Part shown: piece after piece, positions 1 to 34,734 of the stretch
How positions within the stretch are numbered: position 1 is the stretch's first letter
How the letters are laid out: every line of letters starts with the position of its first letter
Notes under the pieces: generated by a model
What the model was told of the DNA's origin: nothing
Databases searched by the model: none
The model's input: the letters and a program-made list of their open reading frames with translations, nothing else
Position numbers and translations under genes: made by a program
NCBI GenBank assembly: GCA_017442315.1
Contig: JAFRZX010000010.1
Span: forward strand, 1 to 34,734
Reading direction: 5' to 3'
DNA from: Bacteroidales bacterium
Lineage (GTDB): Bacteria; Bacteroidota; Bacteroidia; Bacteroidales; UBA932
DNA: 34,734 nucleotides

Positions 1-102
1 CTCGATAAATTGTTTTTCTCGGTACTTGCTTCTTGTACAGTAATCCAGTCTTTTCAATGAACTTTTAAGTAACCGAATGAGCGTTCTTTCTCAAACGGGC
101 TG

Positions 103-132
103 CAAAGATACGCACTTTTTCGTAACCTCCAA
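103..132 (-). promoter_or_regulatory. Leftward Bacteroidetes-type promoter
   Basis: Read on the minus strand, TTG (130-132) is followed by exactly 19 bases and then TATCTTTG (103-110), which matches the Bacteroidetes consensus TTG-N19-TAnnTTTG. It would transcribe leftward out of the window. No ATG lies in the roughly 95 bases between the predicted start and the window edge, so the product has a long leader or is an RNA. The downstream gene is not visible. Confidence 0.6.
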
Positions 133-164
133 ACTTTTCTGCACTTTTTTTTGAAATATTTTCC

Positions 165-172
165 TATTTTTG
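165..172 (+). promoter_or_regulatory. Possible -7 box for the chromate-transporter operon
   Basis: TATTTTTG fits the TAnnTTTG -7 element and lies about 40 bases before the first ATG at 214. No TTG sits at the ideal 19-base distance, so the -33 element is weak or absent. The call rests on one half of the consensus and on position. Confidence 0.4.
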
Positions 173-213
173 TGTCCCTATAACTTTCAAAACAAGCTAA
201 AAACCAGTTATTA

Positions 214-771
214 ATGGTTTCATTCCTAAAGATATTCCTTGTTTTCGCCAAAATCGGAGCTTTCACGATAGGCGGAGGATATGCCATGCTTCCTCTCATC
301 AGAGACGAAATAGTCAGGCGCGGATGGATTCCGGAAGAAGATTTTACAGACATAATAGCGCTTGCCCAATCCGCCCCAGGTCTGCTGGCTGTAAACATAT
401 CCATATTTACAGGATACCGTCTCAGGGGAACAGCAGGCAGCATCATTGCCACTCTTGGCAGCATTCTGCCGTCATTCATAATGATCCTCTTCATAGCCAT
501 GGCATTTTCCGGATATCAGGACAACCCTGATGTGGTCAGAATTTTCAAAGGCATAAGACCGGTAGTCGTAGCATTGATCGCTGTTCCGATGCTCAATATG
601 GCAAAAACATCAAACAGAAAATGGTGGGCATGGTTACTTTCTGCCGCAACCCTGGTTTCCGTCGCATTTCTGGGCGTTTCGCCTATATATATATTGGTTG
701 CAGTGATTGCTATTGCAGGCGTGACAGGATACTACAATCTTCGTAACAGCAGAAAAACGGACAAGTCATGA
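214..771 (+). CDS. Chromate transporter family protein, N-terminal-type half
   Basis: This 185-residue membrane protein belongs to the short-chain CHR (chromate ion transporter) family, whose characterised members export chromate using the membrane potential; many gut homologues have no proven substrate. The family signatures are visible: AKIGAFTIGGGYAMLPLI near residue 11 and a QSAPG-AVN motif near residue 53, with several hydrophobic segments. The length is half that of a long-chain ChrA (about 400 residues). The ATG of the next gene overlaps this stop codon (ATGA), so the two halves are translationally coupled and probably assemble as a heterodimer. There is no obvious ribosome binding site, as is usual in this group. 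Confidence 0.88.
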   Translation: MVSFLKIFLVFAKIGAFTIGGGYAMLPLIRDEIVRRGWIPEEDFTDIIALAQSAPGLLAVNISIFTGYRLRGTAGSIIATLGSILPSFIMILFIAMAFSGYQDNPDVVRIFKGIRPVVVALIAVPMLNMAKTSNRKWWAWLLSAATLVSVAFLGVSPIYILVAVIAIAGVTGYYNLRNSRKTDKS

Positions 772-1316
772 TATTCTGGGAACTTTTCATAACCTTTTTT
801 GTAATAGGGATGTTCACCATCGGTGGCGGATACGCCATGCTTTCCCTGATCCAGACACAGGTGGTTACAGAACACGGATGGCTCACCGAGGGTGCATTCA
901 CAGACATTGTAGCCATTTCGCAGATGACACCAGGACCGATAGGGATCAATTGCGCAACATACGTAGGTTACGACGTACTATCCGCCATGGGAGCATCACA
1001 GCCGGTATGCATCATAGGTTCGATGACCGCTACATTGGCGGTAGTGCTGCCTTCGTTCATAATTGTCCTGCTGCTTTGCAAGCTATATACGAAATTCAGC
1101 AGCAATCCGATATTCACCGGTATCATGAACGGACTGAAACCGGCTGTCGTAGGCCTTATAGGAGCTGCAGCAGTCATTCTGATAACACCGGAAAATTTTC
1201 CGGACTGGAAAAGCTGGATTCTGTTTGCTGTGGCATTCATGGCATCATACAGTGGAAAGGTCAGCCCGATACTGATGATTCTCGCAGGAGGTGCAGCCGG
1301 ATTACTCATTTATTGA
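768..1316 (+). CDS. Chromate transporter family protein, second half
   Basis: This 182-residue integral membrane protein is the partner of the preceding short CHR protein. It repeats the family signatures: FVIGMFTIGGGYAMLSLIQ near the N-terminus and an SQMTPGPIGIN motif near residue 49. Known paired short-chain CHR proteins insert with opposite topology and work together. It overlaps the upstream gene by four bases and is followed after 14 bases by a transporter gene, which suggests one operon. The substrate (chromate, sulfate or another anion) cannot be read from the sequence. Confidence 0.88.
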   Translation: MIFWELFITFFVIGMFTIGGGYAMLSLIQTQVVTEHGWLTEGAFTDIVAISQMTPGPIGINCATYVGYDVLSAMGASQPVCIIGSMTATLAVVLPSFIIVLLLCKLYTKFSSNPIFTGIMNGLKPAVVGLIGAAAVILITPENFPDWKSWILFAVAFMASYSGKVSPILMILAGGAAGLLIY

Positions 1317-1330
1317 CACATAACGGGAAA

Positions 1331-3001
1331 ATGGACTGGATAAGCGGACTTTTCACAGAACATACATTCATTCAGGCAATTCTGATCCTGTCACTTATAA
1401 GCGCAGTAGGACTGGCTTTTGGCAGCATAAGGATATTCGGAGTAAGCTTGGGGGTAACATGCGTATTCTTTACGGGCATCATTGCAGGGCATTTCGGAAT
1501 TGACATTAATCCTGAGATGCTTGAACTTTCCCAGAATTTCGGACTTATCATCTTCATCTACTCCCTTGGCGTACAGGTCGGGCCCGGATTCTTTTCTGCT
1601 TTCAAGAAAGGAGGTGTCAAACTGAACATCCTTGCCATCATGCTTCTTGTCACAGGGACATTGACAATGTGTGCCGCATATTGGATTACAGACATAAGCA
1701 TTGCCGATGCAGTAGGACTGTTTGCCGGAGCTGTTACAAACACGCCTATGCTGGGAGCTGCGCAGCAGGCTCTGGCACAGATAAACCCTGCCGACACAGA
1801 CAGCATCAACAGCATGGCGATGGCTTGTGCCATCGGTTATCCAGTGGGTCTGATAAGCATGATTCTATGCGTAGCCATCATGCGCAGGACGTATCCGGCG
1901 AATATATTTTCCAAAAGAAGAGCAGACGCCAGCGACAGCACTTTTATCGCAGAATACATGGTGTCCAATCCTGATATCTTCGGCAAAAGCATCCATGAGA
2001 TACGCCTGGGTACTGATTCCCAATTCGTCATATCCAGAATATGGAAAGACGGAAAAGTCATAATACCGACATCAGAGACAACAATAGAAAAAGGCGAACA
2101 TATACTGGTCATATCTGACAAGAAAGACGTAGAAAGCATCAGGAAAATTTTCGGACACAGGCAGAATGTTGACTGGAACAAGAAGGATATCGACTGGAAT
2201 GCCATCGACAATCAGCTTGTATCGAGAAAGATTCTTGTCACCAAACCCGAACTCAACGGAGTAAAGCTTGGTTCGTTGCGGCTGAGAAATTCATTCGGAA
2301 TCAACATAACACGGATCAATCGTGCCGGCATGGACCTTCTGCCTTCGAAATCCCTGCGCCTGCAGCTGGGAGACAAGGTTACAATTGTAGGTGAAGCACG
2401 TTCCATAGAAAATGCAGGAAAGATACTTGGCAATGAGGCAAAGCAGCTGCGGACCCCGAACCTCCCGGCAATATTCATCGGCATCATTGCAGGTCTTGTC
2501 TTAGGCAGCATTCCACTTGCAATTCCTGGGATCGGCATGCCGATAAAACTGGGCATTGCAGGAGGACCTATAATAATAGGTATACTTATGGGAGCATTCG
2601 GTCCTCGTCTGCACCTGTCCACTTACATGAGCCAGAGTGCAAATCTGATGCTCAGACAGCTGGGACTGACTATCTATCTTGCTGGACTGGGTCTGAGCGC
2701 CGGGGCTGGCTTTTTTGAAACAGTGCTTACCAATGAAGGACTGACTTGGGTGATTGTAAGCGCAATACTGGCAATCGTACCAGTGCTGATCACAGGTTTG
2801 GTGGCAGCAAGATTATTCAAGACAGATTATGCACAAACCATCGGCATGCTTTGCGGAGGCATGGCCAATCCTATAGCATTGAACTTTGCAAACTCGATAA
2901 CCAGAAGCGACGAACCATCAGCAGCTTATGCCACAGTATACCCGCTGAGCATATTCCTAAGAGTCATTTCCGCACAGATAATCATCATGATCTTCGCCTG
3001 A
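1331..3001 (+). CDS. AspT/YidE/YbjL-family transporter with two RCK_C (TrkA-C) domains
   Basis: This is a 556-residue inner-membrane protein, about the same length as E. coli YidE. It has the duplicated architecture of the family: an N-terminal membrane repeat (about residues 1-170) carrying GAVTNTPMLGAA, two cytosolic RCK_C/TrkA-C domains (about 190-365), and a C-terminal membrane repeat with GGMANPIALNFAN. The glycine-rich pairs SLGVQVGPGFF and GLGLSAGAGFF mark the equivalent helices of both repeats. AspT itself exchanges aspartate for alanine, but most relatives have no known substrate. I chose ATG 1331 because the open frame upstream overlaps the CHR gene and does not look like protein; 1331 leaves a 14-base gap and gives the full family length. 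Confidence 0.85.
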   Translation: MDWISGLFTEHTFIQAILILSLISAVGLAFGSIRIFGVSLGVTCVFFTGIIAGHFGIDINPEMLELSQNFGLIIFIYSLGVQVGPGFFSAFKKGGVKLNILAIMLLVTGTLTMCAAYWITDISIADAVGLFAGAVTNTPMLGAAQQALAQINPADTDSINSMAMACAIGYPVGLISMILCVAIMRRTYPANIFSKRRADASDSTFIAEYMVSNPDIFGKSIHEIRLGTDSQFVISRIWKDGKVIIPTSETTIEKGEHILVISDKKDVESIRKIFGHRQNVDWNKKDIDWNAIDNQLVSRKILVTKPELNGVKLGSLRLRNSFGINITRINRAGMDLLPSKSLRLQLGDKVTIVGEARSIENAGKILGNEAKQLRTPNLPAIFIGIIAGLVLGSIPLAIPGIGMPIKLGIAGGPIIIGILMGAFGPRLHLSTYMSQSANLMLRQLGLTIYLAGLGLSAGAGFFETVLTNEGLTWVIVSAILAIVPVLITGLVAARLFKTDYAQTIGMLCGGMANPIALNFANSITRSDEPSAAYATVYPLSIFLRVISAQIIIMIFA

Positions 3002-3008
3002 TTTTTAG

Positions 3009-3016
3009 TAAGTTTG
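3009..3016 (+). promoter_or_regulatory. Possible -7 box before the hexosaminidase gene
   Basis: TAAGTTTG matches TAnnTTTG about 43 bases before the ATG at 3059, just after the transporter stop codon. The position 19 bases upstream reads ATG rather than TTG, so the -33 element is imperfect. It suggests independent expression of the glycoside hydrolase. Confidence 0.4.
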
Positions 3017-3058
3017 CATTAATTGATAAAATAATTACAAACTGATAACAGATACACT

Positions 3059-5383
3059 ATGAGACATTTTCTTCTATGGCCTGCACTTATGGCCTTGATG
3101 ATTGCCTGCAGTACGGAAAAGCCTTCTGTAGAAATTGTGCCTTATCCCAATGAAATTTCGCTTAAATATGGCACTTTCAATGCAGCAGGAGCATATATCC
3201 ATTATGATGACTCCATTGACCCTACGTCATTAAACGTGATCAGTAATTTTGGCTGTCAGCTATCAACCACATGCGGCAAAGAAAGCAAAATAATCCCTGG
3301 AACTGCCGGCAAAGGTTTTGTGTTCTCTTTGGACCCATCTCTTGAAAAAGAAGAATACACCATAGATATAACAAGGAAGTCTGTAAAAGTAAAGGCATCT
3401 GCCCTGAACGGATTCAATTATGCCATACAGACCCTCAAACAGATGTTTCCTGTAGAGATATTCGGAAAATCTGCCGTTGAAGACATTTGCTGGGTTCTGC
3501 CTTGCTGCAGTATAAAGGACAAGCCACGCTTCGGATACCGCGGAATGCATATGGATGTATCCAGACATTTCTTTGACATGGACATGGTGAAGACTTATCT
3601 GGATATCATGGAAATCCATAAGCTCAACAAGCTGCATTGGCATCTTACTGATGACCAGGGATGGAGGATAGAAATCAAGAAATACCCGAAACTCACTGAA
3701 ATCGGTTCCATACGCAAAAAGACACTGATAGGACATGCTTTCAACAGCCAGGGTTATGACCACACACCTTATGGAGAAGGCATGTGGTTCACTCAGGAAC
3801 AGATCCGTGAAATCATTGATTATGCTGCAGCAAAGGGCATAGAAATCATTCCTGAAATTGATCTTCCCGGACATATGCTGGCTGCTCTTGCTGCATATCC
3901 TCACTTAGGCTGCACAGGCGGCCCATATGAAGTATGGGGAGACTGGGGTATTTCCGATGAAGTGCTATGCGCCGGTAAGGAAGAAACCATGCTGTTTCTT
4001 GAAGATGTGCTGGGTGAGGTGGCCGACCTCTTTCCGTCAGGATATTTACATATAGGAGGTGACGAATGTCCTAAGACACATTGGGAAAAATGTCCTTACT
4101 GTCAGGCTAAAATCAAGGAACTTGGTCTGAAGGATTGTGAAAAATACAAAGCGGAACACTATCTGCAGAGCTATGTAATGACACGCATGACAAAGTTCCT
4201 TGAGAAAAAAGGAAAGAAAATCATCGGATGGGACGAGATTCTTGAAGGTGAGATAGCAGATGATGCCATAGTGATGTCATGGAGAGGGACATCAGGAGGA
4301 ATCAAAGCTGCCAGATTGGGACATGATGTAATAATGGCACCTAATACATTCTTCTATCTTGACTACTACCAGTCTGAAGACACAGCCAATGAACCGCTTG
4401 GAATCGGAGGATATCTTCCTATCGAAAAATGCTACTCATTCGAGCCTTTCGTAGAAGAAATGACAGAAGAAGAAAAATCACGCATACTCGGAGTTCAGGC
4501 AAACTTATGGACTGAATACATCGCAACTGACGAACATCTTGAATACATGCTGCTTCCACGTATGGCAGCTCTTAGTGAAGTCCAATGGTGTCACAGCGAT
4601 AACAAATGCTGGGAAAGATTCCTTGAAAGTGCAGATAGATTCTGTGCCATCTACGACATGGCAGGCTACAACTACGCAAAGCACATATTCGATGTAAGAG
4701 GCAGCGTGAAAGTGGAAAACGGAGCTGTCAATGTAAAACTGGAGACTCAAGGGGAAACACCGATACGCTACACTACAGACGGAAGCGAGCCGGATGAAAA
4801 TTCCACCCTATATGAAGCTCCTATAAAGATCGGTAACAGCTGTACTCTCAAAGCCAAGGCATTCAGGCCGGGACACAAGGGAAGAGTCTTCTCCAAGGAA
4901 TTCCAGGGACACAAAGGAATGGCCAAAGGTATAACAATGAACACATCTGCACATTCGAGCTATGATGCAGGACTGCCTCATATACTTGTAAACGGCATCA
5001 GAGGTCCGCGGAATTTCCGCAGCGGAGACTGGGGCGGCTGGAGAAACGAACCGTTTGATGTGACACTGGATCTCAATGGAAACGCCTGCAGCAAGGTAAC
5101 TCTTGGCGCTTTAGTAATCAAACACGATGACATATTCAATCCTTCCGACCTTATCGTCTACACTTCAGACAATGGAAAAGACTTCACCGAAGCCGGTAGA
5201 GCAGAATTTGCAACAGAAGCCCAAGATGCTCCAGACGGACTCAAGGAGTATTCCGTATCCTTTACAGAAACATCAGCAAGATATCTACGTATAGTCTCGA
5301 ACCCTGTACAAGAATTACCGGAATGGCATCAAAGAAAGGGTCGCAAAGGATTCATCTTTTTCGATGAAGTGGTTGTAGAATAA
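3059..5383 (+). CDS. Beta-N-acetylhexosaminidase, GH20 lipoprotein
   Basis: A 774-residue exported glycoside hydrolase that would remove terminal GlcNAc or GalNAc from glycans such as mucin or N-glycan chains. The N-terminus has a lipoprotein signal with lipobox Met-Ile-Ala-Cys (Cys17), so the enzyme is probably outer-membrane anchored. A GH20b-like domain (about 25-150) precedes the GH20 barrel, which starts near the RYRGMHMDVSRHF motif. The catalytic Asp-Glu pair is in HIGGDE (D335, E336). After the barrel come a chitobiase C-terminal-like domain (RYTTDGSEP motif) and a C-terminal F5/8 type C-like carbohydrate-binding region. It is convergent with the minus-strand block and separated from it by about 50 bases. 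The exact linkage specificity is unknown. Confidence 0.93.
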   Translation: MRHFLLWPALMALMIACSTEKPSVEIVPYPNEISLKYGTFNAAGAYIHYDDSIDPTSLNVISNFGCQLSTTCGKESKIIPGTAGKGFVFSLDPSLEKEEYTIDITRKSVKVKASALNGFNYAIQTLKQMFPVEIFGKSAVEDICWVLPCCSIKDKPRFGYRGMHMDVSRHFFDMDMVKTYLDIMEIHKLNKLHWHLTDDQGWRIEIKKYPKLTEIGSIRKKTLIGHAFNSQGYDHTPYGEGMWFTQEQIREIIDYAAAKGIEIIPEIDLPGHMLAALAAYPHLGCTGGPYEVWGDWGISDEVLCAGKEETMLFLEDVLGEVADLFPSGYLHIGGDECPKTHWEKCPYCQAKIKELGLKDCEKYKAEHYLQSYVMTRMTKFLEKKGKKIIGWDEILEGEIADDAIVMSWRGTSGGIKAARLGHDVIMAPNTFFYLDYYQSEDTANEPLGIGGYLPIEKCYSFEPFVEEMTEEEKSRILGVQANLWTEYIATDEHLEYMLLPRMAALSEVQWCHSDNKCWERFLESADRFCAIYDMAGYNYAKHIFDVRGSVKVENGAVNVKLETQGETPIRYTTDGSEPDENSTLYEAPIKIGNSCTLKAKAFRPGHKGRVFSKEFQGHKGMAKGITMNTSAHSSYDAGLPHILVNGIRGPRNFRSGDWGGWRNEPFDVTLDLNGNACSKVTLGALVIKHDDIFNPSDLIVYTSDNGKDFTEAGRAEFATEAQDAPDGLKEYSVSFTETSARYLRIVSNPVQELPEWHQRKGRKGFIFFDEVVVE

Positions 5384-5402
5384 CAATAGTCTGATATTCC
5401 CG

Positions 5403-5431
5403 GAGGCTGCCTGAATTCAAGAGGTGGCCTC
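5403..5431. terminator. Weak inverted repeat between convergent genes
   Basis: GAGGC (5403-5407) can pair with GCCTC (5427-5431) in the 53-base gap between the convergent hexosaminidase and WG-repeat genes. On the plus strand it is followed by a short T-rich stretch (TATCTTT). The stem is only five pairs, so this is a tentative terminator supported mainly by its position. Confidence 0.33.
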
Positions 5432-5436
5432 TATCT

Positions 5437-8127
5437 TTAATTCATGTTCATCAATGAATACTGATGAACCACATTTCCGAACACATCAATACGGACATGC
5501 ACTCCATCAATGCGTCCTTCTGCTGCTCCGTATCTGAACATACGGCCTCTATCACTGACAGCAACAGATTCACACTCCGTCGGATACACCATCTTACCGT
5601 CACAAGACCATATACCGAATCTGTCATCCTTCCCCACTTTTACATAGCCATCCGAGGACACAGAAACCGAATCATATTCTATCGGGACAACAACTTTCCC
5701 GACTTTATCTATTACTCCCCATTTCCCTCCTGAAGATACACAGGCGACACCGAATTCCGGATCGAAATCCATGACCTTGTCATATTGCATCGGTATTACA
5801 AACTCACCATATCTGTCTATATAACCATACTTCCCATTATGGGAGAGATAAGCCAGGCCGCCTGAAAAAGATCCTCCGTCCTCATACATCGGCACTGCAA
5901 TCCAATCACCATCCAGAGACACAAACCCAAGTCTGTCCTTTATCGTAACCAACGCAAAGCCTTCCGAGAAATTCTCCACCTCGTCAGAGAAAGGTGCCAC
6001 TATAAGTTCTCCATTTTTGTCAATGAATCCGAATCTGTCCTTTACCTTTATGCGCGCCATTCCTCCTACATATTCTCTTATCTCTTCATATTCCATCGGA
6101 ACTACCAGCTCCCCATTCTTATCGTAGCAACCATACTGACCGTATTTTTTTACAATTATAAGGTCCTCACCCATCTTGCCGACATAATCATAATCCATAG
6201 GAACAATCTGCTTTCCCTGAGAATCAAGTACTCCATACCTTCCCTCACTAGAAACCATCACATAAGAGGGATTGTCCATGTATTCCATGAAGTCATATTT
6301 TGCTTCAATAGTAAATTCACCGCTACGGTTGACCAGACCATATTTTCCCAGATGTCTTACTATCAGGTATTCCCCTGTGAAATTCCCGAACTCCCAGCCA
6401 TAGGCATTGCAGATCTGATCCGAACCTGCCATAGCCGTGTTATCCAGCCATCTTCCACGGGCATCCACAAGCCCGCACCCGCCAAGTTCACCTCCGCCCC
6501 AATCGTCCCATTCACAGCAAAGATGTACACCGAAATCATCCCCAAGTTCCTCCAATACATGGAAAGGATAATATTCAGGTCCGATACCCTTGCCTTTCCG
6601 ATACGAGGTCTTGGCATAAAGAAGATGGTCTTTGCATGCTATTCCTGAAAAATATGCGTAGGAAAAGGGATGAGAGAACTCCTGAAGCCTTTCGCCTCTT
6701 TTGTTCAACTGCACTATCAAAGGAGAGGAATCCCCTTTAGCAGCAGCTTTTCTGGAACCACATATATATATGTAGCTGTCAGTCTCATCGATATCATAGA
6801 ATTCCTCCCCATATGATGGAACGAATGTCCAGTCCTGACTGCCAGACCTGTCATAACGTACCAGAGGATTCTTCTCATTGAATGACAGCATCTTTGCAGA
6901 ACACTCATACCTGCCTCCGAATAAAGACTTCCAGACACGTACTGATGCATTTGCTGCCATGTCATCAGGATATTCTATACCATATTTATCAACGTCTTCA
7001 ACAGCAAGACCAAATGAAGAATCATATGAAGATTGCTCACAATCTGTCTTTTTACGCATAGCAACAGCTATTTCCTCCTCACGGGCTTCATGATTGGCCT
7101 CCAGCTTTAAAGTCTTTGACCATTCCGGAATTTCTTTAGTCGTATTGTATCCAAGTTCATTCTCCAGAAGCATCGTATAAAGTCCGAAAGGAACCGGAAT
7201 GTCAGCACGGTCACTTACAGCCGTAAACACACCTTCATCATAAATCTTGAAGGTCTTTTTCCCTAAAGAAGGAATGTCCTCAAATTTAGGACACACGAGT
7301 TCTGTCATATCTAAAGACACTGCTCCATATCTGTCACCCTGCCTGATCACATAATATCTGCCTGAAATAGCTTCGGTTATCTCATCGTATACACATGGCG
7401 TCACATATTGTCCAAAAACAGTAACCACTCCATATTTCCCATTCTGGACAGCCAGATACAGGTCAGGTCTACCGTTACTGCCAGTCCTTAGCAGTTCAAG
7501 AGGAACATCCCATTTGAGCGCAAGAAGATCCGAACCGTCTTTAAGGATTCCCCAAAGACCGTCCTTATATACGAGCTCGACCCCATTTCTACGGTCAAGC
7601 ATCCTTATTTCATCATATTGAGGATCTATAATGGTACTGCCGTCATGAGCTATCGTTCCGCACTTACCATCCTTGAATGCCCTATAGCCATAATCGACAT
7701 AACACAATGAGTCATAATGAACCTTCTGTACAAACCTTCCCTTACGGTCTATCAGGCCATATTTTGTGTTTTCCATTACAATAGCAAGGCTATCTGAAGA
7801 AAAATATTCCAGACCATCATAGACCGGCAAGATCACGAACAAGCCGGAATTACTGATAGTTCCCCATTGACCATTGAACTTCACTCGCGCTACACTACCC
7901 TCATAAGGACAAACAGCATCGAATATAGGCTTGACTACAAACTTTCCCTCTGAATCGGCATATCCCCATTTACCTTTCTTGTGCTGAAGAGGCGATATCT
8001 TTAATGTCAGGTCTTTACCTTTGATTTCTTTAAGATTCGGCAGGTCTTCCGGAATCTGCGCTTGCGCATTGCGACAGATTCCGAAAGCTATCACTGTCAA
8101 ACTTATTATAAATGAGAATCTTTTCAT
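5437..8127 (-). CDS. WG-repeat protein, exported
   Basis: An 896-residue protein with a signal peptide (cleavage likely after the AQAQ near residue 24) and many WG beta-hairpin repeats of the form (W/Y/F)G-x-hydrophobic-(D/N)-x-x-G. I count about fifteen: roughly seven in residues 50-270 and eight in residues 600-880, e.g. WGYADSEGKF, YGLVNRSGEF, FGFIDKNGEL, YGYIDRYGEF and WGVIDKVGKV. The middle (about 300-590) is a non-repeat region that I do not recognise. WG-repeat proteins are common in gut Bacteroidetes, usually without known function, and likely mediate binding. This is the last gene of the 16-gene leftward block, starting 26 bases after the BACON gene. Confidence 0.85.
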   Translation of the reverse strand: MKRFSFIISLTVIAFGICRNAQAQIPEDLPNLKEIKGKDLTLKISPLQHKKGKWGYADSEGKFVVKPIFDAVCPYEGSVARVKFNGQWGTISNSGLFVILPVYDGLEYFSSDSLAIVMENTKYGLIDRKGRFVQKVHYDSLCYVDYGYRAFKDGKCGTIAHDGSTIIDPQYDEIRMLDRRNGVELVYKDGLWGILKDGSDLLALKWDVPLELLRTGSNGRPDLYLAVQNGKYGVVTVFGQYVTPCVYDEITEAISGRYYVIRQGDRYGAVSLDMTELVCPKFEDIPSLGKKTFKIYDEGVFTAVSDRADIPVPFGLYTMLLENELGYNTTKEIPEWSKTLKLEANHEAREEEIAVAMRKKTDCEQSSYDSSFGLAVEDVDKYGIEYPDDMAANASVRVWKSLFGGRYECSAKMLSFNEKNPLVRYDRSGSQDWTFVPSYGEEFYDIDETDSYIYICGSRKAAAKGDSSPLIVQLNKRGERLQEFSHPFSYAYFSGIACKDHLLYAKTSYRKGKGIGPEYYPFHVLEELGDDFGVHLCCEWDDWGGGELGGCGLVDARGRWLDNTAMAGSDQICNAYGWEFGNFTGEYLIVRHLGKYGLVNRSGEFTIEAKYDFMEYMDNPSYVMVSSEGRYGVLDSQGKQIVPMDYDYVGKMGEDLIIVKKYGQYGCYDKNGELVVPMEYEEIREYVGGMARIKVKDRFGFIDKNGELIVAPFSDEVENFSEGFALVTIKDRLGFVSLDGDWIAVPMYEDGGSFSGGLAYLSHNGKYGYIDRYGEFVIPMQYDKVMDFDPEFGVACVSSGGKWGVIDKVGKVVVPIEYDSVSVSSDGYVKVGKDDRFGIWSCDGKMVYPTECESVAVSDRGRMFRYGAAEGRIDGVHVRIDVFGNVVHQYSLMNMN

Positions 8128-8153
8128 TTATCAAATTCATTTTATCCGATGAC

Positions 8154-11100
8154 TTACCTACCCGTGTCACCAACCTGAACAACCTTTATATTTAGAGACA
8201 GCTCTGATCCATCAGTTGTCGATACCTTTATTTCCCCATCCCTTTCCGGTGTCACAGTTCCTTCTGCAGCATCAGCCGGCAACTTATTGGAATCTACCTT
8301 TATCTTTAACTTCTGTTCTGATTCTTTAGTTACAGAAAAGAAAGTTCCCTTGGATACCTTAGCTTCCCAACTTCCGGTACATGTGACATTTACCGTATAT
8401 TCATCTCCCTGAACTGGCACGTTAAGCTGAGATGGACTCACACTGAATATATAACCCTTCTGAGATACAGTAACAGTCTTGGTGAAGGCAGGATTATCCG
8501 TACTTGTAAAGGTTATCTTGCCGGAACGGGCAGATGAATCCTTGTTCAGAGAAGCCTTGACCTTTACAGTTCTGTTGCCGGAACCATACTCTGTATCAAC
8601 AGTCAGGAACTTCCTGGCATCTGTATCAAAAACAGCCTTCCAGCCACCGGTACATGTGACATCAACTGTAAACTCTTCACCAAGAACATTTGCTTCTTTC
8701 TCTACAGGTTCAGCGTCCCAGACATAACCATCCTGAGATACGGTAACAATCTTGGTAAAGTCAGAATTGTCGGTACTTTCAAACATGATCTTGCCGGAAC
8801 GGGCTGATGACTCCTTGTTCAGAGAAGCTGTGACCTTTACAGTTCTGTTGCCGGAACCGGACTGAGGATCTACACTCAGGAATTTCTGAGCATCTGAATC
8901 AAGCCCAGCCTTCCAGCCACCGGTACATGTGACATCAACTATAAACTCTTCACCAAGAACATTTGCTTCTTTCTCTACAGGTGTAGCGTCCCAGACATAA
9001 CCATCCTGAGATACAGTAACAGTCTTGGTAAAGGCAGGATTATCGGTACTTGTAAAGGTTATCTTGCCGGAACGGGCTGATGACTCCTTGTTCAGAGAAG
9101 CCTTGACCTTTACAGCTCTGTTGCCGGAACCGGACTGAGGATCTACACTCAGGAATTTCTGAGCATCTGAATCAAGCTCAGCAGTCCAGCCACCGGTACA
9201 TGTGACACCTATATCAAAGGTTTCCCCTAAAGTTGCAACTGTCTTGCTATCCTTATCAACAACAAAGACATAACCTGCCTGAGACACCGTCACAATCCTC
9301 TTTAACTCAGGATTATCCGTACTGCTTACAGTCACATTTCCACTTCTTTGTCCAGCCTCTTTATTAAGATCGATATCAAATTCCAAACTATCATCCCCGG
9401 ATCCAGAATTTTTACCAACCGTTATGAACTGCTGGGCATCCGCATCAAGCTCCACTTTCCAATTGCCGGAGCACTTTACATCGAAGCCAAATTTTTGTGC
9501 AGTTGCGTCAAATTGATCCGAAGGAATGCCATCAAGACCAAATACATATTCTTTCTGAGATAGACTTACAGTCCTTTCTAATTCTGAAGGGTCTGTAGTA
9601 ACCAGCTTTATGCTTCCTTTTCTAACCTGTGGCTGATAGTTAGGATGGACTGTAACAAAGACAGACCCATTTCCTTCTCCGGACATCGGTACAATGTCAA
9701 GATACTGCTTCACAGCGTCATCAAGCTCTACGGCCCATGATCCGGTACAAGTAATCGGAATAGTGAAGCTGTCTCCCAAAACCGCACATTCTTCAGACCT
9801 TACGTCAACCTTGAATTCGTATGCTTTTTGAGCTATCGGTATTTCCTGTGTCTTGTTCTTGTCATCATTACTTGTAATGACAACTTTCACATTTCTTTCC
9901 GACTCCTTATAGTTCTCTGGTACTGTAAAGCTTAGGGTCTCCTCTATATCACGTCCACCTTGACCCTCAGTATCAGAGAGTCCAACCGGAAATTCCTTTA
10001 CTTCATTTCCTATAACAGCAGCTGTCCACTTACCGCTGCACTTGAACTTCATTTCATAGCTGTCTGTCTTCAATGCATCATGACTTATTGATTCAGGGCA
10101 TGAGACAATCTCCCATACGAAGTCTTTCTGATTTACAGATATTTTCTTTGTATGTTCAACGCCACCTACATTGCTATACACTTCAAACGAGCCACTGCGC
10201 ACTCCACCTGTATTATGTTCAGAACCAACCCTCACACTCACCTTGCCATCACTTCCGCTTCCACTCATCTTATCAATTCTGATCCAATCAGGTTTATTCC
10301 TGACATTCCACGGGCCGAGACAGTCAATGTCTAACGTTCTATCTGTATCATCCAACTCTCCGAACTCAGTCAAAAGAACAGGAGTGCTATCAAACCTATA
10401 TGCACCCTGCGAAACACTGAATGTAACAGACTTATCTACAATAGTGCTACTTACTGTAACAGTTGCTTGGCGTGGCTCTAAATTACCGTTATTTTTCAGA
10501 CTAAACGATGGTGATGCGCTTCCATAGCCACCGGCAGCACTCAAATCAACCCAATTTTCCGATTTGGAGATTTCCCACATGGCACCTGGGGTACAATCAA
10601 TCTTGAATGACTGCGAATCTGTCTCCAAGGCACCTAACTTATATTCAGGATTCGTTTTGACATCAAAGACAAAGGCATCCTGAGTTACAGTAATCGTTTT
10701 GTCTTCACCTTCATGGTTGGGATCTTCAGGAAGTGTCATTTCAGATTTATAGCTCCTGATGACTATATCTCCCGTTCTTTCCTGATTCCAAGGCGTTTCA
10801 ATCATTGTCCCGTCATTGTCCTTAAAAGTGACGGTTATATTTACTTTACCCTCTGTCCCATCACCTGCAGCCACACTGACCTCATCCACCCATTCAGGTG
10901 CTGAAAAAACTCTCCAAGGAGCTCCGCAATCTATAGTAAACTCATATTCATCAGATTTATATGCAGGAATATTTTTCTCAAATACAGAATCATCTATATC
11001 AAAGCAATATACTTTTTGCGTAATACTGAAGTTCTTCCTTGCTTCTGCTACATTCTTTCCATCATGAAGGTCACTGGTAATGGTAACAGTCATAGTACGC

Positions 11101-12926
11101 GGATGTTCTTTATCCTCATTAGGATTGATGGCATTCATTACTATTTCGTGTGTTCCTGCGCCTCCGTTCAGCACGCCTTCATCATCTGCCATAACAACTG
11201 CTCCGTCCGACATATAAGATGCAAAACCAACATTCAACCAATCATCGTCAGCATCCGTAGAAGACATCTTCAATGTCCAGGGACCAGATGATTCAAACCT
11301 GATATTATGAGGTTTTGTATCCAATCTGGAAATCTCAATGCCGTTTTCCAGATCATACCTGTCATCCTTAATTTGAAATATGAACGGCTTCTGAGTAAAT
11401 TTCGGATGCAGATCATCGGAAATACCTGGATCATTCGCCTTGAAATCGGTTGACAAAGTCAGGACCGCCTCGTTTTCCTTGAAATTAAGATTCTGCTTCG
11501 GCGCCATCAGATCTATATCCGATGTTCCATGACCGGAATCGTTATATTCGAGCCAATCCTTATTACCATCATCTATCTTCCACGGACCTTTTGTCCTGAC
11601 CTTCACAGTCTTTTTATCATTATCACTGCACAGATTTGGAAAAGATCTATCTGAGTTATAATCAATCAGTTCCAACTCATAAAGGTTCTGCGAATAATCC
11701 AGACATATGGTATCCACAGGCTCATTACCGACACTCAAAGGCAACATAAGAGACTTTCCTGTAGGAACAGGATCAGAAACTGCATCCTGAGGCAATTTAT
11801 TCACATTAGGCCTTGGCACTACAAGACGCATCTTTTTTCTGACACATTGTCTATCTAGCTGGTGAGTGGTATCACTCTGCAACAGGTCTTTATATGGCAA
11901 TTCCTCATTTCCCTCGCATATCAATTCATCTCCATCAGCCAATCCATCCCAATCATTATCACTAAACTGTACCTTGTCCTTCTCGTAGACGATATAGAAA
12001 TACTGCTCTCCAGGATATGTGTCAGCAGTACTATGGTCAGTCAGATAATCATACCCAAGTTCACTGAACGGTTTTTTGAGTATATATATATCCGTGGCTT
12101 CCTCTTTCAGTTCACATCCTTCCATGCCTTCCAGATAAAAAAGAAGGAAATCCTGACGCACATCAATAGTCCTTGTCAAAGCATGAGATACAGATTCATC
12201 AAGTTCCATATCCTTCCCATCAAGCCCTACCTTTCGCGGACGGATAGTGATTTTCGCCGGGAACACCTGATTATTAAGATTATGGTCTTCAGCAGACAGT
12301 CTGAACGACAGTATATCAGGGACATCTCCAAGCAATCCGTATTTCTCAGATAAGACAGGTTTACCATCTTCCTCCAGCAGATAACGCTGTTCTTCACTAT
12401 TTTCACCGCTGAAGTCTATTTCCCAATGAATATTTGATTCAACTTCAAATATTGCCCCTTTATCACTGCCGGACTTCATCCAATCAAAAGTGACATATGT
12501 CGTTGAGTCTGTCCTATAATCACTAGCATCTGATATCCTGACATCAAGCACAGCAGCATGCTGAGTAACTTTGAATTTATCTATTTCGTCTCCCTGTCTG
12601 CTGCAGAAAACGACATGTGTAGAATCAGACTCACCATCAAGGTTCGGCTTTACAGTAACTGTTATGGCAGTAGTTCCAGCCTTACCTTTCTCCGGCTTTA
12701 CCGTCAACCAGTTATCCTTGTTGTCCAGACCGTCATAGTCTATCTCCCAATCATACCGGGAAGTATAGGACAGAACCATTTCATCTCCCAGAGGATGTAC
12801 AGTCACATCCTCAACAGGGAGCAACGTAGGCAGTTCACTTTCATGCACAGCCATCTGACTATCCTTGTCACATCCGAAAAAAAAGACACCGGCAATCACG
12901 CCGACCAACAGATTTCTGAACTTCAT
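8154..12926 (-). CDS. Giant BACON-domain lipoprotein, ~14 repeats
   Basis: I place the start at ATG 12926, giving 1590 residues. This start begins directly with a lipoprotein signal (MKFRNLLVGVI, lipobox Phe-Phe-Gly-Cys, Cys19) and leaves a 22-base gap to the permease gene; the in-frame ATG at 12962 would add 12 charged residues and overlap that gene. The acidic and lysine residues just after Cys19 (DKD) resemble a Bacteroidetes surface-export signal. I count about 14 Ig-like units of about 90 residues, each with a (C/S)xGxW core and an SQxxY-like end, typical of BACON (carbohydrate- or mucin-binding-associated) domains. The last few units are nearly identical. It is probably a long cell-surface stalk or adhesin. 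It sits directly downstream of an ABC permease/ATPase pair, suggesting a functional link. Confidence 0.85.
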   Translation of the reverse strand: MKFRNLLVGVIAGVFFFGCDKDSQMAVHESELPTLLPVEDVTVHPLGDEMVLSYTSRYDWEIDYDGLDNKDNWLTVKPEKGKAGTTAITVTVKPNLDGESDSTHVVFCSRQGDEIDKFKVTQHAAVLDVRISDASDYRTDSTTYVTFDWMKSGSDKGAIFEVESNIHWEIDFSGENSEEQRYLLEEDGKPVLSEKYGLLGDVPDILSFRLSAEDHNLNNQVFPAKITIRPRKVGLDGKDMELDESVSHALTRTIDVRQDFLLFYLEGMEGCELKEEATDIYILKKPFSELGYDYLTDHSTADTYPGEQYFYIVYEKDKVQFSDNDWDGLADGDELICEGNEELPYKDLLQSDTTHQLDRQCVRKKMRLVVPRPNVNKLPQDAVSDPVPTGKSLMLPLSVGNEPVDTICLDYSQNLYELELIDYNSDRSFPNLCSDNDKKTVKVRTKGPWKIDDGNKDWLEYNDSGHGTSDIDLMAPKQNLNFKENEAVLTLSTDFKANDPGISDDLHPKFTQKPFIFQIKDDRYDLENGIEISRLDTKPHNIRFESSGPWTLKMSSTDADDDWLNVGFASYMSDGAVVMADDEGVLNGGAGTHEIVMNAINPNEDKEHPRTMTVTITSDLHDGKNVAEARKNFSITQKVYCFDIDDSVFEKNIPAYKSDEYEFTIDCGAPWRVFSAPEWVDEVSVAAGDGTEGKVNITVTFKDNDGTMIETPWNQERTGDIVIRSYKSEMTLPEDPNHEGEDKTITVTQDAFVFDVKTNPEYKLGALETDSQSFKIDCTPGAMWEISKSENWVDLSAAGGYGSASPSFSLKNNGNLEPRQATVTVSSTIVDKSVTFSVSQGAYRFDSTPVLLTEFGELDDTDRTLDIDCLGPWNVRNKPDWIRIDKMSGSGSDGKVSVRVGSEHNTGGVRSGSFEVYSNVGGVEHTKKISVNQKDFVWEIVSCPESISHDALKTDSYEMKFKCSGKWTAAVIGNEVKEFPVGLSDTEGQGGRDIEETLSFTVPENYKESERNVKVVITSNDDKNKTQEIPIAQKAYEFKVDVRSEECAVLGDSFTIPITCTGSWAVELDDAVKQYLDIVPMSGEGNGSVFVTVHPNYQPQVRKGSIKLVTTDPSELERTVSLSQKEYVFGLDGIPSDQFDATAQKFGFDVKCSGNWKVELDADAQQFITVGKNSGSGDDSLEFDIDLNKEAGQRSGNVTVSSTDNPELKRIVTVSQAGYVFVVDKDSKTVATLGETFDIGVTCTGGWTAELDSDAQKFLSVDPQSGSGNRAVKVKASLNKESSARSGKITFTSTDNPAFTKTVTVSQDGYVWDATPVEKEANVLGEEFIVDVTCTGGWKAGLDSDAQKFLSVDPQSGSGNRTVKVTASLNKESSARSGKIMFESTDNSDFTKIVTVSQDGYVWDAEPVEKEANVLGEEFTVDVTCTGGWKAVFDTDARKFLTVDTEYGSGNRTVKVKASLNKDSSARSGKITFTSTDNPAFTKTVTVSQKGYIFSVSPSQLNVPVQGDEYTVNVTCTGSWEAKVSKGTFFSVTKESEQKLKIKVDSNKLPADAAEGTVTPERDGEIKVSTTDGSELSLNIKVVQVGDTGR
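8461..9279 (-). repeat. Three tandem 273-bp repeat units inside the BACON gene
   Basis: The same landmarks recur at an exact 273-bp period. The TGAGA(T/C)AC start lies at 8461, 8734, 9007 and 9280, and the CAGCCACCGGTACATGTGAC block at 8641, 8914 and 9187. Each unit encodes 91 residues, one BACON-like domain. Adjacent copies are nearly identical at DNA level over long stretches, so they are recent duplications and could change copy number by recombination. Confidence 0.9.
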
Positions 12927-12948
12927 ATAAGAGTTTTTTTCTTTATAT

Positions 12949-14538
12949 TTATTGCCTATCATAAATCAAATCACCTGGAGTTGCCTTAAGCAGGCTACGC
13001 ATCACCGCAAATACAGTATAAACCGATGCCAACACGATTATGATTACAGAGCATACAGTCTTGACGCTCCACAGCGACAGATAATCAAACACACCATCCT
13101 TCAGAATACCGCACACATGCAGGAATCCCTGGATCATCCATGTCACAGACAATGACATGACTATGGAGACAACTATTATCGCCGCCATGATCAGCACATA
13201 CACACTGATAAGATCCCTATTGCTGATTCCGAAGGCCTTGAATGTTCCAAGGTTCCTCTTCACTTTCTGGAAATAAGACTGGAGAAGATTTACGATAAAC
13301 AGAATTATACATACTATGGCAAAAACGATGATTACCCATGACAGTATATTACCCATGGTGCTCACCGCATTGAAATTTTCTTTCGCATTGATCTGGGACA
13401 TCTCGATCTTGACATCGAAATTGTCGCGGACAAAAGATTCAAATTCCCTGATCTTATCCAGATTATCAAAATGAACAGAAATAAATGCCTTCTGCTGCAG
13501 GTCATATGGGCTGAATTCATATGCAAACACACGGGCAACTCCATCTTCTGCATATACATCAAGAACTTTCTCATTTATGGACCTCCATACCTCATAGTCA
13601 AGATACTCATCGAAGCAATCCATCGTCACGAATACCCCATCCATGAATGGTATTATCTCTGGAGTATAGAAACTGTATTCGTCCATGACAATGGGAGCAT
13701 CCGTATATCCGGACGCCGCTTCATCAACGGTTTTCTTGAACTTTTCCAGTTCGATGCCGGCAGGGACAAAATAACTGATATTCCGCGCATAACTGTCTTT
13801 GCACATATTGAACGGATATGTATAGTCATTGCATGCCTGCTGATAGAAATATGTGCTTGATATTATATCAACATTTCCGGGAAGCCTCTTTACAATTGCA
13901 AGAACCGGGACAGGAACCCTCACAAATTCTTCATCCATCAGATTGAATCCATATGCATCTGCTCCTGGGGAGTAACTCTGGAAATCTATGTACGAAGGTG
14001 CTGAAGAAAAACCTAGTTTCTTCATCGCTTCTTCAGTCAGAATGACTCCTATCGTATTGGGGGCTACTGATGCAAGATCCTTAACCCTCCAATTACGCAC
14101 AACATTGTCCTTGTTAAGAATTTCTTCGACAAGAGGAGTGCTTATATCCTGAAAGAAACGGCATTTAAGATATTGTATATTCTTTTCTTCCTTTCCAAAG
14201 AACATGTATGTAAAGGAGAAATCAGACTGATAGCTGCTGTAATGGTAATATTCCTTATTTTCATCCGAATCGAGAGCATTTTCCAGACCAAAGAAATCTC
14301 CTTCTCCAAACTCATTCTTAATATCCACCCAATTGATGAAAGGATCATCCATCTTATATGAAAGATAGTCCAGACTGGCATTACTGAATGCAATGGCAAG
14401 GAAGGTTGCAGTCAGCACGGCTGTAAGAAGCCACAGACTGGAATAATTCTTTCCGAGAACCACCTTTCCCTCTCTCTTGACGAAAAGCCGGAAATAATCG
14501 TTTTTCAATGTATCAAGAATCTTCATATCTATCATCAT
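12949..14538 (-). CDS. ABC transporter permease, MacB/FtsX type
   Basis: A 529-residue permease with one TM segment near the N-terminus (about residues 33-52), a large extracytoplasmic domain (about 55-385), and three C-terminal TM segments (about 388-415, 435-465 and 485-515). This is the MacB/LolC/FtsX topology of the type VII ABC superfamily, which performs mechanotransmission or lipoprotein/peptide export rather than small-molecule transport. The sequence is divergent and the periplasmic domain matches nothing I can name. Its ATG overlaps the ATPase stop codon (ATGA), so the pair is translationally coupled. It is followed after 22 bases by the giant BACON lipoprotein, a plausible client. 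Confidence 0.82.
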   Translation of the reverse strand: MMIDMKILDTLKNDYFRLFVKREGKVVLGKNYSSLWLLTAVLTATFLAIAFSNASLDYLSYKMDDPFINWVDIKNEFGEGDFFGLENALDSDENKEYYHYSSYQSDFSFTYMFFGKEEKNIQYLKCRFFQDISTPLVEEILNKDNVVRNWRVKDLASVAPNTIGVILTEEAMKKLGFSSAPSYIDFQSYSPGADAYGFNLMDEEFVRVPVPVLAIVKRLPGNVDIISSTYFYQQACNDYTYPFNMCKDSYARNISYFVPAGIELEKFKKTVDEAASGYTDAPIVMDEYSFYTPEIIPFMDGVFVTMDCFDEYLDYEVWRSINEKVLDVYAEDGVARVFAYEFSPYDLQQKAFISVHFDNLDKIREFESFVRDNFDVKIEMSQINAKENFNAVSTMGNILSWVIIVFAIVCIILFIVNLLQSYFQKVKRNLGTFKAFGISNRDLISVYVLIMAAIIVVSIVMSLSVTWMIQGFLHVCGILKDGVFDYLSLWSVKTVCSVIIIVLASVYTVFAVMRSLLKATPGDLIYDRQ

Positions 14539-15407
14539 ATTTTCTTCAAGTACAACTCGAATTCTGCAGTTTCATACGTTTCAACACCGTTGCTCCAGCT
14601 TTTTCCATCATGGGAAGGGGTAAAGATACAAGTGTCATCTATCACACCATAATATGTCACTTCATCCTTGACATTCTTTACCGGACGGCTTTCCTTCCTG
14701 ATCTTTATTATCATATCTGCAAATGTCACTGACAGATGCATGTCATGGGAAACAATGATGGCGGAGCTTCCTTTCAGACCGTTAAGCTTAGCCGTCAGCA
14801 GTTCCATCGCCTTGACAGCATTGTCGCTGTCAAGGTTTCCTGTTGGTTCGTCACCGAAAAGGACTGTAAAATCGGGAAGTATCGCACGGGCGAAGGCCAG
14901 TCTCTGCTGCTGTCCTCCGGAAAGTTCCTGCGCCATTCTCTCGTCGGTTATATGCTCCAGTCCAAGATCCTCAAGCACCTGTGATGCCTTTTCAAAGGCC
15001 TCTACCTGCGAATAACCTTGAAGCATACGGGTAAGGGCGATGTTCTCATACGCAGTGAAATTCCTCATCAGATTGGTACTCTGGAATATGAAATTGAAAT
15101 GCCGAAGTCTGAACTCTGACAGTTCGTCATCATCATCCTTTGCCCAAAGATCCATCAGATCCACTGAAGATCCATTGCCTTCGTGGAAAATGAATTTAGT
15201 TCTTTCCTGAGGAACAATCGTATTGTTCATCAATCCGAGGACCTCAAGAATGGTACTCTTTCCTATGCCTGACTCTCCTACGATAAAGACCTTCTTGCCT
15301 TTAGGAATCACCAGATCATGTATTTCAAGAACAACTTTCGACACTCCTTCACGGTAATTCCTGTCGTAGGAGCATCTCAAATCAGATATTTCAAATAATT
15401 TATCCAT
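14535..15407 (-). CDS. ABC transporter ATP-binding protein, MacB/LolD type
   Basis: A 290-residue cytoplasmic ATPase that would power the adjacent permease. Motifs are complete: Walker A GESGIGKST (44-52), Q-loop FQ (108-109), signature LSGGQQQRL (162-170), Walker B VLFGDEP (182-188) with the LolD/MacB-typical TGNLDS next to it, and the H-loop His221. A C-terminal extension of about 50 residues beyond the nucleotide-binding domain is longer than in LolD and is not recognised. An acidic insertion (DDDDE, about 91-95) lies before the Q-loop. It starts 16 bases after the TssR-like vWA gene, so it is part of the block rather than a separate transport operon. Confidence 0.93.
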   Translation of the reverse strand: MDKLFEISDLRCSYDRNYREGVSKVVLEIHDLVIPKGKKVFIVGESGIGKSTILEVLGLMNNTIVPQERTKFIFHEGNGSSVDLMDLWAKDDDDELSEFRLRHFNFIFQSTNLMRNFTAYENIALTRMLQGYSQVEAFEKASQVLEDLGLEHITDERMAQELSGGQQQRLAFARAILPDFTVLFGDEPTGNLDSDNAVKAMELLTAKLNGLKGSSAIIVSHDMHLSVTFADMIIKIRKESRPVKNVKDEVTYYGVIDDTCIFTPSHDGKSWSNGVETYETAEFELYLKKI

Positions 15408-15423
15408 TATCCTGTTTCAATTT

Positions 15424-17796
15424 TTAAGGAAGATCCTCAACCGGAAGCCAATAATATTTAAGTCCGTTAAATACACGGGTATATTTATATGGATTGGATT
15501 TCAGTCTCTGCAGAATCCTGAACTTACGCTTGAAATCATCCACAAGGCTAAGATACTCCACATTGGATACCGCCTGAGGATTTGCAATTTCCACTATTGT
15601 ATACCCTTTCAGAGCACCAGCCGCCTCATTAAGTCCTGCCACTGTAGCCATAACCTCGCTGTAACCCATCTGATTCATCCTGTCATCCGTTATATCAGGA
15701 ACCATTGACTGGATCAGGGCTTTCATAGCATTCACATACGGAGCACGGTCATTATTCTGAACGACTGCGGCTGCATTTACAGGAGCAAGACGCTCAATCA
15801 AAGTATTAAGTTCATCAGATGATATGAATACCACAGGCTTGAAATAAGGACGCCCGGACTTATGAGCTTTGTGAGAATACCCCATATATGTGACCAATTG
15901 ATTGGATTTCATCAACTCTTCATAAGCTTCAACTCCAATCCTGGCCTTGATGAACTCTTCATTGATGTCAATCGATCCTTTTTCAAGATTCGGATTCGGT
16001 TCAAAGACAGTTTTAGAAGCAGAAGTAATAAGGTCTATCTGAAATTTCACAGACTCAGCACAATACATGATGGACTGCTGCATAAGAGAGGACAACTTAT
16101 TCAACGGCATCTGCTGTGCCCCTGACATAGGCATGTTGTGGGAACCGATGAAAAGGTTGCTCTTCGCATCATTCTCAAGAGCAAATCCATCATCTGTACT
16201 CTTGATCTGGACCTTGACTGTCCCTTTACTCAAATTATCATACTTCTTTTCCAAACTCTTGAAAAGGAGACGCTGCAACTGATTGTTAAAAAGTGCAAAA
16301 GCATCTTCTGCTCCTCTCCGCACCTGAAATCCCATAAGATTGACATTCTTATCAACTATCTTTTTAATCAGAGCATCAGGAGAGTATTTCGTATCCGCAC
16401 GGTCATTTCCGCAATCGCCGACCACAAGAAGAAGGTTGCTCTGGTCAGGATTGAATCCCATACGGTCAAGAGCCACATTTATTCCTTCATACATGGCTTC
16501 TTCCAAAGTTCTGTCGCCTGTATTGCTCCTTATGCCATATTTTCCTCCCGTATCAAGAAAAGAGTCAAGCTTAGGGTTTCCCGGATTAGTCAGTGGCATT
16601 ATTTCTGTAACAAACTCCTTGTCGCTGTAGTCCCTGTAGATAACTACTCCGACTTTCACATTGTATTTGTTTCCGAAGAATTTAACACCTTCCTTTATAG
16701 CCTCCTTCACTGCAGGATAGAAAGGCTCCATTGAAGATGTACCATCTATCACGATTCCGATGTTGATGTTGGACATCTGACGTAATTCGGCTTCCGACAG
16801 CCCCAATGGGCTTACTTTGTCTTCTTCTCCACCTACTACCAATGTACCGCCCCCCACAGCACCAAATGTTGAACATCTGTACATATCATCTGTTCCACCG
16901 TCAAGCAAAGGCAATCTTAAGTCATCCGGATGCATACGATATAGATGAGGATCCTTTTCTGTGGACTGCTTGCTTTTAAAAGGAATCATGGTCACACAAT
17001 TATTTAGTCCCTTATCTTCATAAATACGTATCTGCTGATTTTCAGCTGAGAAATACTCTACATCCTTCTTTTCCCATGTAGGCTCTATACAAGACCTCTG
17101 ATTCCAGGCCACATACGACTGTTCCGGAACCCATCCCAGCAACACCCGGTCTGAGCGTCCATCCAAAGTATGAGCATCTGCCAGAAGAGACAGATTCCCT
17201 TCACGTTTCATCACAAAATAGAAGTTCATATCTGTCATAAGTGTTTTATACTTGCTTTTGTCACGGGGATTATAGAACATCTTACCAACATCACCATCCT
17301 TTGACACCTGATCCAGATTCACACATAAAAGAGCCTTGTTGTAGATACCTGCATCATTGGCAGGACAAGAATGCCATAACAGAAGATTCTTCATAGACAC
17401 CCATCCCTTGCATTCCGCATATTGAGATATCATAGGGTATGCGATGTCTTCCTGAGGTTCAGTGTAGACCAATGCATAACCATTCTTGATCTGAGCGATC
17501 CTAAGACGGTCATTCAATGAAAGCGACGAGTACTTTGTAGTACTGCCGGGAGCGTCATATGTCACATTATCGTTTCTGTCACTATAGACAATCCAGAACG
17601 TCCTGTTCCTAGGAGCCTTGCCCTGCCCATAATCCGGAGATTTTTCAAGAGCCGCCACATGCTCTTCGAAAAGAACAGCATTGGACAACAACACATCAGG
17701 ATAAAAGATCTGACATTTTTCCGGAAGCTTTATCTGAGCTGAACCAGAATAGCTTACGCAAAGAATCAAAAATAATGTTAAGACGATTTTTTTCAT
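15424..17796 (-). CDS. Exported vWA-domain protein resembling TssR
   Basis: A 790-residue protein with a signal peptide (cleavage near GSAQ, residues 18-21), so it is periplasmic or envelope-bound. Two SH3-like segments, marked by GWVSMKNLLLW (about 131) and GWVPEQSYVAW (about 221), precede a von Willebrand A domain (about 343-540) with the MIDAS-type motif D351-G-T-S-S. The C-terminal 250 residues are not recognised. The layout and length resemble proteins annotated as TssR-domain proteins, which accompany Bacteroidetes type VI secretion systems. No other T6SS gene is in the window, so the link is tentative; it may be a paralogue serving another envelope machine. The gene lies mid-block, 18 bases after its upstream neighbour. 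Confidence 0.62.
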   Translation of the reverse strand: MKKIVLTLFLILCVSYSGSAQIKLPEKCQIFYPDVLLSNAVLFEEHVAALEKSPDYGQGKAPRNRTFWIVYSDRNDNVTYDAPGSTTKYSSLSLNDRLRIAQIKNGYALVYTEPQEDIAYPMISQYAECKGWVSMKNLLLWHSCPANDAGIYNKALLCVNLDQVSKDGDVGKMFYNPRDKSKYKTLMTDMNFYFVMKREGNLSLLADAHTLDGRSDRVLLGWVPEQSYVAWNQRSCIEPTWEKKDVEYFSAENQQIRIYEDKGLNNCVTMIPFKSKQSTEKDPHLYRMHPDDLRLPLLDGGTDDMYRCSTFGAVGGGTLVVGGEEDKVSPLGLSEAELRQMSNINIGIVIDGTSSMEPFYPAVKEAIKEGVKFFGNKYNVKVGVVIYRDYSDKEFVTEIMPLTNPGNPKLDSFLDTGGKYGIRSNTGDRTLEEAMYEGINVALDRMGFNPDQSNLLLVVGDCGNDRADTKYSPDALIKKIVDKNVNLMGFQVRRGAEDAFALFNNQLQRLLFKSLEKKYDNLSKGTVKVQIKSTDDGFALENDAKSNLFIGSHNMPMSGAQQMPLNKLSSLMQQSIMYCAESVKFQIDLITSASKTVFEPNPNLEKGSIDINEEFIKARIGVEAYEELMKSNQLVTYMGYSHKAHKSGRPYFKPVVFISSDELNTLIERLAPVNAAAVVQNNDRAPYVNAMKALIQSMVPDITDDRMNQMGYSEVMATVAGLNEAAGALKGYTIVEIANPQAVSNVEYLSLVDDFKRKFRILQRLKSNPYKYTRVFNGLKYYWLPVEDLP

Positions 17797-17814
17797 ATAT
17801 GTTTTACTGTTTTT

Positions 17815-18420
17815 CTAATACTGATAAAGCATAAAGTTCATACCCTTGCAAAGATTTTTTGTTCCGAACGGATATTCAGAATCCACCTTCAACCCATCTC
17901 CCGAAGCATGCCATATCTGTGTTGTCACATACCCTACATACTTATCAAGTTCAAGATTGAAATATAACGAAGCTATAAGTTCTTCATTATAAAGGAACTG
18001 CCAGAAATCCGGATTAACATACCAACAGAAAAGTACTGAAGAATAAACCGGCTGCTCCTTTTCATCTATGAAATCATGCTTGTTCATAAGATCTGCTATT
18101 GCAGCATAATCCACATCAGCATATATTTCATGAGACGGCTTGAGTCGCAGTTCGCTGATGATATTCTTGAAGTCACTTCTGTTGTCACCAGGAAGATTCA
18201 TCTTCACGATTATCGGTTCATCATAATTGGGAAGATAGAAAATCACGGCATAATCTTCATATCTGTCAGCAGTCTCATACACTTCTTCCAATCTGTCGCA
18301 AAGATCCGCAACTGGAGTAGTACGGTCATGCGCGATATAATAGAATTCCAAAGACTGCGTCTGAGCATATCCTGCAAGAGGCAGAAAAGCCGAAATCAAA
18401 ATTATCAGGATCCGTTTCAT
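17815..18420 (-). CDS. Exported protein of unknown function
   Basis: A 201-residue protein with a clear signal peptide (MKRILIILISAFLPLAGYAQ), predicted periplasmic or outer-membrane associated. The mature part is acidic and rich in aromatic residues, with no motif that I recognise and no transmembrane segment. Its start codon overlaps the stop of the upstream gene (ATGA), so expression is coupled to the TM-anchored 242-residue protein, and it precedes the TssR-like protein by 18 bases. Context suggests a structural or regulatory accessory part of the envelope assembly; no function is assigned. Confidence 0.75.
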   Translation of the reverse strand: MKRILIILISAFLPLAGYAQTQSLEFYYIAHDRTTPVADLCDRLEEVYETADRYEDYAVIFYLPNYDEPIIVKMNLPGDNRSDFKNIISELRLKPSHEIYADVDYAAIADLMNKHDFIDEKEQPVYSSVLFCWYVNPDFWQFLYNEELIASLYFNLELDKYVGYVTTQIWHASGDGLKVDSEYPFGTKNLCKGMNFMLYQY

Positions 18421-19145
18421 AGAGGGTAGTTCACTGTCATTACCAATTTTGTCATTCTGTTTTCAGAATCATATTCGATTTCATCATGGATTGTCACTGA
18501 TTCCCACTGCCTGAACATTACCTTGGAACAAAACTCATCAATCTTTACCAAAGACGCATCTTCCGGCTTAGCACCATTCAAGACAAATTTGCAGGACGGA
18601 GCAATACGATGACTGAAACCTTTTGGTGTAGCATCATATGTCTGTTCTATATTTATTATACGATGCAGTTCTTCCTTAGTAATACGCTCATACATTGCAA
18701 CCTTCACAAAGCCACTGACTGGAATCAGTTCTGAAAAATCTCCTGTCACCACATTCTGAGCACAGAGATAATAGGTCTGCGACACTGATGAAGGGACATT
18801 GTTGAAGCTGCCTGTACCATTGGAAGCAATCTGTTTTGTACACTCTGAATCGCTGAAAAGAATATATTCCAACGAATCACCGCTTTCCACTGCAGCATAA
18901 GCCTTGAAACTGTACTTTCCGTCACTTCCACGCGAAGGAGCAGATATGTCTTCCGCCAAAAGAACCGGCACAGTAGACAATGGCACAATTTCCTCTACCG
19001 GAGCTTCTGCCAATGGTTCCGGTTCCGTATATTCAACCTTATCAAAAGTCCTGTCTGAAAGGAATATTCCCCCAAGGAAATATCCGACTGCCGCAAACAC
19101 AGCAAACTCAAGGCACACTGATACTATTTTCAAACCTTTACTCAT
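18417..19145 (-). CDS. Single-pass, mostly periplasmic protein of unknown function
   Basis: I take ATG 19145 (242 residues). It starts MSKGLKIV, leaves four bases after the upstream stop, and places one TM segment (about residues 11-31) near the N-terminus. The longer frame from 19211 would add 22 residues overlapping the neighbouring gene without benefit. After the TM comes a Glu/Pro-rich linker (EPEPLAEAP) and a roughly 180-residue periplasmic region with an Ig-like feel but no family that I can name. The topology (short cytoplasmic tail, periplasmic domain) fits an inner-membrane component linking to periplasmic partners. Confidence 0.75.
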   Translation of the reverse strand: MSKGLKIVSVCLEFAVFAAVGYFLGGIFLSDRTFDKVEYTEPEPLAEAPVEEIVPLSTVPVLLAEDISAPSRGSDGKYSFKAYAAVESGDSLEYILFSDSECTKQIASNGTGSFNNVPSSVSQTYYLCAQNVVTGDFSELIPVSGFVKVAMYERITKEELHRIINIEQTYDATPKGFSHRIAPSCKFVLNGAKPEDASLVKIDEFCSKVMFRQWESVTIHDEIEYDSENRMTKLVMTVNYPL

Positions 19146-19149
19146 AAAA

Positions 19150-20709
19150 CTACAACTTGAATTTAAATCCTGCAGAAATCCATAAGGCACTGCGATTGAA
19201 TGAAACTCCACTGATCAAAGAATGTACAGGGATATGACTGTCCGATACCGGATTATATATCAAAGGATAGATACCATCGGAAGAACTGAACTGATTGGTT
19301 GGCGAGCTATACAGCGGAGACATCAACCCGTGTTCGTATCCTACAGACAGATTAAAATAGATCTGGTTCTTCCACAGATTGATATCCGCCCCTAGAGCTG
19401 CCATCACACTAAGGTCAAAACTCTTGCTCTTCTCATATGTATTTGGCTCAATATACCCTATCTGCTCCGGAAGCACTACAGGCTCCCCGTCAGCCTCAGC
19501 TGTAAGTAAAAACGGATCCGCATCCGCAGTCATGGATACATATCCTTTGATACCTACATTCCATGAAAGCATGACACTCCTTCCCAGCTTATGTTCAAAC
19601 TCAACATAAAGCGGAATAGCCAGATCCTTGTATCTGACAGATTCTGAAGCACCGTTCACCTTGTAATCCATCAACCTGTTGACAAACAGCTTATGCGTCG
19701 GATCAAATTCTGTCCATGCATAAGTATATGATATAGGTGTTTCAAGCGTCAGTTCAAGATTACTCATAGACAGGGCAGCACCCAAATAGACTCCTAACTT
19801 GGTTGACCTGCCTAAAGGGAAACACAATCCAGCATCAACGCCGATTTCATGACCCATGGACCTGGAAGAAACTTCCGGACAAGGATTCTCAAGCGTATAC
19901 ATTCCCATCGGAGCTATACCATACCGCAGTTTCAGACGGAGGTTCCTGGCCTTGAACCTGAAGTCTACCACATCATAATTGAAACCTTTGTTCAATGTAT
20001 CCGTCAAAACAACAACATCAGGATCCTTGGTTGTCGGAACACCAGACGGCAGGATTGCCTGACCATATTCATTGAAATGGACTTCTTTGCCAGAAACTTC
20101 AAGGTCAGGAAAATATCTAAGATACTTTTTGTCTTGACTCTTGTTCTCATTGACAATCAGGAAACGTCCTTCAGGAAATTTTCTGTCAGAATGAAGCACA
20201 GCATCCAATGATTCAATCTGACACATATCATTTTCCGGATTGTAGGAAATTGTCATAGTCACAAGAAAATCATTCGAATGATAACCTCTTACAGAGAAAA
20301 AGTAGCCATCTTTGTCTATATATGACAGATTCTTCTTGAATGTCACAGGAATTATCCATTTGTTATCAATGTATTCCATTCTTCCCTTTCTGACATCTTT
20401 TATGGTAATCGTCGTATTCATGCTATACTTCATCAACAAAGAAGTATATTCCTTTACAGATACCGTCTCAAGGTATTTTTCCGACCCTATCATATCGCAA
20501 AGTACCTTTGAATTCCCGTTTTTGAAGAGTTCTTCAAAGTACCACTGTGCATCTTCATCATAGAGTGTCGCATATCTTTCGTAATCCTCAACCAGTGTCA
20601 GAACTTTGGAATTCACATGCCGTCTCTGACTGTTGGTCAATGTCTGAGCCATTACCACTACCGGCAGCAGCAATGACACTATGAATGATATTATGAAACC
20701 ACGCTTCAT
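19150..20709 (-). CDS. Predicted outer-membrane beta-barrel protein
   Basis: I take ATG 20709 (519 residues). It gives a clean signal peptide (MKRGFIISFIVSLLLPVVVMAQ) and a four-base gap to the kinase gene, whereas the ATG four codons earlier overlaps that gene. The N-terminal half (about 25-250) is a soluble domain that I do not recognise. The C-terminal half alternates short hydrophobic strands such as GHEIGVDAGLCFPL, LGVYLGAAL and SVGYEHGL, and ends with the terminal strand ISAGFKFKL. A terminal aromatic/leucine residue is the usual beta-barrel assembly signal. It lies directly after the tail-anchored kinase gene, which makes it a candidate outer-membrane part of the same assembly. Confidence 0.75.
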   Translation of the reverse strand: MKRGFIISFIVSLLLPVVVMAQTLTNSQRRHVNSKVLTLVEDYERYATLYDEDAQWYFEELFKNGNSKVLCDMIGSEKYLETVSVKEYTSLLMKYSMNTTITIKDVRKGRMEYIDNKWIIPVTFKKNLSYIDKDGYFFSVRGYHSNDFLVTMTISYNPENDMCQIESLDAVLHSDRKFPEGRFLIVNENKSQDKKYLRYFPDLEVSGKEVHFNEYGQAILPSGVPTTKDPDVVVLTDTLNKGFNYDVVDFRFKARNLRLKLRYGIAPMGMYTLENPCPEVSSRSMGHEIGVDAGLCFPLGRSTKLGVYLGAALSMSNLELTLETPISYTYAWTEFDPTHKLFVNRLMDYKVNGASESVRYKDLAIPLYVEFEHKLGRSVMLSWNVGIKGYVSMTADADPFLLTAEADGEPVVLPEQIGYIEPNTYEKSKSFDLSVMAALGADINLWKNQIYFNLSVGYEHGLMSPLYSSPTNQFSSSDGIYPLIYNPVSDSHIPVHSLISGVSFNRSALWISAGFKFKL

Positions 20710-20713
20710 CAAA

Positions 20714-21853
20714 CTATACAAATAAATTCAACACTACACCTACAGCCAGACCTGCAACAGCACTGAGCACCCATACCCAGGGAGACATAGGTTTTTCTGC
20801 TTCTGATGTCGAAACATAAGAAAAATCACGTACCGTATGACCATCTTCTTTCTTTGCAGATTCTGTCTCTACCGGAGACACATCATTTTTTACAGAAGAT
20901 GAATCCGTGAAGGCAACAGTTTCCGTCAGCGGTTTCCTGACCGGCTTTTCTTCCTTTACCTGCTCCACCGGTTTCTGTTCATCCTTTTTATCTTCCTGAA
21001 CGGGAGCTGATCCATCCTTTATCCATGGCATCCTTGGAGATGCTTCTCCTTCAAGTATCCGAGATGCAAATTCTGCAAGCTGCTGGGCAGTAGGACGATT
21101 CCACGGCTCTTTAGCCATACACGCCTGGCAGACAACATTCAATGTGTCGGAATACTCCTCAGGAAGCTCCGGCATGTCAGCACCCTGTTTCAGAAGACTT
21201 CCTCCCATACCACAGAACGGAAGTTCATTTGTGACAAGTTCGAATATCGATGCTCCCAAAGACCATATGTCACTTGCTTTCACTGCATGATACTGCTTGC
21301 TGAATCTTTCGGGTCCCATATATGAGATTGCACCTGCCGAACTCATGGCATTAGCTGTCTTGCGCAAAGTTGCCCGAAGCTGCTTGCTGATACCGAAGTC
21401 GGTAATCACGAAATCCCCGGACTTAAGTATAAGTATGTTATCCGGCTTGATGTCCTGATGGATGATAGGAGGCTGCATGGAATGAAGATAGGCCAGTCCT
21501 GAAGCCACATCACGTATAAAACGCCAAAGATCTGTCTCGCTCATTTCACCGGCATATTTTGATACCGAACCGTCCGGACAGAACGGCATTACCAGATAAG
21601 GCCTCTGGTCTTCTGCATTGACACCAAGGTAATTAGCGTGAAGCAGGTTTGTATGATTCAACTCAAATGAGATCTTAAACTCATCCTTAAACTCCTTGAG
21701 GCCTTTCTCATCCATGGAGACATAGACCTTGATTGCAACTTCAATATCAGTTGCAGCATCAACGGCAACCCAGACCTCACCGAAAGTTCCGCTTCCAATA
21801 AAGCGTTCTAATCTGTAACGTCCATCAAGAAGATATCCTTCCGAATATTTCAT
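20714..21853 (-). CDS. Tail-anchored Ser/Thr protein kinase
   Basis: A 379-residue Hanks-type kinase. Visible motifs are the glycine loop GSGTFGEVW (20-28), ATP lysine K42, the catalytic loop HQDIKPDN (132-139), DFG (152-154) and GPER (180-183). The usual HRD arginine is replaced by Gln (HQD), so activation may not depend on a phosphorylated activation loop, but Asp134, Lys136 and Asn139 are kept and activity is expected. After the domain comes a 75-residue Pro/Glu/Lys-rich linker with Thr-Val motifs (T312, T340), then a C-terminal TM helix (about 357-379) that anchors the kinase in the inner membrane. It lies 76 bases after the PP2C gene, its likely antagonist. Confidence 0.93.
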   Translation of the reverse strand: MKYSEGYLLDGRYRLERFIGSGTFGEVWVAVDAATDIEVAIKVYVSMDEKGLKEFKDEFKISFELNHTNLLHANYLGVNAEDQRPYLVMPFCPDGSVSKYAGEMSETDLWRFIRDVASGLAYLHSMQPPIIHQDIKPDNILILKSGDFVITDFGISKQLRATLRKTANAMSSAGAISYMGPERFSKQYHAVKASDIWSLGASIFELVTNELPFCGMGGSLLKQGADMPELPEEYSDTLNVVCQACMAKEPWNRPTAQQLAEFASRILEGEASPRMPWIKDGSAPVQEDKKDEQKPVEQVKEEKPVRKPLTETVAFTDSSSVKNDVSPVETESAKKEDGHTVRDFSYVSTSEAEKPMSPWVWVLSAVAGLAVGVVLNLFV

Positions 21854-21929
21854 ACTGTCAAAATTTTTAACGTTTTTTAATCCATGGGGTATGACAGATT
21901 TTCGCTATCGTCCACCCTCACTATGAAAA

Positions 21930-22988
21930 TCATTTGATATCGTCATTCTGCAAAAACACATCAAAGATATTCTTGTCAATCCGTACATGGCCGGCATCAT
22001 CCAGCACAATCACATCCAGACAGATTGCAGCCACAAGCAGAGCAATACATATCAGCAGGATGATGAGCAGAGCCAATAATATCTTGCGATTGCGCTTCTT
22101 CCTGTCCTTCTTAGCAGACTCATGAGGCAGCAGGGTGCTTGTCAGTTCCTTTTCATGCATAGCTCCGCATTCAAGAAGGGCAATCGTGACATTATCATAT
22201 GCACCAGCATCAAAGGCTGCGTTGAAAAGCGCAATTCTATAATCTTCTATACTATCATATTGCTGCATGAGGACATTCAGTATCTCCTCATCGCGCACAA
22301 GGCCGCAAAGTCCGTCCGTACATAACAGGATATAATCTCCTGCTGACAGTCGTTTGCACACATAATCCGGCTGGGCCTTGGTAGCCGAATCACCTAAACT
22401 TCTTGTAATTATGTTGCTGTTAGGATGATCAAATGCCAGTTCCGGATCCAGTTGACCGGAATCCACCAGACTCTGGACATAAGAATGATCCTTGCTCAAC
22501 CTGCTCAGAGCTCCTGCCTGACGGTTGAAAAGATAGGCTCTGGAATCACCGCACCAAGCGACATGTACCACATTGCCTATTATCCAAGCCACAACGATGG
22601 TAGTACCCATCCCGGACGTGGAAGCGTCCTCCTTCACCTTCTTCTTGATCTGCTCGTCAGCATCCACAATGCTTTTCTTGAGGAAAGCCTCTATATGATT
22701 GCTGCTGTCAATTATCTTGGAAAAATCTGTAATATTGGAAAAACTATCCTTGATACCGTTGACAGCCAGTTCCGACGCTACTTCGCCGGCATTCATGCCA
22801 CCCATTCCGTCAGCTACAACCATGACGCAGCCATATTCCCCCATATCCATAGGTTCATTGGGACTTGATGGCACAAACCAGTTGTCCTGCTTCGACAGGT
22901 CTGGGTTGACTATGAAATTGTCTTCATTATTGGTCCGGACCAAACCCACATTGGTCGCAACTGTCATTTTGAAGGTAATGTCAGACAT
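21930..22988 (-). CDS. PP2C-family protein phosphatase with C-terminal TM helix
   Basis: A 352-residue metal-dependent Ser/Thr phosphatase that would reverse the action of the two kinases. PP2C motifs are complete: NNEDNF with E22-D23, VADGMGG (58-64), SGMGTT, CGDSRAY (146-152), DHS, TDGL with D225, and YDNVT with D265-N266, giving all metal ligands. After the domain come a basic stretch (about 293-302) and one TM helix (about 302-328), with a short acidic tail outside. The topology puts the catalytic domain in the cytoplasm at the inner membrane, alongside the tail-anchored kinase. A GC-rich hairpin lies in the 78-base gap upstream. Confidence 0.94.
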   Translation of the reverse strand: MSDITFKMTVATNVGLVRTNNEDNFIVNPDLSKQDNWFVPSSPNEPMDMGEYGCVMVVADGMGGMNAGEVASELAVNGIKDSFSNITDFSKIIDSSNHIEAFLKKSIVDADEQIKKKVKEDASTSGMGTTIVVAWIIGNVVHVAWCGDSRAYLFNRQAGALSRLSKDHSYVQSLVDSGQLDPELAFDHPNSNIITRSLGDSATKAQPDYVCKRLSAGDYILLCTDGLCGLVRDEEILNVLMQQYDSIEDYRIALFNAAFDAGAYDNVTIALLECGAMHEKELTSTLLPHESAKKDRKKRNRKILLALLIILLICIALLVAAICLDVIVLDDAGHVRIDKNIFDVFLQNDDIK

Positions 22989-23007
22989 ATTATTTAACGT
23001 TATAACA

Positions 23008-23036
23008 GTCCGGTGACATCATTTCTGCCACCGGAC
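23008..23036 (-). other. GC-rich hairpin in the leader of the phosphatase gene
   Basis: GTCCGGTG (23008-23015) pairs perfectly with CACCGGAC (23029-23036) around a 13-base loop, 20 bases before the PP2C start codon. On the transcribed strand it is not followed by a T run, so it is not a standard terminator. It may stabilise or separate mRNA segments, or reduce read-through between the small periplasmic gene and the phosphatase. Confidence 0.5.
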
Positions 23037-23066
23037 CGAGTGATTTATAAACTCAATTGAAAAAGA

Positions 23067-23489
23067 TTAGTCAAGTTCCTGACCTCTGTTAGAGTAGTTG
23101 GATACAGAATTCTCTATGATTATGTCTCCACCCTTATACTCTATTTCAGTTCTTGTGATTTTGTTATCAAGCACACGGATAGCATGAGTCACAGGCATTG
23201 AAGACTGCTTTGCGCTGTTGTTGTAATGCTTGATGATAGCCAGCTTTTCCTTAACCTCATAAAGTTCCTCGATTGTCTCACATTTCAGATAAGCTTCGTT
23301 AGCTGCATCTACAAGGAAATTGAGGATTTCGATCTGGTTGATCTTGCTAGCCTTAAGGAACTGCTTCAGAGATGCATCAGTCACGATCTGCTCATATGAG
23401 ATATGAACATCCTTGCGGCTCTGAGCCTGTGCTGAGAATGAAAGCACACAGGCTGCAATTACGATAACGATTGAAATGATTCTTTTCAT
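23067..23489 (-). CDS. Small exported protein of unknown function
   Basis: A 140-residue protein with a signal peptide (MKRIISIVIVIAACVLSFSA, cleavage after AQA near residue 23). The mature part is predicted helical in its first 75 residues (e.g. LKQFLKASKINQIEILNFLV) and ends in a short polar segment. I recognise no family. It lies between the FHA-coiled-coil gene (33 bases) and the PP2C gene (78 bases), so it is probably a periplasmic partner of the membrane-spanning FHA protein. It has no lipobox. Confidence 0.72.
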   Translation of the reverse strand: MKRIISIVIVIAACVLSFSAQAQSRKDVHISYEQIVTDASLKQFLKASKINQIEILNFLVDAANEAYLKCETIEELYEVKEKLAIIKHYNNSAKQSSMPVTHAIRVLDNKITRTEIEYKGGDIIIENSVSNYSNRGQELD

Positions 23490-23522
23490 AACAGTTGTGA
23501 TTTAAAATAAAGATTGGTTTGG

Positions 23523-24521
23523 TTAAAATTTCTTCAATTTAGGTTTCTGCTCAGTAGAAAGTGTTGGCTTCTCTTTTGTGTTGCGGTTGATGAGACTGTT
23601 GAGCGAAGATTTCTTTGCTTCCTCTGCTGCCTTTGCCTCTTCCTCCTTTCTAGCCTCTTCTTCCTTGAGCTGCTGTTCAAGACCTTCGATCTTGCTCTGC
23701 GCAGCCTCTACATTCTGGCCAGCCTGAGCTGCAACATCCGCTGCATTCTGAAGTTCATCACGAAGAGCTGCCGCACTTTCAAGAAGCGCTTCACGCTCTG
23801 CCTGAGCTGCATTAAGCTTCTGCTGTATACGCATGCGCTCTGCAGCAGACTCTGCCTGAGTGTTCACAAGTTCATCGTTAAGAGCATTGATGAGTTCATC
23901 GCTTGCAGAAAGATCCTGCTGAACCTGATCTATAAGTTCCTGCTTAGCTTCAAGTTCCTGAGTGAACTGCTGCTGAGAATAAAGATTCCATGCCACAAGT
24001 CCGCCAACTGCAAGAACAAGAATAAGGGCCATGATCCACATTGCACGCTTGTAAGGGCGGAGAGCCTGCTGACGGAAAAGATTGAGACGCTCTGTCATTC
24101 CAATGCTGCTTACAAGGCTCTGCTTGCCCTGAGGAACGATGAATCCCATAAGCGGTCCTCTTGAAGAAAGACGTATCTCATCTCCTGAATTCAGAATCTT
24201 CTCAGATGTGATGACCTGACCGTTTACAATTGTAGAATTGGTCTGTGAAAGCGGAACAAGTTTCCAGTTTTCACCTTCCTTTACGATTGCCGCATGACGA
24301 CGGCTTACAGTCTCGAACGACTCATCAAAACGTACCTGACAAGAAGAATCACGGCCAAGTTCCACCTGATCCACGATTATCTTCTGCGACTCTCCGGCAT
24401 GATGATACAAAGACTCTGTCTTATGCTCCAGAATGTAGTACTGACGTCCAGAAGCATTGAATACTGCAGCCATTCCAGCACCGACTGAACCAGCTACGGT
24501 TCTTTTGTAATTTGCCTCCAT
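23523..24521 (-). CDS. FHA-domain protein with TM helix and long coiled coil
   Basis: A 332-residue protein. The N-terminal FHA domain (about 45-130) has the phosphothreonine-binding residues in LGRD (55-58), SRRH (73-76) and the VNG turn (99-101). One TM helix (about 160-180) follows, then an Ala/Glu/Gln-rich coiled coil (about 183-300) and a basic tail. The topology puts the phosphopeptide reader in the cytoplasm and a coil perhaps 15 nm long in the periplasm, so it could carry a phospho-signal across the inner membrane. The extreme N-terminus has a Thr-Val motif (T8 in KRTVAG) like those in the zinc-ribbon protein, a candidate phosphosite. It follows the FHA-kinase gene by 42 bases. Confidence 0.9.
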   Translation of the reverse strand: MEANYKRTVAGSVGAGMAAVFNASGRQYYILEHKTESLYHHAGESQKIIVDQVELGRDSSCQVRFDESFETVSRRHAAIVKEGENWKLVPLSQTNSTIVNGQVITSEKILNSGDEIRLSSRGPLMGFIVPQGKQSLVSSIGMTERLNLFRQQALRPYKRAMWIMALILVLAVGGLVAWNLYSQQQFTQELEAKQELIDQVQQDLSASDELINALNDELVNTQAESAAERMRIQQKLNAAQAEREALLESAAALRDELQNAADVAAQAGQNVEAAQSKIEGLEQQLKEEEARKEEEAKAAEEAKKSSLNSLINRNTKEKPTLSTEQKPKLKKF

Positions 24522-24563
24522 AAGATTTGTTTTTAGTTTGGTTGTTAATATTGTATGTAATTA

Positions 24564-25889
24564 TTACAATTCAATCTTCAGCTTTACATCACCTATCGTG
24601 ATGATATCTCCGTTCTTGAGAAGTCTTCCATTCTGTGTAACGACATCCGAATTGACATAAGTTCCGTTCATGGAAGTCTTCCACATCATAGACTCTGAAT
24701 TCCACTGCCCGTCACGTATCTGCCAAAACGATTCTCCCAACATCTCAATCACGCAATGCCTACGTGAAACATATGACTCATCATAGTCCTCAATCACAAT
24801 GGCATTTGCTTCATCTCGTCCCACCCCAAGGACCTTTCTGCCATATCTTGTGATTATATCTTCAAGAAGATACTCCTTTCCGAACTCCTTACCCTGCATG
24901 ACTTTCAGTCTCTTGATTCCAGCCGGTTCTTGCTGCTTCACAGGATCCGGCTCAACCACCTTGGGTGTCACGGCCTTCGACGAATGGACCGGATCATTAT
25001 AATAAGGAAGCAAGGCCATCGCATCGCCGGCTGAATGAACTCTTTCCTTATGATCAGGAATAAGACATTTCGATATCAAATGTTCCCAATCCCTTCCATG
25101 AGGAGCCATCAACAGTCTCATCCTGTCCCAGTCACCAGCTTTTCCTCTTTTCTGATAATGAACCAGATCGTTCTGATCATCCAGTTTTCCAAAAGGGAGA
25201 TAACCTGTAATCAACTGATACATCATCACTCCGAAAGAATACAGGTCGGTAGTCGGGAGAACAGTGCTGTTGCCCCTTGCCGGATTGACCTGTTCCGGAG
25301 GCATATATGCATAGGTTCCGAATATCTGGGTCGGCTTTCCGAAAATGTTTCTTTCCGTCATTCTCTTATTACGGTCTCCGCTTATGCCGAAATCAGTAAG
25401 CACTGCCGTACCATCCTCCTTGAAAAGCACGTTCTCCGGTTTTAGGTCACGATGCACCTTACCATTGACATGAAGGTCATGAAGTCCGTTCAGGACGTCT
25501 CTGGCAATTCTGACAAGCGGGGCATCCTCTTTCCCTACAAACTTCACAAGATCACCACCTGCACAATATTCCATAACGATATACGGATTTCCCTTGACCA
25601 ATCCATAATCAACGGAATGCACCAGATTGCGGCTCTTTATGCAACTTGTCTTGTATTCCATCTCAAAACGGCTTATAAGAGGCTGGCGGATACTTGCAGG
25701 CACATCCCACAAACGAAGCAGTTTCATCGCCCAAGTATTCCCTCTGACATCCTTCACTTTATAAACGACGCCAAAAGAGCCTTCTCCCAATGCTTTTTCT
25801 ACGACATATCCACAAGCGACCTGATCACCGGGATTATAATCGCAACGTTCAGGAATAATATTGCTGCCTATGTGAGAAGATGTCAACAT
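24564..25889 (-). CDS. Ser/Thr protein kinase with C-terminal FHA domain
   Basis: A 441-residue soluble kinase. The kinase domain (about 25-300) has the glycine loop GEGSFGVVY (35-43), ATP lysine K56, HRDLKPEN (146-153), DFG (166-168) and PPEQ (197-200), all intact. A linker of about 50 residues leads to an FHA domain (about 353-441) with GRD (357-359), SRRH (375-378) and NGTYVN (408-413). Such fusions let a kinase bind phosphothreonine on a partner or on itself. No TM helix is visible, unlike the second kinase. The start codon overlaps the stop of the zinc-ribbon gene by seven bases, so the two products are translationally coupled and are likely partners. Confidence 0.95.
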   Translation of the reverse strand: MLTSSHIGSNIIPERCDYNPGDQVACGYVVEKALGEGSFGVVYKVKDVRGNTWAMKLLRLWDVPASIRQPLISRFEMEYKTSCIKSRNLVHSVDYGLVKGNPYIVMEYCAGGDLVKFVGKEDAPLVRIARDVLNGLHDLHVNGKVHRDLKPENVLFKEDGTAVLTDFGISGDRNKRMTERNIFGKPTQIFGTYAYMPPEQVNPARGNSTVLPTTDLYSFGVMMYQLITGYLPFGKLDDQNDLVHYQKRGKAGDWDRMRLLMAPHGRDWEHLISKCLIPDHKERVHSAGDAMALLPYYNDPVHSSKAVTPKVVEPDPVKQQEPAGIKRLKVMQGKEFGKEYLLEDIITRYGRKVLGVGRDEANAIVIEDYDESYVSRRHCVIEMLGESFWQIRDGQWNSESMMWKTSMNGTYVNSDVVTQNGRLLKNGDIITIGDVKLKIEL

Positions 25890-26671
25890 TTCTCAAAAAA
25901 ATAACGTACGCCATTAATCACCACCTCATGTCCCACATGCAGTTCTATCGGTGATTCCCCTGTAGAAGCAACAGGAACAAGTCTGAAATCTGCCTTATTT
26001 TCCGAAATCAGTTCTTCAGGGATATCCCTGACGGTTGCCTTAAGATCTGTCTTTGCAGTCTTATTCTCCGCATGAGGAACGATCCTTACGGTTGCGTTGA
26101 TAGGTTTCGGATCTTCTTTTTCATCCTCATCAGATGTTATCATAACAGTTGCGACTGTAGATTTCAAGGACCTGGATTCAGAAGATGGCTGTTCAACCGG
26201 CTGAACCACAGGTTGAGGCAACGGTTTTGCCGCAGTCTTCTTTATAGTTGCCCCGCAGTTCGGACAATATTCTGATCCTCCTGTTATAGGATAGCAGCAT
26301 TTAGGACATTGCACAGTCTCCGACAGGTCCGCTGTATCCAATACAGCGGAAGCATCCATGACTGTAGCTGTCAACTTTTTTCTCTGCTCGGAAGTTGGAA
26401 CAGCTGCAACAGGAGCAGCCCCGAAAGCTACTGTTGCATTGGATATCTCGCTCTTAGCTGGCTCTGGCTCACAAACAGGCTCTGGCTCATCTGACGGATC
26501 ATGCACAGATACCGGTTCTGCCACAGATACTGGTTCTGCCACAGGACTTGGATCAGGATCCGGAACGACAACAGGAGTTTCCGGTTCTATCTCAAAAGAA
26601 TCCTCTTCACATTTTTCACAACGTACAGCGGAATCAAGATTAAACCAACCGCAGTTATTACATCTCTTCAT
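25883..26671 (-). CDS. Double zinc-ribbon protein with repeated Thr-Val motifs
   Basis: A 262-residue cytoplasmic protein. Two CxxC-x10-CxxC zinc ribbons are visible: C4/C7/C18/C21 and C122/C125/C136/C139 (CPKCCYPITGGSEYCPNCG). The rest is low-complexity Pro/Glu/Val linker in which Thr-Val recurs seven times (T80, T103, T119, T172, T175, T194, T213), in contexts such as NATVAF, TATVMD, NATVRI and KATVRD. The last 35 residues form a compact segment that I do not recognise. It is directly coupled to the FHA-kinase gene. I infer it is a multisite substrate or scaffold whose phosphothreonines bind FHA domains; this has not been shown. Confidence 0.82.
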   Translation of the reverse strand: MKRCNNCGWFNLDSAVRCEKCEEDSFEIEPETPVVVPDPDPSPVAEPVSVAEPVSVHDPSDEPEPVCEPEPAKSEISNATVAFGAAPVAAVPTSEQRKKLTATVMDASAVLDTADLSETVQCPKCCYPITGGSEYCPNCGATIKKTAAKPLPQPVVQPVEQPSSESRSLKSTVATVMITSDEDEKEDPKPINATVRIVPHAENKTAKTDLKATVRDIPEELISENKADFRLVPVASTGESPIELHVGHEVVINGVRYFFEKC

Positions 26672-26682
26672 AATTCAAAATA

Positions 26683-27852
26683 TTATCCGAAAATCATATC
26701 GAATACCTTTTCTGCCTTTACAGCACCATCCTCGGATTTCACTGTAATCTTTACCTTATGGTACTGTCCGTCCATGAATTCAGATACGTTGGTAAACCGT
26801 ATCACATATGAATTCTGCATAGCCTTGGTTACGGGAAGATTATCAAGAGAAACGCCTGTGAAATCTGATGATGCATACAATATGGTTCCACCGGTATATT
26901 CTGACATTCTCCATGGCTTTTCAAACTCATCAGGGACCTCTTCGAAATCAACATAGTCAATATCGCTATATACGGTATGTATAGTACCCTGACCTGTAGA
27001 CCAATTGCTTTGGGAGCTTACATATGTGACAGAAAAACCACTTTTGCCATGTGGAGAGTTCGGCTCGTCCGTAAAATTCACATAAATCCGGTTTGCTCCT
27101 GTCCTGAATGTGAAATTCTCATCTGCAAACCTAAGGGCTGCTGTCCCGCATTCAACCTGGCTGCTCAGATCATATGCACTCTTGGCAGCATACAAAGCAT
27201 CAGCATCATCTCCTGCAAATCCGAATGTGCGGTCAGTTCCGGAAGAACGGTTCAGATAATCACTCAGATTTTCATATGAAGTAAGATTCATTGCACCGGT
27301 TATCAATCCATTATATCCTACGCAACTGAATCTGACATCAAGATTGGTGTTCAGTTTTTGTGCCCATTGTATAATATCTCTTGCAATGGCATCAGCTTCA
27401 TCACCCATACTGCCTGAATTATCTACCAGAAATACAAAATCATTCTTGATATTCAGATTCCCTGACGCATCATCAATCGTGTTGTGTACAAGTATTCCTT
27501 TGGGCTTATCATCCACAGACACCCAAACGTTTTGAGGAACACCTGATTCCCCTCCCGTACCAATAAGCCTTATCCATTCATCTGTTTCAGGGTTCTGGAT
27601 ACCTGTCATGTCAATTCTTATAACGACATCATTCCCTTCCGTTTCTACCGAATACTGTACGTTAGGAATGGAAACAGTCGGATTTGATATGGATGGATTC
27701 GGTGTTGCCTGACTGTCGCTTGGTATACCTGTATTATTGATACCGCTTTCCAATACAATGGTACTCACACCATCTTTAAGGCAAGAACCAAACAATAAAG
27801 AAGCAAAAATCAAAACCAGACTCAGGGTCTTGGATTTAAAACATGGTATCAT
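26683..27852 (-). CDS. vWA-domain lipoprotein
   Basis: A 389-residue exported protein with a lipoprotein signal (LLFGSC, Cys24). After a Ser/Pro/Asn-rich linker and a beta-rich segment (about 65-130), a von Willebrand A domain begins near residue 137. It has a perfect MIDAS motif DNSGSMG (D144, S146, S148) and a later TDEPN that probably supplies the third metal-site loop. vWA domains bind protein ligands through a divalent metal. This is the second gene of the block, six bases after the OmpA-domain gene and 11 bases before the zinc-ribbon gene. It probably faces the periplasm or cell surface. Confidence 0.9.
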   Translation of the reverse strand: MIPCFKSKTLSLVLIFASLLFGSCLKDGVSTIVLESGINNTGIPSDSQATPNPSISNPTVSIPNVQYSVETEGNDVVIRIDMTGIQNPETDEWIRLIGTGGESGVPQNVWVSVDDKPKGILVHNTIDDASGNLNIKNDFVFLVDNSGSMGDEADAIARDIIQWAQKLNTNLDVRFSCVGYNGLITGAMNLTSYENLSDYLNRSSGTDRTFGFAGDDADALYAAKSAYDLSSQVECGTAALRFADENFTFRTGANRIYVNFTDEPNSPHGKSGFSVTYVSSQSNWSTGQGTIHTVYSDIDYVDFEEVPDEFEKPWRMSEYTGGTILYASSDFTGVSLDNLPVTKAMQNSYVIRFTNVSEFMDGQYHKVKITVKSEDGAVKAEKVFDMIFG

Positions 27853-27858
27853 ATCCGC

Positions 27859-29124
27859 TTATTTTAATATTTCAAATTCAACACGGCTGTTCATACGACG
27901 TCCCTCCTCTGTATCATTGGTCGTCAATGGCTTAGTCATACCATACCAGTTGTACGAAAGCTTCTCACTTGGCACTCCCTGCTCCTCCAGATACCTTACA
28001 ACTGCCAATGCCCTGTCTCTGGACAGACTCATATTAGACTCCGGACTTCCGGTATTATCTGTATGTCCCTTCACTTCAACTTTCAGGTCAGTCCTGATCA
28101 ACAACTGAGCAAGGCGGTTCAGATAATCATAAGATTCCACTCCAAGCAGACTCCTGCCTGTTTCAAAACTGACGGAATTGATCACACATATTGTCTTGCC
28201 GACAACCTTTTCTCCCCTGGAAATCATTTCCAGGACATCATCCAAAGTATAGCATGGCTTCCTCTCGACAGACGGCGCCACATAGATCCGCTGAACCTGA
28301 GTTGCAGTGTAACCTGATGGCTTACGTTTTTTGAATATACTCAATGGTATCCCGAAACTGGCTCTGACCTCTACACCGGAAAACTTACGTACACCGGCGA
28401 CAACAGCCCTTGTCCCATTTACACTTACAATATCTCCTTTACGTTCTTTTTTACTATAAGTGTCTGTAATTCCATACTCATATCCTGCTTCAAGGCCCAC
28501 ATAAAATGTCTTTTTGGCAATCTTGAACTGAAACTTTGCTCCAGCACCTACCGAAGCTGCAAAATATGCCGATGCCATATTTGCCTTTGACAGTTTCATT
28601 GCATAGTGCTCATATCCTGACATTGTGTATTCCTGAAGAGACAAGGTTCCTCCAGTCGAGAATCCAAGTACAGGAGCAACGAACACATATGGTCTTACCA
28701 ACGAACTCTCATCCAGGAAAGTATACATTACCGGAACACGCAGATCCACATATCCTGATTTCAGTCTGTATATACCCTGAGTAACATCTGAGACTCCATT
28801 AAAATACTGAGTTCCCCCTCTTCCCAGGAAAGTTACTTCCGGCCTTATGAAAAAATGTCTGTTTCTATCAAACGCATATTCAGCAAAAACAGAAAAGACC
28901 GCGCTATTTGAATTGTCTCTGTTAGTATACAGACCCTTATTAAGTCCACTGAAGCGCATGAAACCAGCATGATAGCCTGCTCCTATCCCGATATGCCATC
29001 TGTCCAAAGGATTTTCGTCAAGCTTGGTATAAGAGACTTCAGATTGCAGAAAATCATCTGTCTGTGCAATGGAGATCATGCACGAAAACAAAAGCACAAA
29101 TGTGCTAAGCACTGATTTATACAT
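27859..29124 (-). CDS. OmpA-family protein: beta-barrel plus peptidoglycan-binding domain
   Basis: A 421-residue outer-membrane protein and the first gene of the leftward block. A signal peptide (cleavage after SIAQ, about residue 21) leads to a barrel-like region (about 30-265) with alternating strands such as IGIGAGYHAGFMRF and VGLEAGYEYG. The C-terminal OmpA-like domain (about 310-421) has the peptidoglycan-binding signature VKGHTDNTGSPESNMSLSR and a conserved RMNSRVEFEI end. It would tether the outer membrane to the cell wall and may anchor the assembly encoded downstream. The predicted block promoter lies about 30 bases upstream. Confidence 0.92.
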   Translation of the reverse strand: MYKSVLSTFVLLFSCMISIAQTDDFLQSEVSYTKLDENPLDRWHIGIGAGYHAGFMRFSGLNKGLYTNRDNSNSAVFSVFAEYAFDRNRHFFIRPEVTFLGRGGTQYFNGVSDVTQGIYRLKSGYVDLRVPVMYTFLDESSLVRPYVFVAPVLGFSTGGTLSLQEYTMSGYEHYAMKLSKANMASAYFAASVGAGAKFQFKIAKKTFYVGLEAGYEYGITDTYSKKERKGDIVSVNGTRAVVAGVRKFSGVEVRASFGIPLSIFKKRKPSGYTATQVQRIYVAPSVERKPCYTLDDVLEMISRGEKVVGKTICVINSVSFETGRSLLGVESYDYLNRLAQLLIRTDLKVEVKGHTDNTGSPESNMSLSRDRALAVVRYLEEQGVPSEKLSYNWYGMTKPLTTNDTEEGRRMNSRVEFEILK

Positions 29125-29157
29125 GAAAAAATATATTTGTCAAATTCTTATAGGTTG

Positions 29158-29188
29158 CAAATATACCCCCCCCCAAGAACTTTTCCAA
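29158..29188 (-). promoter_or_regulatory. Predicted promoter of the 16-gene block
   Basis: On the minus strand, TTG (29186-29188) is followed by 20 bases and TATATTTG (29158-29165), matching TTG-N19/20-TAnnTTTG. The predicted start, about 29152, gives a leader of about 28 bases before the OmpA-family ATG at 29124. Gaps within the block never exceed 78 bases and I saw no second match of this quality inside it, so this may drive all 16 genes. Confidence 0.65.
29166..29174. repeat. Run of nine C residues in the promoter spacer
   Basis: Nine consecutive C residues (G on the transcribed-direction strand) directly abut the -7 box and lie entirely between the two promoter elements. With nine, the spacer is 20 bases; with eight it would be the consensus 19. 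Such homopolymer tracts are prone to slipped-strand changes. Confidence 0.85.
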
Positions 29189-29209
29189 ATTTTTCAATAA
29201 AAATCAGTC

Positions 29210-29234
29210 AATCAAGATTAGAAGTTGCTTGATT
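29210..29234 (-). terminator. Possible weak terminator after the CPBP protease gene
   Basis: AATCAAG (29210-29216) pairs with CTTGATT (29228-29234) around an 11-base loop, about 35 bases past the stop of the protease gene. On the minus strand the next bases are TGACTGATTTTTATTG, so the T run is displaced. It would separate this operon from the 16-gene block. Confidence 0.35.
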
Positions 29235-29267
29235 TTCTATCAATATGTATTTTAAACAGCTTCTTAT

Positions 29268-29903
29268 TTATATAGGGAACCACACGAAGACAGCACAATC
29301 CCACAGAGCATGGGATATGACAATGGCACTGAAACGCTCCGGGAAAAAACGATATGCAAGTCCCCAGACAAAACCGGCAACCATTGCTGCCATTATCAGC
29401 ATGAAGTTGCATTTTGAAAGATGGACCAATCCGTACACAAGCGTAGTGATTACAAAACCGATATCATGATTCCACCTGGCAGATAGTCTGTTCTGTATGA
29501 ATCCACGCCAGAATATTTCTTCTGCAGGACCAATAATGAAAAGAAGAAGCAAGGTAAGTACCCATGGATCTGCTCCATCTTTCATTCCATATATCATCTC
29601 TACCTGCGGACGGGCAAAGTCGAACATCAAAGAGGATAGCATGTTTCCAAGCCAGAACACTCCCCATAGCAAAGCCGCCAATGCAACTCCTATCATCACA
29701 TTGCTGACAGACAGCTCGATATCCTTCCACCATCGGGGACGTGCATAACAGGAAAACAATGTCAATATCAGCGCGGAGCAAGTCATCGTAGTCCAGAAAT
29801 CTACATACGGAGCTGTCCATGGTGAGAACATGATGGTCCAAAGCACGGTTGCGATTCCTATACCGAGCCAGGGAAGAGTCAAGGATACTTTGCCGTTATC
29901 CAT
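29268..29903 (-). CDS. CPBP-family intramembrane metalloprotease
   Basis: A 211-residue membrane protein of the CPBP (CAAX protease and bacteriocin-processing, Abi) family. The catalytic motif EExxxR is present as EEIFWR (E128, E129, R133) inside GPAEEIFWRGF. The second motif His (H161) lies in YGLVHLSK and a further conserved His in ISHALWD near the C-terminus. About six hydrophobic segments are visible. Bacterial members cleave membrane substrates or confer bacteriocin self-immunity; the substrate here is unknown. It starts eight bases after the prenyltransferase gene, so the two are co-transcribed, but a metabolic link is not evident. Confidence 0.88.
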   Translation of the reverse strand: MDNGKVSLTLPWLGIGIATVLWTIMFSPWTAPYVDFWTTMTCSALILTLFSCYARPRWWKDIELSVSNVMIGVALAALLWGVFWLGNMLSSLMFDFARPQVEMIYGMKDGADPWVLTLLLLFIIGPAEEIFWRGFIQNRLSARWNHDIGFVITTLVYGLVHLSKCNFMLIMAAMVAGFVWGLAYRFFPERFSAIVISHALWDCAVFVWFPI

Positions 29904-29911
29904 CAGACCAA

Positions 29912-30805
29912 TCAGATAAAACGTGCTATAACAAAGGAAAGGCTCAGAAGCATTGAGAACATCAACTGGAGATTGGCAGTCCTCACATCCAGATCAGCGA
30001 TCATATGACTGCCGCCTTCTACGGAATTCTTCATTGTCTTTGAGCATGCTATTGCCACCGGAAGAGTCATGAATACGATGACAGTAAGTATCGGCATACC
30101 ACCTTTAATAGAACATACCGCCACCCATACATATGGGAACAAGACCTCAAAACCATAGAACCACGCAGAGGTGCGTTTTCCAAGACACATGGCCATGGTA
30201 GTTATGCCAGCCCTGCCATCATGTTCGAGATCCCGCGTGTTGTTTGAATGCAGGATTCCGTCAGTGATCAATCCTACAGGAAGAGCAATGATAAATACAC
30301 TCTCCCAATCAAAACTGCCTGTAACAGCATATGTTACTCCAAGGACAGGAATAAAAGCAAATGTAAGAAGTATATCCAGATCGCCGAATGCATTATATTT
30401 AAGGAAAGGATAGAGAAGTACCAGCACAGCTCCTGCAATCCCACACCACAACACTGTTGCTCCTGTCATAAGAAAGATACCGATACCGCTGAGGCAGGAT
30501 ACGACAAGAAGGGCTGATGCCAGAGTCTTTATCTCCTTGGGCTCAAACATTCCGGTTGTCATGGTATCTGCACCAAATGTATCATTCCTGTCGACTCCAC
30601 GTTTGAAATCGAAATAATCACTCCATGTATTCCCTGCCGCATGAAACAGGACCATTGTGATCAGGACCCATACTCCAATAAGCCAATCGACCTGTGCCCC
30701 TTTCCAGAACAGATAGCTCAATGTAACTATTATTGGCATTGCAGATGCAGGAAATGACCAAGGCCTCAATGCTTTCATCCAATCTCCAATCGTATGTTTT
30801 TTCAT
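29912..30805 (-). CDS. menA: UbiA-family prenyltransferase, likely MenA-type
   Basis: A 297-residue polytopic membrane enzyme. It has both Asp-rich prenyl diphosphate/Mg-binding motifs of the UbiA family: N59-x3-D63 within GNTWSDYFDFKRGVD, and NNTRDLEHD at about 188-196. The N-terminal RPWSFPASAMP is typical of 1,4-dihydroxy-2-naphthoate prenyltransferases, which make demethylmenaquinone for anaerobic respiration. No other men gene is nearby, so MenA is the likely but not proven specificity; another UbiA-type transferase is the alternative. The start at 30805 is well placed behind a TATCTTTG box. Confidence 0.83.
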   Translation of the reverse strand: MKKHTIGDWMKALRPWSFPASAMPIIVTLSYLFWKGAQVDWLIGVWVLITMVLFHAAGNTWSDYFDFKRGVDRNDTFGADTMTTGMFEPKEIKTLASALLVVSCLSGIGIFLMTGATVLWCGIAGAVLVLLYPFLKYNAFGDLDILLTFAFIPVLGVTYAVTGSFDWESVFIIALPVGLITDGILHSNNTRDLEHDGRAGITTMAMCLGKRTSAWFYGFEVLFPYVWVAVCSIKGGMPILTVIVFMTLPVAIACSKTMKNSVEGGSHMIADLDVRTANLQLMFSMLLSLSFVIARFI

Positions 30806-30825
30806 AGCCGTATTTTTATCGGGTG

Positions 30826-30833
30826 CAAAGATA
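30826..30833 (-). promoter_or_regulatory. -7 box for the prenyltransferase-protease operon
   Basis: TATCTTTG on the minus strand matches TAnnTTTG and lies 20 bases before the prenyltransferase ATG, implying a very short leader. No TTG occurs at the ideal distance (the nearest is 24 bases away), so the -33 element is degenerate. Confidence 0.5.
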
Positions 30834-30848
30834 GCAAATTATTAAAAT

Positions 30849-30866
30849 ATAGTCGTGCAAGACTAT
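30849..30866 (-). terminator. Hairpin after the sigma-factor operon
   Basis: ATAGTC (30849-30854) pairs perfectly with GACTAT (30861-30866) around a six-base loop. On the minus strand it is followed by the T/A-rich ATTTTAATAATTT. It lies about 90 bases past the four-TM gene and just before the next promoter, so it is a plausible weak terminator. Confidence 0.42.
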
Positions 30867-30955
30867 GAATGTGTTTCGCGACATGCCATTGCGACAGGCA
30901 GCGGAAATACTGTGACAGTAGCCTTGTAGACGACACAGTGTCAGTCATCCTCTCC

Positions 30956-31558
30956 TTATTGTTGTTGTAATTCATTGATGTGTGCGAGGACTTCATTAGA
31001 CTGCTGTATGACCTTGCGGTTGATCCGGATTCCGATTATGCCTCCGATTATAAGACCGACCCCGGCACCGCAGTAAAATCCGATTGCTTTTGGGCTTTCC
31101 ACACCGAGAACTTCTACCATCTCATAGATCATCCACCCACCCCAGACAACGATCATAGGTATGGCTATCTTGTACCACTCCTTATAATGAGTCCTTACTT
31201 TGCTGAGTTTTTCTGCTGTCTCTATCAGATTGTATTGCGAAAGATCCGTCATCTTACCAAGATTGATCTTCTGGACAACCGTCAGTCCCAAGCACACGGC
31301 AAGCATTACTGCTGTAGCAATAATGAATGCAAGCGAGCACCCGTTAATATAGAAAGTCGTCGGGGCAAAAATGACTGCAAATATTCCTAAGAATATCGTC
31401 CCAAGTACTGTTCGATTGAGATCAGAAATCTTTGATTTCATCGAGTTACGTATATGTATGTCGTTCACGATTGTCTGCTGATCGAGTCTCTGTTTAAGCA
31501 GACCTATCTGTGTGCGCATCTGTTCGAGTTCATGGGATAATAATGTGTTGTTTTCCAT
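30956..31558 (-). CDS. Four-TM protein paired with a sigma factor
   Basis: A 200-residue protein with an N-terminal helical, possibly coiled-coil segment (about 5-35). Four TM helices follow (about 50-71, 73-95, 128-152 and 157-178), then a short charged C-terminal helix. I do not recognise the family. It begins 12 bases after the ECF-like sigma factor gene, the usual position for a gene regulating, or regulated by, that sigma factor. The cytoplasmic N-terminal helix could contact the sigma factor, but it has no known anti-sigma signature, so this is inference from context. Confidence 0.72.
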   Translation of the reverse strand: MENNTLLSHELEQMRTQIGLLKQRLDQQTIVNDIHIRNSMKSKISDLNRTVLGTIFLGIFAVIFAPTTFYINGCSLAFIIATAVMLAVCLGLTVVQKINLGKMTDLSQYNLIETAEKLSKVRTHYKEWYKIAIPMIVVWGGWMIYEMVEVLGVESPKAIGFYCGAGVGLIIGGIIGIRINRKVIQQSNEVLAHINELQQQ

Positions 31559-31570
31559 GATGTTGTCATT

Positions 31571-32074
31571 TTACTGGTTCGACATTTTCTTAAGCTGTTC
31601 CTTGATTCTGAAAAGGCGGACGGAAACATTCTTGGCTGAGATTCCGACTATGGCTCCAATCTCATCATAACTCATGTTTTCAAGCCAGAGAAGTATGATC
31701 GCTCTATCAAAAGGACCTAACCTGCTGATACGTTCGTGCAGCAATCTTATTTGTTTTAAATCCTCTCCTGAATCATCGAAAAGGTTGATGTTCATTTCAA
31801 GCGGTACAGTTTCACCTCTACGTTTTTTCTTACGGTCTGATGAGATGCAAGTATTCAGACTGACACGGTAGATCCATGTGTTGGGACTGCAGTCCCTACG
31901 AAACTTCTCGAAGCCATTCCATAGGTTGATAAGAATATCCTGAAAAAGGTCGGCAACCTCTTCCTCATTTTTAGAAAACATATAGCAGACCGTATATATA
32001 GTCCCTCTATGTCCCCGTATGATTCGTGCAAAATCTTGTTCCAATGATTCCATTTTCTTTTCAATTTTGTCCAT
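31571..32074 (-). CDS. ECF-type RNA polymerase sigma factor
   Basis: A 167-residue sigma-70 family protein of ECF size. Region 2 covers about residues 10-80, with the core-binding stretch VADLFQDILINLWNG and the promoter-melting segment RDCSPNTWIYRVSLN. Region 4 covers about 105-160, with the helix-turn-helix MSYDEIGAIVGISAKNVSVRLFRI. A short basic linker (DRKKKRR) joins them. It precedes a four-TM protein gene by 12 bases. ATG 32074 is used; ATG 32053 seven codons later is also possible. The signal it responds to cannot be inferred. Confidence 0.93.
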   Translation of the reverse strand: MDKIEKKMESLEQDFARIIRGHRGTIYTVCYMFSKNEEEVADLFQDILINLWNGFEKFRRDCSPNTWIYRVSLNTCISSDRKKKRRGETVPLEMNINLFDDSGEDLKQIRLLHERISRLGPFDRAIILLWLENMSYDEIGAIVGISAKNVSVRLFRIKEQLKKMSNQ

Positions 32075-32121
32075 TAGACGCTCAATTTGTCATTTTACTA
32101 CATTACTCGATAACATTTTTA

Positions 32122-32129
32122 CAAATATA
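32122..32129 (-). promoter_or_regulatory. -7 box for the sigma-factor operon
   Basis: TATATTTG on the minus strand matches TAnnTTTG, 48 bases before the sigma-factor ATG. No TTG lies at the proper distance; that position falls inside the strong hairpin at 32140-32169. It may be a housekeeping promoter with a weak -33, or be recognised by another sigma factor. Confidence 0.45.
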
Positions 32130-32139
32130 GCAAAAGATA

Positions 32140-32169
32140 GTGGCCTCCCGATTCAGATCGGAAGGCCAC
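32140..32169. terminator. Strong hairpin between divergent genes
   Basis: GTGGCCT (32140-32146) pairs with AGGCCAC (32163-32169) and CCGAT (32148-32152) with ATCGG (32157-32161), giving 12 pairs with a single C/A mismatch and a four-base loop. On the minus strand it is followed by TATCTTTTGC, a poor T tract. It lies between the divergent sigma and toxin genes, where no transcript obviously ends, so it may be a relic terminator or an insulator. Confidence 0.55.
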
Positions 32170-32256
32170 CGCAATTCTGACCTGAAGCATAGAATTACAA
32201 AAAGGTAAAAAGTGTATTTTTTTGCCCACATGGTTACAACATATTGAAACCTTTTA

Positions 32257-32264
32257 TATATTTG
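32257..32264 (+). promoter_or_regulatory. -7 box of the toxin-antitoxin operon
   Basis: TATATTTG matches TAnnTTTG and ends only four bases before the toxin ATG at 32269. Transcription from it would give an essentially leaderless toxin mRNA. There is no TTG at 19 bases, and the upstream half is weak. Confidence 0.5.
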
Positions 32265-32268
32265 CAAC

Positions 32269-32616
32269 ATGAAACGGCGGATTATAACATTTGGCAGATA
32301 TTTTGGCGAGTTCATGGAGGGGCTGACTGCCAAGGAGAGGGAGAAGGTGGACTATGGACTGGTGTTGCTGAAGACTCAGGACCGTCTGCCGACAAAGTTT
32401 GTCAAGCATATACGTGATGGGCTTTATGAATTGCGAACAGAGTTTAATGGAAACATATACAGAGTGTTTTTCATTTTTGATGAAGGAAAGATAGTAGTTC
32501 TGTTCAATGGATTTCAGAAGAAGACACAGAAAACACCAGCCAGCGAGATAAGCAAGGCATTAAAGATCAAGGAGGAATACTATGAATACAAACGGAACAA
32601 TGATTCAGGATTATGA
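32269..32616 (+). CDS. higB: Type II toxin, HigB/RelE family (Gp49-like)
   Basis: A 115-residue protein of the RelE/HigB superfamily in the phage Gp49-like branch; members are ribosome-dependent mRNA endonucleases. Family landmarks are visible: KFVKHIRDGLYELRTEF near the middle, then YRVFFIFDEGKIVVLFNGF, with a Lys-rich helix at the C-terminus (FQKKTQKTP). The length is normal for the family. It overlaps the downstream HTH antitoxin gene by 35 bases, toxin first, as in higBA operons. The promoter box lies immediately before the start codon and no ribosome binding site is possible, so toxin translation is probably inefficient. Confidence 0.9.
   Translation: MKRRIITFGRYFGEFMEGLTAKEREKVDYGLVLLKTQDRLPTKFVKHIRDGLYELRTEFNGNIYRVFFIFDEGKIVVLFNGFQKKTQKTPASEISKALKIKEEYYEYKRNNDSGL
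32569..32575 (+). promoter_or_regulatory. Strong Shine-Dalgarno site for the antitoxin
   Basis: AAGGAGG lies six bases before the antitoxin ATG at 32582, inside the toxin coding region. Such a perfect site is uncommon in this group, whose genes mostly lack one. It decides the 32582 start over the later ATG at 32600. Confidence 0.75.
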
Positions 32617-32959
32617 CGCGGTGCTTGATGCGCGATATGGAAAGGATGGCACTCCGGAACGCGTCAAGTTCGAAGAGGAAGCATACGCATACTATACAGG
32701 ATTGATTCTCCGTGATGCCAGAAAGGATGCGAAAGTTTCACAGGCGGAACTGGCAAGACGCACTCAGACCACCAAGTCATATATTTCCCGAATAGAAAAC
32801 GGTGTGATAATCCCAAGTGTCGCCGTCTTCTACAGAATGATCGCTGCTCTCGGAATGACAGTGGAAATCGTCAAGCCGGCAGTCTTCGGATATGGCTGCG
32901 CACCACAGACAAAATACCTCAGCGAACCGGAGCAGGCTCCGTATGGCAAAAGGAAATAG
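32582..32959 (+). CDS. higA: Antitoxin, HigA-type XRE-family helix-turn-helix protein
   Basis: A 125-residue DNA-binding protein that would neutralise the upstream toxin and repress the operon. The XRE/Cro helix-turn-helix is clear at about residues 49-90: VSQAELARRTQTTKSYISRI followed by ENGVIIPSV. The first 45 residues include an acidic helix (KFEEEAYAYYTGLILRDAR) that may contact the toxin. Start 32582 is supported by the AAGGAGG site. The gene overlaps the toxin by 35 bases and ends just before an inverted repeat. The C-terminus beyond residue 100 is short and unlike the long peptidase-type antitoxins. Confidence 0.9.
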   Translation: MNTNGTMIQDYDAVLDARYGKDGTPERVKFEEEAYAYYTGLILRDARKDAKVSQAELARRTQTTKSYISRIENGVIIPSVAVFYRMIAALGMTVEIVKPAVFGYGCAPQTKYLSEPEQAPYGKRK

Positions 32960-32998
32960 ATCCAACTATTGTAAAAGTGCAGTAATTGAGAGTTGGAT
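32960..32998. repeat. Inverted repeat after the antitoxin gene
   Basis: ATCCAACT (32960-32967) pairs perfectly with AGTTGGAT (32991-32998) around a 23-base spacer. It starts immediately after the antitoxin stop codon and ends six bases before the -33 element of the next promoter. It may act as a terminator for the toxin-antitoxin mRNA or as an operator. Confidence 0.5.
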
Positions 32999-33004
32999 AA
33001 GATT

Positions 33005-33034
33005 TTGCAGATTCACAAAAAATATATACTTTTG
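33005..33034 (+). promoter_or_regulatory. Consensus promoter for a candidate ncRNA
   Basis: TTG (33005-33007), exactly 19 bases, then TACTTTTG (33027-33034): a perfect TTG-N19-TAnnTTTG match. No plus-strand ORF of note follows before the terminator at 33225-33251, so the transcript is probably non-coding. Confidence 0.72.
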
Positions 33035-33039
33035 CGGTG

Positions 33040-33251
33040 TCAAGGGGATTTCGCGTAAGGGATGACAACCCTTTCTGAATGAGAATTCAACATCTCTTCA
33101 GTTTCGAGCCCCAAAGTATATTGTAAGTCGTGAGAGGACGATGTAATGGGTAGTGCGAAGTCCCCGCCCGCATCGCATCACACCGCAAGTGTAAACCTCC
33201 TCCACGCTCAAGGGGCAAAAATTGAGCATCTCGTCATTGGGATGCTTTTTT
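33040..33251 (+). ncRNA. Candidate structured small RNA, about 210 nt
   Basis: The region between a consensus promoter and an intrinsic terminator has no convincing ORF but folds well. A long-range stem pairs GGGGATTTCGC (33044-33054) with GCGAAGTCCCC (33155-33165), with one G-U in 11 pairs. Inside it are three hairpins: AAGGG/CCCTT (33057-33073); CTGAA-GAGA/TCTC-TTCAG (33075-33101); and ATTGTA-TCGT/ACGA-TGTAAT near 33119-33149. An additional seven-base complement, GCGGTGT (33034-33040) with ACACCGC (33180-33186), may extend the closing stem if transcription starts early. The size is close to 6S RNA, but the multi-hairpin interior does not look like the 6S rod, and I cannot assign an Rfam family. 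Confidence 0.6.
33225..33251 (+). terminator. Intrinsic terminator of the candidate ncRNA
   Basis: AGCATCTC (33225-33232) pairs with GGGATGCT (33239-33246), with one T-G wobble, around a six-base loop, followed by six T residues (33246-33251). An alternative hairpin, GCTCAA (33206-33211) with TTGAGC (33222-33227), shares three bases with it, so the two are mutually exclusive. Confidence 0.75.
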
Positions 33252-33256
33252 AGTGC

Positions 33257-33664
33257 CTATTCGTTAGAGATTGCTGTAATGCAGTATTGCACTTTTTCTT
33301 GAGTCCTTCTACGGACTCCTACGGTCATCTTGACTTTCCCGATACCAAATAGTTCGTATTCCATAATCATAATACGTTCAAAAGGTTTTTGGTTTGCATT
33401 TCCCGGCTTGGACTTTTTGATCGAAACTTTTCTGGCTCCTGTCAGAATCGAATCCAATTGAAGAACGGCCAATGTTGACAGATAACTTTTTGCTGCATGT
33501 TCACTGGTTTCGACAATCGAAACCATTCTGATATTGATGTACTCTTTAAGTGAAAGGTTGTACTTCCTCTGTGAAGGATTCTTCTCTTTCCACTCCTTGT
33601 AAAACTCTCGGATAATCTGCTCCCGCACTCTTATCGCCTCAATACTGTTTCCTTCTGGTATCAT
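33257..33664 (-). CDS. Bacteroidales accessory-region protein of unknown function
   Basis: I take ATG 33664 (135 residues). It gives a protein beginning MIPEGNSIEAIRVREQII and lies 21 bases from a promoter-like box; the longer frame to 33763 would run across that box. The protein is basic, with a helical N-terminus and a core around SLKEYINIRMVSIVETSEHA. The C-terminal segment reads GKVKMTVGVRRRTQEKVQYC. I recall similar small proteins from variable regions of Bacteroidales genomes but know no function. It is convergent with the ncRNA, whose terminator ends six bases away, and divergent from the 33788 leader and small-ORF group. Confidence 0.68.
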   Translation of the reverse strand: MIPEGNSIEAIRVREQIIREFYKEWKEKNPSQRKYNLSLKEYINIRMVSIVETSEHAAKSYLSTLAVLQLDSILTGARKVSIKKSKPGNANQKPFERIMIMEYELFGIGKVKMTVGVRRRTQEKVQYCITAISNE

Positions 33665-33684
33665 AGTGTAGCTGTTTGTTTTTG

Positions 33685-33781
33685 CGAAGATAATGCTTTG
33701 GTGTGCCAATGCGCGACACATCAATATATTTAGAAATTTAGCCCTTGTATCGCGGTTTGGCACAAGGGCATTTTATTTTTG
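33685..33781. promoter_or_regulatory. Divergent promoter pair with shared TTGGCACA element
   Basis: TTGGCACA occurs on the plus strand at 33757-33764 and inverted at 33702-33709. Each copy is followed, 14 bases after its TTG, by a -7-like box: TATTTTTG (33774-33781, plus) and TATCTTCG (33685-33692, minus). Both arms also share GCATT before the box. The mirrored arrangement suggests co-regulated divergent promoters with a non-standard upstream element. Confidence 0.5.
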
Positions 33782-33787
33782 CAGTAT

Positions 33788-33896
33788 CGAAAGGGTTGGA
33801 AGTTAATCTCCCCGTCAAAAGGGTCTTCTTCCATTAAATTTACTGAGAGCCTGTTCGTGCGGGGTAAAAGCCGTCGAGATCAGTAAAGCCCTTTTT
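33788..33896 (+). ncRNA. Structured leader or small RNA with predicted pseudoknot
   Basis: Between the plus-strand promoter box and the ORF at 33914 lies a region without an ORF but with several perfect complements. These are AAAGGG (33790-33795) with CCCTTT (33889-33894); GGAAG (33798-33802) with CTTCC (33828-33832); and TTTACTGA (33839-33846) with TCAGTAAA (33880-33887). CCCCG (33810-33814) can pair with CGGGG (33860-33864), which crosses the TTTACTGA stem and so makes a pseudoknot. The 3' side ends CCCTTTTTG, which could be a weak terminator. It may be a cis-acting leader for the small ORFs or a free RNA. I cannot assign a family. Confidence 0.5.
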
Positions 33897-33913
33897 GAAT
33901 TTATTGATATGTT

Positions 33914-34168
33914 ATGGATGAAATACTGAACATTGCAAAAGAATTTATAAATGATCCGTCAGGGGATTATAAGTACCTCGGTGAATTGGAACAAGGAAAG
34001 CATTTTGTCGAGTATATGTTTACAGATGACTGTGTGGATGGCGATGTTGCTTTGTGCGTTGGAGGACCGCAATGTCTTGTAGTGACCGGCGGACAGTGCA
34101 GATATGCCGACAGTGATGAATCTTCTCTTGCAATGAAACATTTAGCATCAATCGCAGATGAGTATTAA
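33914..34168 (+). CDS. Small acidic protein of unknown function
   Basis: An 84-residue acidic protein (pattern MDEILNIAKEFINDP at the start, LASIADEY at the end) with no signal peptide, TM helix or motif that I recognise. It includes a central Cys-containing stretch (CVGGPQCLVV). It follows the pseudoknot-like leader by 17 bases and has no ribosome binding site, normal for this group. The next ORF overlaps its end by 11 bases. The size and acidity are compatible with an immunity or antitoxin protein, but nothing in the sequence proves that. Confidence 0.55.
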   Translation: MDEILNIAKEFINDPSGDYKYLGELEQGKHFVEYMFTDDCVDGDVALCVGGPQCLVVTGGQCRYADSDESSLAMKHLASIADEY

Positions 34169-34391
34169 AGAAAAAAGAACAGTCGCCGCCACATATCTTA
34201 CAGAAGTGTATTGCTCTATGACTTTAGAAGACTACAAACAGCAAGTTTACGATTATCTGACGACGAAGTTAAAAGTTTCCACGACGGTAGCAAAGAACCG
34301 AATGAAGGAGTACGACGACTTCTTGGAAGTGTTCTTGGAAGAGAAATATCCCGTGTCAGCAGCAGCGACGGCAATGATGTACAATTATTAA
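34158..34391 (+). CDS. Small protein of unknown function
   Basis: A 77-residue frame overlapping the previous gene by 11 bases. The start is uncertain: ATG 34158 or, more likely by sequence character, ATG 34218 (57 residues, beginning MTLEDYKQQVYDYLTTKL). The protein looks fully helical, with a basic centre (VAKNRMKEYDD) and an alanine-rich end. No family is recognised. It is read in the same direction as its neighbours, so it is likely part of a small operon behind the structured leader. Confidence 0.5.
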   Translation: MSIKEKRTVAATYLTEVYCSMTLEDYKQQVYDYLTTKLKVSTTVAKNRMKEYDDFLEVFLEEKYPVSAAATAMMYNY

Positions 34392-34416
34392 AACACCCTA
34401 AAAAGAATATAAAGAT

Positions 34417-34734
34417 ATGGGAATGCACGTTTATATCGGAAAGGTTCAATCCGAAACATTTGATTATGAAATCGCAAAGGCAGGTGAAGGTGACTATCAT
34501 GGATACTATCCAGACCAAATCACTCCATATCTTGAATGCAATGGGCTATATGGTGTTATTATGAAGCATGAAGATGCTGTGCAGACCGATTGGGGATGTT
34601 GGGTGGTAAAAATGCAGAAGGAAGATATTCTAGATCATGTCATTCAGTGGGGTAGCGTCGTGGATCATAAGTGGCTTGTTGAATTTCTTGAATATGAAAC
34701 GGATTATCTCCTCGTGGCGTTAGAGACAGCTTGA
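34417..34734 (+). CDS. Small protein of unknown function at the window edge
   Basis: A complete 105-residue frame whose TGA is the last codon of the window. ATG 34417 or ATG 34423 could start it. It is acidic and rich in Trp, Tyr and His (e.g. QTDWGCWVVKMQ and VVDHKWLVEFLEYETDY), with no signal peptide or TM helix. I recognise no family; small acidic Trp-rich proteins of this kind are common among immunity proteins, but this is only resemblance. It is the third same-strand ORF behind the structured leader, with a 25-base gap to the previous one. Confidence 0.55.
   Translation: MGMHVYIGKVQSETFDYEIAKAGEGDYHGYYPDQITPYLECNGLYGVIMKHEDAVQTDWGCWVVKMQKEDILDHVIQWGSVVDHKWLVEFLEYETDYLLVALETA

Follow-up and report, generated by a model that had tools for sequence, protein, structure and literature searches.

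A TssR–ABC gene block in Bacteroidales encodes a candidate envelope machine related to the T6SSiii membrane complex and possibly gated by threonine phosphorylation

Within a 34,734-nucleotide stretch of a Bacteroidales bacterium genome (the window), 16 genes join kinase, PP2C and FHA proteins to an envelope module that contains a full-length homologue of TssR and a MacB-type ABC pair. We propose that this block specifies a trans-envelope machine distinct from the T6SS, powered by the ABC pair, sister to the T6SS membrane complex and gated by threonine phosphorylation; judged from the sequence, this reading, with its predicted assembly and function, has in our estimate an even chance of being right. 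TssR is part of the Bacteroidota T6SS membrane complex, whose components reportedly were not found outside T6SS loci (PMC10781749, Bongiovanni et al.). Among the titles and abstract openings listed in searches of open-licence PMC articles, none describes TssR with an ABC pair outside a T6SS.

The block spans positions 5437–29124 with every ORF on the minus strand (Table 1), and the close packing seen in the initial annotation is borne out: neighbouring genes lie −7 to +78 bases apart and 98.6% of the block is coding, taking internal ATG starts for g08, g07 and g02. The 16 genes are contiguous in the window, but the conserved part of this unit comprises about 13 of them, from g14 to g02. Specifically, g15 is present in one of the 20 genomes of the window clade, the source genome itself, and neither g15 nor g16 had a match in the relatives' loci scanned; g15, and apparently g16, look like lineage-specific additions at the front of the operon. 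The WG-repeat protein g01 occurs in two other loci (L016 and L033). Most of the domains first predicted from the letters were recovered by Pfam (two kinases, one of them with FHA, PP2C, FHA, OmpA, ABC ATPase, FtsX, BACON and WG), whereas the zinc ribbons of g14 and the vWA domain of g15 score under the curated cut-offs. The transmembrane segment of g10 is an addition to that annotation. No Pfam family matched g08, whose C-terminal barrel is predicted from its sequence.

Table 1. Genes and promoter match of the block (window coordinates)
Feature	Position	Strand	Description	Evidence
Promoter match	29158..29189	(−)	Bacteroides type, just upstream of g16	
g16	27859..29124	(−)	beta-barrel + OmpA domain	Pfam OmpA 5.7e-21, OMP_b-brl_2 1.6e-10
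g15	26683..27852	(−)	putative vWA lipoprotein	Pfam VWA 2e-4, under curated cut-off
g14	25883..26671	(−)	putative zinc-ribbon protein	zinc ribbons, under cut-offs
g13	24564..25889	(−)	Ser/Thr kinase with C-terminal FHA	Pkinase 7.7e-41, FHA 2.2e-13
g12	23523..24521	(−)	FHA + one TM + coiled coil	FHA 3.5e-15; TM 158-176
g11	23067..23489	(−)	small exported protein	
g10	21930..22988	(−)	PP2C phosphatase	PP2C 4.1e-14; C-terminal TM 299-317
g09	20714..21853	(−)	tail-anchored Ser/Thr kinase	Pkinase 1.1e-45; TM 356-374
g08	19150..20709	(−)	exported; N-terminal domain + C-terminal outer-membrane-barrel-like part	20/20 clade loci
g07	18417..19145	(−)	single TM + periplasmic part	20/20 clade loci
g06	17815..18420	(−)	secreted protein, core component	20/20 clade loci
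g05	15424..17796	(−)	TssR homologue, vWA domain with intact MIDAS motif	
g04	14535..15407	(−)	MacB/LolD-type ABC ATPase	ABC_tran 4.4e-22
g03	12949..14538	(−)	FtsX-type permease, 4 TM	FtsX 3.6e-8
g02	8154..12926	(−)	BACON-repeat lipoprotein	BACON 1.4e-59
g01	5437..8127	(−)	exported WG-repeat protein	WG_beta_rep 2.2e-76

The promoter match carries a G9 tract in its spacer, immediately before the −7 box. Using the Bacteroides −33/−7 consensus, we found three matches in the window against 0.77 expected by shuffling, and 4 of 100 shuffles reached at least three; the remaining two matches lie outside the block. We also considered a mobile element and set it aside for the kinds covered: g05 had no match in the plasmid collection, 95 pattern stretches from viral contigs included no relative, and the window has no tRNA. 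No Rfam family reached its gathering score.

Pfam assigns g05 TssR_VWA (6.1e-12) and the TssR N-terminal barrel (1.7e-9), both over cut-off, with TssR_C at 25.4 bits just under its 25.7 cut-off, and hhalign aligns it to TssR with probability 100 over 735 columns; the early label 'TssR-like' was thus right. Among solved structures the g05 profile finds integrin I-domains only (best E 0.0085), and g06 finds no relative. An ABC ATPase follows TssR in 16/20 window-clade loci (the other four reach contig ends) and in all 14 distant loci, 13 of them with the permease (L036 ends first), and in none of 16 canonical T6SS loci over the stretches examined. Two proteins with TssR-type domains (L108 and L111) have no ABC neighbour, and a second phylum-wide search of 395 genomes returned the same genomes with no further full-length ABC-type locus. 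Much of the remaining module is conserved alongside: distant loci encode g08-related proteins ahead of TssR (hhalign E 6.1e-14), g06 has distant relatives (E 6.1e-9), and evolutionary distances correlate with those of TssR at r 0.96 for FtsX, 0.92 for g06, g07 and g08, 0.84 for the ABC ATPase and 0.67 for PP2C.

Comparison with the T6SSiii TssNQOPR complex shows both kinship and departure. Shared are the full-length TssR homologue, a single-TM periplasmic protein encoded near it and, in three ABC-type loci, a full-length TssP homologue (hhalign probability 99.9, 272 columns) that lies two genes before TssR in L041 and L042 and three before it in L038. In the window, g07 is the positional counterpart of TssP and a putative homologue; its C-terminal score against TssP is 22.6, while 100 column shuffles reach no more than 18.9 and 11 control families no more than 13.5, but the hhalign probability is 8%. 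Unlike the T6SSiii complex, the block adds the ABC pair, the barrel-like g08 and g06, and has no TssN, TssO or TssQ counterpart, as g06, g07, g08, g11 and g12 gave no significant profile match to these. Furthermore, the MIDAS motif is intact in the block's TssR and degenerate in that of the T6SS: DxSxS, the vWA metal-site motif, is kept in 20/20 window-clade rows, 10/15 other ABC-type rows and 0/16 T6SS rows. Because both states follow ancestry, leaving one independent pair on the tree, the association of this motif with the T6SS cannot reach significance. On the unrooted TssR tree one branch parts T6SS from ABC-linked TssRs, with support of 90/86, which is not strong on a tree with several long branches.

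The initial annotation saw no T6SS core in the window, and this extends to relatives: neither the TssC sheath nor the TssK baseplate adaptor was found in any of the 20 window-clade genomes, all drafts, with the relatives titled as MAGs, so that we reject membership in the T6SS. TssC is present in 7 of 36 genome entries examined (one a duplicate; four are canonical T6SS carriers) and TssK in 8 of 38, once as a fragment. Both are absent from 10 of 14 other ABC-type genomes, and G463, G488 and G582, where neither was found, are listed as 100% complete. This absence bears on the possibility that the block is a remnant or split membrane complex descended from a T6SSiii, with sheath and baseplate either lost or encoded in regions missing from the draft assemblies. 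The TssR homology and the 88.6% completeness of the source genome speak for such an origin. Three ABC-type genomes also have TssC (G417, G420 and G421); in G420 and G421, TssC and TssK co-occur with TssR–ABC, and among the matches listed there the only near-full-length TssP is in the TssR–ABC locus, so that this locus may serve a T6SS in those genomes. However, the markers are also missing where completeness is listed as full, and the ABC-type TssRs sit on their own side of the tree with a mostly kept MIDAS motif; we consider a remnant unlikely.

The link between a phosphorylation circuit and an envelope apparatus, first proposed for the window, holds across a clade. Kinase and PP2C genes are present in 17/20 clade loci, and the remaining three loci end early. 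Outside the window clade, one other family has a similar kinase/PP2C/FHA set next to the envelope module (G352, L109). Within the window clade this half has two layouts, corresponding to two changes on the TssR tree, and g11 is present in one to three copies in those type A loci that carry it. In 12 of 14 distant TssR–ABC loci, some on short contigs, no kinase, PP2C or FHA gene was recognised nearby. Together with the two layouts, this indicates that the phospho and envelope halves are separable and that the envelope module apparently works independently of these kinases. Independent occurrence of homologues, which the initial annotation named as grounds for refutation, is thus seen in part among the phospho genes but not among the envelope genes. 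As for targets, g14 has seven [AKRSNG]T[VI] sites against 0.94 expected, a count reached by 0/5000 shuffles, and we propose it as a phospho-Thr scaffold. Three of five g14 relatives show a weaker excess (shuffle fractions 0.03–0.06), and the exported BACON protein scores 0.027 in the same test. By eye, the g12 relative in L033 has an additional trypsin-like stretch.

Kinase, PP2C and FHA genes encoded together are a feature of threonine phosphorylation pathways, and the parts list resembles that of P. aeruginosa TagQRST–PpkA–PppA–Fha, in which the kinase phosphorylating Fha is preceded in the pathway by an outer-membrane lipoprotein, a periplasmic protein and an ABC pair (PMC11881912, PMC6657622). 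The block could then be a TagQRST-like pathway without a T6SS, in which TssR, the barrel and the ABC pair sense contact or damage to the outer membrane and in response switch on the membrane kinase, with either the FHA-TM protein or a gene outside the block as output. Like the H1-T6SS operon, the block combines a membrane kinase, PP2C, an FHA reader, an ABC pair and envelope proteins, and a type B relative (L118) encodes an FHA-FHA-TM-trypsin-like protein that is a possible periplasmic output. However, the block has two kinases, a zinc-ribbon scaffold candidate, a TM-anchored PP2C, TssR and a barrel-like protein, and g03/g04 can be likened to TagS/TagT at the level of the ABC and FtsX families only. 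The source genome, at 88.6% completeness, yielded no TssC or TssK that would mark a T6SS to control. Pfam scans of the 16 proteins found no TagR-type domain, and most distant loci show no recognised kinase, PP2C or FHA gene nearby; we consider an envelope sensor of this type doubtful. The initial annotation had not drawn this likeness, the relation to the T6SSiii membrane complex or the ABC–TssR neighbourhood.

Other named systems fit less well. The TerY-P triad likewise places kinase, PP2C and vWA genes together. TerY is a cytosolic vWA protein, whereas g05 and g15 have hydrophobic export-type segments at their N-termini (a signal peptide and a lipobox, respectively), and since they look exported we reject TerY-P. 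A scan of 10 of the 16 proteins for MADS/PD-T4-6 defence strongly matched the kinases (mad6, 213 bits for g09), more weakly the ABC ATPase, and a g12 coil, also weakly, with no other component, and this candidate too was rejected.

The ABC pair resembles the MacB/LolCDE/FtsEX family in its ATPase and four-TM FtsX-domain permease; unlike in that family, its usual genetic neighbour is TssR, and Pfam found no MacA-type domain among the 16 proteins. In NCBIfam, g04 comes closest to LolD (138 bits, cut-off 308), and the g02 family has a lipobox pattern in 14/15 rows. One could imagine from this a dedicated pathway for a lipoprotein or adhesin, with the ABC pair as a Lol-like extractor of g02 and TssR, g08 and g07 as the export path. 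Four distant loci (L037, L038, L041 and L168) have nearby a gene whose product carries a T9SS C-terminal tail. However, the presumed cargo would vary by lineage, being a BACON lipoprotein or a T9SS substrate, which fits poorly with a substrate-specific extractor, and we regard this pathway as improbable. The g02 gene also contains 273-base repeats at 8451–9207.

For the ABC-powered machine that we favour, the parts suggest how it might operate. Its core would consist of the MacB-type ATPase and permease in the inner membrane (g04–g03), the TM-anchored periplasmic g07, the TssR-type vWA protein g05, the secreted g06 and the outer-membrane barrel g08, and would act on or display the large surface lipoprotein g02. 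ABCs of the MacB/FtsEX type are known for mechanotransmission; here, ATP hydrolysis could move the periplasmic part of the permease and so change the TssR/barrel complex, altering the display of g02 or its grip on a ligand, for which the TssR MIDAS would be the site. In the window clade, the kinases g13 and g09 would phosphorylate threonines on g14, the FHA domains of g13 and g12 would read them, g12 may pass this state across the membrane, and g10 would reset it. Surface adhesion or export is the role we infer.

More tentatively, these loci may represent a previously undescribed class of Bacteroidota envelope machine, sister to and perhaps ancestor-like for the T6SSiii membrane complex. Such a machine would combine a TssR whose metal-dependent adhesion site works, a TssP-like stalk and a barrel with MacB-type ABC power, no contractile tail and a lineage-specific giant surface protein, with a plug-in threonine-phosphorylation gate in one Bacteroidales clade and a phase-variable poly-G promoter in the window species and its nearest relative. 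The TssR loci with an ABC pair, of which some also encode a full-length TssP homologue, are candidates for the missing relative of the T6SSiii membrane complex, and through them the origin of its anchor becomes testable. The same loci suggest that TssR belongs to the metal-site vWA proteins and lost this site in the T6SS. Confirmation of the phospho half would establish a threonine-phosphorylation pathway that controls an envelope machine other than the T6SS.

The packing of the block is as tight as the initial annotation claimed: its 16 genes all lie on one strand, neighbours are spaced between −7 and +78 bases, and 98.6% of the span is coding, computed with internal ATG starts for g08 (barrel-like), g07 (single-TM periplasmic) and g02 (BACON lipoprotein). 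The domains it listed were recovered by Pfam, with the g14 zinc ribbons and the g15 vWA scoring under the cut-off. Its label 'TssR-like' for g05 can now be made firmer. Pfam matched the TssR N barrel and VWA domains, with TssR C slightly under cut-off, and in a profile-profile comparison the g05 family (22 rows) aligned with 14 canonical TssRs of the Bacteroidota T6SS (T6SSiii) over 735 columns at probability 100. Because of these three domains and this alignment, g05 is, judged from its sequence, a full-length homologue of TssR, one of the five membrane-complex proteins of T6SSiii. According to the abstract of PMC10781749, homologues of these proteins were not detected beyond T6SS loci, and according to its results there was no genome that had a complete complex but lacked every other T6SS gene; PMC4714493 places such genes 'almost exclusively' in T6SS loci.

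With a five-row TssR alignment as query we obtained 31 named loci, of which 20 belong to the window clade (L015-L034), 9 are distant (L035-L043) and 2 are T6SS loci (L044, L045). The window clade carries the names Alistipes, Rikenellaceae, Coprenecus, other Bacteroidales and one Prevotella (a 3.6 kb contig), and several members come from animal gut or rumen samples. All 20 of its loci contain g08, g07, the secreted g06 and g05; the ABC ATPase and FtsX permease are found in 16, the remaining four contigs stopping before that point, and BACON, whose family varies widely in length among relatives, in 15. A kinase is present in 18, PP2C in 17 and FHA (g12 model) in 15 of the 20; the phospho genes are missing where contigs end early (L025, L027, L028), and L020 and L026 have FHA genes that match the g12 model weakly. 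In a distant set of 14 loci (L035-L043, L109, L110, L167-L169), TssR is followed by an ABC ATPase in every case and a permease, separate or fused, is present in 13. No ABC ATPase follows TssR in 16 canonical T6SS loci, within the locus stretches examined, and two TssR-domain proteins (L108, L111) have no ABC neighbour. A TssR-type profile matched 18 of 398 relatives' genomes (7 full-length ABC-type, own included; 2 canonical T6SS; 9 partial vWA-type), and full-length ABC-type TssR occurs in 4 of 395 phylum-sample genomes (own, G463, G488, G582). Distances correlate with those of TssR at 0.96 for FtsX, 0.92 for g06, g07 and g08, 0.84 for the ABC ATPase and 0.67 for PP2C; shared ancestry alone produces such correlation, so only the contrast between these values is informative. 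Locus L035 hints that ABC-linked TssR may be connected with SrfABC-type operons.

Of 36 genomes, 7 have the sheath marker TssC: the canonical carriers G108, G381, G423 and G424, plus G417, G420 and G421, which are ABC-type. The baseplate marker TssK is present in 8 of 38, once as a fragment (G419). Neither was found in the 20 window-clade genomes, and TssC was not found in G463, G488 or G582, all listed as 100% complete; our own genome is a draft of 173 contigs, 88.6% complete, of which the window is one entire contig. In an unrooted TssR tree of 51 rows (16 T6SS, 35 ABC-type) with several long branches, the two types fall on opposite sides of one branch, whose support of 90/86 is not strong, and the 20 window-clade rows form one clade (100/100). 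The MIDAS motif DxSxS is intact in 20/20 window-clade, 10/15 other ABC-type and 0/16 T6SS rows; the loop-2 column is T/S in 18, 4 and 5 of these rows, and the loop-3 D is present in 20, 9 and 1. ABC-type rows that lost DxSxS are L168/L169 and L040-L042, the latter from genomes with TssC and TssK (in L040, a TssK fragment). If any genome with TssC or TssK is taken as a T6SS carrier, the motif is intact in 29 T6SS-free rows and 1 T6SS row, and lost in 19 T6SS rows and 2 T6SS-free rows. Because the tree gives only one independent pair, this is a clade difference and not a tested correlation.

Among the matches listed, full-length TssP was not found in the window clade; there were partial matches in G041 and G400 and a weak one in G404 (2.5e-5). 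In G420 and G421 the sole near-full-length TssP among those matches sits within the TssR-ABC locus, and so may belong to the T6SS there. A TM+PKD protein of L038, L041 and L042 matches TssP over 272 columns at probability 99.9, its gene lying two before TssR in L041 and L042 and three before in L038. The g07 protein has one TM and a similar position; its C-terminal part scores 22.6 against TssP, compared with maxima of 18.9 in 100 column shuffles and 13.5 among 11 control families, and hhalign gives a weak match with a probability of only 8%. We regard g07 as a possible, unproven diverged counterpart of TssP. By eye, a zinc-ribbon-like stretch precedes the TM in g07 homologues of L020, L026 and L028.

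Upstream of the block is a candidate promoter with a G9 tract in its spacer, directly before the −7 box. The tract is the sole G/C run of at least 7 in the window, where a first-order model expects 0.09 runs of at least 9. In the nearest relative, L015, a G9 lies 46 bases upstream of the first operon gene and likewise adjoins a TAnnTTT box; there are 3 such runs in the 560,552 partly overlapping bases of the 31 relatives' loci. The window's two further −33/−7 matches are both outside the block. The strict pattern occurs upstream of g14 in 3/4 relatives with the type A layout described below (not L015) and in 0/6 type B loci; individual matches carry little weight, given 19 occurrences of the pattern in 153,087 bases. 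The G9 promoter could plausibly be phase-variable; no change in tract length was seen.

Features and their coordinates in the window and in relatives' loci.
Feature	Sequence	Position	Strand	Remark
Gene block, g16 to g01	window	5437-29124	−	16 genes
Candidate promoter	window	29158-29189	−	before g16; matches the Bacteroides −33/−7 promoter consensus
G9	window	29166-29174	−	
G9	L015	1161-1169		
Repeat in g02	window	8451-9207		273-base unit, 2.8 copies, 89% matching
Repeat in g14	window	26504-26544		18-base tandem repeat, 2.3 copies
TssR-type-domain protein	L108 (G417:C380)	7607-10894		1095 aa; adjoins NTPase-like ORF (by eye)
Second g08-family copy	L116 (L032 genome)	4206-5750		close to operon
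Second g08-family copy	L030	5492-7042		close to operon
SrfB (8.2e-215) and SrfC/Virul_Fac (7.7e-148) homologues	L035	14788-21645		downstream of three TssRs, ABC and FtsX
FHA-FHA-TM-trypsin-like	L118	15871-17316		Pfam; phospho-Thr reader joined to protease-like domain
FHA-TM-coil with trypsin-like stretch	L114	11963-13711		by eye; phospho-Thr reader and protease-like domain

The phospho genes of the clade come in two layouts, for whose distribution the TssR tree requires 2 changes. Type A (window, L015, L016, L030-L033) has zinc ribbon, kinase-FHA, FHA-TM-coil, the small exported g11 (in most), PP2C and kinase-TM. Type B starts with an FHA protein (5 of the 6 read bear an N-terminal KT(V/I)xPG motif), followed in some loci by an additional kinase, then by PP2C and FHA-TM, and continues with FHA-FHA-TM-trypsin-like (tested with Pfam in L118 alone), a secreted protein and kinase-TM. 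The g12 of L033 has an additional trypsin-like stretch in which, by eye, the usual catalytic motif is absent. Near TssR-ABC, no phospho genes were recognised in 12 of the 14 distant loci; the exceptions are L109 of G352, from another family, where a set like that of the clade neighbours TssR-ABC, and L037, with a kinase-TPR protein close by. The zinc-ribbon protein g14 has 7 [AKRSNG]T[VI] sites (0.94 expected; reached by 0/5000 shuffles), and its five relatives have 2-7, three at shuffle fractions of 0.03-0.06; in type B proteins the counts are less informative, as some of the sites lie within the FHA domain. BACON (0.027) is the one other gene of the window with a fraction under 0.05.

One rather unlikely alternative, the main rival to an envelope machine, is a TagQRST-like sensor, of the kind described for P. 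aeruginosa in PMC11881912 and PMC6657622, where PpkA and Fha act downstream of an ABC pair, a periplasmic protein and an OM lipoprotein. What separates the two readings is which way the signal runs, and sequence cannot tell. Our best explanation, to which we give an even chance, is that the block encodes a T6SS-free, ABC-powered envelope machine that carries a large surface protein and that, in the window clade, phosphorylation would gate. In searches of open-licence PMC papers, judged mostly by title and abstract, we found no prior description of TssR with an ABC pair outside T6SS. The block consists of known kinds of parts in an apparently undescribed combination, one part being sister to a known complex.

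What the first reader, a model, noticed from the sequence alone, without database searches (positions are those of the whole stretch)
5437..29124. Sixteen-gene block linking cytoplasmic Thr-phosphorylation to an envelope apparatus
All 16 genes are on the minus strand with gaps of at most 78 bases and several 4-7 base overlaps. The products sort into two sets. The cytoplasmic set has a kinase-FHA, a tail-anchored kinase, a PP2C phosphatase, an FHA-TM-coil protein and a zinc-ribbon protein. The envelope set has an OmpA anchor, two vWA proteins, an outer-membrane barrel, a single-TM periplasmic protein, two small exported proteins, a MacB-like ABC pair, a giant BACON lipoprotein and a WG-repeat protein. 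Kinase-PP2C-FHA circuits are known to control T6SS (PpkA/PppA/Fha), and kinase-PP2C-vWA triads are known (TerY-P). This combination of complete phospho-circuit, exported vWA proteins and BACON stalk, with no T6SS core, is not one I can match to a named system. I infer a phospho-regulated surface adhesion or export machine.
Basis: partly seen in the sequence, partly recalled or inferred. Interest (0 to 1): 0.78.

Follow-up and report, generated by a model that had tools for sequence, protein, structure and literature searches.

The report
TssR-ABC envelope complex without T6SS
A gut Bacteroidales genome carries what looks like a phosphorylation-controlled cell-envelope machine built around relatives of the anchor proteins of a bacterial injection weapon, but joined to an ATP-driven transporter instead of the weapon, which may show where that anchor came from.

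Summary
The 16-gene minus-strand block is real. Its key is g12 (15424-17796), a full-length homologue of TssR, a T6SSiii membrane-complex protein. The 13 TssR-ABC genomes searched whole, this one included, lack TssK and TssN. In this block's clade six genes (g9-g14) occur together in 27 of 27 loci long enough. g10 is a probable TssP homologue (hhalign 52-62%; controls far lower), so TssP-TssR pairing may exist outside T6SS, although a 2024 paper reports no membrane-complex homologues there. T6SSiii TssRs lost the vWA metal site (0 of 16 against 41 of 45) and nest among ABC-linked TssRs in an outgroup-rooted tree (alternative not rejected, AU p 0.324). The kinase/PP2C/FHA cassette is separable: ten genomes have it without TssR, two of them beside T6SSiii tail genes. 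Best reading: a phospho-regulated, ATP-driven trans-envelope complex sharing ancestry with the T6SSiii membrane complex. Function is inferred.

The parts
27859..29124 (-). g1: outer-membrane barrel + OmpA peptidoglycan-binding domain
   Evidence: PF00691 5.7e-21, PF13568 1.6e-10; not seen in the five related loci reaching upstream of g3
26683..27852 (-). g2: lipoprotein with vWA domain, DNSGSM metal-site motif
   Evidence: PF00092 2e-4, just under its cut-off; lipobox FGSC at residue 24; motif read from the sequence
25883..26671 (-). g3: zinc-ribbon protein, cytoplasmic
   Evidence: PF13248 1.8e-5 and PF13240 2.8e-4, both under cut-off
24564..25889 (-). g4: Ser/Thr kinase-FHA
   Evidence: PF00069 7.7e-41, PF00498 2.2e-13
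23523..24521 (-). g5: FHA - TM - coiled coil
   Evidence: PF00498 3.5e-15; TM-like 158-176; 2020 proteins at E<=1e-3 of 7994 scored
23067..23489 (-). g6: small exported protein
   Evidence: signal-like N-terminus; no family over cut-off
21930..22988 (-). g7: PP2C phosphatase with C-terminal TM
   Evidence: PF00481 4.1e-14; TM-like 299-317
20714..21853 (-). g8: tail-anchored Ser/Thr kinase
   Evidence: PF00069 1.1e-45; TM-like 356-374
19150..20709 (-). g9: periplasmic domain + outer-membrane beta-barrel; core of this clade
   Evidence: AlphaFold pLDDT 89.8; Foldseek top rows are outer-membrane barrels, E from 2.6e-5, with low TM-scores over the whole model and OmpA/OprG best on the target side (0.53-0.61)
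18417..19145 (-). g10: bitopic inner-membrane protein, FN3-like + alpha/beta domain; probable TssP homologue; core of this clade
17815..18420 (-). g11: exported 201-aa protein; core of this clade
   Evidence: 27 of 27 loci long enough
15424..17796 (-). g12: TssR homologue with complete vWA metal-site motif
14535..15407 (-). g13: MacB/LolD-class ABC ATPase
   Evidence: PF00005 4.4e-22; MacB 5lil 9.8e-31, LolD about 1e-28, BceA 4e-28
12949..14538 (-). g14: FtsX/MacB-class permease, four TM-like segments, about 340 residues between the first two
   Evidence: PF02687 3.6e-8; TM scan
8154..12926 (-). g15: BACON-repeat protein, probable surface lipoprotein, candidate client
   Evidence: PF13004 1.4e-59, 8 stretches; N-terminus ...FFFGC read by eye (the lipobox pattern did not match)
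5437..8127 (-). g16: WG-repeat exported protein
   Evidence: PF14903 2.2e-76, 10 stretches
29158..29189 (-). candidate promoter of the block with a G9 tract against the -7 box

Best explanation
The block encodes a phosphorylation-controlled, ATP-driven complex that spans the cell envelope and shares ancestry with the T6SSiii membrane complex. Shown: TssR homology; a six-gene core in this clade (barrel g9, bitopic g10, g11, TssR g12, ABC ATPase g13, permease g14), of which TssR + ABC pair is the deep part; no TssK or TssN in the genomes searched; a separable kinase/PP2C/FHA module. Probable: g10 is a TssP homologue that anchors TssR to the inner membrane, as TssP does in T6SSiii. Inferred: Thr phosphorylation by g4/g8, reversed by PP2C g7 and read by the FHA domains of g5 and g4, switches the complex on; ATP hydrolysis by g13 drives movements of g14's large periplasmic part (mechanotransmission, as in MacB, LolCDE or FtsEX; recalled); TssR, through its metal-binding vWA domain, passes the movement to barrel g9 and so displays, retains or releases a giant surface protein (BACON protein g15 here; proteins with T9SS sorting tails in some relatives).
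For: TssR domains; a profile of 34 window-clade TssRs alone finds 15 of 16 T6SSiii TssRs at 61-124 bits and all 13 deeper loci at 105-312 bits. ABC pair in 39 of 43 non-T6SS TssR loci and 0 of 16 T6SSiii loci, confirmed in 12 of 13 deep loci with profiles built from this clade only. Six-gene core in 27 of 27 loci long enough. TssK and TssN absent from 13 of 13 TssR-ABC genomes. hhalign g10-TssP score 36.7-38.5, against at most 25.4 for 15 other gene families, 19.2 reversed and 18.3 in 60 column shuffles. Metal-site core intact in 41 of 45 non-T6SS and 0 of 16 T6SSiii TssRs. g13 nearest to MacB/LolD. T9SS-tailed proteins in some related loci. TssP binds only TssR in T6SSiii (PMC10781749, passage).
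Against: No experiment. hhalign 52-62% is below usual certainty, and falls to 20% with the last domain alone. g10 and g11 are not found in the 13 deeper loci, and g9 there only marginally (L061 43, L062 25 bits) once profiles are built from this clade alone. The giant surface proteins vary and are missing from some loci. ABC linkage could be shared regulation rather than a physical complex. Own genome is 88.6% complete. A kinase is absent from 10 of 12 deeper TssR-ABC loci, so phospho-control is not essential to the core.
Confidence: 0.5

Rival explanations
1. Decayed T6SSiii: a remnant cluster whose tail genes were lost and whose TssR/TssP survive with new neighbours.
For: TssR and a probable TssP homologue are shared. 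The AU test does not reject ABC-linked TssRs as one clade (p 0.324).
Against: TssR here keeps the metal-site motif that all 16 T6SSiii TssRs lack. The ABC pair is in every non-T6SS lineage sampled except L063 (a solo TssR in a genome that also has a TssR-ABC locus) and in no T6SSiii locus. The outgroup-rooted tree nests T6SSiii inside ABC-linked TssRs, with ABC-linked rows as one clade in 0% of 200 bootstrap trees.
Confidence: 0.08
2. A MacB/LolCDE-like transporter (lipoprotein or peptide export, or envelope-stress detoxification) whose core is the ABC pair; TssR, g10 and g11 are periplasmic adaptors and g9 the exit or receptor.
For: g13 is nearest to MacB, LolD and BceA; ATPase and permease are fused in L064, L065 and L067; barrel g9 in the core of this clade.
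Against: No MacA-like adaptor or TolC-like channel was recognised in the block; whether g9 is open is unsettled (best target-side fit is OmpA/OprG, but porins and FadL are also listed).
Confidence: 0.25
3. Loose neighbourhood: two independent systems (phospho cassette; TssR-ABC) that only share an operon.
For: Each module occurs without the other.
Against: Within this clade a kinase is present in 28 of 28 loci long enough, in varied gene orders, and kinase + PP2C recur in the deep loci L062 and L066 (an FHA protein also in L066).
Confidence: 0.15

Closest known systems
T6SSiii membrane complex TssNQOPR (Bacteroidota)
   Same: Full-length TssR homologue; probable TssP homologue two genes before it; envelope-spanning layout
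   Different: No TssN, TssO, TssQ, tail or baseplate found; ABC pair and outer-membrane barrel instead; vWA metal site intact; no lipobox-like motif in TssR (0 of 45, against 10 of 16 in T6SSiii)
MacB / LolCDE / FtsEX mechanotransmission ABC transporters
   Same: MacB/LolD-class ATPase; permease with FtsX domain and large periplasmic insert
   Different: Sits beside TssR; no MacA or TolC recognised
PpkA-PppA-Fha phospho-circuit of proteobacterial T6SS (recalled)
   Same: Kinase, PP2C and FHA proteins; two related cassettes lie beside T6SSiii tail genes
   Different: FHA protein is FHA-TM-coil (TagH model only 21.6 bits against a 120.25 cut-off); no T6SS found in this genome
Kinase-PP2C-vWA triads (eLife 2020 PMC7159879, passages seen; TerY-P recalled)
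   Same: Kinase, PP2C and vWA genes linked
   Different: Both vWA proteins here carry export signals

Membership tests
T6SSiii (whole system) | Tail/baseplate genes such as TssK | tested here: not met
   TssK profile absent from own genome (88.6% complete) and the other 12 TssR-ABC genomes searched; found in 3 of 4 T6SSiii control genomes, the miss being 65% complete
T6SSiii membrane complex | TssR | tested here: met
   Three Pfam TssR models, two over cut-off, PF20781 at 25.4 against 25.7; window-clade profile finds 15 of 16 T6SSiii TssRs at 61-124 bits
T6SSiii membrane complex | TssP | tested here: inconclusive
   Remote profile match g10, prob 52-62%, controls far lower
T6SSiii membrane complex | TssN (link to baseplate) | tested here: not met
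   0 of 13 TssR-ABC genomes (one 43-residue match with two stops at E 0.007 in G203 taken as chance), 7 of 7 control genomes
T6SSiii membrane complex | TssO and TssQ | tested here: not met
   0 of 43 non-T6SS loci; profiles came from the T6SSiii loci themselves and these small helical proteins diverge fast, so weaker evidence
MacB-type ABC transporter | MacB-class ATPase + FtsX-type permease with large periplasmic domain | tested here: met
MacAB-TolC | MacA adaptor and TolC channel in the block | tested here: not met
   No such family in the 16 genes (Pfam; NCBIfam on 10 of the 16); elsewhere in the genome not searched
T6SS TagH/Fha | TagH family score of g5 | tested here: not met
   21.6 bits against cut-off 120.25
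TerY-P triad | Cytoplasmic TerY-type vWA protein | not tested
   Both vWA proteins have export signals; TerY itself not compared

The most novel reading that the evidence does not exclude
TssR-ABC is a previously undescribed class of phospho-regulated, ATP-driven trans-envelope machine in Bacteroidota, and the source from which T6SSiii took its TssP-TssR membrane-complex part: the vWA metal site was lost and the ABC motor was replaced by TssN plus the contractile tail.
Probability: 0.4. Interest if true: 0.9.

Novelty: new variant of a known kind. Interest (0 to 1): 0.77.

Why it matters
The 2024 study that defined the T6SSiii membrane complex states in its abstract that no membrane-complex homologues were detected outside T6SS loci, and in its discussion that no independent locus encodes this set of genes, so its origin is hard to identify (PMC10781749; abstract and sections 6, 11 and 16 read). 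TssR, and probably TssP, in a conserved non-T6SS operon gives a concrete candidate relative of that ancestor and makes the question of how this weapon was assembled from older parts testable. It would also add an ATP-driven, Thr-phosphorylation-controlled envelope machine to gut Bacteroidales.

Tried and rejected
VipB (PF05943) as T6SS marker: 0 of 1 and 0 of 393 genomes; but four of those 393 genomes (G144, G308, G019, G239) carry T6SSiii genes, so this model does not detect Bacteroidota TssC. Both calls were set aside for TssK/TssN profiles. First hhalign with 5 TssPs: best match g10 at only 6.2%, on the TM segment; it rose with 16 TssPs. TssO, TssQ and TssN against all 16 genes: nothing above 8%. 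Single proteins from deep loci against g10, TssP and g11: at most 13.5%. PDB sequence search: nothing for TssR or g14. PADLOC (8 of the 16 proteins): only generic kinase, coiled-coil, zinc-finger and MotB-like matches. Rfam and tRNA: nothing. Profile search with g10: 8 hits.

Corrections made on checking. The g12 profile took in T6SSiii TssRs during iteration, so its 526-610 bits there are inflated; the clean figure is 61-124 bits for 15 of 16, none for L117, which is typed as TssR by weak matches and its place beside TssP. The same drift inflated the deep-locus g9 counts; the ABC pair survives the clean test (12 of 13 deep loci, lowest g14 score 56 bits in L105). TssP/O/Q profiles were built from the T6SSiii loci, so their 16, 15 and 16 of 16 there are by construction; only the 0 of 43 informs. 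Three of the 16 T6SSiii loci (L060, L109, L114) show only TssP/O/Q in the fetched stretch. In one search two of 18 'outgroup' rows (L090, L092) group with L117 and were mislabelled; one search left them out, with two further outgroup rows (L032, L101), 11 loci (near-copies and long branches) and one long L012 row: 63 rows (14 outgroup, 12 T6SSiii, 37 ABC-linked). Loci fetched but not counted because no full-length TssR was recognised: L071, L072, L116, L118, and vWA-only L031-L033. My ORF caller let opposite-strand ORFs mask some genes, so counts come from the six-frame table. g10 alignments and model begin two residues late. A phase-variable promoter was considered and stays a lead.

Papers: 7 searches answered; none of the listed titles and abstract starts describes TssR outside T6SS. 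Texts opened: PMC10781749 (abstract, sections 6, 11, 16, passages) and PMC7159879 (passages only). Mechanotransmission, the MIDAS motif, the Bacteroidota promoter consensus, TerY-P and PpkA/PppA/Fha are recalled.
Full report
OBSERVATION. The window (34734 bases) lies at C73:1-34734 of an unnamed Bacteroidales MAG: 2.8 Mb, 173 contigs, 88.6% complete. Sixteen ORFs run on the minus strand from 29124 to 5437. Gaps are at most 78 bases, with three overlaps of 4-7. The only TTTG-N19-21-TAnnTTTG match on the minus strand in or just before the block is at 29189-29158, 33 bases before gene 1. Plus-strand genes (the last at 3059-5383) converge on the block's end; CAAX-protease and UbiA-family genes lie upstream.

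THE KEY PROTEIN. g12 matches three TssR models: N-terminal barrel 1.7e-9, TssR_VWA 6.1e-12, TssR_C 1.8e-5 (the last just under its cut-off). 554 proteins reach E<=1e-3 among the 7995 candidates scored. A scan of the 84,980-species genome collection with a 34-row profile returned 32 loci: 29 Bacteroidales (L002-L030), all titled MAG or uncultured, and 3 vWA-only matches elsewhere. PF17643 was found in 16 of 393 genomes of the order at E<=1e-3, 11 over its cut-off. A 24-row TssR profile matched 50 of 392 genomes of the phylum, of which 13 besides the window's own have long, high-scoring matches (189 bits or more); most others are vWA-only. A profile of 34 window-clade TssRs alone finds 15 of 16 T6SSiii TssRs at 61-124 bits.

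TWO CONTEXTS. The ABC pair g13+g14 is in 39 of 43 non-T6SS loci (L002, L022 and L023 end at a contig edge; L063 is a true solo, in a genome that also holds the TssR-ABC locus L064) and in 0 of 16 T6SSiii loci. Profiles built from the block's clade alone still find the pair in 12 of 13 deep loci, at 56-329 bits for g14. TssP, TssO and TssQ are in 0 of the 43; their presence in the T6SSiii loci is partly by construction. The ABC context reaches beyond the order: L103, L104 (same class) and L105 (another class). In the block's clade g9-g14 are all present in 27 of 27 loci long enough, window included (in L012 the ABC pair is on the other strand); g10 and g11 are not found in the deep loci and g9 only marginally. 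TssK and TssN are absent from the 13 TssR-ABC genomes searched whole, while controls are positive in 3 of 4 and 7 of 7. The 29 genomes of L002-L030 were not searched whole.

DIRECTION OF EVOLUTION. The DxSxS-type metal-site core of vWA domains is intact in 41 of 45 non-T6SS TssRs and 0 of 16 T6SSiii TssRs; with the third-loop Asp, 40 of 45 against 0 of 16 (exceptions L103, L104, second copies in L012 and L020; L105 lacks the Asp). Since vWA domains in general carry this site (recalled), the T6SSiii form looks derived. T6SSiii TssR is one clade in the full-length tree (61 rows, SH-aLRT 96) and in the vWA-only tree (63 rows, 99/97). With outgroup vWA domains it nests inside ABC-linked TssRs, beside L105 and the block's own clade (93/83), the only non-T6SS clade in which a TssP-like g10 is seen. 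ABC-linked rows are one clade in 0% of 200 bootstrap trees, but the AU test does not reject that (p 0.324). So the direction is favoured, not proven.

THE PHOSPHO MODULE. In the block's clade at least one kinase is present in 28 of 28 loci long enough, PP2C in 26, FHA in 24. Kinase and PP2C also sit in two deep TssR-ABC loci, L062 and L066, and an FHA protein in L066. Yet the g5 family occurs in 11 of 393 genomes of the order at E<=1e-30, 10 of them without full-length TssR, in cassettes of kinase-FHA, FHA-TM-coil (mostly about 500 aa) and PP2C, usually with a zinc-ribbon protein (weak matches in some) and a further kinase. In two of those ten (G331, G247) the cassette lies convergently next to a T6SSiii tail cluster with TssK, G, F and H and, by eye, VgrG- and Hcp-like genes; no TssN or TssR was found in those genomes. 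So both halves of the block, TssR/TssP and the phospho-circuit, are found with T6SSiii elsewhere, in different genomes.

CLIENTS. The block ends with a 1590-aa BACON protein and an 896-aa WG-repeat protein. Related loci carry other large exported proteins near g9 or TssR, some with T9SS sorting tails (PF18962: L068 583 and 480 aa and L067 875 aa over the cut-off; L017 1576 aa just under it). This suggests a variable surface client, by association only.

MECHANISM. The ATPase is nearest to MacB and LolD, and the permease has four TM-like segments with about 340 residues between the first two, the layout of mechanotransmission transporters (recalled). I propose that Thr phosphorylation gates ATP-driven movement passed from g14 through TssR/g10 to barrel g9, controlling display, retention or release of a giant surface protein. 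Composition rests on conservation; the physical complex and all later steps are inferred.

KNOWN OR NEW. The 2024 paper searched 1253 complete Bacteroidota genomes and reported no complete membrane complex without other T6SS genes and, in its abstract, no homologues outside T6SS loci. It looked for a complete complex, and many loci here are in MAGs, which may explain the difference. My paper searches listed no description of TssR with an ABC transporter. It is not a T6SS (TssK, TssN absent) and no MacAB-TolC partner was recognised in the block; I rate it a new variant of known kinds of envelope machine, with the stronger reading kept as the novel case.

LIMITS.

Noticed in passing
window 29158-29189 (-); L002 about 1145-1177: Promoter TTTG-N20-TATATTTG with a G9 tract against the -7 box; L002 has G9 at the same place before its first block gene (ATTG-N21-TAACTTTA). 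In 588,551 bases of 29 loci only one other tract of 9 or more (L030) was seen, though a tract of 9 turns up in 21 of 200 shuffles of the window. Six promoters of the form TTTGGAAAAGT...TAnnTTTG in the genome, one without the G tract, plus one near-match. Candidate phase-variable promoter.
   Followed up: partly
L139/L141 (G331) and L140/L142 (G247): T6SSiii tail clusters with no TssN or TssR found in the genome, convergent with a kinase-PP2C-FHA-TM-coil cassette. The FHA-TM-coil protein might replace the usual membrane complex.
   Followed up: partly
L131-L138: Phospho cassettes (kinase-FHA, FHA-TM-coil mostly about 500 aa, PP2C, zinc ribbon, mostly a further kinase) with no full-length TssR or TssK in the genome; partners unknown.
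   Followed up: partly
L061, L062, L069; L012, L020, L002: Several TssR-family genes per locus (3 or more in L061, L062, L069; 2 in L012, L020, L002), some shortened.
   Followed up: no
L009:2994-4574: Protein with two FHA stretches and a trypsin-like protease domain inside a related locus.
   Followed up: no
L062:5507-7963: vWA protein fused to a PGAP1-like alpha/beta hydrolase, between the kinase and PP2C genes.
   Followed up: no
L063 (G156:C1): TssR gene with no ABC pair in the 20 kb fetched, in a genome that also has a TssR-ABC locus (L064).
   Followed up: no
window 32269-32959 (+): Two overlapping small genes that look like a HigB/HigA-type toxin-antitoxin pair (by eye, not tested).
   Followed up: no
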